Made by a program: the position numbers and the translations under genes. The notes beneath the pieces were generated by a model. That model made no database searches and had not been told where the DNA came from. It saw only the letters and a program-made list of their open reading frames with translations. Below, piece after piece: positions 1-64,000 of a stretch of 64,000 nt of DNA. Position 1 is the first letter of the stretch. Each line of letters opens with the position of its first letter. The DNA lies in NCBI RefSeq assembly GCF_034119845.1, contig NZ_CP139420.1:3474001-3538000 (forward strand), in the 5' to 3' direction. This DNA comes from Flavobacterium sp. NG2. GTDB lineage: Bacteria > Bacteroidota > Bacteroidia > Flavobacteriales > Flavobacteriaceae.

Positions 1-139
1 ACATATGAAATCATTTATTATTAATCACATTACTATTTTAGGATAATTCATCCAATTATTTGTAGGCCTTTTATCAATTTATAGTTTACATTTATCTTAT
101 AAAGCTAAGCTACAGTAGCAACTTTTTTTTGGTCATCCT

Positions 140-1651
140 TTAAATTTTGGTTGCTTTTTCTGTTGTTCTGATTTGGTTGTAGGCCTCAAAAAGAGCCTCC
201 ACTTCAGACTGGTATTTTGGATTGTTAATAAGGTTCTCGATTTCTTTCTCTTCTAGATTGTCGTTCAAATTGTAAAGTGCAAAAGGTTTTCTGATTTGGT
301 CACTTTTATCTTTTTTGTCAAAAGCTATAATTAATTTCCATCCGTCTTGGGTAATGATGGCTTCTTTGGAAGTTCCTGATTGAGAAATGATATACGGATG
401 CACAGGCGATTTACTTTTTCTTAATAAAATAGGCAGTAAATTAGCCGAATCGACGGCCTGACCTTCAGGTATTTTTTGGTTGGTTACTGCGGCAAGTGTA
501 CCCAAAATATCCAATCCTACAATAGGAGTTTCCGATATGGATTTGGCTTTGATTTGTCCTGGCCATGAAACAATAAATGGCACACGATGTCCTCCTTCAT
601 AAGGTTGGTTTTTTCCTCCGCGGTAAATATCACTTGATTTGTGTCCAGATTGGGCTGTCTCCTTAATTTGCAAGCCTCCATTGTCTGAAGTGAAAATAAA
701 GATGGTATTCTCATACTCCCCTTTTTTCTTTAGAGCCGCTATGAGCATTTCTATTTGCACATCTAGCTCTTTAATCATGTCCATATGAGCGGAAGGGGTT
801 GTGCCCGCAATTTTTTTGCCGTTCAATTCTTTTGAAGGCGAATGAGGCAAATGCACCGCTAGCGAACAGTAATACATAAAAAAAGGACTTTTTTTATCTG
901 TTTTTTCAATAAAATTAACCGCTTTGTTTACTAAAAGGGGCCCCATATTGTGTGGATCCCAAGCAGTGTCTCCTAGACCTTCCTCTTTGTCGAGCGTAAC
1001 GCCAATTTTCGTCATGTTTTCTTGCGAAATAAATCCGATTTTTGAATTACTTTCCAGAGGCATCCATTTTTCATTTTCATAAACGGCATAGGGCACGTTT
1101 TGAATTCCAGATGGAAACATCAAACTGTAGTCAAATCCGTTTTGTTTAGGACCATTACCCGCAATTTGGCGAATATCAACATCCATTTCAATTTTCTGAC
1201 GTGAACCTTGGTAAATTTTGTTCGGGTTATCCTTTTCGTAAAAATCGGATCCAAATCCCCATTTCCCAAAGAAAGCCGTACTGTAGCCCGCATTTTTCAT
1301 TAGTTTTCCTAGTGTGAGTTGGTCGGGCTTTACCGCAGATTCTTGGTAGGATCCCCAAACGCCCCAAGGCGCATAACTGCGGTAACAGTTGTTCCCCGTC
1401 ATAATGGCATAACGTGATGGAGCACACAAAGCGGCCGGTGCATGTGCATCTGTAAAAATCATTCCTTCTCGCGCTAATTGATCTAAGGCAGGTGTTTCTA
1501 ATACAATTTTATCCGAGTGTAATTTACGGTAATATGACAAATCTCCTGTTCCTATATCATCGGCGAGAACAACAATTACATTCGGTTTTTTTTGAGCTGT
1601 AACACTTAAAGCTAGTGCTAGACTAAGTGCTAAAAGGATGTTTTTTTTCAT
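140..1651 (-). CDS. Type I (formylglycine) sulfatase, S1 family
   Basis: Secreted arylsulfatase-fold enzyme expected to remove sulfate esters from PUL oligosaccharides in the periplasm. A signal peptide covers about residues 1-19 (ending VTA-Q). The metal-binding LADD motif is near residues 29-32. The sulfatase signature is C-A-P-S-R with Cys76, the residue converted to formylglycine. A GKWGFG motif follows. I start the protein at the ATG at 1651 rather than the longer frame from 1762: the signal peptide begins there, and the upstream extension translates a palindromic repeat. It gives 503 residues, normal for S1. It is the last gene of the leftward operon that begins at 11042. The positional class (2-, 3-, 4- or 6-O) and the S1 subfamily cannot be told by eye. 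Confidence 0.93.
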   Translation of the reverse strand: MKKNILLALSLALALSVTAQKKPNVIVVLADDIGTGDLSYYRKLHSDKIVLETPALDQLAREGMIFTDAHAPAALCAPSRYAIMTGNNCYRSYAPWGVWGSYQESAVKPDQLTLGKLMKNAGYSTAFFGKWGFGSDFYEKDNPNKIYQGSRQKIEMDVDIRQIAGNGPKQNGFDYSLMFPSGIQNVPYAVYENEKWMPLESNSKIGFISQENMTKIGVTLDKEEGLGDTAWDPHNMGPLLVNKAVNFIEKTDKKSPFFMYYCSLAVHLPHSPSKELNGKKIAGTTPSAHMDMIKELDVQIEMLIAALKKKGEYENTIFIFTSDNGGLQIKETAQSGHKSSDIYRGGKNQPYEGGHRVPFIVSWPGQIKAKSISETPIVGLDILGTLAAVTNQKIPEGQAVDSANLLPILLRKSKSPVHPYIISQSGTSKEAIITQDGWKLIIAFDKKDKSDQIRKPFALYNLNDNLEEKEIENLINNPKYQSEVEALFEAYNQIRTTEKATKI

Positions 1652-1673
1652 TTCTTTAATTTTAATTTTTTTT

Positions 1674-1765
1674 GGGCGTGCCCCAAGGGTCGGGCTATAC
1701 ACTGCAATCTTGTGGCGGCATAAATGCCAGCCGCCACAAGGATTTCCGTTCCTATCCCTCACGCA
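1674..1765. repeat. Dispersed palindromic repeat R1, copy A
   Basis: This GC-richer block lies between the GH43 and sulfatase genes. It begins with GGGCGTG and a GGTCGGGCTAT segment and ends with CTATCCCTCACGCAA. In its middle is an 11-bp perfect stem, CTTGTGGCGGC (1709-1719) with GCCGCCACAAG (1730-1740). The same ends recur, inverted, in copy B at 5794-5954. It looks like a non-coding REP/MITE-like element and could also act as a hairpin between the two genes. Confidence 0.75.
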
Positions 1766-1787
1766 AGCCCCTCGCTGATAACACGCT

Positions 1788-3125
1788 TTATTTTTTTAAT
1801 AAAAGCCAATTTAAATTAACTATTTTTTCCATACCATGTTCCCCAATGAAGACCACGACAATATTTTGCTTTCCTGTAACTTTTTCGAGTAATTTAGTTT
1901 CAATAGTTTCCCATAAATTCCATCCTCCTGTATATTTCACTGGGAAATCGGCAATGAGTTTTCCTTTGGGATTATCCAATCGAACTTCAAAATGACCTAT
2001 TCGTTGTCCACAGGCTATTCGAGCTTCCATTTTCGTGGCTGAGCCATCATCAAAATTAACCTCGTTGAACTTTACATTACTCATCATTTTAGTATCACAA
2101 ACCATCCAACCAATAGGTTCGATGCCTCCCACAAAATTGGTATTCGCATTATTGATTTCGTTATAGCGGTCCACTTCAATTTTCTCCCCAATAGTTGGCG
2201 AACCTATACCTCTCATCGTTGGTTTTACTTTTTTAAAACCACCTTTATCATCCATTTCTAAATAATCAGCTCTAATCGAACGAAGTTTGTTATAACCACT
2301 AATATCCCACCAATGGTAAAACAAAATCCACTTACCTTCATAATTCACAATCGAATGATGATTGGTTCCATTACTAATATTATCCATGATTTTACCTCGG
2401 TATTCAAAAGGACCTAACGGACTTTTACTGGTTGCATATCCAATCGTATATCCCTCATTAGGGAATACATGAGCAAAAGTCAAATAATACAAGTCATTAA
2501 TTTTGATAGGAAAGGAACCTTCTTTGTACCCTGCAGGCAAGCCTTCCACTTTGATGGGCTTGGCGGCTACTTCAATCATATTATCTTTTAAAGGTGCTAC
2601 AAATAAATCCTGACCTCCACCATAATACAAATATGCTTTATTATCGTCATCTAGCAATAATCCTGGATCAATTCCTGAAACCTCAGCAATATAATTTTTT
2701 TCCCATTTAAAAGGACCTGTGGGACTTTTAGAAATACCCACCCCTATACGTCTAAAAGCCGACTGGTCAGCTGGTTCAGCTGGGTAAAAGTAATAATACC
2801 AATCTCCTTTTTTGATGCAATCAGGTGCCCACATTCCGTTAGAATCTTTTTTACCCCAAGGCACTTGATTTTGGTCTAAGATAACACCATAGTCTTTCCA
2901 AGTATTACCATTTTCTAGCGAATACATATGATAATCAGGCATGCAAAAACGAGGCGCTTCTACTCCTTCTTTGGGTACAATATCGTGTGATGGATAGACA
3001 TATAATTTTCCATCAAAAACACGAGCGGTTGGGTCAGCAGTGAAAATATCGGTTACTAAAGGGTTTTGCGCTATCAAACATTGAAGCGATAACAATAGAC
3101 CACCGATAATTATTTTTTTGGTCAT
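1788..3125 (-). CDS. GH43-family glycoside hydrolase with C-terminal CBM-like domain
   Basis: Predicted exo-acting glycosidase of the five-bladed beta-propeller type (arabinosidase/xylosidase/galactosidase relatives). A signal peptide covers residues 1-19. The three acidic GH43 positions are visible: Asp31 in TADPT, Asp153 in GIDPG and Glu202 in YKEGSF. The propeller spans roughly residues 25-315. Residues about 320-445 look like a CBM6-type jelly roll (GGIEPIGW, then MEARIACGQRIGHFEVRLD). The length of 445 fits GH43 plus CBM. It lies between the BNR protein and the last sulfatase in one transcriptional direction. Substrate specificity is not readable from sequence alone. Confidence 0.85.
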   Translation of the reverse strand: MTKKIIIGGLLLSLQCLIAQNPLVTDIFTADPTARVFDGKLYVYPSHDIVPKEGVEAPRFCMPDYHMYSLENGNTWKDYGVILDQNQVPWGKKDSNGMWAPDCIKKGDWYYYFYPAEPADQSAFRRIGVGISKSPTGPFKWEKNYIAEVSGIDPGLLLDDDNKAYLYYGGGQDLFVAPLKDNMIEVAAKPIKVEGLPAGYKEGSFPIKINDLYYLTFAHVFPNEGYTIGYATSKSPLGPFEYRGKIMDNISNGTNHHSIVNYEGKWILFYHWWDISGYNKLRSIRADYLEMDDKGGFKKVKPTMRGIGSPTIGEKIEVDRYNEINNANTNFVGGIEPIGWMVCDTKMMSNVKFNEVNFDDGSATKMEARIACGQRIGHFEVRLDNPKGKLIADFPVKYTGGWNLWETIETKLLEKVTGKQNIVVVFIGEHGMEKIVNLNWLLLKK

Positions 3126-3205
3126 TAGTAATAGTTGTTTTATTATTGATACTTACTTTTTTTGGAGCTAAGGATTTAGAGTACTCAACTTACATACGCA
3201 GCCGC

Positions 3206-5764
3206 TTACTTAATAACTGCCTTAGCCCATCCACTTCCTTTGAGCGCACACCACAAAATGGATTCGTCCTCTGGGTCTGGTTTCAAGTCGGTAATGGTAT
3301 CGGGTTGTCCTAAATTTTTATTGATTTTGATCCAAGTTTTCCCTGCATCCGTTGAGAGATAGGCTCCTGGATTGACATTAGTAGCGCCTTTGGCTTCGTT
3401 TTGAGCCGCTACTACCACAGTAATCAAATTAGGATTTAATGGCGAAGTTTCGGTTTGCCATACATAAGGCATATCGAATATTTTTTCCCAACTTTTTCCA
3501 TTGTTTTTGCTTCTCCACACGCCACCTTCGTCAAAAGTACCCATTTTAGTTCCACAAGAAATGTAAATATCCTTGGTCTTTTTATCTACAAAAACGTTGT
3601 TTACTGATTTAATTGCCGACGGAATGGCAACGGCTTCCCAACTACTCGCACCATTGGTTGTTCTGTATAAACCACCCAAAACTCCTTTCTTTCCTTGGTT
3701 TGAAGCAGCATATAAAACCGAAGGATTTTCAGGATCCATCGCAATTCGGTTCACACTAGCGCCTTCAGGCAAACCTGTATTACTCAAGTTCCAAGTTAAA
3801 CCTCCATCGCTACTTTTCATCACACCTAAAATTTTAAACTCGTCCGATAATCGACTATCACTAACCTCCGAAATGGCATTGGCAATAACCGTAAAATAGA
3901 TGTTTTTGGGATTCTTATAATCGATAACAAGGGAATATTGAAAAATATGCTCCGATGAAGTGTTTCCTGTCCAAGGCAAAGGAACAGAAAGGTCTTCCCA
4001 TGTTTTTCCACCATCAGTACTGCGTCTGAAAGCACCGCGATGGTCTTGTCTGAACATCAAAATGTAAATTGTATTGGGATCCTTAGGATGAACGGCTACT
4101 GAAGCAATCGAGGTTGCTCCCTTTTCATTAACCTGACCTTCAATTTGCTTGACCGCAACCGCATTTTTATCTGGATAATCATCTAAACTTGCGTTTTCCC
4201 ATAAACCGTGTTCGCCACTACAAAAGAATTTGCGTCCTTTGATACCGGTGTCCAATAACATAAAACGGCCTGGTAAATTGCTTCCGCCACGACCTACCCA
4301 ATGTTTGCTACCCGATTTGGTTTCGATATCATCTACTTGTTCCCACGATTGACCTCCGTTATTGGAACGTAAAATTTGTTGTTCGATGCAAATAAAAAGT
4401 TCGCCTTTAGTATTGATTTGCATAAAACGATTACCTGAAATTTCGGTACGATGATCAATTTCCGCTTGAAGGTGTGCAAATTTAGTGTTTTCACCTAATG
4501 GATTGTTTCGGGATTCCCAATACCCTTTGTCTTTATTAGCAGCCCAATCTTTACCTGTACGAGCGGTAGCCATCCAGTGCTTTCCTCCATCGGTAGTTTT
4601 CCAGACATCACCAGGACCAAAAGCCTTATCGTGTTTTACATTGTGCGAAATGTAGATTTCGTCTTTGTTCAAAGGATTTACCACTAAACGATTGAAGGTC
4701 GTAAACATTTCAGTTGGTAAATTAGGATATTGCTCCTTGATGCTATTCTCTGGTTTTCCAAACCAAAAAGCCATCGTTTTCCAATAGCCTCTTATAGCAT
4801 CATAAGTCGTGATTTTAGTGTAATCCAAAGCTATATTTCCTGAAATAGACGACCAGTTTTTACCGCCATCCGTACTTTTATAAATACCTCCTTTTGCTTT
4901 TAGGGTTTTACCATCGGGTATATAGAACGTTTGTTCGAGTACATAAAGTACAAACTCTTTTGTTTTTGGATTGTAATAAGATGTCATATCACGAGGTAAA
5001 TTGTTCGGCAAACCTGTAGCGCTGATTTCCCAACTTTCGCCTTGATCCGTACTGCGATACACCCCCGAATTGGTTGCCATGATGATATTTTTCGAATTGT
5101 TTGGATCCACGATAATCCGACCTACATCCAACGTTTCAGGCAAGCCTTTGGTGATTTTTTTCCAAGTTTTACCTTTGTCGGAGCTTTTTAGAATATTACC
5201 ATAAGATGCGTATTTATAAACCACCCCTTTAAGATTATTAAGGCTTCTGTGATTGGCTTTTACGTTCCAAAAATCGCCACTACCCACGTACCAATTGTTA
5301 TCATTTGAAGGATCCACAGCCAAACTCGCATAACGGCCTTTACTCATAAAATCAGGCACTTTGTTCCAGTTTTTCCCTGTATTATCTGTTCGATATAAAT
5401 CTCCTCTCACATCAATAGCTAAACCAAAAGAGGCGGTTTGGCGAGAAAATTCAATGGCTTGCACCCGACGGATATCGCTACCATTTCCATCATAATCTTT
5501 GATAGTATGCCATGATTTTCCGTTATCCCAAGTACCGTAACTATTGAACATATCGGGTGACATGAACATTACATTGGTATTTGTGGGATGACACCAATAT
5601 TGTTCGCAATAACCCGCCATTCCTGGACCAAATTGATGCCACTCCACAGCATCAGTAGAAGTGACTTTTTCAGTTTGTAATTTTTTGAAATATTTTTTAT
5701 CTAGTTGAGCGTATCCTTGAAACGAAAGGCTAGCCAAAAAGAGAAGGATTATTGTTTTTTTCAT
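3206..5764 (-). CDS. BNR/sortilin-type beta-propeller protein, secreted
   Basis: An 852-residue exported protein (signal peptide about residues 1-19, ending GYA-Q) built almost entirely of BNR/Asp-box repeats of the S-x-D-x-G-x-T-W type. I count about twelve, for example SSDKGKTW, STDQGESW, STDGGKNW, STDGGKTW and STDAGKTW. Such repeats occur in sialidases, GH74-type xyloglucanases and Vps10/sortilin domains. I see no convincing GH74 or sialidase catalytic set and no C-terminal sorting domain. The place in the operon, between a sulfatase and a GH43, argues for a carbohydrate-active or glycan-binding role, but no activity can be assigned. The length suggests two stacked propellers. Confidence 0.8.
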   Translation of the reverse strand: MKKTIILLFLASLSFQGYAQLDKKYFKKLQTEKVTSTDAVEWHQFGPGMAGYCEQYWCHPTNTNVMFMSPDMFNSYGTWDNGKSWHTIKDYDGNGSDIRRVQAIEFSRQTASFGLAIDVRGDLYRTDNTGKNWNKVPDFMSKGRYASLAVDPSNDNNWYVGSGDFWNVKANHRSLNNLKGVVYKYASYGNILKSSDKGKTWKKITKGLPETLDVGRIIVDPNNSKNIIMATNSGVYRSTDQGESWEISATGLPNNLPRDMTSYYNPKTKEFVLYVLEQTFYIPDGKTLKAKGGIYKSTDGGKNWSSISGNIALDYTKITTYDAIRGYWKTMAFWFGKPENSIKEQYPNLPTEMFTTFNRLVVNPLNKDEIYISHNVKHDKAFGPGDVWKTTDGGKHWMATARTGKDWAANKDKGYWESRNNPLGENTKFAHLQAEIDHRTEISGNRFMQINTKGELFICIEQQILRSNNGGQSWEQVDDIETKSGSKHWVGRGGSNLPGRFMLLDTGIKGRKFFCSGEHGLWENASLDDYPDKNAVAVKQIEGQVNEKGATSIASVAVHPKDPNTIYILMFRQDHRGAFRRSTDGGKTWEDLSVPLPWTGNTSSEHIFQYSLVIDYKNPKNIYFTVIANAISEVSDSRLSDEFKILGVMKSSDGGLTWNLSNTGLPEGASVNRIAMDPENPSVLYAASNQGKKGVLGGLYRTTNGASSWEAVAIPSAIKSVNNVFVDKKTKDIYISCGTKMGTFDEGGVWRSKNNGKSWEKIFDMPYVWQTETSPLNPNLITVVVAAQNEAKGATNVNPGAYLSTDAGKTWIKINKNLGQPDTITDLKPDPEDESILWCALKGSGWAKAVIK

Positions 5765-5793
5765 GGTAAGGGTTGTTGTAAATGGTACTGCAT

Positions 5794-5954
5794 TGCGTGA
5801 GGGATAGAAGCGAAAATCGTTTTGATGGCGGACTTTTATGCCATCTAAAGATTACTTCACTTAGTAATAAATTTTAATAGGAGTTCAGTGAACTGCCTTT
5901 GTAGCCGATAGCCCGACCCGTCCCGAAGCTTCGGGATTGCGGAGGGACACGCCC
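5794..5954. repeat. Dispersed palindromic repeat R1, copy B (inverted, enlarged)
   Basis: This fills most of the gap between the BNR gene and the next sulfatase. Read on the minus strand it has the same ends as copy A: GGGCGTG at one end, GGTCGGGCTAT inside, and CTATCCCTCACGCAA at the other. Its centre differs and holds several hairpins: the perfect palindrome TCCCGAAGCTTCGGGA (5921-5936), GATGGC/GCCATC (5824-5829 with 5840-5845), ATTACT/AGTAAT (5851-5856 with 5863-5868) and AGTTCA-G-TGAACT (5882-5894). Conserved ends with a variable palindromic core are typical of a dispersed non-autonomous element. Confidence 0.75.
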
Positions 5955-5965
5955 AATAAAAGAGT

Positions 5966-7645
5966 TTAATCCTCATCTCCTCCTTTATTTTTTTTCTTAG
6001 TTCCTTGTTTAGTGGCTTGCTTTTTATCTATTTCATCAATTTTAGCTTGATCTTTATCGGACAAAGGGCCGTTTGGACTTTCAGAAAATTTGTCAAAACG
6101 GGGTAAAATGGTTTTGAATAAATCTCTTTCTTTTCGTTGTTCAGCTGTGGCTTTAGACCAATCTGTTATGAAAGGAAAACTGATTAAATCGGCTGGTGTC
6201 TTAGAGACATCGTACCATTTATCTTTTCCATCTTTCAGAACGGTGTTACCACGAATTAATTGCATGCCAACACTATACGAATACAACCAATCACGATGCG
6301 TTTTTTTGTTGGTTGTTAAAAAAGGAACTAAACTTTCACCATTGATTTCATAATCTTTAGGTAAACTAACACCTGTGAGTTCAGCAATCGTAGGAAGAAC
6401 ATCAGAAATATTTACTAATACCTCTTGTTTTCCTTTTTTAGTCATTTTCATTCCTGGAGCATACACTATAAATGGGACATGACACCCTTTTTGACTAACA
6501 GGACTGTTTTTTCCATAACCACTAGTTCCGTTATCAGCACAGAATATAAAAATGGTGTTGTTTTCAATTTTAAGGTCTTTCATCTTTTTCAAGTACAATG
6601 AAACTTGGTAATCAAGATAATTAACATGATTGTGAATTCCAGGACCAGTTACGGTTTCATGGGTGTCATATACTCCTTTTTCTCCTGTTATATTAGGCTG
6701 CGTACGAGTATATTGTGTTCCGTTCCATTTGACAATGGGTGTTCCAGGCCATTTATTATTTTCTGTTGGATGCAAAAAATCCATAGCATCATGTCCTAGA
6801 TGTGAGGTATGATAGATAAAGAAAGGTTTGTTTTCTTTGGTTTTTCGCTCCATAAAATCCAAAATAAAATCTAGTTCCACATCAGGACCATAGGTATTGG
6901 TGCTATAGTTTTTAATGCTTTCGGGGGTGTTAGGCCACCATTGGTACTTCTTTTTTGATTTGGGTTGATTCAATAACAACACATGAGGTCTCCAGTACCA
7001 ACCATCTTGCGCATATGAATTTACGATAGCACCATTATTGACATTGACCAATTGCTTTTTGCCGTCTATCATTTTTTCTTCTAAACGGAAATCTGTAAAC
7101 GGATTGGTTTCCATTTTACTAGAAGATTCGCCTGGAGTAAAAATTCCTTCATCAAAATCAAATTTTTCTAAATCGGCACTTCGCATTTGGGATTTACCTG
7201 CCCAGATAGAAGCGTAGCCCGCTTTTTTAGCAATAGTTCCTATCGTATAAGGAGAACTGGAATATAAGTTGTAAGTCGTTAATTTTCCGTTTTCATCTGT
7301 AAATTTCCCGATGTGTTTGTTATCCCACCATTTATGTAAATGAGCATATCGCCCTGTCATCATCATGGCTCTACTGGGTGAACAAACCACTCCCGCCCAA
7401 GCTGTTGTGATATAACAGCCTTCATTAGCTATCTTATCTAAAACAGGTGTTTGAGCTCTATACTGTTTATCCGAGGTATCACCTCCAGACGGCGGACTCC
7501 ATACAGTAGAACCATAAATGGGAAGCTCACGTGCACTAATATCGTCAGCAAATAAAAGAATAATATTAGGTCGCTGGTTGTTATTTTTTTGAGCAAAACC
7601 AGTAATCGTAACAGCGGTCAACAATACATAACAGAATATTTTCAT
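5966..7645 (-). CDS. Type I (formylglycine) sulfatase, S1 family
   Basis: Exported sulfatase of 559 residues with a signal peptide at about residues 1-18. It has the LLFADD metal-binding motif (residues 30-35) and the signature C-S-P-S-R with Cys88 as the formylglycine precursor, followed by MMMTGRY. An insert between the first metal motif and the signature (VWSPPSGGDTSDK) and a highly charged, lysine-rich C terminus (KKKNKGGDED) distinguish it from the other four sulfatases here. It lies 26 bp after the lipoprotein gene, in the operon led by the beta-helix protein. The released sulfate position is not predictable by eye. Confidence 0.93.
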   Translation of the reverse strand: MKIFCYVLLTAVTITGFAQKNNNQRPNIILLFADDISARELPIYGSTVWSPPSGGDTSDKQYRAQTPVLDKIANEGCYITTAWAGVVCSPSRAMMMTGRYAHLHKWWDNKHIGKFTDENGKLTTYNLYSSSPYTIGTIAKKAGYASIWAGKSQMRSADLEKFDFDEGIFTPGESSSKMETNPFTDFRLEEKMIDGKKQLVNVNNGAIVNSYAQDGWYWRPHVLLLNQPKSKKKYQWWPNTPESIKNYSTNTYGPDVELDFILDFMERKTKENKPFFIYHTSHLGHDAMDFLHPTENNKWPGTPIVKWNGTQYTRTQPNITGEKGVYDTHETVTGPGIHNHVNYLDYQVSLYLKKMKDLKIENNTIFIFCADNGTSGYGKNSPVSQKGCHVPFIVYAPGMKMTKKGKQEVLVNISDVLPTIAELTGVSLPKDYEINGESLVPFLTTNKKTHRDWLYSYSVGMQLIRGNTVLKDGKDKWYDVSKTPADLISFPFITDWSKATAEQRKERDLFKTILPRFDKFSESPNGPLSDKDQAKIDEIDKKQATKQGTKKKNKGGDED

Positions 7646-7671
7646 TGGATAAATTTTGTGATCGTTTTTAT

Positions 7672-8358
7672 TTATTGTGTTTTAAAATCAAATATAGGGG
7701 AAGTAGAACGATTGTTTTTAGCATCAATGGTTATCACTTTCCAATAATAAATTGTTTTAGGCGTTACATTTAGATTTGTAATTGATTTATTGGTTGTTGT
7801 CGTATGTAAAAGAGTTGGAGGATTTGTAGTTCCAAAATAGACCTCATATTTTGAGATATCGTTATCAATATCCGTCGTATTCCATTGTAGCGTTACAGGA
7901 TTTGATGAAACAGTACTTCCCATTAGTGGACTTACAACATCCGCGGGAAAAGGGGCATAATTACTAATCCCTTCCCCTGCATTGTAAAATTTCCAAGTTT
8001 CAGAGCTAGCTGTTACTGTGGTATTATTTGATTTTGAAATTACTTTCCAAGAATAAGGTACGCCTCTTATTAAAGTAAATGTAGCTGCAGGAGTACTTAC
8101 TTCTTTCTCAGTTACAACTTTGGTATTCAAATTAGTCACCACAACAGTGTATTTATCGGTATGGTTTGAAGCTTTCCACTGGAAATCCACCTTGTTCTCT
8201 GTAGTTGAAACAAGGGTTCCTGTATTGCATTCCGTATCTTTCAAAGGAGATGTTAATAGAGCAGCAACAGGGCTCGGACTCGTTTCAGCTGTGTCCTTAC
8301 TACAACTTATAGATAGGAAAAGCATTGATAACATAATGATTTTTAAAAAATGATTCAT
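7672..8358 (-). CDS. Lipoprotein with two FN3/Ig-like domains
   Basis: A 228-residue predicted lipoprotein. The lipobox LSIS-C puts the acylated Cys at residue 19, followed by a Ser-Lys-Asp linker. Two fibronectin-III-like repeats follow, roughly residues 35-125 and 135-228. They share the patterns VDFQWKA / VTLQWNT, KYTVVV / KYEVYF and YSWKVI / YYWKVI. There is no catalytic signature. Its ATG overlaps the stop of the upstream beta-helix gene by 4 bp (ATGA), so the two are probably translationally coupled. The likely role is to bind glycan or hold a partner at the outer membrane; this is inference from architecture and coupling. Confidence 0.75.
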   Translation of the reverse strand: MNHFLKIIMLSMLFLSISCSKDTAETSPSPVAALLTSPLKDTECNTGTLVSTTENKVDFQWKASNHTDKYTVVVTNLNTKVVTEKEVSTPAATFTLIRGVPYSWKVISKSNNTTVTASSETWKFYNAGEGISNYAPFPADVVSPLMGSTVSSNPVTLQWNTTDIDNDISKYEVYFGTTNPPTLLHTTTTNKSITNLNVTPKTIYYWKVITIDAKNNRSTSPIFDFKTQ

Positions 8359-11042
8359 TGCTTTATAATTTTTAATTGTTTGATTTTGGCTGAATAGTTA
8401 ATCGTGAAAAAGTAAATTCCCTCGGATAAATTTGCCATTGGAATTACAATGCTATTTTCTGTAGCTTGAAATGACTTTTCGATAATACGCTGAGCTGATG
8501 ATGAAACTAAACTATACGAAATTGGCTTACCTATAAAATCACCTTCTATTTTTAACTCGTTTGTTACTGGATTTGTATAATAAATTTGACTGGTGGAAAC
8601 TAAAATTTTATCCTCGTAAATACCTTGACATTCCGCTTCGGTTTTTACTGTCAAATCGTTAAGGCCTTCTTTTAATGTTAAGGTAATTTGAGATTGGTTT
8701 GTTTTAAAACTTTCGCCATTTAAATCAATTTTATAGGAGTCAGAACCTGAAAGCGTTAAGGTGATTTCGTTGTTGATTGTATTTTTCTTGGTCAAAACCG
8801 CTAAGTCACTAGGTTCTGTAATGACAACCGTAAAATATTGTTTATAATTAGCATCGGCAGTTGTAGTGATATAAAGCGTATAAGTTCCCGCAGCTAAATT
8901 ATCAAATTGGGTACTAGTTGAAAACGTTTTAAATTGCGTGGTACCTTCTAACGTTACGGTGTAATTCAAGTTTTCCTTGGCAGTAATAAGGATACTTCCA
9001 TTGTTACTGTTTCTACAACTTTCCCCTATTGTTTGAATTTTAAAATTATCATTTGGTAATCCAAAATAAGCACATCCGGTACTGTTTACTTTAGTTCCCA
9101 CAGGTGTATTAGGACACAAATCAAGCGCATCTTCTATTCCGTCCTTGTCAGCATCGTTTATACAATCTTCTCCTGGTACACCGTAGCATCCCATTCCTGT
9201 TGGGCCGTATTTAGGATTCCAATTGGTACCTGCTACCCAATTATCACCAAACTCATAAGCACCTGCATCTGGACTAACACCTGCGTAGCCATCAGTAATT
9301 CCTGGTATTATTTTTCCTTTGTCAATTGGCGAAGCATTCGCTTTTAATCTAAAGTCTCCCAACGCACTGTTTTCAAAAACGGTTGTTGTAACCACCAAAT
9401 TATTTTGTTTATCCGATTGCGGCTCCCAACTATCACTACTGCCTAAATTGTTCCAAACATTCACATTCGAAAATGCGGTTCCTTCTTTATGCCAAGCACC
9501 CATGACCGTACTGCCATTCCATAAGGTATTATTAAAAATATTGATGTCTTTTCCGTTCCAGTTGATTTGAATACTTGACCATTCAGTATTCCATACCACA
9601 TTGTGGTGTACTGAAAAACTTTCGGCATCATTGTCAAGGTAAATTCCAGCTGCTTTATATTTTGTGCCTGTTGAAGCAGCATCATGAAACCAGTTATGAT
9701 GTATTTCAGTTCCTAATTGTTTGCCCACGGTATAAAACAAACCACAATCGTCAGCGATAAGATTACTTTTAGAAACATCATTATAAGCAAATTCACAATA
9801 TTGACCAAAATATTGAATGGCATCACGTCCTCCATTAAAAATCGAATTATTTTTAAAGGTATTGTAGTTGCCTCCTCTAGCCATCAAGGGCGCATCATAA
9901 GACCCCAAATAGTTAAAATCATGGATGCGAGTGTTGGTTACTTTGTTATAAGTTCCTGCAATTTGAATCCCTGAAGCAGCACCAAAACCAATATCGCATT
10001 TATCAACCAAATTATTTGTTCCTTCAATAAAAACGGCAGGTTTATTAGCTGAAAATCCTGAAAAAACCCCTAAGGTATGATTGCAATACAAAGCCGTTAC
10101 TCCATAGAGTGTATTGTTTGTTGTAGTGGTTCCTTTTATCTCGATTCGTCCGCCAAAGACCGCTAGATTTTTAATTTCGATGTATTTCTTACCATTTAAA
10201 TTTACCGTCAAATTGCGACGTTTCATTTTGACCACACCATCTGCAGGAACTACTCCAGCAGGAAATTGCAAAAACAGTTCCTTAGTCGTTTCATTAAAAT
10301 ACCATTCATTTTGATAATCCAAAGCACCTTTGACCCCTTCAAGGTAAAAGTCCCCTAAATCTGCTGGGGCATGTGCCGTTCTAATCCAAGTGGGATTTTT
10401 ATTAAGTTCAAAATTGACTCTACCCGATGAACTACTGGTGATAGTTTCTTTCCAAGCCAACCAACCCGAACCTGCTTTGTCTCCATAAAAATAAAGTGTA
10501 CCTCCTGTCCAATCAATAGCTGGTATTTGATTCGAAAGTAAATACGCACCCGTAGCTACATCACTACCGCTTCCCCCCGTATTACGAAGGGTATTGAGTG
10601 CAAATGGATTTTTATCTATTTTGTTAGGCCAGCGAGCTAAATCACAAGCAGTTGCTCCGTTCATTACAAAATTATCCTGACCCAATGATGCAAATGGTAT
10701 CGTTGTTTTATAGACATTTCCACTATCTAAAGTCCAACCCGAAAGTGCCTGCATCGCACTGATAATCACTTTGTCGCCAGGATAGGACTGAAATACTATC
10801 GGATTTCCAGCTGTTCCAGAATTGGTTGGCGTTAGTGTTTCTTCATAAGTCCCTTGTTTTATATAAACGACATCACCCGCAACAGCCACAGTAGCTGCTT
10901 TAGAAATAGTCAAATACGGACTGGCCTCGGTTCCTGCATTAGAATCATTTCCGTTTTTGGCAACATAGATATTTTTAGCTGATGTAGTCATTACCAAAAA
11001 TAAATAGAGGACGGTTATCGTTTTTTTCAAAGTAAAATTCAT
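8355..11042 (-). CDS. Right-handed beta-helix protein with T9SS C-terminal sorting domain
   Basis: An 895-residue exported protein. After a signal peptide (about residues 1-22, ending TSA-K), a DUF1565-like entry (NIYVAKNGNDSNAGT) opens a long right-handed beta-helix to about residue 600, with many N-x-I/V and HHN-type rungs. A calcium-binding thrombospondin-3-like stretch follows near 620-660 (DADKDGIEDALDLCPNTP), then Ig-like material. A T9SS type A sorting domain covers about 820-895 (TNPVTNELKIEG, ending IKQLKIIKQ). Helix folds of this kind occur in polysaccharide lyases and in GH families such as GH82, GH120 and GH141; I cannot assign one. It is the first gene of the leftmost operon and the only protein here with a visible T9SS tail, so it is probably surface-anchored or released. 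Confidence 0.82.
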   Translation of the reverse strand: MNFTLKKTITVLYLFLVMTTSAKNIYVAKNGNDSNAGTEASPYLTISKAATVAVAGDVVYIKQGTYEETLTPTNSGTAGNPIVFQSYPGDKVIISAMQALSGWTLDSGNVYKTTIPFASLGQDNFVMNGATACDLARWPNKIDKNPFALNTLRNTGGSGSDVATGAYLLSNQIPAIDWTGGTLYFYGDKAGSGWLAWKETITSSSSGRVNFELNKNPTWIRTAHAPADLGDFYLEGVKGALDYQNEWYFNETTKELFLQFPAGVVPADGVVKMKRRNLTVNLNGKKYIEIKNLAVFGGRIEIKGTTTTNNTLYGVTALYCNHTLGVFSGFSANKPAVFIEGTNNLVDKCDIGFGAASGIQIAGTYNKVTNTRIHDFNYLGSYDAPLMARGGNYNTFKNNSIFNGGRDAIQYFGQYCEFAYNDVSKSNLIADDCGLFYTVGKQLGTEIHHNWFHDAASTGTKYKAAGIYLDNDAESFSVHHNVVWNTEWSSIQINWNGKDINIFNNTLWNGSTVMGAWHKEGTAFSNVNVWNNLGSSDSWEPQSDKQNNLVVTTTVFENSALGDFRLKANASPIDKGKIIPGITDGYAGVSPDAGAYEFGDNWVAGTNWNPKYGPTGMGCYGVPGEDCINDADKDGIEDALDLCPNTPVGTKVNSTGCAYFGLPNDNFKIQTIGESCRNSNNGSILITAKENLNYTVTLEGTTQFKTFSTSTQFDNLAAGTYTLYITTTADANYKQYFTVVITEPSDLAVLTKKNTINNEITLTLSGSDSYKIDLNGESFKTNQSQITLTLKEGLNDLTVKTEAECQGIYEDKILVSTSQIYYTNPVTNELKIEGDFIGKPISYSLVSSSAQRIIEKSFQATENSIVIPMANLSEGIYFFTINYSAKIKQLKIIKQ

Positions 11043-11091
11043 CTCAATAGCATTGTTTATAATTTGGTTTATTGGTAGTTTAAATGGTAAA

Positions 11092-11099
11092 CAAATTTA
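11092..11099 (-). promoter_or_regulatory. Candidate -7 box of the beta-helix operon
   Basis: On the minus strand this reads TAAATTTG, an exact match to the Bacteroidota -7 consensus TAnnTTTG, 49 bp upstream of the ATG at 11042. No TTTG -33 element is seen at the usual 19-21 bp spacing, so the promoter is probably activator-dependent or the match is fortuitous. Confidence 0.4.
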
Positions 11100-11170
11100 A
11101 ATCAAGAGCAAATGATTTACTTGAACAAATGATTTAGAGAATAACACGAATGGTTTTTATAAAAAAGAAA

Positions 11171-11210
11171 AAAGAAAAAGCCTTGGGTTTAATAGTAAAC
11201 CTAAGGCTTT
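11171..11210 (-). terminator. Intrinsic terminator of the 11.2-20.1 kb operon
   Basis: The 14-bp arms at 11177-11190 and 11197-11210 pair with one G-T wobble around a 6-nt loop. On the minus strand the stem is followed by TTTTTCTTTTTT. It lies about 40 bp after the stop of the ThuA-DUF1080 gene. Confidence 0.85.
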
Positions 11211-11246
11211 ATGAGTTTCGAAAAAAGGAGTCCTTTTTTTACTGCA

Positions 11247-12836
11247 TTATAACTTTTTGAATTTAGATGGAAAATTCACAATAGGTTCAATACGCATATT
11301 TTTATAAAAAACTTCTGCCGCTTCTGATTGTAATTGAATTTTTCCTTTGTCTAAAGAAATGGTTTTTCCTCCCACATCATAACGAGCATTATTAACCCGA
11401 TTGACTACATGACCATTTACCAAATGAATACTTTGGTTGCCTAAACAGTATATTTCCAGTGTATTCCATGCTCCATTTGGGTTTTCATACAGGGCAGATT
11501 TAGCAACTCTACCTGATTTAAAACCAGGAGCATATTTTATGGGAACATTATTTTCGCTGGGATTATAAATAAATGTAGATTTTCCGTTAGTTTGTATTTT
11601 TTCAGTAGCAGGAACATCTCCGTAAACCTGTCCTAAGGCTATAAAGTCACCACAATCTTGCTCTTGTACTTGGTATTCTAAACTGTGCATCCAGACTTTC
11701 CAAAACGTACCATGAGGCCCTTTGGCATGATAGAGAATACCACTATCTTTTTTGTCTTTTAAACGAGGTTCCCATTGTTTGTCTCCCCATTTAAATTGTA
11801 CACTTAAATGGTAGTTTCCATATTCATTTTTAGTGGTTAAACCGCCGTAAATTTCGCCAGTAATATGAAGTATATTATCTCCGTTTTCTTTATGGACTGA
11901 AAAAACTTTTTTAGGATCATTGTTTAAGCCCATGGGTTTGCCAGTTTGTACATTAGTTGATTTTTCAAAATCAATGTCCACTGTAGGATGAACCGCCCCC
12001 ATCCAAACATCCCATTTTGATAAATTAGCATCCAATAAATTTTCGCCCCCTTTTGCTATTTCAACTTCCGTTTCTCCTAATGACCAACGAATTCCTTCTT
12101 GAAGGTGTTTCAAAAAATTAACATCACTGTAAGATTCATCAGTATGCCCCATTGCCGTATAAAAAACACGACCACCTTCATATATATGATACCACGAAAT
12201 GGGATGATGGCTCCCCATGCGCTCTCCTTGATAACTGTTTTCATCAATAGATAAAATCACATTAACATGCTTTGCTACCGGTTTTTTAAAATTATACCAT
12301 TCGTCAAACTTCTCAAAAGAAGCTGGATAATGTGAAGTTGCTGGATGTGGATTACTGGTATCTACATTCAAAACCGCTTTTTGTTGTTTTGGGTGCGACT
12401 TGAATTGTGCTCCGACCATTTCAGCATAAAAAGGCCATTCGTACTCAGTATCTGATGCAGCGTGTACTCCTACATAACTTCCCCCCTTATGCATGTATTC
12501 TTCAAAGGCCAATTCTTGACTTCGGTTTAGAACGTCACCAGTGGTATTCAAAAACAGGACTAAATTGAAATCAGATAATGTTTCTTTATTGAAGAGTGTC
12601 GCATCTTCTGTAAAAGTCATTTTCCAATGTTGCTGGTCTCCCATTTTTTGAAGTGCTAAAATCCCTTTTGGAATTGATGTATGTCTAAAGCCTGAAGTTT
12701 TAGAAAAAACCAATATATTTTTCGCCGTTTTTATTTCAGCTGAAGCAGTTGTGGAATTCGTTTTACAGCTATACGTAATGATAAGTATAAAACTAGTCAC
12801 TATAGCTAGCCCGTTTTTTTTGAATAGTTTAAACAT
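11247..12836 (-). CDS. ThuA-like / DUF1080 two-domain lipoprotein
   Basis: A 529-residue predicted lipoprotein (lipobox TYS-C, Cys24). Residues about 38-255 match the ThuA fold, a class I glutamine-amidotransferase-like domain named for trehalose utilisation (ILVFSKTSGFRHTSI, GVHAASDTEYEWPFY, and a MGHTDESY segment). Residues about 265-525 match DUF1080, the 3-keto-disaccharide hydrolase/LamG-like jelly roll (SKWDVWMGAVHPTVDIDFE, SGILYHAKGPHGTFWKVWMHSLEYQ, then WNTLEIYCLGNQSIHLVNG). Enzymes combining these domains are common in Bacteroidota PULs but their reactions are poorly defined. It is the last gene of its operon, 3 bp after the GH3 gene and directly before a terminator. Confidence 0.85.
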   Translation of the reverse strand: MFKLFKKNGLAIVTSFILIITYSCKTNSTTASAEIKTAKNILVFSKTSGFRHTSIPKGILALQKMGDQQHWKMTFTEDATLFNKETLSDFNLVLFLNTTGDVLNRSQELAFEEYMHKGGSYVGVHAASDTEYEWPFYAEMVGAQFKSHPKQQKAVLNVDTSNPHPATSHYPASFEKFDEWYNFKKPVAKHVNVILSIDENSYQGERMGSHHPISWYHIYEGGRVFYTAMGHTDESYSDVNFLKHLQEGIRWSLGETEVEIAKGGENLLDANLSKWDVWMGAVHPTVDIDFEKSTNVQTGKPMGLNNDPKKVFSVHKENGDNILHITGEIYGGLTTKNEYGNYHLSVQFKWGDKQWEPRLKDKKDSGILYHAKGPHGTFWKVWMHSLEYQVQEQDCGDFIALGQVYGDVPATEKIQTNGKSTFIYNPSENNVPIKYAPGFKSGRVAKSALYENPNGAWNTLEIYCLGNQSIHLVNGHVVNRVNNARYDVGGKTISLDKGKIQLQSEAAEVFYKNMRIEPIVNFPSKFKKL

Positions 12837-12839
12837 TAT

Positions 12840-15029
12840 TTATAATTTAAAGTTGATTTTAGTATAAGGTGATGCTCCTAAATCCAAACTTCTTTGTGAA
12901 GGAAGCGAACTTCCCAAATATAAAGTATAAACTCCTTTTCTAGCAACCGATTTGCCCTCTTTATCAATTTGATTGAAACTGGTTTTGTTTAAATTAAAGA
13001 TGAGTTGTTTGGTTTCACCTGATTTTAAGAACTCCCTTTTGAATGCTTTTAAATCGTAAATAGGATCTCCTTTTCCTGCCAAAGGCGAACTGATATACAA
13101 TTGAATTACTTCCTCTGCACCTGTTTTTCCAGTATTGGTAACCTCCACTGTAATCGAAAAATCTTTATTTATTTTTAGATTTTTATAATCGAATGTGGTG
13201 TAACTCAAACCAAAACCAAAAGGATACAAAGGTTCTTCTGTCATGTACTTATAAGTGCGACCCGCCATAGTATAATCGTCAAAAGCTGGCAATTGATTTT
13301 CAGATTTAGGAAAAGTAATGGGCAGTTTTCCCGAAGGAGCAACATCACCAAAAAGAACATCTGCCACCGCATTCCCACCTTCTTCTCCTGGATACCAAAC
13401 AAATAAAATAGCATCAGCAATATCGTGAATTTCAGGAATAGCAATCGGACTTCCACCTGTTAAAACAACAACCAACGGTTTTTTGCTTCCTTTTTTTAAT
13501 TTCTTCAAATAATCAATTTGGTTTTGAGGGAGACTGAGCGTTTTCTTATCTCCTTTGTCTTTTGAAGCAATAGCTTCGCCTTCTTCACCTTCAAGCAAGC
13601 CTGAAATTCCCATTACGGCAATACACACATCAGAACTTTTAGCCTCTCCTGTTGACCAATCAATTGGGTTGTTGTTATTTGAAAAAGGTAAAATCCCCGA
13701 TTTGTAATTAATACTAGTCCCGGGGCTGACTTTGCCCACAATACCATCCAAAATGGTTTGGGTACTGCTACTCACGCCATAATAATTCCCTAATAAAACC
13801 TCTTCACTTGCCGCATGAGGTCCCACTACATAAACTGTTCGAGTGTCTTTTTTGATAGGGAGTACATGGTTGCTATTCTTTAATAAAACTATAGATTTTT
13901 GAGCTGCTTCACGGGCGAGTTTTCTATGCGCTTCCGAATCGACTACCGTAGCTTTGATGTTATCGTATGGATTGGTGCCAATGGGGTCAAACATTCCTAA
14001 TTTGAAACGAGTAGCCAAGCCTTCTTTTAAACGAATATCAATCAACTCTTGGGTAATTAAGCCTTGATTTAAAGCACTTTTAAGTACTTTGTAAACATTT
14101 CCACAATTGATATTGGTTCCGTTGATTAAGGCCAAAGCAGCTGATTCTTCGGGTGTTTTAGTGATTTTATGAAACTGATGAAAATCTTGGATTGCCCCGC
14201 AGTCGGAAACAATATAGCCTTTGAAGCTCCAATCTTTTTTCAAAATTTGCTGCAACAAATACGGGCTACCCGAGCAAGCTTCGCCCAAAGTACGGTTATA
14301 AGCTCCCATCACCCCTTCCACTTTGGCCTCTTGAACCAAAGCTTTAAAAGCAGGCAAATAGGTCTCAAACAAATCTTTTTTGGACACAACTGCATTAAAT
14401 TCGTGTCTAAATTCTTCAGGACCAGAATGTACCGCATAGTGCTTCGCACAGGCCGCTACTTTCATGTATTTAGGGTCATTGCCTTGTAATCCTTTTACAA
14501 ACGCCACCCCAATACGACTTGTTAAATACGGGTCTTCACCATAGGTTTCTTGACCACGCCCCCAACGTGGGTCTCTAAAGATATTTACGTTTGGTGACCA
14601 AAAAGTCAAACCTGCATACCGACTGCGATTGTCTAATTTGATGGCTTCATTGTATTTGGCTCTAGCCTCATCAGAAATAGCAGTAGCTACACGTTGAATT
14701 AAATCATCATCAAATGTAGCTCCTAAACCTATTGCTTGCGGAAAAACAGTGGCTCTACCATTTCTCGCAACCCCATGCAACGCTTCGTTCCACCAGTTGT
14801 ATTCTGGAATATTCAAACGGGGAATAGCAGGACATACATCAAGCATTTGTGAAACTTTTTCTTCTAAGGTCATTTCTTTAACCAAAGCGTCGATGCGTTC
14901 TTGATGAGATAAACTAGGATTTTCCCATTTGAATTTGGTATCCGTTTTTAATTGCGCCCAAGAACTACTTACTGCCAGGACAGTGGTGAACAATAAGGCT
15001 TTGGTTAAGGAGGTGGTTTTGGTTTTCAT
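12840..15029 (-). CDS. GH3-family beta-glycosidase (beta-glucosidase/xylosidase type)
   Basis: A 729-residue exported enzyme (signal peptide about residues 1-25, ending SWA-Q). The N-terminal GH3 barrel carries KHY and HEF elements and the nucleophile motif VSDCGAI with Asp276. The second alpha/beta domain (about 390-590) has the usual LTGGSPIAIP and WYPGEEGGNAVADVLFG segments. A C-terminal FN3-like domain (about 620-729) includes TYKYMTEEPLYPFGFGLSYT upstream of it. The YNWWNEALHGVAR motif near residue 77 is typical of the beta-xylosidase-like branch of GH3, but exact specificity stays open. It sits between GH29 and the ThuA-DUF1080 gene. Confidence 0.92.
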   Translation of the reverse strand: MKTKTTSLTKALLFTTVLAVSSSWAQLKTDTKFKWENPSLSHQERIDALVKEMTLEEKVSQMLDVCPAIPRLNIPEYNWWNEALHGVARNGRATVFPQAIGLGATFDDDLIQRVATAISDEARAKYNEAIKLDNRSRYAGLTFWSPNVNIFRDPRWGRGQETYGEDPYLTSRIGVAFVKGLQGNDPKYMKVAACAKHYAVHSGPEEFRHEFNAVVSKKDLFETYLPAFKALVQEAKVEGVMGAYNRTLGEACSGSPYLLQQILKKDWSFKGYIVSDCGAIQDFHQFHKITKTPEESAALALINGTNINCGNVYKVLKSALNQGLITQELIDIRLKEGLATRFKLGMFDPIGTNPYDNIKATVVDSEAHRKLAREAAQKSIVLLKNSNHVLPIKKDTRTVYVVGPHAASEEVLLGNYYGVSSSTQTILDGIVGKVSPGTSINYKSGILPFSNNNNPIDWSTGEAKSSDVCIAVMGISGLLEGEEGEAIASKDKGDKKTLSLPQNQIDYLKKLKKGSKKPLVVVLTGGSPIAIPEIHDIADAILFVWYPGEEGGNAVADVLFGDVAPSGKLPITFPKSENQLPAFDDYTMAGRTYKYMTEEPLYPFGFGLSYTTFDYKNLKINKDFSITVEVTNTGKTGAEEVIQLYISSPLAGKGDPIYDLKAFKREFLKSGETKQLIFNLNKTSFNQIDKEGKSVARKGVYTLYLGSSLPSQRSLDLGASPYTKINFKL

Positions 15030-15105
15030 GGTTACTAGTATTTTATTTTAACGACGAAAGCACATTGATAAAAATGTGCTTTCATGAGAATTAAAATTCT
15101 GAATA

Positions 15106-16653
15106 TTATAAAGTAATTGCAATCGTATAAGCAAAATCTCCTGGTTTAGAAGATGGCATTTTTACTTGTAATCCTTTGTCTGTTTGATTCCATTGGATTT
15201 TTTCTTTGCTACCCAATACACTAATTTTTTTGATTTTTAAATCTTTAGCATACGGATTGTTTTTTGCCAATGTTTCAATGTTTACATTTCCATCCGCTGG
15301 CCAGTCTAGGACAATGGCGTATAATTTGTTTCCTTTTTGTGTAAAACGAATGTCTTTGGATGACAATCCTTTATTATTCCCTTCAGAATGGTGTCCTTTT
15401 TTAACTTCTGTTGGTCCTTCTCCAAAAGTTTTCCAATAGTGTGTATCATATACTGCTTCACCATTCATTTCCAACCAACTTCCTATTTGAAGTAAAATAT
15501 CCTTTTGATCTTGTGGAATTGTTCCGTCTGATTTAGGTCCTACATTCAATAATAAACAACCGTTTTTACTGATGATATCTACTAAATCATCTACAATTTC
15601 ATTAGCTGTTTTTGACTGCCAATTCGAAACATAACTCCAAGAGTTTTTTCCAATAGAAGTATCCGTTTGCCAAGGTAATTTTCGAATACCAGGTAACTTC
15701 CCTCTTTCTAAATCATAGATTACTGTTCCTTCTGGAAAGGCTTCATGACTAAAGTTTTTATCTTGTAAAACTACTTCTTTCCCCCATTCAATTCCTTTGT
15801 TGTAATAGTAGGCCGCTAATTTTGGTCTTTGGTCAGCAAAATCTGGAATATCTAGCATAAAATCAAACCATAAAATATCCGGTTGGTACACATCGATAAT
15901 TTCTTTGGTACGTCTCCACCAAAGGTCTTTGAATTCCGCCGATGTAGGTTCGTTGATATTTTTCCCTTTTTTAGAGTACAAATCAGAAAACTGAGGGTCA
16001 GTGGTATCAAACTTATCTTTCTTATTATAATACGACCAGTTGAAAGCAAAGTGAGAAGAACATCCCATAATCATGCCTTTTTCTCTACCCGCTTTAAATA
16101 ACTCACCTAAAATATCTCTTTTAGGTCCCATGTCAACGGCATTCCATCTGGTAACAGTCGATTTGTACATCGCAAATCCGTCATGATGTTCCGCAACAGG
16201 AATCACATATTTGGCTCCTGATTTTTTGAATAAATCAATCCATTCGTTAGCATTGAATTTTTCTCCTTTGAACATTGGGATAAAATCTTTGTAACCAAAC
16301 TTTTTTAAGTCACCATACTTCTCAATATGATGTAAGTATTCTTTAGCAGGACCTTTGGTATCTGGTTTCAATTGAGCCGAAAACTTAATGGAATCCATAT
16401 ACATATTACGTGGATACCATTCTGAACCAAATTCAGGTACAGAGTATGCCCCCCAGTGAATAAAGATTCCAAATTTAGTTTTGTTAAACCATGCTGGATC
16501 TTTGTAATTTGCCTTAATGGACTCCCAATTGGCTTCAAATTTTGGTTTCCCTGATACAGCAATTGACGTCTTAGCACTATTTTGTGATTTGCATGACAAA
16601 AATAGTAACGAACATACAAATGGAATCAATACGTTTGATTTTTTCAATTTCAT
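15106..16653 (-). CDS. GH29 alpha-L-fucosidase / alpha-L-galactosidase, lipoprotein
   Basis: A GH29 enzyme that hydrolyses terminal alpha-L-fucosyl or the stereochemically equivalent alpha-L-galactosyl residues. Visible landmarks are FGIFIHWGAYSVPEFGSEWY (residues 61-80), AEHHDGFAMY (His156/His157 region) and the nucleophile Asp264 in ILWFDF. The C-terminal beta-sandwich begins near residue 400. I start at the ATG at 16653: it opens the lipoprotein signal with lipobox LFLS-C (Cys21), and the 12-residue extension upstream adds nothing. It gives 515 residues. It is embedded in an operon with a sulfatase, GH140-like, GH3 and ThuA-DUF1080 genes. Because the sugar-acid operon nearby fits L-galactose better than L-fucose, alpha-L-galactosidase is a serious alternative (inference). 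Confidence 0.9.
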   Translation of the reverse strand: MKLKKSNVLIPFVCSLLFLSCKSQNSAKTSIAVSGKPKFEANWESIKANYKDPAWFNKTKFGIFIHWGAYSVPEFGSEWYPRNMYMDSIKFSAQLKPDTKGPAKEYLHHIEKYGDLKKFGYKDFIPMFKGEKFNANEWIDLFKKSGAKYVIPVAEHHDGFAMYKSTVTRWNAVDMGPKRDILGELFKAGREKGMIMGCSSHFAFNWSYYNKKDKFDTTDPQFSDLYSKKGKNINEPTSAEFKDLWWRRTKEIIDVYQPDILWFDFMLDIPDFADQRPKLAAYYYNKGIEWGKEVVLQDKNFSHEAFPEGTVIYDLERGKLPGIRKLPWQTDTSIGKNSWSYVSNWQSKTANEIVDDLVDIISKNGCLLLNVGPKSDGTIPQDQKDILLQIGSWLEMNGEAVYDTHYWKTFGEGPTEVKKGHHSEGNNKGLSSKDIRFTQKGNKLYAIVLDWPADGNVNIETLAKNNPYAKDLKIKKISVLGSKEKIQWNQTDKGLQVKMPSSKPGDFAYTIAITL

Positions 16654-16752
16654 TGTATAATGTATTAATGATGTTATTTTACTTGACAAAATTCGGTAGA
16701 ACTGTTTTTTTAGAGGGCTACGTATGTCTAAAATGGTATCTTAAATGATTAT

Positions 16753-16764
16753 TGTCTAGTTTTT
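16753..16764. promoter_or_regulatory. Shared 12-mer motif TGTCTAGTTTTT, copy 1
   Basis: TGTCTAGTTTTT on the plus strand, about 100 bp upstream of the GH29 start and just before the stop of the preceding gene. The identical 12-mer occurs in the gap before susC (34249) and, inverted, before a sulfatase (55477), with a close variant before another sulfatase (20214). It is a candidate binding site for a PUL regulator; the function is inferred only from recurrence. Confidence 0.4.
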
Positions 16765-16765
16765 G

Positions 16766-18394
16766 TCAGTTTTTTTTAGTGATTAATCTTGAAATCAGGA
16801 TAGCATCTGCTTTATTTGCCCACGGAGAAATTTGTTTTTCTTTACCCGTTACAGTTTCCTCAGGAGTGAATTCCCCAGTAATAACATTCATCCACTGTAA
16901 TGTTCTCGCTCCATGCTCTGGTTTCAAATGCCAGGTGTTGATTCCGAAATTTTCTTTGTTGACATATAATAAAGTGGTTCCATCATCATCCGTTAGGCAA
17001 TAACCGCTACCATTTTTATTAGGAGTTGGTTTTAGTTTGGTAAAATCAACTGTAGTGAATAATTTTTGCATGTGCTTGAAATAATCAAAATGAGGTTTGA
17101 TAAAATCAGATGCTTGTTCAAACGGATTGTAAATAATCGCATTCCAAGACGCTCCTTGCCAATAATAAGTAGTGTAAACACCCGCAAAAAGACACATATA
17201 ATTGCGACGCAAACAATGTTCGGCATTGACATAATCACCAGTGAAAACCACATAAGGTGATTCTTCATAACCTCCATGTTCGATATTAAAAACTGGTTTT
17301 TTGAATTTGTTTTTGGCTTCTAACATTTTGTTATAAATATTATCAGACCAGTCTTGAGTGGAGATAAAATCAACGTTCTCTGGATATTTGGTACAAAATT
17401 TAAAATCATGGACAGATAACAAACGATGAAATTGATCCGCTTTGCGAGCTCTTTCGATTCGGTCGTTGATGTATTTTTCATCGGCTCTGCCATAAAACAA
17501 GGCTTCTTTGGAAATATCCCACACGATATTTGGAAAGGCTTGGTAACGTTTGATTACATAATCAAAATACATATTATCAGCCTCTGTATCCATATCAGGC
17601 CAAGCTACTAACTTGTTCCAAACATAAATCATCAGGTGTGAAGCGATGCGTTTGTCGTGCATTAAACTAATGGTGCGGTCCAGTTTTTTGAAAAATTCAG
17701 GATTTAATGCACTAAAATCTGGTTTTTTATTATTCCCTAAAAAAGGAAAAATATCTTGAGGCGCTCCAAATTCATGTTCAGGATGTAATTTTAATTTAGG
17801 ATCTTTTTTCCAACTCACATCATACGAAAACACATTCATCACCACTTGGTTGAATCCATTTTCTTGGATTAAATTCAACAAATGGTCTGATTTAGGTAAT
17901 CCCTTATCGTTATGATAATCCAAAGCGTACAACCAGTCACACTCAAAAGCTAACAGAAAATAAGGCGTGCCATCTTCATAAAAAAAGTGTTGTGGTTTTT
18001 CTTTATTTATAACAATAGCGCCATGGTTGTCAGCTTTGTTCTTGGTGACAGAAACCTTTCCTTTTTTATTTGCTAATGCTTTATCGTCGCCGAAAGTTAT
18101 GTAACTCCATTCTCCTTCAAGCGAACTTGAAAAACGAATTACCCATTCGTTATTTCCATTATAAAAACCTGGCACTTGTTGTTTTTGCCCATTTTTATGA
18201 GTGAAAATAGCGCCAAATTCTGCCGTAAAGGGTTGTTTTAGCTGTGTTTTTGTAGTGATATTGATATCAATTACCTCCCATTTTGGAACCGTATAGGTTT
18301 TGTTGGGTTTGTAATTTTCGATACGAGTTTGACTATTGCTTTGCAAAGAAAACAGTAGCAAAGCAATAAAAGCTATTTTAAAAAATGGTTTCAT
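16766..18394 (-). CDS. DUF5060-containing (beta/alpha)8 glycosidase, GH140/apiosidase-like
   Basis: A 542-residue exported protein (signal peptide about residues 1-21). An N-terminal DUF5060-type sandwich (about 25-118, with FTAEFGAIFTHKNG and PGFYNG) precedes a DUF4038-like barrel (about 130-445). Two acidic residues at expected clan positions stand out: Glu297 in NIVWDISKE and Glu372 in VFNIEHGG. A short C-terminal sandwich (about 455-542) closes it. This is the architecture of apiosidase-like and related uncharacterised glycosidases. It lies 11 bp after the sulfatase gene and upstream of GH29. I can support a retaining-glycosidase-like protein, not a substrate. Confidence 0.75.
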   Translation of the reverse strand: MKPFFKIAFIALLLFSLQSNSQTRIENYKPNKTYTVPKWEVIDINITTKTQLKQPFTAEFGAIFTHKNGQKQQVPGFYNGNNEWVIRFSSSLEGEWSYITFGDDKALANKKGKVSVTKNKADNHGAIVINKEKPQHFFYEDGTPYFLLAFECDWLYALDYHNDKGLPKSDHLLNLIQENGFNQVVMNVFSYDVSWKKDPKLKLHPEHEFGAPQDIFPFLGNNKKPDFSALNPEFFKKLDRTISLMHDKRIASHLMIYVWNKLVAWPDMDTEADNMYFDYVIKRYQAFPNIVWDISKEALFYGRADEKYINDRIERARKADQFHRLLSVHDFKFCTKYPENVDFISTQDWSDNIYNKMLEAKNKFKKPVFNIEHGGYEESPYVVFTGDYVNAEHCLRRNYMCLFAGVYTTYYWQGASWNAIIYNPFEQASDFIKPHFDYFKHMQKLFTTVDFTKLKPTPNKNGSGYCLTDDDGTTLLYVNKENFGINTWHLKPEHGARTLQWMNVITGEFTPEETVTGKEKQISPWANKADAILISRLITKKN

Positions 18395-18405
18395 ATTGGT
18401 AGAAA

Positions 18406-20088
18406 TTAATCGTTCCAGTGAGCATCAATTACTTTTTGAATGTGCGGAAATTTAGCTCCGTCTTCTTCGTTGAGTTCTTTTCTTTTTGTTACGAGTTGTT
18501 TTTTCAAATCGGCAATGATATTTTTATAAGCGGGGTCCCTATACGCATTGTTCATCTCCTGAGGGTCTTTGCTTAAATCATAAAACTCCCAAGCCGCTGG
18601 TGTATCGAACGTAAAACGATTTCCCCAACTTTTTTTGTTCCAATCGGCATTTGGGTCTTGGGTATCTACCCAATATTTACCATAGAAAAAGATTAATTTG
18701 TATTTTTTTGTTCGAATACCAAAATGAGCTGGGTTCGCATGGGCATGTGCCATATGCATCCAATACCTGTAATAAGTGGATTGTTGCCATCCTTTTGGTT
18801 CTTTTCCTGTTTCTAATACTTTTTTGAAACTATGACCTTGCATTTGTTTTGGGGCTTTCCCGCCTGCTAACTCAATGATGGTTGGTGCAAAGTCGGTATT
18901 GTTGATAATGGCATCCGTACGAAGACCTGCTTTGATTTTCTCTGGAAAACGAACGAAAAATGGCATACGCATAGACTCTTCATACATCCATCGTTTGTCG
19001 ATATAATCATGTTCTCCTAGCATAAATCCTTGGTCACCTGTGTAAATGATTATCGTATTATCATACAACCCTTCTTTTTTCAAAAAAGCGACTAATCGGG
19101 CAACATTGTCATCCACTCCTTTTACACAACGCAAATAACGCTTTAAATATTCTTGATAAGTGGCATGCGTATAGTCTCTACCAGACATATCATCACGAAT
19201 TTTCTTGGCTGGGTCAAAATTTGGATCTGAGTTTTTTACCGAGTTTTTATCCCACAGCATCATCCCTTGACTACGAATAGTATTTCTTTTAGACACTGAG
19301 GAACCAATGTCATGAATCAACGCATCGTTTACTCCACGAGTTCCTATGGAGCCATTGTTTTTATTATCATACAAACTAGCAGGTTCGGGAATTTCAACAT
19401 TCTCTAAATAATCTTTGTAGCGTGGAGCATACTCAAAATTATCATGAGGCGCTTTGTAATGATGAAATAAAACGAAAGGCTTGTTTTTATCTCTTTTGTT
19501 TTTTAACCAATTGATAGAAATATCGGTAATCACATCGGTACTATGCCCTTGGTATTGTTTGCCTAGTTGTTTGGCTGCATCCGGTTTGGCGTAAGGCATT
19601 TCTGTTTCGGTCAAATACGGATCAAAATAAGAACCTTGGCCTCCATGTTGTGTCAATACATTGTAGTAATCAAAATTAGGTTGTGCTTCCAAATGCCATT
19701 TTCCAATAAGTGCCGTTTGATAGCCTAATTTTTTCAATTCGATAGGCAAATATTGTCTTTCCATTGGTAATTCGCCCTCAAGGTCAAGTACTCCATTAGC
19801 CTGACTGTATTGGCCTGAAAGGATTGAAGCACGACTAGGAGTACAAATCGAATTGTTTACAAAACAATTATCAAAGATGATTCCTTCTTTTGCAATTTTA
19901 TCTAAGGTGGGTGTAGGATTCAATTTAGCCAAGCGACTGCCGTAAATACCAAATGCCTGTGAGGTATGGTCATCAGACATGATGTAAATAATATTTGGTT
20001 TTTGGGCTTTTTTATTGCTTTTTTGAGCCACTAAACTCGTAGATGCAATCAAAGCAAGGGTAAATGAAGTAATTGTTTTGAAATTCAT
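18406..20088 (-). CDS. Type I (formylglycine) sulfatase, S1 family
   Basis: A 560-residue exported sulfatase, first gene of the 11.2-20.1 kb operon. The signal peptide covers about residues 1-21. The metal site includes MSDDHTSQAFGIYG (38-51), and the signature C-T-P-S-R has Cys82 as formylglycine precursor, followed by ASILSGQYSQANGV. IGKWHLE and TGDQGFMLGEHDYIDKRW are further metal/sulfate-site elements. The DHTSQAFGIYG and GQYSQANGV variants are of the type seen in sulfatases annotated as choline- or glycan-6-sulfatase-like, but I cannot fix the subfamily. The upstream gap carries a dispersed repeat and a copy of a shared candidate regulatory motif. Confidence 0.93.
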   Translation of the reverse strand: MNFKTITSFTLALIASTSLVAQKSNKKAQKPNIIYIMSDDHTSQAFGIYGSRLAKLNPTPTLDKIAKEGIIFDNCFVNNSICTPSRASILSGQYSQANGVLDLEGELPMERQYLPIELKKLGYQTALIGKWHLEAQPNFDYYNVLTQHGGQGSYFDPYLTETEMPYAKPDAAKQLGKQYQGHSTDVITDISINWLKNKRDKNKPFVLFHHYKAPHDNFEYAPRYKDYLENVEIPEPASLYDNKNNGSIGTRGVNDALIHDIGSSVSKRNTIRSQGMMLWDKNSVKNSDPNFDPAKKIRDDMSGRDYTHATYQEYLKRYLRCVKGVDDNVARLVAFLKKEGLYDNTIIIYTGDQGFMLGEHDYIDKRWMYEESMRMPFFVRFPEKIKAGLRTDAIINNTDFAPTIIELAGGKAPKQMQGHSFKKVLETGKEPKGWQQSTYYRYWMHMAHAHANPAHFGIRTKKYKLIFFYGKYWVDTQDPNADWNKKSWGNRFTFDTPAAWEFYDLSKDPQEMNNAYRDPAYKNIIADLKKQLVTKRKELNEEDGAKFPHIQKVIDAHWND

Positions 20089-20213
20089 TATATCTATAAT
20101 TTTTAATGGAATAAAATTCGGAAAATTATACCATAAGGATTACCACAAATGGTTTTATTAAGAGAATAAAAGGCTTGAAATTAAAGAAACGCTTCCATAA
20201 AACTGTTTTTATA

Positions 20214-20235
20214 CAAAACTAGACGATATCTAGTT
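20214..20235. promoter_or_regulatory. Motif variant CAAAACTAGACG within a TCTAGTT inverted repeat
   Basis: The plus strand reads CAAAACTAGACG, a 10/12 match to the inverted shared 12-mer. It is part of a small inverted repeat, AACTAGA (20217-20223) and TCTAGTT (20229-20235), about 130 bp upstream of the sulfatase start. It is a candidate regulator site. Confidence 0.35.
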
Positions 20236-20297
20236 CGAGAATAGCTCATATTAACTAAAATCTAGATTTATTAATACTATCAATGTTTATTCTAAAA

Positions 20298-20496
20298 CTA
20301 AACTACTATAGACTGAAAGTCCATAGATTTGGTTATCATATTAAAAGTCTGTATATGAAAACGCTATAATTAGCCACAGATTATAAAGATTAGCACAGAT
20401 TAATCTTATGATTCTTTATAATCTGTGGCAAAAAATTTTAGAAGTTAAAGCGAAATGTACTAAAGTTCATAGTTTCAACTATTTTTGAAACCAATA
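20298..20496. repeat. Dispersed palindromic repeat R2, copy 1
   Basis: This is the main content of the 460-bp gap 20089-20548. The left end (CTAAACTACTATAGACTG...) and right end (...CTATTTTTGAAACCAATA) match copy 2 at 55524-55728 almost base for base. The centre is a strong hairpin: 17-bp perfect arms at 20373-20389 and 20413-20429 (GCCACAGATTATAAAGA and its complement) with a 23-nt loop. The cores of the two copies differ in sequence but both form hairpins of the same layout. The rest of the gap holds the TCTAGTT motif and a terminator; no gene is seen. Confidence 0.75.
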
Positions 20497-20524
20497 AAAA
20501 AACCACTTGGTAACTCCCAAGTGG
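20496..20524 (-). terminator. Intrinsic terminator of SusC/D triplet 1
   Basis: The perfect 8-bp stem CCACTTGG/CCAAGTGG (20503-20510 with 20517-20524), with a 6-nt loop, is followed on the minus strand by seven T residues. It lies 25 bp after the stop of the surface lipoprotein gene. Confidence 0.9.
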
Positions 20525-20548
20525 CTCTAAAAATAAAAACTATTTAAG

Positions 20549-22159
20549 TTATGGTCTTACTTCTTTCTCAACTATATAAATATCATCGATATAAACAGTA
20601 ACATTAGTTGTTCGAGGAGTATTGGCTAATATTCTTATGAATAAAGTAGATAGCGAAACATCTGTAAAGGTTGCGTCTTTTTGTTGTGTTTCCCACACAT
20701 CTGTTGGACGTGGAGCTCTTACAGTACTAAAAAATTGATTGGTATAACTATTAAAAGCAATTCCTGTTTGAGCAGGAGCTTCTACACCTGTAGCCCCTGA
20801 TACGATGTACGATTTATATCTAAAAATATAGGTTTTACCAGGTTTTAAAACTACTCCAGGATTTATAGGAGCTGAAATTTCTGCTTTTGCTTTACCTGGT
20901 GTTAAAACCAATTTTAAACTAGTAGTACCACTAGCTGCCTTTTCAGTTGTAAAACTGAAGCTACCATCACTTGTTCCTGTAGGCGTAAATGTAGCAGTAC
21001 CACTTTCAAAACCACCAAATTCATCGCCTATTAAGTTTACATCATGCATTTTAACTGTTTTATCTGTAAATGCTCCTGGAACTCTTTCATCTACCGACTT
21101 CAAAGTACTTGTTCCATCATAGGAAACAGTAATAACATCAGGTCTGTAGATTTTATCAACTAATACAAGATCTAAGCTCGTTCCAGTAGAAGCTAGGCTA
21201 ACTGATTTAATTGGAAATACAATACCATTAACTTTTACAGTAAAATGTGATTTAGGGTCCGTTATGAAAGGCTCAAACTCTCCATTAAAAGGGATGCGAA
21301 TTGTTTCATTTTCTTGCTCAGCAATTGTCCCTGTTAATACAAAAGGTTTTGTGGATTGAATCACTCTAAAAGTTGCTGGAATTTGATAGGTATCACTATC
21401 TCCTGGAATTTCATTCCCAGATCTATTAACTGTAAAAGTTCCTTTAAAATCACCCAATTTATTAAAGGTAATAGTAGAAACAACTGATGAACCTGTAGCA
21501 GTACCAATTTTCCATGAACGAGCTGTAGGCTCTCCTTGTGTAGTTAAATCCGTAAATTCTAATTTATCTCCAGCTTCAATTGTAATAACATCTGTTGGGT
21601 TTTCGTGAGAAACCACTACTCCATTTTGTTTTATTTGCATCAAAGGCACAATAGTATCATATACTTTTACATTAAAAGTAGTATCAATAACCCATTCATT
21701 TCCTACTCTTTTTGAGCTAAAGGTTTTCTTTACTGGAATAGTAACACCACCTGAATAGGTATTTACAACATATCTATAAGCAACGGAATCTTTAAACGTA
21801 TTATAAAGTCGGACTTTTTGCTCCCCAGGATTAGCAAATAGCACATGGATTGTTTTATCTGTCGTTTCCGTTGTGCCAGGGTTAGTTATGTATTTATTAT
21901 ATTTTGTTTCTTTTAAAGGAATAGGTCCTTTTAAGAAAAAATTTCCTTCTTCAATAGTCCATTTATGACTCGTTTCACCTTGTGATAAATCAGAAAAAGA
22001 CATATACTTAAATCTACCTACAACCATTGTTGTTGATCTAAACGCACTAGTGTACCAACCCACATCAGATATGGAATCAGGCGCTTCGTAAGTATCACTT
22101 GAACAGCCAGCAAAAAAGCCCACTGTTAGTAAACAAATTATTTTGATTAAATTTTTCAT
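20549..22159 (-). CDS. SusE/SusF-position surface glycan-binding lipoprotein 1
   Basis: A 536-residue lipoprotein (lipobox FAG-C, Cys19), third gene of SusC/D triplet 1. It shows PKD/Ig-like segments (DLSQGETSHKWTIEEGNFFL near 58-77; EAGDKLEFTDLTTQGEPTARSWKI near 195-215) and a C-terminal jelly-roll-like module of about 150 residues ending TVYIDDIYIVEKEVRP. No enzyme motif is seen. It is clearly paralogous to the protein at 27389-28987: both share YEAPxSxSDVGxY, DLTTQGEPT, STKPFVL, KIYRPDVIT and the same C-terminal end. By position after SusD it should be the surface glycan-binding protein (SGBP) of the import system. Confidence 0.85.
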   Translation of the reverse strand: MKNLIKIICLLTVGFFAGCSSDTYEAPDSISDVGWYTSAFRSTTMVVGRFKYMSFSDLSQGETSHKWTIEEGNFFLKGPIPLKETKYNKYITNPGTTETTDKTIHVLFANPGEQKVRLYNTFKDSVAYRYVVNTYSGGVTIPVKKTFSSKRVGNEWVIDTTFNVKVYDTIVPLMQIKQNGVVVSHENPTDVITIEAGDKLEFTDLTTQGEPTARSWKIGTATGSSVVSTITFNKLGDFKGTFTVNRSGNEIPGDSDTYQIPATFRVIQSTKPFVLTGTIAEQENETIRIPFNGEFEPFITDPKSHFTVKVNGIVFPIKSVSLASTGTSLDLVLVDKIYRPDVITVSYDGTSTLKSVDERVPGAFTDKTVKMHDVNLIGDEFGGFESGTATFTPTGTSDGSFSFTTEKAASGTTSLKLVLTPGKAKAEISAPINPGVVLKPGKTYIFRYKSYIVSGATGVEAPAQTGIAFNSYTNQFFSTVRAPRPTDVWETQQKDATFTDVSLSTLFIRILANTPRTTNVTVYIDDIYIVEKEVRP

Positions 22160-22192
22160 TTTATATTTTTTTTTAAATTAAAACTTACAAAA

Positions 22193-23965
22193 TTAAAGAC
22201 CACTGTTAGAAGCTAATTCAGTATTAGGTAGTGGCCAATAAGAATGAACAGCGGGATTAAAGTTTACCGCAGTATTTCCAAATTCACTAAAATTAGGATC
22301 AATAGGCGTAGTTGGACTTTCGCTAGCATTATGTAAGACTGAAGTCCAACGCGTTACATTTGCTCCTGTTGAATTTTTAAAGGTATAATGAGTAGCATAA
22401 TATCTTCTAGTAGCTAGTTCTTGAAAACGTGTTTTAGCAATCCCCCAACGTCTCATATCAATAGTTCTTATCGCATGGCCTTCGAATGCTAATTCTAATG
22501 GTCTTTCTACATACATTAAGTGATTCATTAAAGTTTGAGCAGTATAAGTGATATCATTATGGTCATTTGAAGGAAATTCACCAGAGCCAATAGGTCCCAA
22601 TAATTGAACTGCTGAACGTCTTCTTACTTTATTGATGTATAATAAAGCTTCCTCTACTCCTGCATTATTGGTTCCTCCTGCAATTAAAGCTTCGGCATAC
22701 ATTAAATATACATCAGCCAATCGAAGTACTCGATAATTAATACCAGAGCGGTAAAAAGAAGATGCTACTAGTTTTTCATTAGAAACAATATCCCAGTTTG
22801 AATATTTTCTAAAATATGCCGTTTCATTTGAATTAAATATAGTTGCTTCACCAGCCGTAGGACGTTGATAATACGGCGTAAACTCATCATCAACTAGGGC
22901 TAATGATTGCGAAGCTCTTAGACTGTACTTTCTTACTTTAGTAGTACCGTCTGCTGCTACAGCAACATTTCGTGGGTCAGTAACATCAGGTTTTTCATTT
23001 TTATATTCCATAACCAACCAAGATGATGGTAATAAGGATCTAAATCCTCCTACAGGTGCAGGCGTCATTAATGAACCCAATGAATTAGAAACTTGTTGCG
23101 CATCATTTACTCCAATTCCGCTTTTAAAATCAACTGAATAATTGATTTCTAAAATAGACTCCGAGTTGTGTTCATCTCTTGTTGTAAAATTACTTCCTAT
23201 ATCTGCAGTCAAAGTATATCCAAAATCAGTAATTACTTTTTTTAATAATTCAGTAGCCTTTGGATAATTTTTTTCATAAAGATAACTTTGCCCTAACAAA
23301 GCAGTAACAGCTCCAGCTGTCATTCTTCCTTTGTTTGTTGCAGTCCATGTTTTAGGTAAAAGTGGTAAAGCAAACTCAAAATCCTTTATATAAAAATCTT
23401 TAATCGTTTCTGCAGGACTCAAAGGTTGTTGGAAGTCTTTACCTGCAAGTGGAACGAAATCAAAAAGTGGTACTGAACCATTATTAAAGGAAGTATATAA
23501 ATAAAAATAAAACAATCCTCTAAGTGCTCTTGCTTCAGCGTTATACAGTTTCGCATTTGCAATATCAGCTTCTCTAGTTAAGGTTGGAGCAATTCTTTCA
23601 TAAGCTTTTATTACTTGATTAGCTCTAAAGATTCCAGTGTACAAAGCAGCCCACTTTAGGTTAGGTGCACTTGCTGAATTATTAAAGGTTTGTAAATAAT
23701 AAACATTGTCTGTTGTTGGTCTTCCAAAACCTGGCCATGATATATCACTACGATAAGTTTCTTCTCGAAGTAACATAATGTCCTGATCTTTAAACGCATT
23801 ATAAACTGCTACAAGTCCAAATGATAAATCATTGGCATCTCTCCAAAAAGTATCGGTAGTAGTTTCATTTGGATTTTTTTGATCCAAAAAATCATTGCTA
23901 CATCCAGCAATTAGTATAGCTAGGGCTAAAATTACCGTTATTTTAGTATTAATTATTTTTTTCAT
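22193..23965 (-). CDS. SusD-like outer-membrane glycan-binding lipoprotein 1
   Basis: A 590-residue SusD/RagB family lipoprotein. The lipobox IAG-C (Cys22) is followed by SNDFLDQKNPNETTTDTFWRD. It has the helical TPR-like scaffold typical of SusD (KAYERIAP, EARALRGLFYFYLYTSFNNGSVPLF, AGAVTALLGQSYLYEKNYPKATELLKKVI) and the family C terminus (HSYWPLPNTELASN). SusD caps the SusC transporter and presents oligosaccharides to it. The gene lies 47 bp after susC and 33 bp before the SGBP gene. It shares its whole layout with the second SusD (29038-30837). Confidence 0.95.
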   Translation of the reverse strand: MKKIINTKITVILALAILIAGCSNDFLDQKNPNETTTDTFWRDANDLSFGLVAVYNAFKDQDIMLLREETYRSDISWPGFGRPTTDNVYYLQTFNNSASAPNLKWAALYTGIFRANQVIKAYERIAPTLTREADIANAKLYNAEARALRGLFYFYLYTSFNNGSVPLFDFVPLAGKDFQQPLSPAETIKDFYIKDFEFALPLLPKTWTATNKGRMTAGAVTALLGQSYLYEKNYPKATELLKKVITDFGYTLTADIGSNFTTRDEHNSESILEINYSVDFKSGIGVNDAQQVSNSLGSLMTPAPVGGFRSLLPSSWLVMEYKNEKPDVTDPRNVAVAADGTTKVRKYSLRASQSLALVDDEFTPYYQRPTAGEATIFNSNETAYFRKYSNWDIVSNEKLVASSFYRSGINYRVLRLADVYLMYAEALIAGGTNNAGVEEALLYINKVRRRSAVQLLGPIGSGEFPSNDHNDITYTAQTLMNHLMYVERPLELAFEGHAIRTIDMRRWGIAKTRFQELATRRYYATHYTFKNSTGANVTRWTSVLHNASESPTTPIDPNFSEFGNTAVNFNPAVHSYWPLPNTELASNSGL

Positions 23966-24012
23966 TTTTTTAAAGTTTAAATGTTAAACCATTCTGTTAA
24001 CTAACTTATAAG

Positions 24013-27000
24013 TTAAAAATCTAATTGTAAACCTGCTCTTAATTGAGAAGTTATAGGATAATTTCCTCGGTCGATACCTCTTGTACTTAATCCATTATTC
24101 CCCACTTCAGGGTCAAATCCAGAATATTTGGTCAACGTAATAATGTTTTGAGCAGCAAGATAGACTCTTAATTTTGATACCGTCATTTTTTTAAGTAATG
24201 ATTTAGGTAAAGAATAGCCCACTGCAATATTTTTCAATCTAGCAAATGTGCCATCTTCTAACCAATAATCAGTATATCCTCTAAAGTTGATATAATCACG
24301 ACCTCTATTAGTCGGGATATTAGTATCTGTGTTTTGCGGGCTCCAAGCAAATACTAAATCCTTATGGGTTTCATATTTATACCCAGCTGCTTTACTACCA
24401 TTAATCACTTCAGCACCAAAGGATCCATACCATTGCATTGAAAAATCGAAATTTTTATAATAAGCATTAAAGTTCCAACCTAATTCAAAATCTGGTGTTC
24501 CACTTCCTGCATATTGTCTATCCGTTCTTGAATCGATAACTCCATCGCCTTTGTCTGGAATTCCATCTCCATTTGTATCCACTGTGAGATTATCAACTAA
24601 TCTTAAATCTCCCAAATTTGCACCAATACCAGGGAATTCAGCATTGTAAGCATCTAATTCTGCTTGTGTTTTTATAATTCCATTAGTCTTAATTAAGAAA
24701 AACGAACCTGCTTCATGACCTAATGCAATGGCCGAAACTAAATCTTCATTAGGTACCCCTTGTACCACAACACTATTTGCTAAATAAGAAATGGTTACTC
24801 CGTCATTTAACTTCGTAATTCTGTTTTGATTTCTAGAATAAGTAAGTGCAGTGTTCCAATTGAAGTTTTTCCCTTTTGATTTATAATTTAAAGCATACTC
24901 AATACCAATATTCCTCATGTCTCCAATGTTTTGAACGATAGTTCCATTATCTCCATTGTTTGCAGCTCCACCTGTAGAATTAGGTAAAAGTACAGGTAAA
25001 AGCAGGTCTTTTTTATTGGTTTCATAAAGGTCTGTGGTCAAAGTAAGTCTGTTCTTAAGAAAAGCAAGATCAAATCCAATATTTTTTTGAATAGAGGTTT
25101 CCCATTTTACATCAGGATTTCCAAAACCCGTTTGTGTCGCTCCATTTACTAATACATTTGAAGAACCACCTCCTAAAACATAATCTTGTTGAAGTGTAAT
25201 AGTATTAGCATAAGAGTAATCAGCGATTCCTTGGTTACCTGTGGTACCATAACTCGCTCTCATTTTAAAACTATTGGCTATATCCTTATAAGGTTTCCAA
25301 AAGTCTTCATCAGAGATATTCCATCCCATCGACACAGATGGAAAGGTTTGAAATCTGTTCGCACTTCCAAATCTTGATGAGCCATCTCGTCTTGCACTTA
25401 AACTTAACAAGTATTTCCCTTTGTAATTGTATTGCAATCTTGCTAATGCTCCAGTCAATGTGTTAGTCTTGTCATTAGCTCCTGAACTAATTAATCGGTC
25501 TTCGGATATTGCGCCATCAAGTACAGTAACGTCATTATTAAATAAATCAAACTTCTCTGCTGAAAAAGATTGAAATTTATATTCCTCTGCTGAGTACACC
25601 CCTAATAAATTGAAATTATGTTTTCCAAATGATTTTTTGTAAGTAATGATGTTTTCAATTGAGTAATTACTAGCACTACTGGTGTAATTATAAACTCCAG
25701 TACGTATTTGAGAAGGGATAGAATTCCCATCCACATCAAAAAGTTTAAAACTTGGATTAATTCTAATTCTGTTGTTGTTAGTATATCCAATACCTGTTCT
25801 TGATGTTAATTTTAAATTTTTTGTTAATTCAAAATCAATAGTCATATTTCCAGTAAAGTTGGTCCCTTTATTGTTGTCCTTTCTATTGATATATGCATTT
25901 AGAGTGGTGGTTGTATTTTGATCTGATATTTGTTGTGTTGCGTCTTCAATTACGGGAGCACCTGGAATTAAATCGGCTTGATAAGGATGATAGGTATAAA
26001 GACTCGTTAATAATTGTCCCGTTGAAAACTGTCTATTATCTACTCTAGCTCCAAATCCGGTGGTTACGGTCCACTTTCCGCTACTTAATTGTGAGTTTGC
26101 TCTAATATTAAAACGGTCATAACCCGAGTTGATTACTGATCCTTCTTGATTAAAAAAAGTTCCTACTACACTATAAGTAGCTCCTTTTGCTCCTCCAGAA
26201 ACATTTAAAGAGTGGTTTTGAATAGGAGCATTGTCTATTAATAACCTTTTAGACAAGTCGGTATCATTAGTAAATTGTGAAACATTTTGTTCTAATGGAG
26301 TAAATGAATTATTAAAAGTAGTACCGTTTAAAGTTTGTAATTTCATTAAACGGATATACAAATCTTCTTCAAAATTAGCTTTAGGAATTTCAGAGTAGAT
26401 ATTTTGTACTCCATAATAACTATCTAATTTAATTTTCATTTTACCTTCTTTTCCTTTTTTGGTGGTAATTAAAATAACACCTCCAGAACCACGAGTTCCA
26501 TAAATGGCTGCTGATGCGGCATCTTTTAACACATCAATAGTTTCAATTTCGTTATTACTCAAATTAGGATTCCCATCTTGAGGTATTCCATCTACGATAT
26601 ACAATGGTCCATTAAAACCTGTAATCGAATTAAGTCCTCTAATAGAAATATTAGATTCGGCTCCTGGTTCTCCTGAACTTGCTGTTACATTTACTCCTGT
26701 AATTTGCCCTTGTAATGCCTGTCCTAAATCAGAAGTGGAGTTCTTAATCAAATCCTCAGCCTGAATTTGTCCTACTGAGCCTGTTACTTCTTTCTTTTTC
26801 TGAGTACCATAACCAATTACGACAACGTCTTTAAGATTAGTTACATCAGAATCCAAGACAACATTAATTTGTTTTTTTCCTGCTACTTTAATTTCTTTTT
26901 TTCCATAGCCTAAAAAACTAAAAACTAAGACATCAGTATCTTTAGCTTTTATTTGATAAACACCATCAAAATTTGTTATGGTTCCAGTTGTCGTCCCTTT

Positions 27001-27159
27001 AACAAGTACACTTACACCAGGTAAAACTCCACCTTCATCAGATACTTTTCCTGTTATTGTTTGTGCCGTTTGCCCGTGCGTTACATCAAAGCAGGATAAT
27101 AACAGAAGTGTTATTAAATGAACTTTGAGTTTCCAATTAATTAATAGTTTGAATTTCAT
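24013..27159 (-). CDS. SusC-like TonB-dependent outer-membrane transporter 1
   Basis: A 1048-residue SusC/RagA protein. The signal peptide runs to about residue 29 (GQT). A carboxypeptidase-regulatory-like domain follows (about 33-110; GKVSDEGGVLPGVSVLVKG, FDGVYQIKA), then the region DVVVIGYGTQKKKEVTGSV, a plug (YIVDGIPQDGNPNLSNNEIETIDVLKDA...IYGTRGSGG in pieces) and a long barrel ending in LRAGLQLDF. It imports oligosaccharides with SusD, powered by TonB. The first gene of triplet 1, it has a 30-bp element upstream shared with the second susC. Confidence 0.96.
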   Translation of the reverse strand: MKFKLLINWKLKVHLITLLLLSCFDVTHGQTAQTITGKVSDEGGVLPGVSVLVKGTTTGTITNFDGVYQIKAKDTDVLVFSFLGYGKKEIKVAGKKQINVVLDSDVTNLKDVVVIGYGTQKKKEVTGSVGQIQAEDLIKNSTSDLGQALQGQITGVNVTASSGEPGAESNISIRGLNSITGFNGPLYIVDGIPQDGNPNLSNNEIETIDVLKDAASAAIYGTRGSGGVILITTKKGKEGKMKIKLDSYYGVQNIYSEIPKANFEEDLYIRLMKLQTLNGTTFNNSFTPLEQNVSQFTNDTDLSKRLLIDNAPIQNHSLNVSGGAKGATYSVVGTFFNQEGSVINSGYDRFNIRANSQLSSGKWTVTTGFGARVDNRQFSTGQLLTSLYTYHPYQADLIPGAPVIEDATQQISDQNTTTTLNAYINRKDNNKGTNFTGNMTIDFELTKNLKLTSRTGIGYTNNNRIRINPSFKLFDVDGNSIPSQIRTGVYNYTSSASNYSIENIITYKKSFGKHNFNLLGVYSAEEYKFQSFSAEKFDLFNNDVTVLDGAISEDRLISSGANDKTNTLTGALARLQYNYKGKYLLSLSARRDGSSRFGSANRFQTFPSVSMGWNISDEDFWKPYKDIANSFKMRASYGTTGNQGIADYSYANTITLQQDYVLGGGSSNVLVNGATQTGFGNPDVKWETSIQKNIGFDLAFLKNRLTLTTDLYETNKKDLLLPVLLPNSTGGAANNGDNGTIVQNIGDMRNIGIEYALNYKSKGKNFNWNTALTYSRNQNRITKLNDGVTISYLANSVVVQGVPNEDLVSAIALGHEAGSFFLIKTNGIIKTQAELDAYNAEFPGIGANLGDLRLVDNLTVDTNGDGIPDKGDGVIDSRTDRQYAGSGTPDFELGWNFNAYYKNFDFSMQWYGSFGAEVINGSKAAGYKYETHKDLVFAWSPQNTDTNIPTNRGRDYINFRGYTDYWLEDGTFARLKNIAVGYSLPKSLLKKMTVSKLRVYLAAQNIITLTKYSGFDPEVGNNGLSTRGIDRGNYPITSQLRAGLQLDF

Positions 27160-27184
27160 ACTTTGGTTGTTTAAATTTAGAATA

Positions 27185-27246
27185 CAAAGGTTTCGTAAAA
27201 GATATATATAACTAGTAACATATGTTTTTATAAATGTAACAAATGG
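27185..27246 (-). promoter_or_regulatory. susC-1 promoter region with conserved 30-bp upstream element
   Basis: The element at 27217-27246 begins AACATATGT and ends AACAAATGG. It is 25/30 identical to 34012-34041 upstream of the second susC. In both cases exactly 24 bp separate it from a minus-strand AACCTTTG (27185-27192 here), close to the -7 consensus TAnnTTTG. The -7-like box is 25 bp from the ATG. The element would be centred near -50, where an activator such as the hybrid sensor's AraC domain would bind (inference). Confidence 0.6.
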
Positions 27247-27331
27247 ACAAAATGTTAATAGAAGTTAAAATTATACTAAGATTTTCTATAATATCACATT
27301 TTTTCATTCATACTCAATTTTTTTTTTGCAC

Positions 27332-27365
27332 AAAAAAAAGAGCCCGATAGAATATCGAGCTCTTT
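27332..27365 (-). terminator. Intrinsic terminator of SusC/D triplet 2
   Basis: The 13-bp arms (27337-27349 with 27353-27365) have one mismatch and a 3-nt loop. On the minus strand they are followed by a run of T residues. It lies 23 bp after the stop of the second surface lipoprotein. Confidence 0.88.
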
Positions 27366-27388
27366 GTAGCAATTAAAATTATTTTTAA

Positions 27389-28987
27389 CTATGGTCTAAC
27401 TTCTTTTTCGACAATTTTCATATCATCGATATATAAAGTCACATTTGTTAATTTATTATTATCCAACAAACGTAAGTATAAACCAGTTAATGTGCTCGCA
27501 GGTATTTCACCCGTCACGGTAAACCATTCACCTTTTGGCTTATCAGCTAAATTTACCCATAATTGTGCCCATGCAGGAATATAAAATAATCCCATACTCT
27601 TCCCAACGATATCCGATTCTGGAGTAATGAACATTTTCCAAGTAACCACATAATTGGCTCCTGTTTTATTCACAATAGCTGGGAAATTAGTTCCACCAGC
27701 AGGTAATGTAGAAACTGATGATTCTTTAAGTCCTGTAGTTAATGATAATTTTGCACTGTAATTTCCTGTAAAAGGCTTTTCAGTAGATATAACAGCAGGT
27801 GCATCACTTGACGAATATTTTTTCCAAGCAACACCACCATCTTCAAATCCTGCAAGACCTGGAGTACCTAGTAAATTAACATCGTGCATTGCCACTTTAA
27901 TATCAGTAAAAGGCTGTAATACTCTATCATCTGTTGATTTTAATGACGTTCCATTGTATGAAATCGTAATTACATCAGGACGATATATTTTTTGAGTAAG
28001 TTTAAGATCCAGAAATGTTTTATCTGTTGCGTTCAAAGTAACAGATGCAATAGCAGCAGTTGAACCATTTAATTTTACCGTAAAACTTGCTTTAGGATCT
28101 GAGAAAGTTGCAAATTCTCCAGCAAAAGGAATCTGGATGGTTTCATTTTCTAATTCTTTAATAGTACCCGAAAGAACAAATGGTTTAGTTGAGGGAATTA
28201 CTTTTATAGGACGACTAATTGCAACCGTTTTTGAAGCACTTGGAATATTTTGACCAGAGCGTGTTACATTTAGACTAGCTGAAAAAACACCTAATTTTTT
28301 AAAAATAATGTCGGCTTCTGCACTAGTACTAGATGCGACTACAGTTATTGGTGCCGCCACTGACTTGATAGACCATACTCTACCTGTTGGTTCACCTTGA
28401 GTTGTTAGATCTGAAAAATGTAATTTGTCTCCTGCTTCCACATAAATGGTATCTTTATTTTTAAGATTGAGCGTAACATCATTTTGCTTCACTTCAAATT
28501 TAGGAGAAATAGTATCATATACTTTTACCATAAAAGTAGTATCAATTACCCATCTATTTTCGGCAATTTTCACAGACCCCTTGAAGTAGTTTACATTAGC
28601 ATTATTTCCTCTAAAAGTAACAGAGTCTTTAAACACATTGTAAAGTCTTACTTTACTCCATCCCGCTTTATTAAATTGTAAGATGACAGTTAAGTCTTTT
28701 GTAATAGTATCTCCTTTTTTAATTACTGTATAAGTAGTATCTTTCACTTTAATAGGCCCTTGAAGAAAGTTAACCCCTTTTTCAATCTGCCAAGAATGTT
28801 CAATTGCACCTTGTGACAAATCAGTGAAAGACATGTATTTGTTTAACGCAACATTCAACGTTTTTATAGTTCCAGCACTATTATAAAAGCCAACATCACT
28901 TAATGAATTTGGCGCCTCGTATTCAGTCTGACACCCGAAAAAGATGCCAGATAATACTAGTCCGATTATGATTAATTTATTTTTCAT
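27389..28987 (-). CDS. SusE/SusF-position surface glycan-binding lipoprotein 2
   Basis: A 532-residue lipoprotein with the acylated Cys at residue 19 (FFG-C). It is a paralog of the protein at 20549-22159, with the same order of PKD/Ig-like segments (YMSFTDLSQGAIEHSWQIEKG; EAGDKLHFSDLTTQGEPTGRVW) and the same tail (TLYIDDMKIVEKEVRP). The most divergent part is the C-terminal jelly-roll module after about residue 370, where a different loop set (GLAGFEDGGVAWKKY, FYIPAWAQLWVNLAD) suggests that the two bind different glycan fragments. That is an inference. It is the third gene of triplet 2, followed by a terminator. Confidence 0.85.
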   Translation of the reverse strand: MKNKLIIIGLVLSGIFFGCQTEYEAPNSLSDVGFYNSAGTIKTLNVALNKYMSFTDLSQGAIEHSWQIEKGVNFLQGPIKVKDTTYTVIKKGDTITKDLTVILQFNKAGWSKVRLYNVFKDSVTFRGNNANVNYFKGSVKIAENRWVIDTTFMVKVYDTISPKFEVKQNDVTLNLKNKDTIYVEAGDKLHFSDLTTQGEPTGRVWSIKSVAAPITVVASSTSAEADIIFKKLGVFSASLNVTRSGQNIPSASKTVAISRPIKVIPSTKPFVLSGTIKELENETIQIPFAGEFATFSDPKASFTVKLNGSTAAIASVTLNATDKTFLDLKLTQKIYRPDVITISYNGTSLKSTDDRVLQPFTDIKVAMHDVNLLGTPGLAGFEDGGVAWKKYSSSDAPAVISTEKPFTGNYSAKLSLTTGLKESSVSTLPAGGTNFPAIVNKTGANYVVTWKMFITPESDIVGKSMGLFYIPAWAQLWVNLADKPKGEWFTVTGEIPASTLTGLYLRLLDNNKLTNVTLYIDDMKIVEKEVRP

Positions 28988-29037
28988 CGTAATTATATTT
29001 TAAATTCTAGTTTGTTTTTAATACGCTCCTTGAAAGA

Positions 29038-30837
29038 TTAATTTACAATATTTTCGTATAATCTAGGATTGGTTAAGATCTCACCGTTTGGTAGAGGGAA
29101 ATATGCATGAGCAGCTTCATTATAATTTTTAGCTGCCTCTTGAAATTCATTCCAAGCCGGATTGGCTAATGGATCAGTTGGAGTAACTTCTGTCACAATC
29201 GATTGCCATCTTGTCACATTGTTTCCTGTAATTTCATCTTTTACAACAAAATGTTGTGCATAATATCTACGAGCAGCTAATTCTTGAAAACGTTGTTTTT
29301 TTACACCCCATCTTCTCAAGTCAACGTTTCTTTCACAACCGTAACCTTCAGCAGATAATTCCAATGGATACTCTTTGTATCTTAAATGTTTTTTCAAGGT
29401 TTCAGCAGTATAACTTACATTGTCATGGTCATTAGTAGGGAATTCTCCTGTTCCCACAAGCCCTAATAATTGCAAGCCAGAACGTCTTCTTACTTTGTTG
29501 ATTTGAACTAATGCTTCATCTATTTGTCCCATTTCAATTAAACATTCAGCATATTGTAAATGAATACCACCTAATCTTATCAATCTCTCGTTTACACCAG
29601 AACGAACCTTCCCAGGAGATAGAATATTTTCACCTCTTGTTAAATCCCAATTGGTATGTTTTCTCCAAAAACAAGTCATGTTCACATTGAAGTTTGCCGC
29701 TTGTCCAGTTTCAGCTCTTAAGTAATAAGGCATATCAATATCATCAACAAGTGCCACAGACCAAGAAGTTCTTTGACTGAATTTTCTAAGACGCTTATTA
29801 CCAGTTGTTTTATCAATAGTATAATTACGCTCATCCTGTGTGTCCATAGGATCATTACGATACTCTTTAATCAACCAGTTGGCAGCAACAGCACCAAAGT
29901 AAGTTCCTGAAACCCCTGTAAATTGTAGTTGCAATCCAGCAGTACTTGCTACATCTCTCCAGTCATAATTATTATAATTATCTGTATAACCAGTTGCATA
30001 TGAAATTTCAAGAATTGATTCATCATTTAATTCGTCCATGGTTGTAAAATTACTTCCAATATTAGGCATTAACTTATATCCATAATTCTCAATAACTCTT
30101 TTAAAATAAGGAGCTGCTACATCAAATTTATTTTCATATAAATAAGTTTGACCAATCAAAGCCTCTGCAGCTCCTGCTGTTACTCTACCTTTGTCTTTTC
30201 CTGTCCAAGTTGGAGGTAAATTTTTAACCGCATACTGCAAGTCTGCTAAAAAGAAATTCTTAACGGTTTCAGCGGTTTGAAGTGGTTTGTAAAAATCAGC
30301 TTCATTAACTGGAACATCTTCAAAAATTGGTAATTTCCCTTCGTTAAATGAATGGTACAAATTAAAATAATGAAAACCTCTTAAGAAACGTGCTTGGGCT
30401 AATATCTTATTAGCCAATTCTATATCCGCAGCTACTGTTAAAGTAGGAATAATTTTTTCTGCAGCTAGAATCACTTGATTGGCTCTAAAAATAGTCGTAT
30501 AATTAGCAGCCCATTTATTATTAATAGGTGTTTCTGCATTGGTAAAAATTTGCAAGTAATAAGGATTCGTGTTACTAGGTCTCTGAAATCCATTTGCCCA
30601 AGCTAAATCAGTACGAGCTAGCTCTTGAATAAGTGCATGGTTTTGAGAAGAAGAAAAAGCTTTATATACTGCTGTTAAACCAGTTTGCAAATCTTTAGTA
30701 TCTCTCCAAAAATTATCTGTTGAAATCAAGTTTGGATTGGTTTCAGTCAACCAGTCTTTTTGGCAACTAGTTACTGTTAGGATTATTGCCAATGCTATTA
30801 AAAGTTTGGCATACATATATTTTTTCATTTTTTTCAT
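29038..30837 (-). CDS. SusD-like outer-membrane glycan-binding lipoprotein 2
   Basis: A 599-residue SusD/RagB lipoprotein. Cys25 follows TVTS in the signal, then QKDWLTETNPNLISTDNFWRD. Helical repeats match those of the first SusD (EKIIPTLTVAADIELANKIL, ARFLRGFHYFNLYHSFNEGKLP, AGAAEALIGQTYLYENKFDVA), and the end HAYFPLPNGEIL is the family signature. Met4 (30828) is an alternative start and does not change the signal peptide. It sits 24 bp after the second susC and 50 bp before its SGBP gene. Confidence 0.95.
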   Translation of the reverse strand: MKKMKKYMYAKLLIALAIILTVTSCQKDWLTETNPNLISTDNFWRDTKDLQTGLTAVYKAFSSSQNHALIQELARTDLAWANGFQRPSNTNPYYLQIFTNAETPINNKWAANYTTIFRANQVILAAEKIIPTLTVAADIELANKILAQARFLRGFHYFNLYHSFNEGKLPIFEDVPVNEADFYKPLQTAETVKNFFLADLQYAVKNLPPTWTGKDKGRVTAGAAEALIGQTYLYENKFDVAAPYFKRVIENYGYKLMPNIGSNFTTMDELNDESILEISYATGYTDNYNNYDWRDVASTAGLQLQFTGVSGTYFGAVAANWLIKEYRNDPMDTQDERNYTIDKTTGNKRLRKFSQRTSWSVALVDDIDMPYYLRAETGQAANFNVNMTCFWRKHTNWDLTRGENILSPGKVRSGVNERLIRLGGIHLQYAECLIEMGQIDEALVQINKVRRRSGLQLLGLVGTGEFPTNDHDNVSYTAETLKKHLRYKEYPLELSAEGYGCERNVDLRRWGVKKQRFQELAARRYYAQHFVVKDEITGNNVTRWQSIVTEVTPTDPLANPAWNEFQEAAKNYNEAAHAYFPLPNGEILTNPRLYENIVN

Positions 30838-30861
30838 TTTTAAGTTGGTTCGTTTTCTTAA

Positions 30862-33800
30862 TTAAAATTCTAACTGCATACCAGCTGTAATTTTTGAACT
30901 TTGGGGCACAGTTCCTTTATCTATTCCTCTTGTGCTTAAACCATTGTTCCCTACTTCAGGGTCGTATCCTGTATAATTTGTTAACCTTAGAGGATTTTGA
31001 GCTGTTACAAAGAAACGTAGTTTTGATAAGGTCAATTTATCAATTACTTTCTTTGGTACCGTATACCCTAATGATACGTTACGTAGCCTTACAAATGTTC
31101 CATCTTCTAGCCAATAGTCTGACCATCCTCTGTAGTTGTTATGCAATGCCCCTCTATCTGCTGGAACTTGAGAAGTTGGATTTTGTGGAGTCCATTGGTA
31201 AATTAAATCTTTGTTATTTGATTCTTTGTACCCTAATGCTTTTCCACCATTAATGATTTCAGCACCAAAAGATCCATACCATTGCATTGAGAAATCAAAG
31301 TTTTTATATTCAGCCGAATAATTTAACCCTAATTCAAAATCAGGAGTTCCGCTTCCTGCAAATCTACGGTCATCATTTGTGATTTTTCCATCACCATCAG
31401 TATCTACATAACGCAAATCACCAATTTTAGCAGTAGGTTCTATTTTTTGATAATCTAATAATTCAGCTTCGTTTTGAATAACACCATCCGTTTTCATTAA
31501 AAAGAAAGCACCTGCAATATAACCCTCAGCCAAAGCTGATACTTTATCTTGATCATTACTGTGTCCTGAAACCGTACTATCATCAAAATATAATAATTTG
31601 TTGGTTCCACTCATTTTAGTTATAGTATTGGAATTTTGAGTATAATTAACATTAATATTATGTTTAAATTTCTTACCTGTACGGTAGTTTAATGTATATT
31701 CGATACCTGTATTTCTCATATCCCCCACGTTTAACACTACTTGAGCCCCTGAGCCTCCACCAGCTGAAGGAGGTAATAATACTTGGAACAACATGTCTTG
31801 CTTTTCTGTAACATAAAAATCAGAGGTCAAGGTTAATTTGTTTTTGAAAAAACCAAAATCAAAACCTAAGTTAGTCGATACCGATGTTTCCCATTTTACA
31901 AATTTATTAGGAAAATCAGTTTGAGTAGCACCTTGGACAAAATTTTGATTAGTTGTTCCTGTTCCAAAAACATAATCATTATTTAAAATAATACCCGCAC
32001 TATAAGAATAATCTCCAACACCTGAGTTACCTGTTGTACCTCTACTCATTCTAGCTTTGAAATTAGATACTGTACTCTTATATGGCTTCCAGAAATCTTC
32101 GTCAGAAACATTCCAACCTATAGAGGCAGAAGGAAACCATTTATAGTGTTCTTCGTTGAATTTAGACGAACCATCACGACGAGCACTCAAACTCAATAGG
32201 TATTTTCCTTTGTAGTTGTATTGTGCTCTACCTAAAGTACCAATAAATTTGGTAACTCTGTTTTGCGTCCATTGATTGTTTCCTGAACCCGCATTGGCTA
32301 ATCCGTTAGCACCATTTAAAACCGTGATTTCATTATCTACAATGTCAAATTTTTCTGCAAAAAACTCACTGTATTGGTAACGTTCTGCGGAATATACAGC
32401 AGTCAGTCCTAAATTATGCTTACCAAATGATTTGTTGTAATTTAAAATGTGCTCTAATGTTCGTTTAGTAGCTCTAGAGCTTGAATTTCTCACTCTTGAT
32501 TGTTGACTTGGTACCAAATCCCCTTTAGTATCATAAGCAATAAAAGAAGGATTGATAGTGTATCTTGTTGAGTTATCATAACTTACAGCACCACGAGCAG
32601 TATATTTAAAGTTTTTATTAAAACTGTACTCAGCACTAATATTACCGTCAAAATAATCTCTAAAGGCTTTGTCAGAGGTTTGTAATTTATAACCTAAGTA
32701 TGACAAACGAGTCGCTTCAGTATTATCACCACCAGTGTTTTCTATTGAAGTTTGATCAGCTGTTACAGCTGTTGCGTATGGATTATATCTTACAGCATCT
32801 AGAATCAATCCCCAAGGTGAGTACTGTGTATATTCATTTCTCGCCGACATACCTGTAGCAATTTTCCATTTTCCTTTATTGTATTGGGTATTTGCTCTTA
32901 CGTTGTAACGCTCATAATTAGATTTAATTAAAGACCCTTCTTGACCGAAGAAACCTCCATTAATGTTATAAGACAAACCGTCTTTACCTCCTGAAATACT
33001 CAAGTTGTGACTTTGAATTGGAGCTAAGTCATTTTCGATTACATCGTAAAAATTACTATTATTAGTTAATTGCGTTGGATTTGCCTCGATAGTAGTCCAT
33101 GAATTTCCAAACACAGTACCACTTTGATTATACTTATTCAAAAATTGAATGTATAATTTCTCTTCCACTGTTGGAACAGGTATGTGTCTGTAATTTTTTT
33201 GTACACCATAATAACTATCCATTCTAATTTTCATGATTCCAGGTTGTGGCTTTTTGGTTGTAATTAAAATTACCCCTGCTGAACCACGAGTACCATATAT
33301 CGCTGCCGAAGCACCATCTTTTAAGACGTCAATGGTTTCAATTTCGTTCATACTGATATTTGGATTGTTCTCATATGGAATTCCATCAACAACATAGAGC
33401 GGCCTGTTATTACCTGTTACAGAGGACAAACCACGTATTTGAACATTAGCTTCAGCTCCTGGATCACCTGAACTAGATGTTACATTTACACCAGCTATCA
33501 ATCCTTGAAGCGCTGAACCTAAATCGGCTGTAGCAGTTTTAGCAACATCCTCTTCTTTAACACGACTTACGGCTCCTGTTACTTCTGTTTTTTTCTGAAT
33601 ACCATAACCCACAATTACTACTTCATCTAATGAGGATACCTTAGATTTTAAAATAATATTGATAGTATTTCTATTCGCTATTTTGGTTTCTGTGTTTTCA
33701 TAACCCAAATAAGAAAATACTAATACATCTGTAGGTTTTGCTTTAATGGTATAATTTCCATCAAAATCAGTGATGGTTCCTGTTGTAGTTCCTTTAACCA

Positions 33801-33951
33801 GTACACTAACACCTGGTAGCGCTCCCTGGTTATCAAGTACTTTTCCTTTTACAAAGTTTGTTTGTGCATGAATCAATCCAAAGCCAAAAAACAGTAATAC
33901 CATCATCACGATAGTTTTTAGCTTTGAATTAATGAGAAATTTTAAATTCAT
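30862..33951 (-). CDS. SusC-like TonB-dependent outer-membrane transporter 2
   Basis: A 1029-residue SusC/RagA transporter. The signal peptide ends near residue 30 (IHA-Q). The carboxypeptidase-regulatory-like domain (about 33-108) contains GKVLDNQGALPGVSVLVKG, then SLDEVVIVGYGIQKKTEVTGAV, the plug with YVVDGIPYENNPNISMNEIETIDVLKDG, and a barrel ending SSKITAGMQLEF. It is closely similar to the first SusC over its whole length, including QWYGSFGAEIING and YWLEDGTFVRLRN, so the two triplets are a tandem duplication. It is the first gene of triplet 2. Confidence 0.96.
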   Translation of the reverse strand: MNLKFLINSKLKTIVMMVLLFFGFGLIHAQTNFVKGKVLDNQGALPGVSVLVKGTTTGTITDFDGNYTIKAKPTDVLVFSYLGYENTETKIANRNTINIILKSKVSSLDEVVIVGYGIQKKTEVTGAVSRVKEEDVAKTATADLGSALQGLIAGVNVTSSSGDPGAEANVQIRGLSSVTGNNRPLYVVDGIPYENNPNISMNEIETIDVLKDGASAAIYGTRGSAGVILITTKKPQPGIMKIRMDSYYGVQKNYRHIPVPTVEEKLYIQFLNKYNQSGTVFGNSWTTIEANPTQLTNNSNFYDVIENDLAPIQSHNLSISGGKDGLSYNINGGFFGQEGSLIKSNYERYNVRANTQYNKGKWKIATGMSARNEYTQYSPWGLILDAVRYNPYATAVTADQTSIENTGGDNTEATRLSYLGYKLQTSDKAFRDYFDGNISAEYSFNKNFKYTARGAVSYDNSTRYTINPSFIAYDTKGDLVPSQQSRVRNSSSRATKRTLEHILNYNKSFGKHNLGLTAVYSAERYQYSEFFAEKFDIVDNEITVLNGANGLANAGSGNNQWTQNRVTKFIGTLGRAQYNYKGKYLLSLSARRDGSSKFNEEHYKWFPSASIGWNVSDEDFWKPYKSTVSNFKARMSRGTTGNSGVGDYSYSAGIILNNDYVFGTGTTNQNFVQGATQTDFPNKFVKWETSVSTNLGFDFGFFKNKLTLTSDFYVTEKQDMLFQVLLPPSAGGGSGAQVVLNVGDMRNTGIEYTLNYRTGKKFKHNINVNYTQNSNTITKMSGTNKLLYFDDSTVSGHSNDQDKVSALAEGYIAGAFFLMKTDGVIQNEAELLDYQKIEPTAKIGDLRYVDTDGDGKITNDDRRFAGSGTPDFELGLNYSAEYKNFDFSMQWYGSFGAEIINGGKALGYKESNNKDLIYQWTPQNPTSQVPADRGALHNNYRGWSDYWLEDGTFVRLRNVSLGYTVPKKVIDKLTLSKLRFFVTAQNPLRLTNYTGYDPEVGNNGLSTRGIDKGTVPQSSKITAGMQLEF

Positions 33952-33979
33952 AATTAGTCGGTTTTTTTGATTTATTTAA

Positions 33980-34041
33980 CAAAGGTTAGATTTTATTAGC
34001 AAAACGGACGAAACATATGTCTTTCAATATGCAACAAATGG
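33980..34041 (-). promoter_or_regulatory. susC-2 promoter region with conserved 30-bp upstream element
   Basis: The element at 34012-34041 (AACATATGT...AACAAATGG) matches that of susC-1. It is again 24 bp from a minus-strand AACCTTTG (33980-33987), which lies 28 bp before the ATG. It is part of the 413-bp gap 33952-34364, which also holds the direct TCTAGTT repeats and the terminator of the sugar-acid operon; no gene is seen in that gap. Confidence 0.6.
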
Positions 34042-34248
34042 TATACATAAAATAATTTATTAGCGAATATAATATTTATATTTAAAGATAATGTCCTATT
34101 ATTCTTAAACACTATCAACTCATTCGTTTTCAACTTAAAAAAAACTCAACAAAAAATATTAACACTAACATTACAAAGGGTTTAGGCGTAAAAAAAACAG
34201 CCATAAATTTAATTTTAAAACTCCAATAATTTAATAAATAAATAGATT

Positions 34249-34268
34249 TGTCTAGTTTTTATCTAGTT
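34249..34268. promoter_or_regulatory. Shared 12-mer motif with 11-bp-spaced TCTAGTT direct repeats
   Basis: The exact 12-mer TGTCTAGTTTTT (34249-34260) overlaps two direct copies of TCTAGTT (34251-34257 and 34262-34268) one helical turn apart. That spacing is typical of sites for tandem-binding regulators. It lies about 300 bp upstream of susC-2. Confidence 0.4.
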
Positions 34269-34311
34269 CATGTATCCGCTATAAGATTAGAACTTAATAA
34301 ACCTAGAAAAC

Positions 34312-34342
34312 AAAAAATGGCTATCTTCACAGATAGCCATTT
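34312..34342 (-). terminator. Intrinsic terminator of the sugar-acid operon
   Basis: The perfect 12-bp stem AAATGGCTATCT/AGATAGCCATTT (34315-34326 with 34331-34342) has a 4-nt loop. On the minus strand a T run follows. It lies 22 bp after the mutarotase stop. Confidence 0.92.
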
Positions 34343-34364
34343 GTATTTTTTAACAGTTAAAATG

Positions 34365-34709
34365 TTAAATTAATTGAAAAACTTTTTCTAAAGGAATCCA
34401 TTTTTCTCCTTCTTTTGCCCATGGTAATTCTTGTTGGTAATTCCACATTAAGTTTTCCCATTCTTGCACTTTAGGATTAGTAGCATCCATCTCCGCTTTC
34501 TTAGCTGGATTAAAAGTTTCATCTACTTCCATAATCATAAACATACGATTTCCTGTAAGGTAGATTTGCATGTCTACAATTCCAGCTTCTTTAATACTTT
34601 TAGTTATTTCTGGCCAAGCTTTACCCTCGGCATGGTAGGCTTTATACTCCGCTATTAATTTAGAATCGTCTTTCAAATCACATGAAAAACAATGACGTGT
34701 TATCCCCAT
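34365..34709 (-). CDS. L-rhamnose/L-fucose mutarotase family protein (DUF718, RhaM-like)
   Basis: A 114-residue cytoplasmic protein of the RhaM-type dimeric alpha-beta-barrel family, which interconverts the anomers of L-sugars so that the next enzyme or permease has its substrate. Family features are an N-terminal strand with HCFSCDLKDD, the HAEGKAWPEITKSI segment, the central IYLTGNRMFMIMEVD strand and the C-terminal VFQL. I start at the ATG at 34709 (MGITRHCF). The longer frame to 34760 would overlap the permease gene and adds a non-homologous leader. It is the last gene of the sugar-acid operon. RhaM-family proteins are also found in oxidative fucose clusters, such as that of Campylobacter jejuni. 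Confidence 0.85.
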   Translation of the reverse strand: MGITRHCFSCDLKDDSKLIAEYKAYHAEGKAWPEITKSIKEAGIVDMQIYLTGNRMFMIMEVDETFNPAKKAEMDATNPKVQEWENLMWNYQQELPWAKEGEKWIPLEKVFQLI

Positions 34710-34713
34710 TTTT

Positions 34714-36036
34714 TTATTTTTTTGATTGTTGAAAAGTAGTATAACCATAGAACGCCACAACTGACAAACAGATTAAAGGCAAGATGAAGGAGAAATTAAC
34801 CTCAGGAATGAATCCTAAAATTTTCACATCAGAAAACCCAGGTCCTCCCCAGTCTAAAATACTTCCTTGTAATACAGGCATCAAAGCACCACCAACGATA
34901 GCCATCACCAAACCAGCCGAACCAATTTTAGCTTCTTCTCCCATGTTTTTTAAAGCAATTCCATAAATAGTAGGGAACATAATAGACATAAATACCGAAA
35001 TAGCAACCAATGAAATTAATCCTGGCATCCCTTGCAAAAGGATGGCTCCTGCACAGCAAACCACTCCACCAATACCAAAAAACATTAAAATTTTAGAAGG
35101 GTTAACGGTTTTCATTAAGGCAGTTCCAATCCATCTTCCTATTAAGAAAACAATCATTGCAGCCACATTAAAATAAGTAGCAGTCAATTCCAGTCCGAAA
35201 GTTTGGTTAATGTTATCTACATACTGGAAAATAAATGTCCAACACATAATTTGTGCCCCTACATAAAAAGCTTGTGCCACCACACCTAATTTGTAGTTTT
35301 TATTAGCAAATAATTTGGTAAAGGACTCCGATAAAGACATTTTGTCCTCTTCGGCAGTTTTAGGCATTTTAGTAAAAATAATAATCCCTAAAATAATCAA
35401 AACCAAAACTCCTAATCCAATGTAAGGACCGCTGATAACATTTAAGTCATTTTCTCTAATCGCAGCTACCTCATCTGAGGACAAAGCTTTGTAAGCTACT
35501 TCTGAATAATCATCCGACTTTAAGGCATTAATCACAAAAACTTGTGCCATAATCATTCCTGATAGCGAACCAATAGGGTTGAAAGCTTGCGCTAAATTCA
35601 ATCGTTGGGTAGCCGTTTCGGGATCTCCTAAGAATAAAATTAACGGATTGGATGTGGTTTCAAGAAAAGCCAGTCCACAAGTGATAATCCATAAGGAAAG
35701 AAGAAAATAAGTATAATCTTGATAAGCCGCAGCAGGATAAAATAAAAATGCCCCTGTTGCGTATAAAAGCAAACCCACTATTATTCCCGACTTGTAACTG
35801 TACTTTCTAATGAAAAGTGCTGCTGGTAATGCCATGAAAAAATAGCCAAAATAAAATGCAAATTGTACTAATGAAGCCTGCATATTAGACAATTCAGGCA
35901 TTACTTTTTTAAATGCTGACACCATTGGATTGGTCAAATCATTAGCAATTCCCCATAAAGCAAATAAGGAAGTGATGATAACAAAAGGAAAAAGTAGGTC
36001 TTTACGAACTACTGAGATTTTAGCTGTTTGCGCCAT
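34714..36036 (-). CDS. fucP: FucP-type L-fucose/L-galactose:proton symporter (MFS)
   Basis: A 440-residue, twelve-helix inner-membrane transporter of the FHS/FucP family. Helix 1 carries LFALWGIANDLTNPMVSAF, followed by the family motif SLVQFAFYFGYFFMALPAAL and SYKSGIIVGLLLYATGA. The conserved Glu is in FLETTSNPLILFLG. E. coli FucP accepts L-galactose as well as L-fucose, so the substrate here can be either. Oddity: the acidic residue of helix 1 sits in A-N-D-L (Asp33), and the position aligned with E. coli Asp46 (A-N-N-L-N-D) is Asn36. The gap to the upstream aldo/keto reductase is 98 bp; the mutarotase follows after 4 bp. Confidence 0.88.
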   Translation of the reverse strand: MAQTAKISVVRKDLLFPFVIITSLFALWGIANDLTNPMVSAFKKVMPELSNMQASLVQFAFYFGYFFMALPAALFIRKYSYKSGIIVGLLLYATGAFLFYPAAAYQDYTYFLLSLWIITCGLAFLETTSNPLILFLGDPETATQRLNLAQAFNPIGSLSGMIMAQVFVINALKSDDYSEVAYKALSSDEVAAIRENDLNVISGPYIGLGVLVLIILGIIIFTKMPKTAEEDKMSLSESFTKLFANKNYKLGVVAQAFYVGAQIMCWTFIFQYVDNINQTFGLELTATYFNVAAMIVFLIGRWIGTALMKTVNPSKILMFFGIGGVVCCAGAILLQGMPGLISLVAISVFMSIMFPTIYGIALKNMGEEAKIGSAGLVMAIVGGALMPVLQGSILDWGGPGFSDVKILGFIPEVNFSFILPLICLSVVAFYGYTTFQQSKK

Positions 36037-36134
36037 TGCAAATATTTTTAAAGGTTAGTTAATTTTTAGGTGCAAATTATTAAAGATTCTTCTTCTTCGA
36101 TATAAGGATTGTCTTTAATAGTAACACTTATGGT

Positions 36135-37085
36135 TTATCGGTTTGAAATGATTGTATTTGTAATTTCGTCAAAAACAGACTCTTCTAGCTTGCCTTCTTT
36201 CCAAGCATCTAATAAATCAATTAATTGGTCTTTGGTTGTAGGACCTACAACTACTCTATCCGCTTCTTGGGTTGAGAAAACATAACGAAGCGCTAATCGT
36301 GATAATGGAATGTCATGTTTTTTAGCGATTTCATTTATTTTCAATGCAACATCAACATCTGTATTGGTTATCCATTCATTATTTGGACGCTCTTCGGCAT
36401 AGGTTTCTAATCTTCTACCTAATAATCCCATATGCAAAGCTGAAGCGGCATAATACCCCATCCCTTCTCTTTTGATTTGTGGAATATCTTTGTCAAAAGC
36501 AGTGATATTACAAGCGTCTAATTTTAAAAATCCTGAAACCACATCAAAATTCTCTTTAATCATATGCGGGTAAAAAGGAGTCGTCGGGTTTCCACCAACA
36601 CCTAATTGCCCTACAATACCTTCTTTTTGAAAAGAATGCAAACAATCCATGATTTCATCCATTTTTTCAACAGGAACCAAATGCGGTTCATGCAAAAACA
36701 ACAAATCAATTTTGTCTAAGCCTAACACTTCTAAACTTTCGTAAAGACTTTTTTTCATCGTTTCTGGTGAATAATCTACAATACAATCATCAGCCTTTTC
36801 AGAACGAAGACGACCGACTTTGGTACTGATAAAAGGTTTTTCACCTGACCATTCTTTTAGTGTTTTTCCTAAAAAAAATTGGGATTTATTATATGAAGGT
36901 GCGGTGTCAAAAACACGTACTCCATCCTCTAAAGCATGCAATAGTGTGTCAATAGCCACTTTTTCTTCAATTGGTCTCCAAACGCCGCCAAGCCCTGAAC
37001 AGCCAACAACCAAACGACTTTCGTTATTAAAAAAAGGACTTTTTGTGTAATCGCCTGTGATATATGTGGGTTTTGTATTTGTCAT
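36135..37085 (-). CDS. Aldo/keto reductase, L-fucose/L-galactose 1-dehydrogenase type
   Basis: A 316-residue AKR with the full catalytic tetrad: Asp60 and Tyr65 (VFDTAPSY), Lys89 (ISTKVG) and His132 (LFLHEPH). It belongs to the D-threo-aldose/L-fucose/L-galactose dehydrogenase branch (NESRLVVGCSGLGGVW, then GVRVFDTAPSYNKSQFFLGKTL), which oxidises C1 of 6-deoxy-L-galactose or L-galactose to the lactone. The neighbours (lactonase 5 bp upstream, FucP downstream) support this first oxidation step. Whether NAD or NADP is used is not readable here. Confidence 0.85.
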   Translation of the reverse strand: MTNTKPTYITGDYTKSPFFNNESRLVVGCSGLGGVWRPIEEKVAIDTLLHALEDGVRVFDTAPSYNKSQFFLGKTLKEWSGEKPFISTKVGRLRSEKADDCIVDYSPETMKKSLYESLEVLGLDKIDLLFLHEPHLVPVEKMDEIMDCLHSFQKEGIVGQLGVGGNPTTPFYPHMIKENFDVVSGFLKLDACNITAFDKDIPQIKREGMGYYAASALHMGLLGRRLETYAEERPNNEWITNTDVDVALKINEIAKKHDIPLSRLALRYVFSTQEADRVVVGPTTKDQLIDLLDAWKEGKLEESVFDEITNTIISNR

Positions 37086-37090
37086 CTTTA

Positions 37091-37918
37091 TTATAAGTTA
37101 TAAAAATTAATTGCGTTTTGTCCCATAATTTTACTTTGCTCTTCAACAGAAAGGGGCGCAATAAATTGAGTTACTAATTCTTTTGTTTGGGTATAATTTC
37201 CCGCTACTAAACATACCGGCCAATCAGAACCAAATAAAATTCGGTCTATTCCAAATGCCTCTAGTACCAGTTGCATATAGGGATGAATTTGTTCAGGTGT
37301 CCAAGATTTATAATCCGCCTCAGTAGTCATGCCTGATAATTTGCAATACACATTTTTTTGTTTACCAATGGCTAACATCAACGTTGCCCAACCTTCGTAA
37401 AAACCATCTTTAATATACGGTTTCGCAATGTGGTCAATTACAAATTTTTGATTGGGGAATCTTTTCACTAATTCTAAAGCGGGACCCAATTGGTGTGGAA
37501 AAATCAGAATATCATAAGTGAAATTATATTTTTCCAAAGCGGCAATACCTCTTAAAAAGTTGGGTCTCAATAAAAAGTTGTGATCTGGTTCTCCTTGTAC
37601 CACATGTCTAAACCCTTTGATTTTGGGATATTGGCTGTATAAAGCCAGTACTTCATCAATATTAGCAGCTCTTAAATCCACCCAGCCTACAATTCCTTTG
37701 ATAAAATCATTCTTAGTGGCGAGTTCTAATAAAAAATCTGTTTCGGCTAGAGTCTGATCAGCTTGAACAGCTACGCAACCATCAATTCCGTTTTCTTGGT
37801 ATACAATAGCTAGGTCATCAGGCATAAAATCGCGACGGATAACAGCCATTTCGTCGTCAATCCAATCGTGTTTATTGGGTTCGTATTGCCAAAAATGTTG
37901 GTGTGAATCTATTGCCAT
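37091..37918 (-). CDS. L-fucono/L-galactono-lactonase, amidohydrolase superfamily (COG3618)
   Basis: A 275-residue TIM-barrel metal-dependent hydrolase. The metal-binding motif is His6-x-His8 in DSHQHFW. Further conserved elements are GFRHVVQGEPD, FVIDHIAKP and the C-terminal LFGSDWPVC with its catalytic Asp. This is the signature of COG3618 sugar lactonases, which include L-fuconolactonase. In the pathway it would open the lactone made by the adjacent aldo/keto reductase to L-galactonate (or L-fuconate). It lies 4 bp after uxaB. Confidence 0.88.
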   Translation of the reverse strand: MAIDSHQHFWQYEPNKHDWIDDEMAVIRRDFMPDDLAIVYQENGIDGCVAVQADQTLAETDFLLELATKNDFIKGIVGWVDLRAANIDEVLALYSQYPKIKGFRHVVQGEPDHNFLLRPNFLRGIAALEKYNFTYDILIFPHQLGPALELVKRFPNQKFVIDHIAKPYIKDGFYEGWATLMLAIGKQKNVYCKLSGMTTEADYKSWTPEQIHPYMQLVLEAFGIDRILFGSDWPVCLVAGNYTQTKELVTQFIAPLSVEEQSKIMGQNAINFYNL

Positions 37919-37922
37919 AGCG

Positions 37923-39383
37923 CTATTTTGCTAAAATATTTTTGATTTCAGTCTCCATTCCGTTGTTCTCAATAGCTTCGATATTTTTGGCTACAGCCAA
38001 AGATAAACCTGCCATTGCATCTAGGTTTTGTCCCCAAATAGTAGTATTCGAAAGAATAGTTTGTACTAATTCAGTAGTAGTAATTTCACCGGCCTCCTTT
38101 TGTTTCCAAGTTTCCTTGAAAAAATCCAAAGTGGGTTGGGCATCATTAACCGCAATCGCTTCGCCATTAAATTCCCCTTTGTAAAAACGGATTAAACAGG
38201 ATAATGAAAACACAATTCGTTTAGGCAACTCATCATAAGCAACGGTATATTCGCTTAAAGCGGGAAACAAACGCGCCATGAATTTAGACGTACTATTCAA
38301 CGAAATACTAATCAAGAAATGCTTGAGCGTAGGATTCTTGAATCGGTCTAAAACGGCCTTTACAAAATAGTTTAATTCTTTTTCAGGGAAATTCTGAAGG
38401 GTTTTCGTGATTTCTTCGGATAAAACTTCGTTTACAAATTGCAGTATCAAAGGATTATCCATCGACTCTTTAACCGTGCGTAATCCTGACAAATACGCCA
38501 CTGGAACAAGTGAAGTATGTGCTCCGTTTAAGATGCGCACTTTCATTTCGCGATACGCACGAGCATCATCTACAAACTGAACATTCAAATTCGTTTTTGC
38601 AAATGGCAATTCGGTTTGTACAATTGCTGGCCCTTGAATCACCCAACTGTGATAGTCTTCACCGGCAACTAATAAAGGGTCTTCATAACCAATTTGGTTC
38701 AAAATACTTTCAGCACGATCCGTAGGATAACCCGAAACGATTCTGTCCACCAAAGTATTACAGAAATAGTTGGAGTTATTCAACCATTCGATAAAAGCCT
38801 CTGATAAATTAAAATGTTTAGCATATTGCAAAAGTGTAGCATGCAAAGCGTCTCCGTTTTGCTCAATCAGTTCACAAGGCATGATGATGCAACCTTTGGA
38901 CTTATCTCCGTTAAAAAATTGAAAACGATGGTGCAACCAGACAATCAATTTTGCTGGAAATTCATGAGGTGGATTGTCATTGAAAGCATCTGCTTCCGAA
39001 AATTTAATTCCAGACTCCGTTGTATTGGATACAATGAATCTCAAATCAGGACTTTCAGCCAGTTTTAAATATTCCTCCCATTGGGTGTACGGTTGAATCA
39101 CTCGGCTAACGCTTTCGACTAAGGTAACGGTAGAAACTAATTCACCATTTCTGATTCCGTCCAAAGCCAGGTGAAACAAACCCTCTTGTTCTTTTAATTC
39201 GTCATAATCCCCTCTTTTAGTAGGTTTGATAATGACAATACTTCCGTTGAAGTTGGTTTCTTTGTTCAAAACATCAAACATCCAATCCGTAAAAGCACGT
39301 AGAAAGTTTCCACCGCCAAATTGCATCACTCTTTCTGGAGCTATAGTGGTTTTATTTGCTGTTGTTCTATTTAATTTTTGCAT
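37923..39383 (-). CDS. uxaB: Tagaturonate reductase (altronate oxidoreductase), UxaB
   Basis: A 486-residue member of the mannitol-dehydrogenase family. The N-terminal nucleotide-binding motif is VMQFGGGNFLRAF, followed by IVIIKPTKRGDY, and the catalytic-domain segment is VRILNGAHTSLVPVAYLSG. UxaB reduces D-tagaturonate to D-altronate with NADH in the cytoplasm. It sits between uxaA (after a 96-bp gap holding a palindromic repeat) and the lactonase. There is no uronate isomerase gene in the window. The likely tagaturonate source is the LgoD-like dehydrogenase at the head of this operon. Confidence 0.9.
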   Translation of the reverse strand: MQKLNRTTANKTTIAPERVMQFGGGNFLRAFTDWMFDVLNKETNFNGSIVIIKPTKRGDYDELKEQEGLFHLALDGIRNGELVSTVTLVESVSRVIQPYTQWEEYLKLAESPDLRFIVSNTTESGIKFSEADAFNDNPPHEFPAKLIVWLHHRFQFFNGDKSKGCIIMPCELIEQNGDALHATLLQYAKHFNLSEAFIEWLNNSNYFCNTLVDRIVSGYPTDRAESILNQIGYEDPLLVAGEDYHSWVIQGPAIVQTELPFAKTNLNVQFVDDARAYREMKVRILNGAHTSLVPVAYLSGLRTVKESMDNPLILQFVNEVLSEEITKTLQNFPEKELNYFVKAVLDRFKNPTLKHFLISISLNSTSKFMARLFPALSEYTVAYDELPKRIVFSLSCLIRFYKGEFNGEAIAVNDAQPTLDFFKETWKQKEAGEITTTELVQTILSNTTIWGQNLDAMAGLSLAVAKNIEAIENNGMETEIKNILAK

Positions 39384-39388
39384 TTTCT

Positions 39389-39471
39389 TAAGGTTCTAAG
39401 TTTGTAAGGGACTGAGTCACTAAGATATTGAGTTGTAAAATTCTTAGAACCTTAGTAACTCAGTATCTTAG
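39389..39471. repeat. Interleaved inverted-repeat element (R3) inside the operon
   Basis: This occupies the 96-bp uxaA-uxaB gap, whereas the other neighbours in this part of the operon are 4-11 bp apart. TAAGGTTCTAAG (39389-39400) pairs perfectly with 39443-39454. CTAAGATATTGAG (39420-39432) pairs 12/13 with 39459-39471. CTGAGTCACTAAG (39412-39424) pairs 12/13 with 39451-39463. The pairs cross, so they form alternative hairpins or a pseudoknot. It looks like an inserted dispersed repeat. Confidence 0.65.
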
Positions 39472-39479
39472 CGCCTTTT

Positions 39480-41129
39480 TTAAAGCGAAATCCCTCTTTT
39501 CCAAGGAATAAAATCGTTTTGACCTTTGATTTCGGCTTTCGAAATTTCGCCATTTGCCACTCTGATGATGTGTTCTAAGATGTTTTCGCCCATCGATTCA
39601 ATGGTGTCTTCACCTGTGATGACCGTTCCCGCATTAATATCAATGATGTCGTTCATTTTGTTAAAAAGAGTGGTATTGCTCGACAATTTCAAAACCGGTG
39701 CAATAGGGTTTCCTGTAGGCGTTCCTAAACCAGTGGTAAAAACCACCACATTACAACCAGAACCCGCTAAGGCTGTGGTGCTTTCTACATCATTTCCAGG
39801 CGTACAAAGCAAGTTCAATCCTGGTTTTCTTATTTTTTCGGTATAATCTAATACTTGAGCGACTGGTGAAGTTCCTCCTTTTTTGGCAGCACCTGCTGAT
39901 TTCATAGCATCGGTAATTAAACCGTCTTTGATGTTTCCTGGCGAAGGGTTGTTTTCAAATCCGGATCCTACGGCAACGGCAGCAGCAGAATAGGCTCTCA
40001 TCAATTGAGAGAACTTTTTCGCATCTTCTTCTGTTTTACATCTGTTGATGATGTCTTGTTCCACACCGTTTAATTCAGGAAATTCCGAAAGTACGGGTGA
40101 ACCTCCAATAGCGGCTAGTAAATCAGAAGCATAGCCAAGAGAAGGATTGGCTGAAATACCAGAAAATCCATCCGAGCCACCACATTCTAATCCCAAAACA
40201 ATTTTGCTGATAGGAGCTGGTTGACGAGCGATTTTATTGGCTTCAATTAATCCTAAAAAAGTATGTTTTACAGCCTCTTCGATCAATTGACGCTCGCTCG
40301 CACTTTTTTGTTGCTCTAAATAATGGATAGTTTTTTTACAGTTTGGATCTCTGTCTTCAATCGCTTTTTGGAGCATATGAATTTGTGCATTTTGACACCC
40401 TAAACTAAAGATGGTTGCTCCAGCGACATTTGGATTGGTAATATAGCCTGCCAACAAATTACAAAGTGCTTCAGAATCTTGACGGATGCCACCACAACCA
40501 CCATCGTGTTTCAAGAATTTGATGCCATCCACATTCGGGAAAAGTCGGTTTTTAGCGATTTCCTCTTTGGTGGAAATAATCGGAGTGTTTAGGATTTCTT
40601 CAGCACTTGCACCTGCTTTGTATTGTTGGATTAAAGCATCGGTATCCACAGCAAAATCTTTGACTGTTTCGTATCCTAATTTTTCGGCTAAAGCCCCTTC
40701 GAGTACATCAATGTTTCTGTTTTCACAAAAAGTAAGTGGAATCACCAACCAGTAATTTCTTGTGCCTACGCTACCGTCTGCTCTATGAAAACCGTTGAAA
40801 GTACGTCCTTCAAATTTTGAAGTGTCAGGAGCGTTCCAAACAAATTTTTCATTGGAATCATTAAAATCAGCCGAAGCGTGTTTGGTATTTTCGATAGTAA
40901 TCGCTTCTCCTTTTTGAATAGGCAACATCGCTTTTCCAATCAGCACACCATACATATAAATTTCGTCACCCACAGCTAAATCAACGGTGGTGAATTTATG
41001 TTTTTGTTTGATGTTTTGTACCAAAGTGATTTCGTCTCCGTTATGCGGAATAATAGTTCCTTTGGGTAAATCAATTAAGGCAGCAATAATGTTGTCTTTG
41101 GGATGTATTTGTACAAATGTTTTTGACAT
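39480..41129 (-). CDS. uxaA: Altronate dehydratase, UxaA
   Basis: A full-length 549-residue UxaA. Residues 1-85 are the SAF domain (VQIHPKDNIIAALIDLPKG, NIKQKHKFTTVDLAVGDEIYMYGVLIGKA). Residues from about 110 form the large UxaA C domain (GFHRADGSVGTRNYW, HDGGCGGIRQDSEALC, LGLECGGSDGFSGISANP, KSAGAAKKGGTSPV). It dehydrates D-altronate to 2-keto-3-deoxy-D-gluconate (KDG). In the split UxaA pair of the Campylobacter jejuni fucose cluster the same fold handles fuconate, so L-fuconate is an alternative substrate. It lies 11 bp after the LgoD-like gene. Confidence 0.92.
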   Translation of the reverse strand: MSKTFVQIHPKDNIIAALIDLPKGTIIPHNGDEITLVQNIKQKHKFTTVDLAVGDEIYMYGVLIGKAMLPIQKGEAITIENTKHASADFNDSNEKFVWNAPDTSKFEGRTFNGFHRADGSVGTRNYWLVIPLTFCENRNIDVLEGALAEKLGYETVKDFAVDTDALIQQYKAGASAEEILNTPIISTKEEIAKNRLFPNVDGIKFLKHDGGCGGIRQDSEALCNLLAGYITNPNVAGATIFSLGCQNAQIHMLQKAIEDRDPNCKKTIHYLEQQKSASERQLIEEAVKHTFLGLIEANKIARQPAPISKIVLGLECGGSDGFSGISANPSLGYASDLLAAIGGSPVLSEFPELNGVEQDIINRCKTEEDAKKFSQLMRAYSAAAVAVGSGFENNPSPGNIKDGLITDAMKSAGAAKKGGTSPVAQVLDYTEKIRKPGLNLLCTPGNDVESTTALAGSGCNVVVFTTGLGTPTGNPIAPVLKLSSNTTLFNKMNDIIDINAGTVITGEDTIESMGENILEHIIRVANGEISKAEIKGQNDFIPWKRGISL

Positions 41130-41140
41130 GATAAGAAATA

Positions 41141-42154
41141 TTAAGAATTAAATTCGACAGTGGCTTTGATAACACCTGTTGCAGGATTTAACCAGCTATC
41201 AAAATTTGCAATCATGTCCGTAAAAGGCACTGAATGTGTAATGAAAGAATCTGTTGGGAATTGGTCTAATACATTGATTACGTGTTCAAAATCCTCTGTA
41301 GTGGCATTACGACTGCACATCAAAGTCATTTCTTTGGCATGAATGGCAGGGTGTGTATAAGTCAATTCCCCTTTGGATAAGCCCACTAGTACAAAACGAC
41401 CACCGTGTGACATATAATTTGGTGCCGATTCTAAAGCTCCTTTGTGTCCTGAAGCATCAAAAACCGCTGTACATAGATCGCCATTGGTAATTTCCTTGAT
41501 TGCTTCAACAGCATTTTCGCCTGCTATAACCGTATAATCAACTCCAATTTTTTCTTTGGCGTAGGCCAAACGCTGTTCATTCATATCGATAGCGATTACT
41601 TTCGCACCTGCAATTTGGGCTAACTTCATAATCCCAATCCCAATAGGACCACAACCAATAACGGCTACTGTTTCACCAGCAACAATTCCAGCTCTACGTA
41701 CTGCATGTGCACCAATAGCAAGCGGTTCTACAATTGCCATTTGGTCATTTGACAAATGATTCGCTGGTAATAAAATGTTGGCAGGAACCGTAATTTGTTC
41801 TTGCATGCCGCCATCAGTATGTACTCCTAATACTCTGATATTGGTACAACAGTTGGTTTTTCCATTACGACAGGCAATACATTCTTGACAACTGATATAT
41901 GGCATCACCACTACTTTATCACCTGCTTTGATTCCTCTTGGGTTATCCCCAATTTCTAAAACAGTTGAAGCCAATTCGTGTCCTAAAATTCTAGGATAGG
42001 TAAAAAAAGCTTGATTGCCACTATAGGCGTGCAAATCGGTTCCGCAAATTCCTACCTTATTAATTTGTAATAAAGCTTCGTTTTCTTTTCTGATAGGAGC
42101 TTCTTTTTCTTTCAGTAAAAATTCTCCTGGCTTTTCGCAAACAATGTATTTCAT
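41141..42154 (-). CDS. lgoD: Zinc-dependent MDR dehydrogenase, L-galactonate 5-dehydrogenase (LgoD) type
   Basis: A 337-residue medium-chain dehydrogenase. The catalytic zinc site has Cys37 (GICGTD) and His59-Glu60 (RILGHE). The structural zinc cysteines are in SCQECIACRNGKTNCC, and the Rossmann motif is VIGCGPIGIG. By recall of E. coli LgoD (YjjN) it shares GICGTDxHAxxGNQxFFxYPR, GVHxDGG, IxAHAVRRAxI, FVGLxKGEL and SRNATxEDF. This marks it as an L-galactonate 5-dehydrogenase producing D-tagaturonate. It is the first gene of the operon, with a palindromic operator 27 bp upstream of its ATG. Close alternatives are other hexonate or polyol dehydrogenases. Confidence 0.8.
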   Translation of the reverse strand: MKYIVCEKPGEFLLKEKEAPIRKENEALLQINKVGICGTDLHAYSGNQAFFTYPRILGHELASTVLEIGDNPRGIKAGDKVVVMPYISCQECIACRNGKTNCCTNIRVLGVHTDGGMQEQITVPANILLPANHLSNDQMAIVEPLAIGAHAVRRAGIVAGETVAVIGCGPIGIGIMKLAQIAGAKVIAIDMNEQRLAYAKEKIGVDYTVIAGENAVEAIKEITNGDLCTAVFDASGHKGALESAPNYMSHGGRFVLVGLSKGELTYTHPAIHAKEMTLMCSRNATTEDFEHVINVLDQFPTDSFITHSVPFTDMIANFDSWLNPATGVIKATVEFNS

Positions 42155-42181
42155 TTTATTTTTTTGTTTATTATTATTTTA

Positions 42182-42195
42182 TTCAAACGTTTGAA
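42182..42195. promoter_or_regulatory. LacI-type operator O1 upstream of the sugar-acid operon
   Basis: A perfect 14-bp palindrome TTCAAACGTTTGAA with a central CpG, typical of LacI-family sites. It lies 27 bp upstream of the lgoD ATG, near the expected transcription start. It shares the TTCAA/TTGAA half-sites with the second operator at 42324-42355. Confidence 0.75.
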
Positions 42196-42301
42196 CAGTT
42201 TTTGAAAAATAAAAGATTTTAGCAAATCTTTAAATTAGTATTTATTCGTAAAATCCTGTATTCGTTTAGGTTTCCGTTGTTTTCTTATTGTAATCTGATA
42301 T

Positions 42302-42332
42302 TTTGTTTTTAATGAAAAAGAATCTATATTTG
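42302..42332 (+). promoter_or_regulatory. Promoter of the lacI-type gene
   Basis: TTTG at 42302-42305, a 19-bp spacer, then TATATTTG at 42325-42332. This matches the Bacteroidota consensus TTTG-N19-21-TAnnTTTG exactly. Transcription should start near 42338-42341, downstream of the ATG at 42312, which rules out that ATG as the translation start. Confidence 0.75.
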
Positions 42333-42355
42333 TTCAAACGATTGAACAAATATAG
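42324..42355. promoter_or_regulatory. LacI-type operator O2 overlapping the lacI promoter
   Basis: Perfect 14-bp arms CTATATTTGTTCAA (42324-42337) and TTGAACAAATATAG (42342-42355) flank the 4-bp spacer ACGA. It covers the -7 box and the predicted start point, an arrangement expected for autorepression. Confidence 0.8.
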
Positions 42356-42362
42356 AAAGAAA

Positions 42363-43394
42363 TTGGAAATTAAAAAAAAATCAACCATAAAAGATATTGC
42401 TAATGCTTTGGACTTGACTCCTTCAGCGGTGTCAAAAGCGTTAAGTGATCATCCTCGAATTAGTGATAAAACCAAAGAGGCGGTGCGACAAATGGCTATT
42501 GAATTGGATTATCAACCTAACTATTTATCGAGTGCCTTACGCAAAGGAAAAAGCAATTTAGTAGGGGTAATCATTCCGCGAGTAAATAGTAATTTCTTTT
42601 CGTCAGTGGTTCAAGAGATGGAAGATGTCTTGAATGCAAATGGCTATAATATGCTAATGACACAATCCAACGAATTGTATAAAAAAGAATGTCAAAGCAT
42701 TGACTCTCTATTAGGAATTCAGGTGGATGGCATTATTGCCTCGATGGCTAATGAGACCATCAATTTAGAATATTACGAAAAAATAAAATCCAAAGGAGTC
42801 ACCTTAATCTTGTTTGATAGAGGTGAGGACGAACTTAAGGTGGACTATGTAGGGATTGATGATTATAAAAGTAGCCATTTGATTGTAGAACATTTAGTGA
42901 GTCAAAATTGCCAAAAAATAGCCCATATTGCGGGTTTTAACCATACTCGCATCTATAAAGACAGGATTATAGGATTTAGAGACGCTATGGAAAAAGCAAG
43001 ACTGCCCATCCACGAGGAAATGATTATTGAAAGTAATTTACGTGTGGAAGATGGTAGGAGAATAATGAAAGAATTATTAGCGTTGCCTGAGCGACCTGAT
43101 GCGGTTTATGCCGCTGGGGATTATGCTGCACTAGGAGCTTTGCAGGTCCTACTTGAAGAAAGCATAAAAGTTCCAGAAGAAATAGCTTTGGTGGGATTTA
43201 GTGACGAACCTTTCACTTCATTGGTTAAGCCTTCTATTTCTACCATCAATCAACATAGTAACCAAATTGGAAAATTAGCCGCTGAAGCATTTTTGGAAAG
43301 AATGAAAAATCCGAAAAAGAAAACGAGTTTGAATAAAATAATTTTAACTCCTGAATTGATTATTAGAGAATCCTCTAATAAAAATGTACTATAA
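42363..43394 (+). CDS. LacI-family transcriptional regulator of the sugar-acid operon
   Basis: A 343-residue regulator. The N-terminal helix-turn-helix is STIKDIANALDLTPSAVSKALSDHPRISDKTKEAV in consecutive pieces, with the hinge YQPNYLSSALRKGKSN. The periplasmic-binding-like effector domain starts at LVGVIIPRVNSNFF and ends near LTPELIIRESS. I choose the TTG at 42363 (MEIKKKS): the promoter and operator at 42302-42355 place the transcript start after the upstream ATG (42312) and TTG (42303). Operators in front of lgoD and of its own gene suggest that it represses both until the inducer, a pathway sugar or acid, appears (inference). Confidence 0.9.
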   Translation: MEIKKKSTIKDIANALDLTPSAVSKALSDHPRISDKTKEAVRQMAIELDYQPNYLSSALRKGKSNLVGVIIPRVNSNFFSSVVQEMEDVLNANGYNMLMTQSNELYKKECQSIDSLLGIQVDGIIASMANETINLEYYEKIKSKGVTLILFDRGEDELKVDYVGIDDYKSSHLIVEHLVSQNCQKIAHIAGFNHTRIYKDRIIGFRDAMEKARLPIHEEMIIESNLRVEDGRRIMKELLALPERPDAVYAAGDYAALGALQVLLEESIKVPEEIALVGFSDEPFTSLVKPSISTINQHSNQIGKLAAEAFLERMKNPKKKTSLNKIILTPELIIRESSNKNVL

Positions 43395-43422
43395 GAAAAA
43401 CCAAATTTAATACCACTATAGA

Positions 43423-46400
43423 ATGCCTAAACTAACTAACCCAACCCGCTCCTACTCTTGTTCCACCCTACTTAAAACATTTTTTTTATTGTTTTTTGCT
43501 ATGCAGCTTAGTGCACAAGAAGAAAACAGCTTCATACATCTAAATACCGATAACGGTTTGTCTCAAAGCGATATCAATACCATCTATCAAGACAAACAAG
43601 GTTTTATGTGGTTTGGAACTCATGATGGTCTTAATAAATATGATGGTTATAATTTTTCTGTTTATAAACCTGATTTAAACGATAAAAAAAGTATCAGTAG
43701 TAACTTAGTCTGGAAAATTGTTGAAGACCAGCATAATAATTTATGGATTGGAACTACTGGTGGTGGACTGAATTTTTTTGATAAAAAAACAGAAACATTT
43801 ACTCATTTTAAAAATGAAGTTGGTAATAACTTGAGTGTTGTCAGTAATACTATTAGCGCTTTATATAAAGATAAAAAAAACAGATTATGGATAGGTACTC
43901 CTAAAGGAATTGACATGCTTGATTTAAACAAACCTATAAAAAACGCTGTTTTTAATCATTATGAAATTAATCTAAAACAACATATAAATTCATGGGATGG
44001 TAGTAACGTCAATAGTATATTTGAAGATAGTAAAAATAACATTTGGGTTGGCAGTAAGTTTGGTTTATTTAAACTAGTAAAAAACAGACAAGGAGAAAAC
44101 TATTTTGAGCACACAGGACTAATTAACATCTCTGTCAGAAGTATCGCTGAAGATGAATTTGGCAGACTGATTATCGGAGCTCATAACGGTTTGTTTATCA
44201 TATCTTCAAAAAACAACAAGATAGCTGTTGATTTAATTAGTAATGAAATTTTTACCTGCTTACTCTCTACCAAAGGATATTTGTGGGCAGGGAGTTCAAA
44301 TGGATTGTATCGTTTTGAAAATGCTTCTACTTTAAAACTGCCTTATCTGATCAAAAAATATAGTTATGACCCTAAAAATCCAGAACTAGGTTTAAGTAAA
44401 AGTGATGTTAAATCATTGTTTTTAGATAAAGGGGGCATACTTTGGATTGGTGTAAATGGTGGAGGTGTCAACAAATTCAATCCCAACGTTAAGAGATTTA
44501 AACATATCAAAAAAACGCTTAACCCATCAAGTCTTTCTAACGATAAAGTACGTTGTATTTTTGAAGATAGTAATCAATATATGTGGATTGGTACTGAAGG
44601 AGGAGGTCTGAATTATATTAAAAAAGGACAAAAATATGTTGATTTTACTAATTTACTTTCCACACTTAAGATATTTGCCTTAGCAGAAGTAAAAGAAGGC
44701 AATTCTAAAAAATTACTTATTGGTGCCGAAGGAACTAACGGATTATACGAATTAGATATTACCCATCCCAATTCAATATCAAAAGCTCAAATTAAAAATA
44801 TAAAACAAATAGACCATAGTGTCTTTTCCATTTTAGTAGATTCTAAGAAAAATGTTTGGATAGGAACCTACAATGGCGGTGTTCAGCGATGGTTGGCAAC
44901 GGAAACAACTGGAGTTTACAAAAAAGATATTCTATATCAAAATAGCAATCGACCAACAAGTATCTCGAACAACATCATACGTTCTATATACGAAGACAGC
45001 AAAGGAAATATCTGGTTTGGGACAGCAGATGGACTCAATAAACTACCTGCACACCAGATAAGGAAAAACAATCCTAATTTTGAAATTTTCAAAAACAAGA
45101 CTAATGATCCATCCAGTTTAAGTCATAATTATATTTTGGCCATTCATGAGAGTCGCTATGGGGATTTATGGATAGGAACCTTTGGAGGTGGACTAAACAA
45201 ATTAATCCCTGCTAAAATTGGAAAAGAGGAAAGTTTTAAATCTTATTCTGAGAAAGACGGACTTCCAAACAATGTAATCAAAGGTATTTTAGAAGATAGT
45301 TATGGTAATCTCTGGCTATCCACTAATAAGGGACTTTCTCGCTTTACTATCAAATCTGAAAAATTCAAAAACTATGATGTTAATGATGGCTTACAAAGTA
45401 ATGAATTTAGTGAATTAGCCTATCTCAAGAGAACAAATGGAGAATTACTTTTTGGTGGAATAAATGGTTTTAACACTTTTTATCCTAATCAAATTAAAGA
45501 CAACTTAGTGAAACCCAAAACAGTTTTCACTTCTTTCTCAATTTTCAACAAACCTATCGCAATAGGGGAAGAATTTAACGGCAGAGTTATTTTAAATCAA
45601 TCCATTAATACTATTGATGAAATAGAATTATTGTATAGTGAAAATAGCTTTTCTGTGGAATTTTCATCCTTGAATTATACTGCCCCTAGAAAAAATGGTT
45701 ATGCGTATAAATTAGAAGGGTTTAACGACGATTGGATTTATACTTCCTACAAAAACAGGTTGGCTACATATACCAATTTAGCGCCTGGAACCTATACTTT
45801 ATTGGTTAAATCCTCTAACAATGATGGGGTCTGGAATGAAACGCCCGCATCAATAAAAATCACAGTTGTTCCTCCGTTTTGGAGAACAAATTTTGCCTAT
45901 TTTATATATTTTATAGTATTTATAGGTTTTTTAATGGCACTTAGAAGGTTTGAAATTATTCGTTCTGCCAAAAAACATCAATTGGAATTAGAAGTATTTG
46001 AAAAAGAAAAACACGATGAAATGCATCGTTTGAAATTAGAATTTTTTACCAATATTTCTCATGAATTCAGAACCCCTTTAACTTTAATAAAAGGGCCTTT
46101 AGAATATTTGCAAAAAAATAGTGGTACGATTTCAACAGAGAAAGTCAACGAACAATATGGAATCATGCATAAAAACATTGATTACCTATTGCGATTGGTA
46201 AATCAATTGTTAGATTTCCGCAAGATGGACAAGGGGAAACTGGATTTGATCGTTTGGAAAAGCAACCTTTTGGAATTCTTGAAATTAGTTGGCGAACCCT
46301 TTCAGTTTTTGAGCCATAAAAAAAATATTGACTTTAAAATCAATTCAAAAATTGAAAACCCTATACTATGGTTTGACACTGATGCACTAGAAAAAATTAT

Positions 46401-47715
46401 GAATAATTTACTTTCTAATGCATTCAAATTTACTTCTGAAGGAGGAAAAATTACTGTGGAAATATTGGATGGTAAAGACCATACTATTGTTTCTGATATG
46501 GAAATTAATGCAAATCCATCCGATTACATCATCATCAAAGTAAAAGATTCTGGTTTAGGAATTCCGCCGCACCGATTAAAATTTATTTTTGAACGTTTTT
46601 ATGTCGATAAAGATTATCGAAAAGTGAATACGCAAGGAACAGGAATTGGTTTGGATTTTACTAAAAAATTAGTCGAATTACATCAAGGCCAGATCGAAGT
46701 TACTAATAACAAAAAACGAGGTGCTTCCTTCTTTATTTGGTTGCCTAAAAACAAAGGTGCCTATGAAAATATCAATGGAATCACTTTTGGAGGTGAAACA
46801 GAAAATAATGTTTTCACTACCGAATTAAATGCTGAGACACATGCCGTCGAAGTATTGGATGAAATTGTAGATCAAAACGAACACAAATCAAGATCTAAAT
46901 TACCTGTTTTATTAATCGTTGAGGATAATCCTGATATTCGCATTTTAATTAAAAATGGATTGGAAAAACAATATGATATCTATGAAGCCGAAAATGGACA
47001 ACGAGGTTTGGAGTTGGCAAATAAATTAATGCCGAATATTATTTTGACAGACATTTTTATGCCTATTATGGATGGAATTGAAATGTGTGAAAAACTCAAA
47101 ACCACTTCTGAGACCAGTCATATTCCAATTGTGATGCTTACTGCAAAAACATCTACAGAATGGGAAAAAGAAGGTTTAAAAAATGGTGCCGATGGCTACA
47201 TTCGTAAACCATTTGATATGGAATTATTAGAATTGAAACTCAAAAACATTCTCAAATACAGAGAAGATTTGCGACGAAAATTCAACAGAGAAACGACCTT
47301 ACAACCAAATGAAGTTACGGTAACCTCAGCTGACGAACGCTTTTTACAAAAAGCAATTGAAGTGGTTGAAAAACACATGATGAATACCGAGTTTAGCGTG
47401 GAATTGATGGTCAAAGAAATGGCTTTGAGCCGAAGCAATTTGTACTTAAAAATTAAAGAACTTACAGGTTTATCTTCGAGTGAATTTATTCGAAACATTC
47501 GTTTAAAAAGAGCGATGCAATTATTAGAACAAAGCGATCTTTCTGTCAAAGAAATTATGTATATGACTGGTTTTAATACCGCTTCCTACTTTTCAAAATG
47601 CTTCAAAAAACAATTTGGAGTGATTCCTAGTAAATATTTACGAGAAGAGGAAATGGATGAGTCCGATTTAAATGAATCAAACGAAATCGATTCAAAGGAG
47701 GAGGATACCGAATAA
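43423..47715 (+). CDS. Hybrid two-component system sensor/regulator (HTCS)
   Basis: A 1430-residue one-protein two-component system of the PUL type. After a signal peptide (about residues 1-31), two Reg_prop beta-propellers (repeats such as FMWFGTHDGLNKYDG, LWIGTTGGGLNFF, MWIGTEGGGLNYI) reach about residue 700. A YYY domain (about 740-815) and a membrane helix (about 824-844) follow. The histidine kinase has His880 in NISHEFRTPL and ATPase boxes near 992-1080 (NLLSNAFKF, DSGLGI, GTGIGL). The receiver has Asp1210 in LTDIFMP. The AraC-type DNA-binding domain occupies about 1325-1410. It should sense an oligosaccharide in the periplasm and activate the susC/enzyme operons. It lies 28 bp after the LacI gene and is probably cotranscribed with it. 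Confidence 0.96.
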   Translation: MPKLTNPTRSYSCSTLLKTFFLLFFAMQLSAQEENSFIHLNTDNGLSQSDINTIYQDKQGFMWFGTHDGLNKYDGYNFSVYKPDLNDKKSISSNLVWKIVEDQHNNLWIGTTGGGLNFFDKKTETFTHFKNEVGNNLSVVSNTISALYKDKKNRLWIGTPKGIDMLDLNKPIKNAVFNHYEINLKQHINSWDGSNVNSIFEDSKNNIWVGSKFGLFKLVKNRQGENYFEHTGLINISVRSIAEDEFGRLIIGAHNGLFIISSKNNKIAVDLISNEIFTCLLSTKGYLWAGSSNGLYRFENASTLKLPYLIKKYSYDPKNPELGLSKSDVKSLFLDKGGILWIGVNGGGVNKFNPNVKRFKHIKKTLNPSSLSNDKVRCIFEDSNQYMWIGTEGGGLNYIKKGQKYVDFTNLLSTLKIFALAEVKEGNSKKLLIGAEGTNGLYELDITHPNSISKAQIKNIKQIDHSVFSILVDSKKNVWIGTYNGGVQRWLATETTGVYKKDILYQNSNRPTSISNNIIRSIYEDSKGNIWFGTADGLNKLPAHQIRKNNPNFEIFKNKTNDPSSLSHNYILAIHESRYGDLWIGTFGGGLNKLIPAKIGKEESFKSYSEKDGLPNNVIKGILEDSYGNLWLSTNKGLSRFTIKSEKFKNYDVNDGLQSNEFSELAYLKRTNGELLFGGINGFNTFYPNQIKDNLVKPKTVFTSFSIFNKPIAIGEEFNGRVILNQSINTIDEIELLYSENSFSVEFSSLNYTAPRKNGYAYKLEGFNDDWIYTSYKNRLATYTNLAPGTYTLLVKSSNNDGVWNETPASIKITVVPPFWRTNFAYFIYFIVFIGFLMALRRFEIIRSAKKHQLELEVFEKEKHDEMHRLKLEFFTNISHEFRTPLTLIKGPLEYLQKNSGTISTEKVNEQYGIMHKNIDYLLRLVNQLLDFRKMDKGKLDLIVWKSNLLEFLKLVGEPFQFLSHKKNIDFKINSKIENPILWFDTDALEKIMNNLLSNAFKFTSEGGKITVEILDGKDHTIVSDMEINANPSDYIIIKVKDSGLGIPPHRLKFIFERFYVDKDYRKVNTQGTGIGLDFTKKLVELHQGQIEVTNNKKRGASFFIWLPKNKGAYENINGITFGGETENNVFTTELNAETHAVEVLDEIVDQNEHKSRSKLPVLLIVEDNPDIRILIKNGLEKQYDIYEAENGQRGLELANKLMPNIILTDIFMPIMDGIEMCEKLKTTSETSHIPIVMLTAKTSTEWEKEGLKNGADGYIRKPFDMELLELKLKNILKYREDLRRKFNRETTLQPNEVTVTSADERFLQKAIEVVEKHMMNTEFSVELMVKEMALSRSNLYLKIKELTGLSSSEFIRNIRLKRAMQLLEQSDLSVKEIMYMTGFNTASYFSKCFKKQFGVIPSKYLREEEMDESDLNESNEIDSKEEDTE

Positions 47716-47799
47716 ATTGTCTTGTTTTGTTTTCTATCTTGACAAGAACTCTTCTTTGCTCTTGGTCAATAAAAGCAATCAAAAACATTACAAACAAAA

Positions 47800-47849
47800 A
47801 ATATCCCTAAAGCTTACTGAAATAAATTTCAATAAGTTTTAGGGATATT
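47800..47849. terminator. Bidirectional terminator between convergent genes
   Basis: The stem AATATCCCTAAA (47800-47811) pairs with TTTAGGGATATT (47838-47849), with further inner pairing (CTTA/TAAG and GAAA/TTTC). TATTTTT follows on plus and a T run follows on minus. It serves the HTCS (plus) and the GH43-type gene (minus). Confidence 0.85.
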
Positions 47850-47900
47850 CTATTTTTCAATGCATCACAGCATTAATCTTTTTTTTTTTGCAAAATAAAC

Positions 47901-49289
47901 TTATTCTACCAACACTTCATCAATTTCCCAATTTCCTTTTTCAGCGCTCAATTGCAAACCTACTTGCATCAATCTTTCGTTAATTTGATGAAATTTCGAT
48001 AAGTCAATCGTGTAGGTTTTGAACTTTGTATCTTGGGCTGTTATAGGAACTGAAATCCATTCTTGTTTACTCCAATCTATTTGTCCTGTTCCTGTAGACC
48101 AAAAATTAGCAGAACGATTACGGGTATAAAGCGCTAGTTTTAATTCCTTGGCTTTGCTGTTGTTTTTTATTTTAATGGTTATTTTTGAACATGATGCTGT
48201 TTCAGTGTATAACCATGGCGCACTTTGAACAATTGCCTCTTTGGCTGTAATTTTTCCAATTAATTTCCCATCCTTAAATGAAATTGCTGTACCTCCTAAA
48301 GCACTCCACCCCATGGTACTGTTTTTAAATTCAAAAGGCCTGCCAGGAGAAGGATACATTCGATCTTCTTTAGGAATAATAATAGTTTCGTCTTTGTTAA
48401 AAAAAACAGGTTTTAAACTTGCTCCTCTGTAAAACGCACTAATATCATGGTTTTCTTGTAGCACATACAATTGATTTTTCCATTCAAAAAAACTAGTATG
48501 TCCGCCTTTTAAGAAAGCGCCTTTAAATTCATAGGGGCCATATAAATTCTTAGACATCGCATACCTACTTCCAAACACTAAATAATAATAACCATTGCGT
48601 TTGAATAACGTTGACTTATCTTCTGTATTCATCCTTTGTCCCTTTTCATCCTGAATAATAATTGCTTTGGGTTCTGTTGCCAACGATTTCATATCCTTAG
48701 ATAAAGTAGCCATATAGTAGGTTCCTGCTCCAAAACAAATGGTATAAACATCGTTTTCTACAAAAACCTCAGGATCATAGGGATGTACTGGAACAATCCC
48801 TTCAGGCAATAGAGGCTTTCCTAACAAATCCTTGTATTCCCCAGTTGCATGGTCAGCCACCATGACACCTGTATCTTTGTTTCTGTTGGAAAAAAACCAA
48901 TAAAATTTTCCATCCCGTTCCGTTATATCTCCTGCCCAGCAATTCGGCTGATTGCCAATGTAGGTTTGGGAGGGATAAATATTTCTACGGTGTTTCCAAT
49001 TTTTTAAATCGCCCGAAGACCAAACCTCCCAACGATCCATTCTAAAAGAGCCTTTGCCTTCCCACGATTCATCATGCCCACAAATCACATAAACGGTATC
49101 GTTTTGTACCCAAGCATGAGGGTCGGCCATTCCGTGTTCAGGAGCAATGACATCCACATGAAGTGCGTTAGGATTGATTCCCCAACTGCTACGATGATCA
49201 TCTTTACCGTGTTTCACTCCTATTTGTGCCACAATACTGTGGGTAATTAATCCTAGTACTACTAGTGTATAGTTTTTAAAAAAAATCAT
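47901..49289 (-). CDS. GH43-clan beta-propeller glycosidase with C-terminal sandwich
   Basis: A 462-residue exported enzyme (signal peptide about residues 1-21). A five-bladed propeller covers about residues 45-335, with acidic residues in the expected GH43 places: Asp56 (MADPHAW), Asp172 (HPYDPEV) and Glu223 (NTEDKSTLF). CGHDE and MDRWEVWSSGDLKNW are typical of this fold. A beta-sandwich of about 120 residues closes the protein (WLYTETASCSKITIKIKNNSK...WEIDEVLVE in pieces). GH117 (3,6-anhydro-L-galactosidase) shares the fold, but I do not see its particular motifs clearly enough to choose it. It is a single gene between a bidirectional terminator and a 442-bp gap. Confidence 0.8.
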   Translation of the reverse strand: MIFFKNYTLVVLGLITHSIVAQIGVKHGKDDHRSSWGINPNALHVDVIAPEHGMADPHAWVQNDTVYVICGHDESWEGKGSFRMDRWEVWSSGDLKNWKHRRNIYPSQTYIGNQPNCWAGDITERDGKFYWFFSNRNKDTGVMVADHATGEYKDLLGKPLLPEGIVPVHPYDPEVFVENDVYTICFGAGTYYMATLSKDMKSLATEPKAIIIQDEKGQRMNTEDKSTLFKRNGYYYLVFGSRYAMSKNLYGPYEFKGAFLKGGHTSFFEWKNQLYVLQENHDISAFYRGASLKPVFFNKDETIIIPKEDRMYPSPGRPFEFKNSTMGWSALGGTAISFKDGKLIGKITAKEAIVQSAPWLYTETASCSKITIKIKNNSKAKELKLALYTRNRSANFWSTGTGQIDWSKQEWISVPITAQDTKFKTYTIDLSKFHQINERLMQVGLQLSAEKGNWEIDEVLVE

Positions 49290-49360
49290 TCTGCTCTTTA
49301 TTTGTAATTGAAATATTAAATTTTAGTCCAACAATAATATAAGTTTAAATCGAATTTGTA

Positions 49361-49397
49361 TAAAACATATTCATTTATAAGTATAATATATGTTTTA
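49361..49397. promoter_or_regulatory. Inverted repeat upstream of the GH43-type gene
   Basis: Perfect 10-bp arms TAAAACATAT (49361-49370) and ATATGTTTTA (49388-49397) are separated by 17 bp, 71 bp upstream of the ATG at 49289. The ACATAT/ATATGT half-sites resemble the start of the element before both susC genes. Possible regulator site. Confidence 0.4.
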
Positions 49398-49681
49398 TTC
49401 TAGGTCAATTCATCTAAAATCAAAGTTTGAGTCAAAAAAAATAACAGTCATACATGGTTTTTAACGAAATTGTATCTACTTAAATAATTTGGTTAAATCG
49501 CGACCGTACAATTTCAATTACTTATATGCTTATTGAATTCTTTTTTATATTTAGCAATAAATAGATAATGATATGAATAAGATTAAATTTGCAGAAAGAA
49601 AGATTCGCTAGATATTCTGTAGGTTATTTCTGAACAAGATAAACAATATTATTTTCTTATCCCCACCTACTTGCATTTGCG

Positions 49682-49718
49682 AAAAAAAAGAGTTGGTAGA
49701 TAAATAATAATTACTCTT
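49682..49718 (-). terminator. Weak terminator after the KDG operon
   Basis: On the minus strand, AAGAGT and ACTCTT (49713-49718 with 49688-49693) form a short stem with a long loop followed by TTTTTT, just after the aldolase stop. The stem is short, so this is tentative. Confidence 0.35.
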
Positions 49719-49731
49719 ACTTATGCTATAT

Positions 49732-50367
49732 TCATGAGTTTTCCTTTACAAGTTTTACGTAATTTCGAGCTATTTTTCTAGTTTCTTCAATATCAATGGC
49801 ACCGTTCTCCGGGTTTTTCATAAGACATCCGTAACCAATCCCTTCTACACCAGCATCAAACCATTTTCTAGCATCAGAAAATTCAACGCCACCAACAGCA
49901 AAATAATGTATATTATCTAATGGTCCCTTTATCGCATTAAAATATTCAATTCCTAAATTGCCGGCAGGAAATAACTTTACAATATCAGCACCATTTTCAT
50001 GAGCTTCGCAAATTTCGGTTGGAGTAAGAGCTCCCATTATAACTGGTATATTATTTTGATGAGCTACTCTTATCACCTCTAGGTTAACATTTGGGGTCAC
50101 TAAAAATTGAGCTCCAGCTTGAATTACTTTTTCAGCTATTTTAGTATTGATAACAGTTCCAGCACCTATCAAAACGTCAGGATAACTTTTACGAGCTTTT
50201 GATATTGCCGCTAAATATCCTGGAGTATTAGACGTTATTTCAAGTACTTTAATTCCTTCTGAAATTACTGTTTCTAAAACAAGTTCAATTATCTCTTGAT
50301 TCTTGGTTCTTAGTATTGCAACTAGCTTTTCTTTCCTTATGATTTTGATTATTTCTTGTCTATTCAT
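49732..50367 (-). CDS. eda: 2-keto-3-deoxy-6-phosphogluconate (KDPG/KDPGal) aldolase
   Basis: A 211-residue class I aldolase. The Schiff-base Lys131 is in GADIVKLFPAG and the catalytic Glu43 is in VLEITSNTP. GAGTV, VTPN and YFAVGGV are the usual phosphate- and substrate-site motifs. It splits KDPG (or the galactonate epimer) into pyruvate and glyceraldehyde 3-phosphate in the cytoplasm. Its ATG overlaps the kinase stop by 4 bp (ATGA), so the two are coupled. It completes the KDG branch fed by UxaA and possibly by the enolase-superfamily enzyme. Confidence 0.93.
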   Translation of the reverse strand: MNRQEIIKIIRKEKLVAILRTKNQEIIELVLETVISEGIKVLEITSNTPGYLAAISKARKSYPDVLIGAGTVINTKIAEKVIQAGAQFLVTPNVNLEVIRVAHQNNIPVIMGALTPTEICEAHENGADIVKLFPAGNLGIEYFNAIKGPLDNIHYFAVGGVEFSDARKWFDAGVEGIGYGCLMKNPENGAIDIEETRKIARNYVKLVKENS

Positions 50368-51368
50368 CGTAAAACATGTCCTGAAGTGTTACCTTCCATT
50401 ATTGATAATATTTCTTTTTCGGTACTTGTATGTTGATCACCTTGAATGGTATGCTTTAAAGCAAAAGCAGAGGCGGCGAACTCGATTGTTTTTTGATAGT
50501 TCCAACCAGCATTTAGCCCATGCATACAAGCAGCAGCAAAAGCATCTCCTGTTCCAAACCTATCCGTTATTAACACATTAAATGTTTGTGATATGTAATG
50601 GTTAGTACCTGAAACAATAATACCTGTTAATTTATTTTCACTTGCAGATATATGATCTCGAACTGTAAAAGCGATTTTACTAACTCCAAATTTTTGCTGC
50701 ACTTTAGTCATGGATTCAACAGTTTCTTCAATAGAATTATCCGAATAATCCATTTGATATACATCTTTCAAAACACCTAAATTTCCAAACAAAATATCTG
50801 TATTTTCAATAATTTGATCAAAAATATTCCTTGCATCTGTAACACTTTTCCATAAAGTACGTCTGTAATTCATATCAAAACAAACTTTAACCCCTAGCTT
50901 TTTGGCTATTTTAGTAATGGCAATAGATTCAAGAGCACATTGATTCGAAAGTGATGCTGTTATTCCTGATAAAAACAACCATTCTTTATCTTTTAAAATA
51001 TCCTCCCAATCAAATTCGCCTTTTTCGATTTGACTAAAAGATGAGTGGGCTCGATCATAAATAACACTTGATGGTCGTATGGAAGAACCTATTTCTATAA
51101 AGTAGGTGCCGATCCTTCCATCACCTCTAATAATATTATGGGCATTTATTCCGTAACCTTTGATAGCGTTTATTGCAGCGTCTCCCAATTGGTTTTCAGG
51201 CAATTTAGTAACAAAACTCACTTTGTTATGTAACATAGACAATGAGGTGGCTACATTTGATTCGGAACCAGCGAAATTGAGATCAAATGAGCGGGATGAA
51301 TATATTTTTTCACCCTGTTTAATAGGTGTAAAACGAACCATTATTTCACCAAAAGTTATAAAACTCAT
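50364..51368 (-). CDS. kdgK: 2-keto-3-deoxygluconate kinase (PfkB family)
   Basis: A 334-residue ribokinase-fold sugar kinase. The N terminus has ITFGEIMVRFTP and FAGSESNVATSLSML. The ATP-site motif DRFGTGDAF carries the catalytic base Asp275. The GEIMVRF start and the CFDMNYRRTLW segment are characteristic of KDG kinases. It phosphorylates C6 of KDG; this requires a C6 hydroxyl and so cannot act on products of the 6-deoxy sugar L-fucose. Gene order MFS-dehydratase-kdgK-eda suggests one operon. Confidence 0.92.
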   Translation of the reverse strand: MSFITFGEIMVRFTPIKQGEKIYSSRSFDLNFAGSESNVATSLSMLHNKVSFVTKLPENQLGDAAINAIKGYGINAHNIIRGDGRIGTYFIEIGSSIRPSSVIYDRAHSSFSQIEKGEFDWEDILKDKEWLFLSGITASLSNQCALESIAITKIAKKLGVKVCFDMNYRRTLWKSVTDARNIFDQIIENTDILFGNLGVLKDVYQMDYSDNSIEETVESMTKVQQKFGVSKIAFTVRDHISASENKLTGIIVSGTNHYISQTFNVLITDRFGTGDAFAAACMHGLNAGWNYQKTIEFAASAFALKHTIQGDQHTSTEKEILSIMEGNTSGHVLR

Positions 51369-51405
51369 ATTTTTTTTTTAATTTTTACTATTTAATTAGG
51401 CAATA

Positions 51406-52563
51406 TTACCAATTGGTAAAAGAACCATCCTTACGTCTTAATCGAGGAATTTCAGTAGGTCTAAAAGAGAGGCTTTTTGCATATTCTTCATTGAATTCAA
51501 CCCCTAAGCCAGGAGAATCAAGAATTTTATATCTTGTACCTTCTAGTTTAGGTTGTACAGGATAAAATTTAGGGTCATTAGTTAATACGTGTGCTCCTGT
51601 ATTTACTTCTTCTAACCAACTAAAATTAGGACAAGCAGCTGCCAAATGTATCGTAGCTGCAGTACAAATAGGTCCTAAAGGATTATGCGGCATCAAATCA
51701 ATATAATGTGCCTCCGCCAAAGATGCCACTTTCATAGCTTCTGTTAGTCCACCCACATTACATACATCAACACGTGCATATTGTGCTATATTACGTTCTA
51801 AAAATGGTAAAAACTGCCATTTACTAGAAAACTCTTCCCCAATTGCAAAAGGTACATTAATAAGTTTCCTTAAAGCTTCATAAGCTTCTGGGTTTTCATC
51901 CCTTATAGGTTCTTCAATAAAATCAATCGTTCCAGTAGGCATTCTATTTATAAAAGAATATGTTTCTGGTAATGTCAGACGAGTGTGGTAATCAATTCCG
52001 ATAGTAATTTTAGGTCCAATTTCTTGTCTCAATTTTGTAACCCAATCTGCAATAGTAGCTATGGATTCCCTTGGTTCAAAAATTGTTTTATCGGTTTGTT
52101 CTTCAAATTCAGCAGGAGCTAATCGTAACATATTCCATCCTTCATTTACTAACCCTTTTGAAAGTCTCAGTAATTCATCTAATGTTGAAAAACGTACTGA
52201 GGCAAAACATTCTACAAAATCTCTTTGTTTTCCTCCTAATAATTCATAAACAGGAATCCCCAAATACTTGCCTTTTATATCATACAAAGCGATATCAATG
52301 GCAGAAATGGCAGCAGTTAAAACTCTCCCTCCCTCAAAATATTGACCTCTATATAAATCTTGCCAAATTGCTCCTATTTGATTTGGATCTTTTCCTATTA
52401 ATAGTGGTTTAAAATGTTCAATAGCTCCAATTACAGCCAGTTCTCTACCTGATAATCCTGAAGCCCCCCAACCATAAATCGTAGCATCTGTTTCTATTTT
52501 AATTACTAGTTGGGTTCCTGTACCAACATTTATTGGATAGGTTTTAATATTTGTTATTTTCAT
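51406..52563 (-). CDS. Enolase-superfamily acid-sugar dehydratase/cycloisomerase (DgoD-like)
   Basis: A 385-residue mandelate-racemase-type protein. The metal ligands are present: Asp191, Glu217 (FIEEP) and Glu243 (IGEEF). His193 (DYHTR) and His293 (PHNPLGPI) match the two catalytic histidines of D-galactonate dehydratase. The first-base region, K-x-K or K-x-N in relatives, reads R147-L-A149 here, so chemistry may differ. Candidate reactions yielding a 2-keto-3-deoxy acid for KdgK are dehydration of a hexonate or cycloisomerisation of 3,6-anhydrogalactonate, as enolase-superfamily enzymes do in agar and carrageenan pathways. The choice is open. Confidence 0.82.
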   Translation of the reverse strand: MKITNIKTYPINVGTGTQLVIKIETDATIYGWGASGLSGRELAVIGAIEHFKPLLIGKDPNQIGAIWQDLYRGQYFEGGRVLTAAISAIDIALYDIKGKYLGIPVYELLGGKQRDFVECFASVRFSTLDELLRLSKGLVNEGWNMLRLAPAEFEEQTDKTIFEPRESIATIADWVTKLRQEIGPKITIGIDYHTRLTLPETYSFINRMPTGTIDFIEEPIRDENPEAYEALRKLINVPFAIGEEFSSKWQFLPFLERNIAQYARVDVCNVGGLTEAMKVASLAEAHYIDLMPHNPLGPICTAATIHLAAACPNFSWLEEVNTGAHVLTNDPKFYPVQPKLEGTRYKILDSPGLGVEFNEEYAKSLSFRPTEIPRLRRKDGSFTNW

Positions 52564-52582
52564 ATTTTAAAAAAAAATAAAA

Positions 52583-53866
52583 TTAGTTTTCATCAATTTC
52601 TATTCGTTTTATATCTCCTACTAAGAATACATAGGATAGCAAGCCTATTAATGCTAAACCTCCAATAAAAAACAACGCAGGTTTAAAGTCTCCATCTTTA
52701 ACTAAAAAACCAATTGATACAGGTATCACTACAGATGACAATCCTCCAATTAAGTTAAAAACACCTCCAGTTAGTCCTATTAATCTCTTCGGAGCCATTA
52801 ATGAAATAAAAATCCAAGTAATACTTGCTAATCCATTGCCAAAAAAAGCCAAGGATAAAAATAAAATCACGAAAAAAGTATTGTCTGTATAATTTGCACC
52901 GATAATAAAGGTGGATAGCAACATTCCAAAAATTATGGGCATTTTTCTTGAAAATTCGTTTGAATATCCTTTTTTTATTAAAAAATCAGAAGTAAAACCC
53001 GCTAAAATAACTCCGGAAAAAGCAGCTAAAAAAGGTATCGAAGCTAAAAAACCAGATTGTAAAAAATCAAGACCTCTGTATTTAACCAAATAGGTTGGAA
53101 ACCAAGTTAGAAAAAAAATAGCGGTAGCTCCTAAACAAAATTGACCTATATATAAACCCCATAACTTTCGGTATATAAAAGCATGTTTTAAATCATTCCA
53201 TTCAAATTTTTTTTTCAATTTGATTTCATTTGAATAATTTTTGTTGTCTTGATTTATATATTCTAATTCAGACTCACTTACTTTTCTTGAATCTTCTGGA
53301 TCACGATAAATTTTAAACCAAATAATACCCCAAATTAAACCTATTACACCTGAAACGATAAATAAACCCCTCCATCCCATATAGTTTTGAATAGTAACTA
53401 ATAAAGGAGTTAAAAAAGCTAAACCAATATATTGTCCTGAAGTATAGATGCCAATAGCACTTGCACGTTCTTTTTCGGGAAACCATTTAGTTACTATTGA
53501 ATTATTAGTTGGGTAAGAAGGTGCTTCAAAAATTCCTACGCTAGCTCGTAAACCTATTAACATCGAAAAAGAATTAACAAAACCTTGTAATAAAGTTGCA
53601 AATGACCACAAAACTAGCATTAAAGAATACAAAAATCTAGCCTTAATTTTGTCAACCAATATTCCTCCAGGTATTTGTAATCCTGCATAAGTCCATGCAA
53701 AAGCAGAAAAAACTAATCCCATTTGTACCGAATTTAAATCAAGATCGTCAGCAATTGCAAAAGCAGCTACAGAAATATTACTCCTATCTAAATAATTTAT
53801 TACAACGGTTATAAAAACCATCATAAGAATTTTATATCGTTGTTTTGTAGTTGGTTTTGTTGTCAT
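52583..53866 (-). CDS. MFS transporter, anion:cation symporter family (hexuronate/aldonate)
   Basis: A 427-residue, twelve-helix inner-membrane transporter. The helix-1 motif INYLDRSNISVAAFAI and WFPEKERASAIGIYTSGQYIG are typical of the ACS family (ExuT, GarP, DgoT, LgoT), which imports sugar acids. It is the first gene of the KDG operon, 19 bp before the dehydratase-like gene. It probably brings in a monomeric acid sugar such as a hexonate or anhydro-galactonate. L-galactonate is possible too, since E. coli LgoT is an ACS protein. Confidence 0.88.
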   Translation of the reverse strand: MTTKPTTKQRYKILMMVFITVVINYLDRSNISVAAFAIADDLDLNSVQMGLVFSAFAWTYAGLQIPGGILVDKIKARFLYSLMLVLWSFATLLQGFVNSFSMLIGLRASVGIFEAPSYPTNNSIVTKWFPEKERASAIGIYTSGQYIGLAFLTPLLVTIQNYMGWRGLFIVSGVIGLIWGIIWFKIYRDPEDSRKVSESELEYINQDNKNYSNEIKLKKKFEWNDLKHAFIYRKLWGLYIGQFCLGATAIFFLTWFPTYLVKYRGLDFLQSGFLASIPFLAAFSGVILAGFTSDFLIKKGYSNEFSRKMPIIFGMLLSTFIIGANYTDNTFFVILFLSLAFFGNGLASITWIFISLMAPKRLIGLTGGVFNLIGGLSSVVIPVSIGFLVKDGDFKPALFFIGGLALIGLLSYVFLVGDIKRIEIDEN

Positions 53867-54013
53867 TTAAGTATGTCTAAAAGTATTTGTAATTAATAAG
53901 ATTCTTATGTTTAAATTTTAATTGTTTTCAATTGATCTTATAAAAATTCTAAGTTGTTTCGTTTATAAAGATATGTTAGTTAAAGCTTTACCAAAAATCA
54001 TAAAAATTCTATT

Positions 54014-55432
54014 TTATTTATCAATCACTGGATCTCTTTTTTCATCTGTGCGATGCACAGCATTCACTTCATAAATGGTTTTTAACATCCATAAAGGACG
54101 TTCTAATCCCGCTTCCCAGTCAAATAAGGTTTTATACAAGGCTCTCACTTTTTCTGGATATTGAGTAGCCAAATCGTTTTTCTCTCCTACGTCTTGAGTA
54201 ATATTATACAACTCAGCAGGTCTATCAGGATAACGCAACAATTTCCAATCGCCTTCCCGAACTACGCCTCTATTGGCTATTTTCCAAAACAATCTTTGAT
54301 GAGGAGCTTCAGTGTTTTTATGGGTGATAAAAGGCATTAAATCAACACCATCTAATGCCTTAATTTGAGCAGCGTTTCCTCCTGCCAGATTGATAAAAGT
54401 AGGTGTCATATCCAACATGCTTATCGACTTATCATAAGTCGTTCCAGCTTTAATAACCGAGGGTAATTTCATGATAAATGGTACTCGAATTCCTCCTTCT
54501 AATAAAGTCGATTTACAACCACTCAATGGGTAATTAGAAGTTTCGGTAACATCAGGCCCACCATTATCATTCCCAAAAACAATCAGCGTATTTTTCTCTA
54601 AACCTAGCTTTTTTAGTTTGTCTAAAATTTGCCCACAAGCACGGTCTAAGGCAAGTGTCATAGCTGCCAATTGCTTCCGTTTCCCTGTTAGATGTTTAAT
54701 TTTAGCCATATCTTCCTCGGTAGTATGCAATGGCGAATGCACGGCATTAAAAGAAACATACATAAAAAATGGATTTTTCTTGTTGCGTTCCATAAACTCA
54801 CAGGCTTTGTCTGCAAAATCATCGGTGATATATTTTTGTGGTTCTGCATAATTCCCAAAACCTTGCTCCAATCTATCTTCTGGTCTTTGTTTGGCTTCGG
54901 TTTCTGTCAAAGTCCAAAAACTTCTAGCGCCTCCTCTAAAACCGTAAAACTCATCAAAACCTCTCTTCAAAGGGTGGTATCTATCGGCATTCCCCAAATG
55001 CCATTTCCCTAAAACAATAGACTTATAACCCAATGGATTCAAGTAATCGGCAATGGTTTTTATAGGTAACGGCAATCCCATTTCGTCATCATTCAATCGT
55101 GAGGATTCGCTCATATAGCCTGGCACATTGTTTTCTTCAATACCAAAACGCTGTTGGTACATCCCTGTTAACAAACCCGCTCTCGAAGGTCCACATACAG
55201 AATCAGTTGTATAAGCTTCTTTAAAAACCATTCCTTCGGTGGCTAGCTTATCTAAATTAGGAGTCGAAAAATACTTACTGCCTTGAAATCCAAAATCATT
55301 ATACCCAGCATCATCAGCAAAAAGGAAAATGATATTTGTTTTAGGCGCTTTTTTTTGTGCTGTTATTTTTATTGGTGAAAATGCCAATAAAAAAACAATC
55401 ATTAATAAAAAAAGGTTCTTAGTTTGTTTCAT
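54014..55432 (-). CDS. Type I (formylglycine) sulfatase, S1 family
   Basis: A 472-residue exported sulfatase, the shortest of the five. The signal peptide covers about residues 1-25 (ITA-Q). LFADDAGYNDFGFQGSKYF holds the first metal ligands. The signature C-G-P-S-R has Cys80, followed by AGLLTGMYQQRFG. LGKWHLG and FGNDNGGP complete the active site. It appears to be a single-gene unit: 147 bp separate it from the transporter gene downstream and 334 bp from the GH3 gene upstream. Its upstream gap carries the shared 12-mer and a dispersed repeat. Confidence 0.94.
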   Translation of the reverse strand: MKQTKNLFLLMIVFLLAFSPIKITAQKKAPKTNIIFLFADDAGYNDFGFQGSKYFSTPNLDKLATEGMVFKEAYTTDSVCGPSRAGLLTGMYQQRFGIEENNVPGYMSESSRLNDDEMGLPLPIKTIADYLNPLGYKSIVLGKWHLGNADRYHPLKRGFDEFYGFRGGARSFWTLTETEAKQRPEDRLEQGFGNYAEPQKYITDDFADKACEFMERNKKNPFFMYVSFNAVHSPLHTTEEDMAKIKHLTGKRKQLAAMTLALDRACGQILDKLKKLGLEKNTLIVFGNDNGGPDVTETSNYPLSGCKSTLLEGGIRVPFIMKLPSVIKAGTTYDKSISMLDMTPTFINLAGGNAAQIKALDGVDLMPFITHKNTEAPHQRLFWKIANRGVVREGDWKLLRYPDRPAELYNITQDVGEKNDLATQYPEKVRALYKTLFDWEAGLERPLWMLKTIYEVNAVHRTDEKRDPVIDK

Positions 55433-55460
55433 TAATCAGTTAATTTTAATCATTTAATTT

Positions 55461-55488
55461 GGGCGTGACCCTTCGTAAAAACTAGACA
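55461..55488. promoter_or_regulatory. Shared 12-mer (inverted) next to an R1-like end fragment
   Basis: AAAAACTAGACA at 55477-55488 is the exact inverse complement of the 12-mer at 16753 and 34249, about 45 bp upstream of the sulfatase ATG. Directly before it, GGGCGTGACCC (55461-55471) resembles one end of repeat R1, possibly a relic of a third copy. Confidence 0.4.
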
Positions 55489-55523
55489 AATTCCGATTAG
55501 TCCAAATAAAATCATCTAATCTA

Positions 55524-55728
55524 CTAAACCACTATGGACTGAAAGTTCATAGATTTTATTAGTAGACTTAAAGTCTGCGAGGCTAAAGAATGCATTTTTT
55601 AAACCACAAATTACACGAATTAACACAAATATATTTATGGGAATTTGTGTAATTTGTGGTAAAATACTTTTAGTAGCTAAAGCGAAATGCCCTAAAGTGT
55701 ACAGTTTTAACTATTTTTGGGACCAATA
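55524..55728. repeat. Dispersed palindromic repeat R2, copy 2
   Basis: This fills most of the 334-bp gap 55433-55766. Its left end CTAAACCACTATGGACTG and right end CTATTTTTGGGACCAATA match copy 1 (20298-20496) with few changes. The core is a 14-bp perfect stem, ACCACAAATTACAC (55603-55616) with its complement at 55647-55660. The loop contains a second ACACAAAT/ATTTGTGT pairing. No gene lies in the gap. Confidence 0.75.
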
Positions 55729-55766
55729 TATTGATAATAGCACTGAATCAATCTTTAAAATAAGCT

Positions 55767-58133
55767 TTAGTTTTTCACTTCATTTTCAGTAAAAAAAACT
55801 TCCCTTCCATGCTCTAAAATCAAGTCCTTTCCTTTAAATTCAATAATCCCTTTTTGACGAATGTCTGTGGAGGAAGCGCCAATTTTGAATTCGTATTTTC
55901 CTGCTTCAACAATCCATTTTTCATTTTTATACTGCACCAATTGTTGCGGAGATACATGAAATATTACAGTTTTCTCTTCGCCTGCTTTTAAAGCCACACG
56001 CTCAAAACCCTTTAATTGTATCGGTTTTTGGGTTGATGCTTTATCCACTGGCGAAACATACAATTGCACAATTTCGTCCCCAGCACGTTCTCCTGTGTTT
56101 TTAACATTTACAGCAATGGCAAAACGATCATCGGTAATCTTAACAGCTGATTTTATTTTAAATTTCGAATATTCATAGTTTGTGTATGACAGTCCGTAAC
56201 CAAATGGATATTGTACCAAAGAAGCCTCTTCGTACCCATTTTTATAATTAATTTCGTCACGAGATTCGGTACGAGGATAGGTCACACATAATTTAGCTGA
56301 TGGATTTACATTTCCAACCAAAATATCAGCCAATGCGTTCCCGCCTTCTTCCCCTGGAAACCAAGCTTGAACGATGGCAGCACATTTGTCTTCAAATTTG
56401 CTTACCAGTTGTTGACGACCACCAAACATAACCAAAATCACAGGCTTACCCGTAGCAATTAATTTTTCAACAAACGCTTCCTGCTCACCTGGTAAACGAA
56501 TTCCTTTTCGTTCCCTTCCTTCGCCACATAAATACAAGTTTTCGCCCATAGCCGCAATAATCACATCGCTTTCTGTCGCTATTTTTAAGGCATTTTGTAA
56601 ATCCGGCTGCGGAAGTCCTTTGATGCTTAATAATTTTAACTTGCTCAAACGATCATCACCTAAACCACTATTATCAATTTTTGATTCTAATGCCGCACTC
56701 CAATCACAACCTCTTTCATGAAAAATTTGAACATCTTTTGCTACTTTATTCTCTAACCCTTCTTTTAATGTAATTAACTTAGGATTGGTAGGATCAAACG
56801 CTGTACTGTGCCAAAAAGAAATCATAGACTGATAGGTATAATCTCCTAACAAGCATTGATAAGTAGCCGCATTAGGCCCTAGTAATGCAATTTTCTTGAC
56901 TCCTTTTTTCAAAGGTAAAACACCATTGTTTTTTAACAGTACAATAGATTGAGCCGCAGTTTCATAAGCCAATTTTCTATTGGCAGGCGGATCAAAATCT
57001 AATGTCCCTTCGGTTCCAATGATGGGATTTTCATCTAATAAACCTAACTTGGCTTTCATGATAAGCGCTCTTTTTACAGCTTGATTGATAGTTTCTATTG
57101 AAACTTCACCGTTTTTAAGCGCTTCAGGTAATAAAGGATAAGCAATAGGAGAAGAAAGTTCAATATCAACTCCAGCATTAATGGCCATAGCTCCTGCCAC
57201 CATTTCAGATGGTGCTTGCTTGTATCCTTTATACGTTTTGGAAACCGCAAAATAATCACTCACTACCAATCCATCAAAACCTATTTCTTTGCGTAACATT
57301 TGGTCAAGCATAATCGGACTTGCTACTACCGGCAAAGCTTTGTATTTACCATAAGAAGGCATAACGCTCTTGGCACCTGCTATTTTGATACAGGCTTCAT
57401 GTGGCATTAAATATTCTTCGTATAATTCTTTTTCACTATTGTTAAAAGTACCATAACCCGCAAAATGTTTGACCGTTGCCGCAACACCAGTTTTAAAATC
57501 ATCTCCTTGCAAGCCTTTTACAAAGGCAACCCCCATTTTTGAAGTCAAATAGGCATCTTCACCATAACTTTCTTCTAATCTGTTCCAATGGGCTGTTCTA
57601 CTTAAATCTAACATGGGCGATAAAGCAAAAGTCGCTCCCGCAGCACGCATGGTTCGAGCCGTTGATGCTGAATTATTTTGAACTATATCTGGGTTCCAAG
57701 AACAACCCACACCTATCTGTTGCGGAAAGGTGGTGGCTCCTTGTGTAGCAAAACCCGTAATGGCTTCTTCATGAAATATTGCGGGGATTTTAGTCTTGGT
57801 TTCTGTCATTAAATAATGCTGTACCTCACGAACCAAATCCCTTAATTTTTCAGGTTCTAATGTTAATCCTGATGAAAATTGACAAAAATGACCTATTCCA
57901 TACGGAATTTGTTCTCTACATTTTTGTAAAGAAACTTTTCCATCGACCATAATTTCTTTCAAACGAGTTCCAACAATTTGTGCTAATTTTTCCTCCATGG
58001 TCATTTTGCTCATGAGGGCTTCTACTTTAGCATCTATTTCGGGTGTTGAATAGGGAACTGTCTTTCGTGCCTGAGCATTTAGCAAAACACTAAAGCCGAA
58101 AGAGAATCCAATTAGCAATGTTTTAAAATTCAT
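55767..58133 (-). CDS. GH3-family beta-glycosidase
   Basis: An exported GH3 enzyme of 788 residues from the ATG at 58133; a GTG one codon earlier is the alternative. The signal peptide ends near residue 21 (LNA-Q). The nucleophile is Asp293 in GLVVSDYFA. Other GH3 landmarks are VKHFAGYG, AWFPGEEGGNALADILVGN and the C-terminal FN3-like domain after QYPFGYGLSYTNYEY. The LCGEGRERKGIRLPGEQEAFVEKLI insert is of the glucosidase/xylosidase type. It belongs to a different GH3 branch from the enzyme at 12840. One base separates it from the sulfatase upstream, so they are certainly cotranscribed. Confidence 0.93.
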   Translation of the reverse strand: MNFKTLLIGFSFGFSVLLNAQARKTVPYSTPEIDAKVEALMSKMTMEEKLAQIVGTRLKEIMVDGKVSLQKCREQIPYGIGHFCQFSSGLTLEPEKLRDLVREVQHYLMTETKTKIPAIFHEEAITGFATQGATTFPQQIGVGCSWNPDIVQNNSASTARTMRAAGATFALSPMLDLSRTAHWNRLEESYGEDAYLTSKMGVAFVKGLQGDDFKTGVAATVKHFAGYGTFNNSEKELYEEYLMPHEACIKIAGAKSVMPSYGKYKALPVVASPIMLDQMLRKEIGFDGLVVSDYFAVSKTYKGYKQAPSEMVAGAMAINAGVDIELSSPIAYPLLPEALKNGEVSIETINQAVKRALIMKAKLGLLDENPIIGTEGTLDFDPPANRKLAYETAAQSIVLLKNNGVLPLKKGVKKIALLGPNAATYQCLLGDYTYQSMISFWHSTAFDPTNPKLITLKEGLENKVAKDVQIFHERGCDWSAALESKIDNSGLGDDRLSKLKLLSIKGLPQPDLQNALKIATESDVIIAAMGENLYLCGEGRERKGIRLPGEQEAFVEKLIATGKPVILVMFGGRQQLVSKFEDKCAAIVQAWFPGEEGGNALADILVGNVNPSAKLCVTYPRTESRDEINYKNGYEEASLVQYPFGYGLSYTNYEYSKFKIKSAVKITDDRFAIAVNVKNTGERAGDEIVQLYVSPVDKASTQKPIQLKGFERVALKAGEEKTVIFHVSPQQLVQYKNEKWIVEAGKYEFKIGASSTDIRQKGIIEFKGKDLILEHGREVFFTENEVKN

Positions 58134-58137
58134 CACT

Positions 58138-59664
58138 TTATTTTATAGGTGTGTATTTGTCTCCTACTATTTTTTTATATTGCTCAAAAAAACTGTTGAC
58201 CAATTTAGGATTAGCAGCCGCTTGGTTGTTTTTTTGACCGATATCCGTTTTCAAATTATACAGCTGAAATTGGGTATCAATTCCTAATTCAGTGTGCGTT
58301 TGCTCGTTCATCGCTTTTCCTTTATAAGGTGGAATCATAATCCAGTCTCCCGTTCTGAAAGCTGTTTTAGAGCCTGCTTCGGTAACCAAGTTTTGACGGC
58401 CTTTTTTATCTTTTCCTAAAAAAGTATTAATTGTGTTCTGGCTATCACCCATACTCGCTTTTACTCCCAACATAGAAGCAAAAGAGGCCAATAAATCCAT
58501 TTGACACACTAAAGCGTCTGATACTTGAGGCTTGATAGTTCCTTTCCAATACACCATAAATGGTACGCGTGTTCCTGCTTCAAACAAACTATATTTACCC
58601 CCACGCAATTTACCTGCTGGCGTATGCTTTCCTAATTTTTCAACAGCCTCATCATGGTAGCCATCGTCAAGAACAGGGCCATTATCACTTGAAAAAACAA
58701 TTAACGTATTCTCTAAAATTCCTTCTTCTTTTAAAGTTTTCATGAATTCACCAATACACCAATCAGCTTCCAAAATAGCATCTCCACGAGGTCCCATTCC
58801 TGATTTACCTACAAAACGAGGATGTGGTGTGCGCGGTACATGCGGTTGTTGCAAAGCATAATACAAGAAAAATGGTTTGCTTTTGTGCTCGCGAACATAG
58901 TTTTTAGCTTTGATTAAAAAATGGTCTGCCATATCGGTATCTGTCCATTTTGCAGCTTCTCCACCCTTCATATAACCTATTCTCGGAATACCGTTTACAA
59001 TACTTTGATTGTGACCGTGACTCCATTTCATCGTAGTTAATTCTGGATTGTCAACTCCTGTAGGTTGTCCCTCAAAGTTCTTTTTATAACTTACAAAAAT
59101 AGGATCCTTAGGGTCTAGATTATCTACACGACCGTTATCAATATACACAGTAGGAACACGGTCTTGTGTGGCTGCCAAAATATACGATTCATCAAAACCT
59201 ACCTCATTTGCTCCTGGAGAAATAGTTTTGTTCCAATCGGTTTCTCCCACTCCTAATCCTAAATGCCATTTACCTACTACGGCTGTTTGATAGCCCGCTC
59301 GCTTCAACATTTTTGGCAAAGTTTCTTGTTGGGTTGAAATAATCAATGGGGCTGAGCCTGGTAAAATCTTAGCATCGTCATTGCGCCACGGATACACTCC
59401 AGTCAATAATCCATAACGGCTAGGAGTACAAGTAGCAGAGGTAGCATAGCCATTGGTGAATTTAATTCCTCCCTTGGCCAATACATCCATATTAGGCGTT
59501 TTAATTTCAGTAGCGCCATACGAGCTCAAATCACCGTATCCTAAATCATCCAAATAGACAATCACAATATTTGGTTTTTTAGTATTCTTTTTTTGTGCCC
59601 AAATTGGAAAACTAATCATTCCCATTACCGACAAACAAATTGCTAGCTTTCTTAATTTCATCAT
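58138..59664 (-). CDS. Type I (formylglycine) sulfatase, S1 family
   Basis: A 508-residue exported sulfatase (signal peptide about residues 1-23, IWA-Q). The first metal ligands are in YLDDLGYGDLSSYG. The signature C-T-P-S-R has Cys79, followed by YGLLTGVYPWR. VGKWHLGLG and FSSDNGPVLDDG carry the remaining sites, and GGKYSLFEAGTRVPF is typical of the arylsulfatase-A-like subfamilies active on galactans and other glycans. Two ATGs (59664 and 59661) are adjacent. The gene abuts GH16 with no spacer and GH3 with one base. Confidence 0.94.
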   Translation of the reverse strand: MMKLRKLAICLSVMGMISFPIWAQKKNTKKPNIVIVYLDDLGYGDLSSYGATEIKTPNMDVLAKGGIKFTNGYATSATCTPSRYGLLTGVYPWRNDDAKILPGSAPLIISTQQETLPKMLKRAGYQTAVVGKWHLGLGVGETDWNKTISPGANEVGFDESYILAATQDRVPTVYIDNGRVDNLDPKDPIFVSYKKNFEGQPTGVDNPELTTMKWSHGHNQSIVNGIPRIGYMKGGEAAKWTDTDMADHFLIKAKNYVREHKSKPFFLYYALQQPHVPRTPHPRFVGKSGMGPRGDAILEADWCIGEFMKTLKEEGILENTLIVFSSDNGPVLDDGYHDEAVEKLGKHTPAGKLRGGKYSLFEAGTRVPFMVYWKGTIKPQVSDALVCQMDLLASFASMLGVKASMGDSQNTINTFLGKDKKGRQNLVTEAGSKTAFRTGDWIMIPPYKGKAMNEQTHTELGIDTQFQLYNLKTDIGQKNNQAAANPKLVNSFFEQYKKIVGDKYTPIK

Positions 59665-60951
59665 TTACTTCTTTTTATTCTTAGTTGTTTTATTCTCTGT
59701 TACATTAATTATCAAGGTACTCATATCAATATCTTTAGGCTTAGCTACATTCAGTGGACGAATTTTTGCCATCAACGAATAGCCTTTGTTAACTTCAATT
59801 GGCTTATCCAATTTCAATTCATATTCTAAATGAGCATAACCGGCATAAGCAACCCACTTCGTTTCAGTGATTTTCTTTCCATCTGCATCTGATAATTTTA
59901 GAAAAATTTCACGGTCTTCGAGGGCTTTATAAGCCAACGGTATTTTTAAAACATTAGATGCTGGTAAATCAATAGTAGCTGAGTGGAAAAGGATGGTTTC
60001 ATCAAAAAGTTTCACCGACGGGTCATGAATAGCATCTTTATTAGCATCAGTCACATCGACTAATTTATACCCACGTACCCAATCATAATAAACCACATTT
60101 TTAGTAGGGTCAGCCAATTCTTCATCTGTTGGCAATTCAATCCACGGAAAAGGATAGGTTTCGGATACTAAACGCATATGCATCGGTCTGTCAAAGGGTT
60201 TGTCGCTTATTTTATCATAAAACTTTTGATGTTTGGGTTCGCTATTGTTGTAATAATAACTAGCATTTTGCTCATCACGCCACCAACCACCATATACATG
60301 GAATCTAGCAGAAGAAACTTCAGGGTTATTAAAATTAACAGCTGCAGCGCGGTAATCGTGTTTTTCTTTGTTGCAATCCGTGTACCAATAGTGTGAATTG
60401 GAGTGCATACCATGGGCAAAATAACTACCACTAAAATTACCATCTCTCCCTATAGACTCATGAATATCCCATTCTAAACCATAATTATCACAGTCTTTAG
60501 CCCCTTTTTTAGTACCATTCGTTGAGAACCAAAAAGTAGTAGACATGGATGTAGCCGCCGCTTTCACTTTGGTTTCATAATACCCAAAAAGTACTGATTT
60601 CTTTGACACTACAGCACCGCCAGCTATGTTGTAAATCGACTCTTTTCCATACGCTTTAACAATGGTGTCTTTTTTCAGTTTCTCCCCTTTAATTTGAAGA
60701 AAACCATCTTTGACCGAAACTTGAGAAGACAAAAAGATACCAGGCTCTCTTCCTTTCCAAGTAGGATGATGGTCATACCATTTGGTGGTATCCAATTGCG
60801 TTCCGTTGAATTCATCTGAGAAATCAGGATTTACTACCCATCTTTTTCCTAAAGGAGGTTCTGGTGGCCCTGAAGATACGGTTTGAGAATATCCTGCCAC
60901 TACATTACCAAATGCAACTAATCCCATTATTATTTTTGCAAGCTTTATCAT
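59665..60951 (-). CDS. GH16-family endo-galactanase candidate (agarase/porphyranase-like)
   Basis: A 428-residue exported GH16 enzyme (signal peptide about residues 1-22). The catalytic motif is E160-W-D-I-H-E165, matching the E-x-D-x-x-E form used by agarases, porphyranases and kappa-carrageenases, with Glu160 as nucleophile and Glu165 as acid/base. The opening PPLGKRWVVNPDFSDEFNG and KWYDHHPTWKGREPGIF are typical of galactan-active GH16. Trp at the second motif position is unusual. Residues from about 320 form a short C-terminal sandwich. It is the likely endo-acting enzyme of the locus. The exact galactan cannot be decided by eye. Confidence 0.82.
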   Translation of the reverse strand: MIKLAKIIMGLVAFGNVVAGYSQTVSSGPPEPPLGKRWVVNPDFSDEFNGTQLDTTKWYDHHPTWKGREPGIFLSSQVSVKDGFLQIKGEKLKKDTIVKAYGKESIYNIAGGAVVSKKSVLFGYYETKVKAAATSMSTTFWFSTNGTKKGAKDCDNYGLEWDIHESIGRDGNFSGSYFAHGMHSNSHYWYTDCNKEKHDYRAAAVNFNNPEVSSARFHVYGGWWRDEQNASYYYNNSEPKHQKFYDKISDKPFDRPMHMRLVSETYPFPWIELPTDEELADPTKNVVYYDWVRGYKLVDVTDANKDAIHDPSVKLFDETILFHSATIDLPASNVLKIPLAYKALEDREIFLKLSDADGKKITETKWVAYAGYAHLEYELKLDKPIEVNKGYSLMAKIRPLNVAKPKDIDMSTLIINVTENKTTKNKKK

Positions 60952-60973
60952 ATTTTTTCTATTCTATTTATAG

Positions 60974-62770
60974 TTAAAGTGATACTTGGAGTACTTCTTT
61001 ATTTTTCTTTACCGCATCTATTTCGTAGAAACGTTTTATGTTTTTTCCTTCTCCTACCTCAATCGTATATTTACCCGATTGCATTACCTTAGGTTGGAAC
61101 TGATTTCCTTTAATTCTCAAAGATAAAATCACTTCGCTGGTATAATAATTTCGTACTGTTACCACTTGATTGGCTTGATTTATTTTGATGATTGGTAATT
61201 CAAAACCGTCTTTTATTTTAAAATTATCCAGCTGCGAAAAAGTTACTGGCCAGCCATTATAAGGTTTACTTCCTGGTGCAAACATATCCACATTACGTTC
61301 CCAACATTCAAAAGTGGTTTCTCTTTTTTCCTTATTGAATTTAATGATTCCGTATCCAGCGGCTCTTCCTTTTAACAAATCTTCTCTTGGTGTATTGTCC
61401 TTATGCGTAGGATTTGCCACGGCGTGAACTGTCATTTTGTTATGGAAAGCATCTTCGTATTCCCCTGTATAATCTGGCATTCCTTTGATATGATTCTTTC
61501 CTTTTTCTTCAGGATTCCACCAACGCATCCAAAAATTGGCAGCAGCCGGTACTGCAAAAGAATAGCCTGCATTATTCCAGTCTTCAATACCATGTTGTAC
61601 GACTGAACCTAGATGTTGGTCACCTGCTATCATACAGGAATAACTTTTTCTAATCACACTCAAAGCTTTGTTTCTCCCTGCTTGTGGCCAGCCATTGGAA
61701 TCGGTACTGTATCCTTGTTTTTTATCAATTGTAGGTGAATGAGTAGCTAAATTCGTAAAGATGGTTTGTGACAAAACGGCTTTCATCTCGGCATCTTTCC
61801 ACTTAGTAGTCCAGTCTTCCAGAAAATCTAGCTGTCTTTGGCCTAACAAACTTGCACCTTCAACGTTCATATCTCTAGTATCAGAATAGTGTTTTTTTTC
61901 TAAAACTCTTTTGGGTCCCGATTTGAATTTTCGATCTTCAATGATGGCAAAACTAATGCCTCCCCAAGTCATTTGGGTATAATAAACTCCTATTCCTTGC
62001 TCAATAGGTGTTGGGTCGTAAGGGTCTGGCAAATGGCTGGTTTGCGCTCTTTCAACTTCTTTTATATAGGAAACAGGCATATAATAACCGCCTTCGTCCC
62101 CATCGCGAGTGGCAGATTTTCTTCCGCCATCACCCCAAATATTTCCTTGACCCACATCATGATCATCAACCATACAAATAGTTGGTGTATTGCGAATGAT
62201 GTCTCCAAAAGATTCTCCAAACTTTAACCAATATTTATAATGTTCGCTATGGTCATACGCCTGATCTCCTGAGAAGAATAGTACATCTGGTTTTAATTTT
62301 TTTAAATTATCTACAATATCAGTAGCAGGAATTTGCCCGCCATGTCTTTCATACAATGACCAACAGGAAAAAGCAGCCATTGTAATCTCCTTTTTATGGA
62401 TTGGATTTTTTTGAATTGTTCCTTCATAAAAAGCTTTGTTATTGTGTACAACACGGTAAGTTGCCTCCTGAGAATCATCCCATTTTTCGATTCTGAAATG
62501 AGCAGTATATCCAGGATATTCAATTTCTGATTCCTGAACGGTTTCCCAATCTGCTCCTTTTTTTATTTGGAGTACCGCTCTAAAAGGTTCGTAATCCTTG
62601 ATAGGATAAAACTGAGCCGTCAACTTTACAATGTTGTTATGCACCGTATAAAGTGCAAAACAAATTCGGTCACTAGGTGTTTGATTTCTGGTAATTTCCA
62701 GTACATTCTTTTTTTGTGCGAAAGAAAAATAGCTGAGAATAATAAAAACAAATACAATAATTTTTTTCAT
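60974..62770 (-). CDS. PhoD-like metallophosphoesterase, secreted
   Basis: A 598-residue exported protein (signal peptide about residues 1-19, SFA-Q). An N-terminal sandwich of about 120 residues precedes a calcineurin/PhoD-type domain. Metal-ligand motifs are FFSGDQAYDHSEH (Asp169), VDDHDVGQGN (Asp202-Asp205) and MIAGDQHLGSVVQHG. PhoD enzymes are alkaline phosphodiesterases. Why one heads an operon with GH16, sulfatase and GH3 is unclear. It could release phosphate or act on another ester of the polysaccharide, which is speculation. It is the first gene of its operon, preceded by the terminator of the GH2 gene. Confidence 0.82.
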   Translation of the reverse strand: MKKIIVFVFIILSYFSFAQKKNVLEITRNQTPSDRICFALYTVHNNIVKLTAQFYPIKDYEPFRAVLQIKKGADWETVQESEIEYPGYTAHFRIEKWDDSQEATYRVVHNNKAFYEGTIQKNPIHKKEITMAAFSCWSLYERHGGQIPATDIVDNLKKLKPDVLFFSGDQAYDHSEHYKYWLKFGESFGDIIRNTPTICMVDDHDVGQGNIWGDGGRKSATRDGDEGGYYMPVSYIKEVERAQTSHLPDPYDPTPIEQGIGVYYTQMTWGGISFAIIEDRKFKSGPKRVLEKKHYSDTRDMNVEGASLLGQRQLDFLEDWTTKWKDAEMKAVLSQTIFTNLATHSPTIDKKQGYSTDSNGWPQAGRNKALSVIRKSYSCMIAGDQHLGSVVQHGIEDWNNAGYSFAVPAAANFWMRWWNPEEKGKNHIKGMPDYTGEYEDAFHNKMTVHAVANPTHKDNTPREDLLKGRAAGYGIIKFNKEKRETTFECWERNVDMFAPGSKPYNGWPVTFSQLDNFKIKDGFELPIIKINQANQVVTVRNYYTSEVILSLRIKGNQFQPKVMQSGKYTIEVGEGKNIKRFYEIDAVKKNKEVLQVSL

Positions 62771-62796
62771 AACTAAAATGATTTTATCAACTGATA

Positions 62797-62846
62797 TTGA
62801 AAACGAAAATAAGTGTAACCAAAACCCATTGCGTTTTGGCTACACT
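62797..62846 (-). terminator. Intrinsic terminator of the GH2 gene
   Basis: The arms 62812-62825 and 62833-62846 pair over 14 positions with one mismatch around a 7-nt loop. On the minus strand TATTTTCGTTTTC follows. A second imperfect hairpin lies just upstream at 62859-62890. Confidence 0.75.
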
Positions 62847-62893
62847 AATATAATCATAAGAACATTTAGTTCCTTTTTCTAAATGGTTCTACC

Positions 62894-64000
62894 TTATTTT
62901 ATTTCTATTGCAATTGCATTACTTTTTAAACCTTTGGCAGTAACATTTACGGAGACATTGCTACCTTTTCGTAGGGATTGAATTAAGAGTAAAGCATGAC
63001 CATTATGTGTCTCTACTGTATTCGTTTGATAATCCTGAATACTTTTATTCCAACCATTATCTACACCTAAAACTTTAACCTCTCCTTTTACATCAAAAGT
63101 CAGTTTTGCTTCAGAAGTAGTGACTTCATTTCCGTCCTTATCTACTAATTGCGCAATGACATGAGCCACATCATAACCATCGGCTTTTAACTGCGTTTGG
63201 TCAGTCGTCAAACGAATTTTAACAGGTTCCGAAGTCGTTTTTAATTCGGCTTTTACTTCAGCTCCATCAAATCCTGCTTTGGCTGTCAAGGTACCCGCTT
63301 GGTAAGGCACTGCCCAACGGAAAATACGATCCGGACATTCAGACATGCTTCTTACCCCTAACGAACGTCCGTTTAAGAACAATTCTACTTGTGCAAGATT
63401 AGAACTTACCTCTACAATTACCATTTCGCCTGGGGAATAATTCCAATGGAAATTGGCTCTGCTATTGTTCCATTTCAATTCTTTTTTTGAAGTCTGAATG
63501 AGTTTACCACTCAATTCATCCACTTTGAACTCCGAGTCTTTGACTAGTGTAGTTCCTATGGCGATATTAGGTGTGTTGACCCAAAGACTTTTAAAATAAT
63601 TCCATCCTTGTTTTTTGAAGCCTGCAAAATCCAGTAGATCACCATCCCATCCTTTTTGTGGCCAATCATTATGTGCTTCACCTAAATAATCAATTCCCGT
63701 CCACATAAACATACTAAAGACACCTTGATTTTCTAACACTTGCTTCCAATCGTCCCAAGTTCCTGGACACTCATTAATAGTTACTTGTTTGGTAGGAAAA
63801 TGTTTTTGTGCCCATGGAATGATGACATTTCTATAACTATAACCCGCAATATCCACCGCATCAGCATAGCCACTCACATGACTTACTTGTGGCAAAATCA
63901 AATTGGCCGTTGTAGGTCGGGTATCATCTAATTCTTTTACCCATTTGTTCAGTCTTTGCGCTGTTTCAGTCAAAATGTATTTGCCTTTGTCCCATCCGTC
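62894..64000 (-). CDS. GH2-family beta-galactosidase-type enzyme (partial, 5' end outside window)
   Basis: The C-terminal 368 residues of a GH2 enzyme. The frame stays open to the window edge (DGWDKGKYILTETAQRL at the cut), so the TTG at 63973 is an internal codon, not a start. The end of the catalytic barrel shows the nucleophile-type Glu in VTINECPGTW and the aromatic MWTGIDYLGEAHNDWP. DUF4982-like and Ig-like domains follow (VSSNLAQVELFLNGRSLGVRS; LKADGYDVAHVIAQLVDKDG). GH2 beta-galactosidases trim galactan oligosaccharides from the non-reducing end, which fits the GH16 and sulfatase neighbours. Confidence 0.9.
   Translation of the reverse strand, partial: DGWDKGKYILTETAQRLNKWVKELDDTRPTTANLILPQVSHVSGYADAVDIAGYSYRNVIIPWAQKHFPTKQVTINECPGTWDDWKQVLENQGVFSMFMWTGIDYLGEAHNDWPQKGWDGDLLDFAGFKKQGWNYFKSLWVNTPNIAIGTTLVKDSEFKVDELSGKLIQTSKKELKWNNSRANFHWNYSPGEMVIVEVSSNLAQVELFLNGRSLGVRSMSECPDRIFRWAVPYQAGTLTAKAGFDGAEVKAELKTTSEPVKIRLTTDQTQLKADGYDVAHVIAQLVDKDGNEVTTSEAKLTFDVKGEVKVLGVDNGWNKSIQDYQTNTVETHNGHALLLIQSLRKGSNVSVNVTAKGLKSNAIAIEIK

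Follow-up and report, generated by a model that had tools for sequence, protein, structure and literature searches.

The window analysed here, a 64,000-nucleotide stretch of the Flavobacterium sp. NG2 genome (contig NZ_CP139420.1, positions 3,474,001 to 3,538,000), carries an operon (operon 1) that is very likely dedicated to the breakdown of the rare sugar L-galactose and embedded in a porphyran-type PUL, with a proposed route whose lower half would be supplied from a locus at 750 kb in the genome and with control by a LacI-family regulator. The gene set is real and recurrent, and is not a product of chance. We base this reading on gene families, synteny, conservation, and an operator motif, from which the enzyme specificities, transport, regulation, and flux described below are predicted. 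The earlier note on this DNA had also proposed L-galactose as the substrate, passing in order through a lactone, L-galactonate, tagaturonate, altronate, and KDG, and our analysis upholds this proposal through the enzyme families, their co-occurrence, the porphyran exo-enzymes, and a separate L-fucose locus.

Gene content of operon 1 and its porphyran-type surroundings

Operon 1 runs from 42154 to 34365 on the minus strand and holds, in this order, genes for an LgoD-like MDR, UxaA, UxaB, a COG3618 lactonase, an AKR, FucP, and RhaM; the enzyme families for every step from aldose dehydrogenase through KDG all lie within it. The LgoD-like MDR (41141..42154), predicted to convert L-galactonate to D-tagaturonate, has Pfam ADH_N and ADH_zinc_N domains and the structural-zinc cysteines 89/92/95/103. 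Its comparison with a characterised enzyme, which the earlier note had called for, placed it at 41% identity to E. coli LgoD (b4358), but MDRs from loci that lack Uxa genes are equally close (37-44%), so sequence alone cannot separate the window LgoD from its paralogues. UxaA, a D-altronate dehydratase (39480..41129; SAF, GD_AH_second, and GD_AH_C domains), is the single match in the genome, and UxaB, a tagaturonate reductase (37923..39383; NCBIfam NF002969, 648 bits, cut-off 359), is the only close copy in the genome, with two further matches at 26-28%. The COG3618 aldonolactonase (37091..37918; Amidohydro_2 domain) has L-fucono-1,5-lactonase (FuconLaconase) as its top NCBIfam model, at 261 bits and under the cut-off of 400, and 4dlf (176 bits) as its top PDB match. 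The AKR (36135..37085) is assigned to the L-galactose 1-dehydrogenase type by its PDB matches, of which the top two are the L-galactose dehydrogenases 7lh6 (80 bits) and 7smi (75 bits), followed by IolS (69 bits); it contains Asp60, Tyr65, Lys89, and His132, which we take to be the AKR tetrad. The last two genes encode a FucP-type sugar:H+ symporter (34714..36036; TIGR00885, 505 bits, cut-off 280) and a RhaM/FucU-type mutarotase (34365..34709; PF05336, 109 bits), the latter probably starting with the ATG at 34709, 4 bases after the stop codon of fucP. Pfam, NCBIfam, and PDB matches thus bear out the family calls made earlier for operon 1, KdgK, and Eda, all on the minus strand; the same region also holds an enolase-superfamily dehydratase, an MFS transporter, a LacI regulator, a hybrid two-component regulator, and a GH43 that had been omitted.

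A LacI-family regulator (42303..43394, plus strand; LacI and Peripla_BP domains) diverges from operon 1. One LacI-type operator, ATTCAAACGTTTGAAC, lies upstream of lgoD (42181..42196), and a second, GTTCAAACGATTGAAC, falls within the opening codons of lacI as listed (42332..42347); because of this overlap, the true lacI start is probably past 42347. These two are the only exact matches in the genome, both at lgoD/lacI, and the regulator would control operon 1 through them. Next to lacI, a hybrid two-component system (43423..47715, plus strand; Reg_prop, Y_Y_Y, HisKA, HATPase, Response_reg, and HTH_18 domains) is the putative PUL regulator, and a GH43 gene (47901-49289) sits between it and operon 2.

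The window brings together a porphyran PUL set, comprising SusC/SusD, an endo-porphyranase, an L-galactose-6-sulfatase, and an alpha-L-galactosidase, as assigned through their closest solved relatives. The beta-porphyranase-like GH16 (59665..60951, minus strand) has 4awd as its top PDB match (178 bits), which presumably also comes from the B. plebeius porphyran PUL, and its next three matches are porphyranases B, A, and A. The exo-L-galactose-6-sulfatase-like S1 sulfatase (18406..20088, minus strand) matches the exo-L-galactose-6-sulfatase 7lha (620 bits), then 7snj and 7sno ('Arylsulfatase', 587 and 583 bits), probably the same enzyme as 7lha, before the scores drop to 361. Two SusC/SusD pairs occupy 22193..33951 on the minus strand (SusD_RagB and TonB/Plug domains). 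The exo-alpha-L-galactosidase-like GH29 (15106..16689, minus strand) matches 7snk and 7ljj at 447 and 441 bits, both of which are BpGH29 (PMC12316285), although 7snk was deposited as an alpha-L-fucosidase; the next fucosidase in the PDB scores 296 bits. This best match was dropped as a discriminator, as the GH29 of a clade-B (probably L-fucose) locus also matches BpGH29 best (384 versus 218 bits). The closest solved relatives of the window GH29 and sulfatase come from the B. plebeius porphyran PUL (BpGH16, BpS1_11, and BpGH29), whose account, in the portion available to us, covers depolymerisation and not intracellular L-galactose catabolism (PMC12316285). In this seaweed-degrading Flavobacterium, operon 1 adjoins genes that look made for porphyran digestion.

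In the route that we propose, the beta-porphyranase, exo-L-galactose-6-sulfatase, and exo-alpha-L-galactosidase, as judged from their closest characterised relatives, would free L-galactose outside the cytoplasm; FucP would import it, and RhaM would interconvert its anomers. The AKR would then oxidise carbon 1 to give the lactone, the COG3618 enzyme would open the lactone to L-galactonate, and LgoD would oxidise carbon 5 to give D-tagaturonate, which UxaB would reduce to D-altronate and UxaA would dehydrate to KDG. Finally, KDG would be phosphorylated and split into pyruvate and glyceraldehyde 3-phosphate.

Conservation and the competing substrates

At least 41 of the 397 genomes sampled from the family have a UxaB locus of the operon 1 kind. 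A scan of genome contigs found 87 loci, of which 80 were kept. Among the 16 of these with a close AKR (at least 72% identity), LgoD, UxaB, the lactonase, FucP, and RhaM were present in all and UxaA in 15, and neither UxaA nor UxaB was found in the remaining 64 loci within the stretch examined per locus. In a family sample of 80 lactonase loci, an FAH hydrolase accompanied none of the 42 loci with UxaB versus 17 of the 38 without (Fisher 2.8e-7), GH29 of at least 65% identity occurred in 11/42 versus 0/38 (Fisher 5e-4), and an S1_11-type sulfatase of at least 60% occurred in 7/42 versus 0/38 (Fisher 0.012). The 69 unselected loci of the 80 gave 0/41 versus 9/28 (p 1.2e-4), 10/41 versus 0/28 (p 0.004), and 7/41 versus 0/28 (p 0.036), respectively. 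Within about 9.5 kb, no GH29 of at least 65% was found in 31 of the 42 UxaB loci. With a 57% threshold, set after the data had been seen (genome G029 has one at 56%), GH29 lies on the AKR contig in 11 of the 16 close-AKR genomes (within 75 kb in 9), and on the same contig in none of the other 5, versus 0 of 18 hand-picked clade-B genomes. S1_11-type and GH29 genes also occur in several clade-B genomes that, among the matches listed, showed no close AKR; since clade-B genomes have such genes too, we dropped genome-level co-occurrence with S1_11 and GH29 and kept same-contig linkage.

These distributions bear on whether operon 1 instead serves L-fucose and L-fuconate, with the AKR, lactonase, FucP, and RhaM acting on fucose released by GH29, which we consider improbable. 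The lactonase's top, below-cut-off model is an L-fucono-1,5-lactonase, and the names FucP and GH29 refer to fucose. Moreover, LgoD of at least 45% identity is also present in 10 of the 17 FAH loci, which slightly raises the standing of L-fucose, slightly lowers the odds of L-galactose, and led us to drop LgoD as a marker of L-galactose loci. However, the genome has its own L-fucose locus (genome positions 3608892-3617170), with FucI, a class-II aldolase, an aldehyde dehydrogenase, FucP, and an FMN-dehydrogenase; the earlier statement that no lactaldehyde- or lactate-forming enzyme is present therefore fails genome-wide. Further, the FAH hydrolase, which performs an oxidative L-fucose step, and UxaB exclude each other in the loci counted above, and a Pfam scan of the 37 distinct window ORFs found no FAA_hydrolase. 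L-fuconate lacks a C6 hydroxyl for KdgK to phosphorylate; this carbon-6 argument, advanced earlier against L-fucose, is sound chemistry and agrees with the FAH exclusion. The separate fuc locus and the FAH exclusion led us to reject L-fucose as the main substrate.

An even less probable reading is that operon 1 serves galacturonate, with UxaC elsewhere feeding tagaturonate to UxaB and UxaA, and with LgoD, the lactonase, and the AKR as accessories. UxaC, previously described as absent, is encoded in the genome at 3623997-3625382, beside UxuA and 86 kb beyond the window, and UxaA and UxaB are single copies; a neighbouring UxaB-UxaA pair in Flammeovirga has been assigned to galacturonate in the part of that account available to us (PMC5385347). 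Operon 1 could therefore also serve galacturonate, through a secondary use of UxaA and UxaB. Against galacturonate as the main substrate, UxaC is grouped with UxuA and lies about 109 kb away from uxaA, neither in nor beside operon 1, and the symporter, aldose dehydrogenase, and lactonase would be needless; we reject it on operon content. Thus, neither an FAH-type hydrolase nor UxaC, either of which the earlier note had named as counting against L-galactose if it adjoined the locus, was found there.

Operon 2 and the lower half of the proposed route

Operon 2, on the minus strand, encodes a D-galactonate-family MFS transporter (52583..53866; TIGR00893, 402.7 bits, cut-off 395), a galactonate-dehydratase-like enolase-superfamily dehydratase (51406..52563), a KDG/KDGal kinase, KdgK (50364..51368; PfkB, with KDG/KDGal kinase models under cut-off), and a KDPG/KDPGal aldolase, Eda (49732..50367; PF01081, with all matching NCBIfam models under cut-off). 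With these four genes, operon 2 contains the whole set of a De Ley-Doudoroff aldonate module. The top PDB match of the dehydratase is 3rr1, a putative D-galactonate dehydratase, but its score against the D-galactonate dehydratase model PRK14017 is below cut-off (275 versus 311 bits), and we therefore call operon 2, as a separate aldonate module predicted from its genes, D-galactonate-type only. Among 19 relatives of its enolase, the transporter adjoins 17, an operon-2-type aldolase 5, and an operon-2-type kinase 1.

A second KdgK/Eda pair, at 750 kb in the genome, resembles the FlKin and FlAld assayed in strain UMI-01, and the lengths of its genes agree with those of flkin (1023 bp) and flald (669 bp). 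Read from the ATG that gives 340 aa, this KdgK has all 7 substrate residues named for FlKin, with identical numbering. A kinase-motif pattern scan gave no match because the pattern differed from the codons used; the GTGDA peptide is nonetheless present. KdgK of the 750-kb type was found near 12 of the 42 UxaB loci, versus none for the operon-2 type, and also in 6 of the 28 unselected loci without UxaB. These observations suggest that KDG is most likely phosphorylated and cleaved by the 750-kb pair, with the operon-2 pair as a possible helper.

The earlier note had instead made operon-2 KdgK and Eda the pathway partners. A single pathway over both operons, with these two enzymes dedicated to it, would alter only the lower half and is compatible with L-galactose as the substrate; we consider it unlikely. 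Operon-2 KdgK also conserves all 7 FlKin substrate residues, and an operon-2-type enolase adjoins the L-galactose operon in 2 of the 42 UxaB loci (L138 and L173). However, operon 2 comes with a dehydratase and a D-galactonate-family transporter of its own, the KdgK/Eda near sister operons is of the other type, and an exact genome-wide search found no copy of the lgoD operator in front of operon 2. KdgK/Eda type and the missing operator led us to reject operon 2 as a dedicated lower half.

First-enzyme exchange and relation to known systems

The first-enzyme slot of related operons holds either an AKR or an unrelated SDR. On an LgoD+UxaA tree of 47 loci, this label requires 11 changes, at least 9 of them forced by well-supported branches, versus an average of 14.0 for shuffled labels; on an LgoD+UxaA+lactonase tree, it requires 10, at least 6 of them forced. 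Two close relatives share 88-97% identity in LgoD, UxaA, UxaB, FucP, RhaM, KdgK, and Eda, 87% in LacI, and 76% in the lactonase adjoining the slot; in the slot itself, one carries an AKR and the other an SDR. We tentatively suggest, at somewhat less than even confidence, that operon 1 represents a widespread modular Flavobacteriaceae operon forming the intracellular leg of porphyran breakdown, in which AKR and SDR folds have replaced each other many times, in place, as the first enzyme; operons with the AKR would be specialised for L-galactose, and the SDR form would be shared with L-fucose loci.

Hobbs et al. reportedly described, in 2014, an L-galactose pathway in Phocaeicola (Bacteroides) vulgatus (BVU_0219/0220/0222) that includes a lactonase step. 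As compared by described activities, it shares with operon 1 an AKR L-galactose dehydrogenase, a lactonase, and an L-galactonate dehydrogenase yielding D-tagaturonate, in Bacteroidota, but operon 1 itself also includes UxaA and UxaB, and a porphyran-type PUL surrounds it. The P. vulgatus genes were not among the loci from our scan of genome contigs. Luteolibacter, the second comparison, belongs to Verrucomicrobiota and not to Bacteroidota. The Luteolibacter account, whose text contains neither the word 'lactonase' nor 'agar', confirms the P. vulgatus pathway, its tagaturonate intermediate, and the BVU_0219 and BVU_0222 activities. It describes lguABCDE of Luteolibacter sp. LG18, whose enzymes were assayed and genes disrupted, as a single cluster for L-galactose dehydrogenase, altronate dehydratase, tagaturonate reductase, L-galactonate dehydrogenase, and KDPG aldolase; unlike operon 1, that cluster also serves L-glucose, and its KDG kinase is outlying and prefers pyrophosphate (PMC12632266). 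From L-galactonate down, the steps are identical in E. coli (lgoT/lgoR/lgoD with UxaB, UxaA, KdgK, and Eda), which takes up the acid and has no PUL, and are the same in the lgoD-uxaA-uxaB loci of Halomonas and Chromohalobacter, also with no PUL, the Halomonas genes being joined to L-fucose/L-fuconate genes, according to the part of that account available (PMC5507952). The novelty that had been implied for the whole set does not hold, given a known route to tagaturonate in P. vulgatus, the whole route in Luteolibacter, and the lower half in E. coli; with its chemistry known from other bacteria, operon 1 is mainly a well-placed new example.

In summary, operon 1 would link the release of L-galactose from porphyran to its intracellular use in marine Bacteroidota. 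A lactonase gene that has uxaB and uxaA next to it but no FAH hydrolase offers a marker that separates probable L-galactose loci from same-named L-fucose loci, and the operator motif provides a handle for finding the regulon, while the repeated AKR/SDR exchange would constitute a natural test of the equivalence of two folds in one metabolic step.

The operon and its polysaccharide utilisation locus

Operon 1 is real and conserved, and is most probably an L-galactose operon within a porphyran-type polysaccharide utilisation locus (PUL). On the minus strand, from 42154 to 34365, it encodes, in this order, an LgoD-like dehydrogenase, UxaA, UxaB, a lactonase, an L-galactose-dehydrogenase-type aldo/keto reductase (AKR), FucP, and RhaM, and our ORF table and Pfam/NCBIfam matches bore out the genes and coordinates named in the earlier note. 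UxaB and FucP score above curated NCBIfam cut-offs, whereas no NCBIfam model reaches its cut-off for UxaA or the lactonase, both of which are family matches.

The window is a sulfated-polysaccharide PUL. Besides two SusC/SusD pairs, it encodes five PF00884 sulfatases and the glycoside hydrolases GH29 and GH16 (one each), GH3 and GH43 (two each), and a GH2 represented by its C-terminal part. Judged by its nearest relative of known structure, the GH29 (15106-16689) reads as an exo-alpha-L-galactosidase, with two matches at 447 and 441 bits and the next at 296, and the GH16 (59665-60951) reads as a beta-porphyranase. A sulfatase (18406-20088) is by the same measure an exo-L-galactose-6-sulfatase (620 bits), followed by two "arylsulfatase" entries (587 and 583 bits), which we take to be probably the same enzyme, and then by a match at 361 bits. 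All three activities are described for the B. plebeius porphyran system in the excerpt of PMC12316285. Since the GH29 of a clade-B locus (see below) has the same best structure match, the window GH29 backs the L-galactose reading only jointly with the GH16 and the sulfatase. The PUL also encodes a 598-aa protein (60974-62770) without a Pfam match at E 0.001.

Conservation of the operon and its probable substrate

An AKR scan of genome contigs found 87 loci, 80 of which were kept. In the 16 with an AKR of at least 72% identity, LgoD, UxaB, lactonase, FucP, and RhaM are each present in all 16 and UxaA in 15, with KdgK and Eda inside or adjoining the operon in seven; neither UxaA nor UxaB occurs in the other 64 within the stretch examined. 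Many loci with an AKR at 47-58% contain instead an enolase, an SDR, and an MDR, together with a distantly related FucP and a GH29 of ∼50% identity. Such loci (L027-L064), which lack Uxa genes, we term clade B and read, by gene family, as a probable L-fucose-type route; no second AKR match at 1e-60 was found in the 18 clade-B genomes tested. L027-L064 often combine enolase, SDR, and MDR with RhaM. In four loci (L057, L058, L060, and L061) LgoD, lactonase, and AKR occur together but Uxa genes are missing, as in P. vulgatus. The nearest named relative is Flavobacterium sp. UMI-01 (AKR 98%), and the Mariniflexile L-galactose operon (L017/L160) has no UxaA match in its lgoD-uxaB interval.

The lactonase served as a second query, giving a sampling independent of the AKR. 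It matched at E 1e-60 in 127 of 397 sampled family genomes, NG2 included, and of 134 places outside NG2 we examined 80, namely all 69 at ≥60% identity and 11 hand-picked from the 65 weaker ones. UxaB is present at 42 of these loci (41 genomes), with LgoD (39), UxaA (41), FucP (33), and RhaM (26) within reach. The FAH hydrolase of the oxidative L-fucose route, called by Pfam in two cases and by BLAST in the remainder, occurs at none of the 42 UxaB loci vs 17 of the 38 others; 21 of the 80 have neither. Conversely, a GH29 at ≥65% accompanies 11/42 UxaB loci and 0/38 others, and an S1_11-type sulfatase at ≥60% accompanies 7/42 and 0/38, respectively (all three contrasts Fisher-tested). The 69 unchosen places alone gave 0/41 vs 9/28 for FAH (p 1.2e-4), 10/41 vs 0/28 for GH29 (p 0.004), and 7/41 vs 0/28 for the sulfatase (p 0.036), p-values that are indicative only because lactonase loci share descent. 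LgoD is not specific to UxaB loci, since 10 of the 17 FAH loci carry it, and six of the 17 carry a UxaA relative. In L140, L148, L206, L208, and L211, the FAH hydrolase occurs with a UxaA relative at ∼61%, possibly for a further L-fucose or dual route; L140 and L148, which also have LgoD, perhaps follow a third or dual route.

Against L-fucose as the substrate of operon 1 stands a separate L-fucose locus in the NG2 genome (genome positions 3608892-3617170), comprising FucI with all three of its Pfam domains, a class II aldolase and an aldehyde dehydrogenase (by inference FucA and AldA), a second FucP (56% identical), and an FMN-dependent dehydrogenase. In Wenyingzhuangia (L012), a fuc-type locus of the same layout, judged by ORF sizes, protein starts, and FucP identity, adjoins the L-galactose operon. 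Galacturonate had been set aside in the earlier note on the grounds that UxaC is absent; UxaC is, however, encoded in the genome, adjoining UxuA, and that argument therefore fails. The usual reading of such genes is illustrated by an adjoining UxaB-UxaA pair in Flammeovirga, ascribed to galacturonate in the portion of PMC5385347 consulted. What speaks against galacturonate is instead the make-up of operon 1: its sugar symporter, aldose dehydrogenase, and lactonase are suited to an aldose substrate.

The first-enzyme slot and the putative LacI-type operator

Beside the lactonase, the 42 UxaB loci have an AKR (6), an SDR of unrelated fold (30), or neither (6), and none has both. The slot lies between the lactonase and fucP (L134-L213 and L011-L026), where the two types never occur together. 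The SDR type is present at 15 of the 17 FAH loci, and the AKR type at none of the 38 non-UxaB loci. Trees of operon genes were built for 47 loci, whose 17 AKR rows are 11 chosen for the AKR, the window, and five from the lactonase sample. The AKR/SDR label required 11 changes on the LgoD+UxaA tree (at least 9 forced by starred branches), 10 on the lactonase-only tree (at least 4 forced), and 10 on the LgoD+UxaA+lactonase tree (at least 6 forced), as compared with 14.0 for shuffled labels; these trees are quick searches without bootstrap, and within-operon gene transfer could inflate the counts. In one pair of relatives, LgoD, UxaA, UxaB, FucP, RhaM, KdgK, and Eda are 88-97% identical and LacI 87%, whereas the lactonase is 76% identical and the slot differs, which suggests that lactonase and first enzyme may have been exchanged together.

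The lgoD-lacI gap of the window holds a 16-base palindrome, and 14 of 21 such gaps hold one of the same kind (other or none in seven). The motif RTTCAAWCGWTTGAAY matches exactly in 21 of 213 loci, some of them copies of one record; they include the FAH locus L150, and also L057 and L061, which lack Uxa genes. Its two window copies, at 42181-42196 and 42332-42347, are both exact, where up to two mismatches would give 0.60 chance matches per window and two were reached in 14 of 100 shuffles. No other exact copy occurs in the 4.15-Mb genome, which has a single one-mismatch site (genome position 1944989) and gave one backward-read control match per strand; because the motif was partly derived from the first site, independent weight attaches to the second site and to the lack of further copies. 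Both copies being at lgoD/lacI, operon 1 seems to be under a private LacI switch, with operon 2 outside it. The copy at 42332-42347 falls within the opening codons of lacI as listed. Read in frame with that start, it encodes FKRLN, and an upstream start thereby gains the look of being conserved among relatives; the true lacI start is probably downstream of this operator.

Operon 2, the later steps, and prior knowledge

The earlier note had described operon 2 (53866 to 49732) as KdgK and Eda; both are there, but in a four-gene set with an MFS transporter and an enolase-superfamily dehydratase. The transporter falls over cut-off in the D-galactonate subfamily, and the dehydratase is galactonate-dehydratase-like, scoring below cut-off. 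Of 299 family genomes, 19 (NG2 included) encode an orthologue of this enolase at ≥64%. Nineteen of 24 places outside NG2 were examined; 17 have an MFS gene next to the enolase, five an operon-2-type aldolase, and one an operon-2-type kinase. A distant enolase (26-28%) lies near in five of the 19, three of them with a 484-aa aldehyde-dehydrogenase-like protein, resembling anhydrogalactose clusters by names read from protein starts. We read operon 2 as a putative D-galactonate-type module serving the use of red-algal galactans. In one relative (L138, genome G070), a 19-kb stretch carries an operon-2-type enolase together with LacI, an S1_11-type sulfatase, and an L-galactose operon of the SDR type.

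Of the 42 UxaB loci, 12 have nearby a KdgK of the type of the genome's other KdgK/Eda pair, located at 750 kb (the 750-kb pair), and none has one of the operon-2 type; the 750-kb type is also near 6 of 28 non-UxaB loci. In-operon KdgKs of the AKR set are 46-95% identical mutually, and 52-59% identical to the 750-kb KdgK vs 32-36% to that of operon 2. Compared by residues and length, the 750-kb KdgK (taken from the ATG giving 340 aa) agrees with FlKin of UMI-01 in all seven substrate residues named in the consulted part of PMC5334617, and the 750-kb pair agrees in length with flkin (1023 bp) and flald (669 bp). All seven residues are also conserved in the KdgK of operon 2, which on that basis may still act on KDG.

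The L-galactose chemistry of operon 1 is already known. In the excerpts consulted, the whole route was shown in Luteolibacter (PMC12632266), L-galactose conversion to D-tagaturonate in P. vulgatus (Hobbs et al. 2014, as cited by PMC12632266), and lgoD-uxaA-uxaB loci in Halomonas (PMC5507952); Zobellia expression on porphyran is reported in PMC5613140, the portion examined being without L-galactose genes. Among the titles and abstracts listed, none links such an operon to a porphyran PUL, which is weak evidence given thin coverage of subscription journals. What is apparently new is where the operon lies, its operator, the distinction between uxaB and FAH loci, and the recurrent swapping of the first enzyme.
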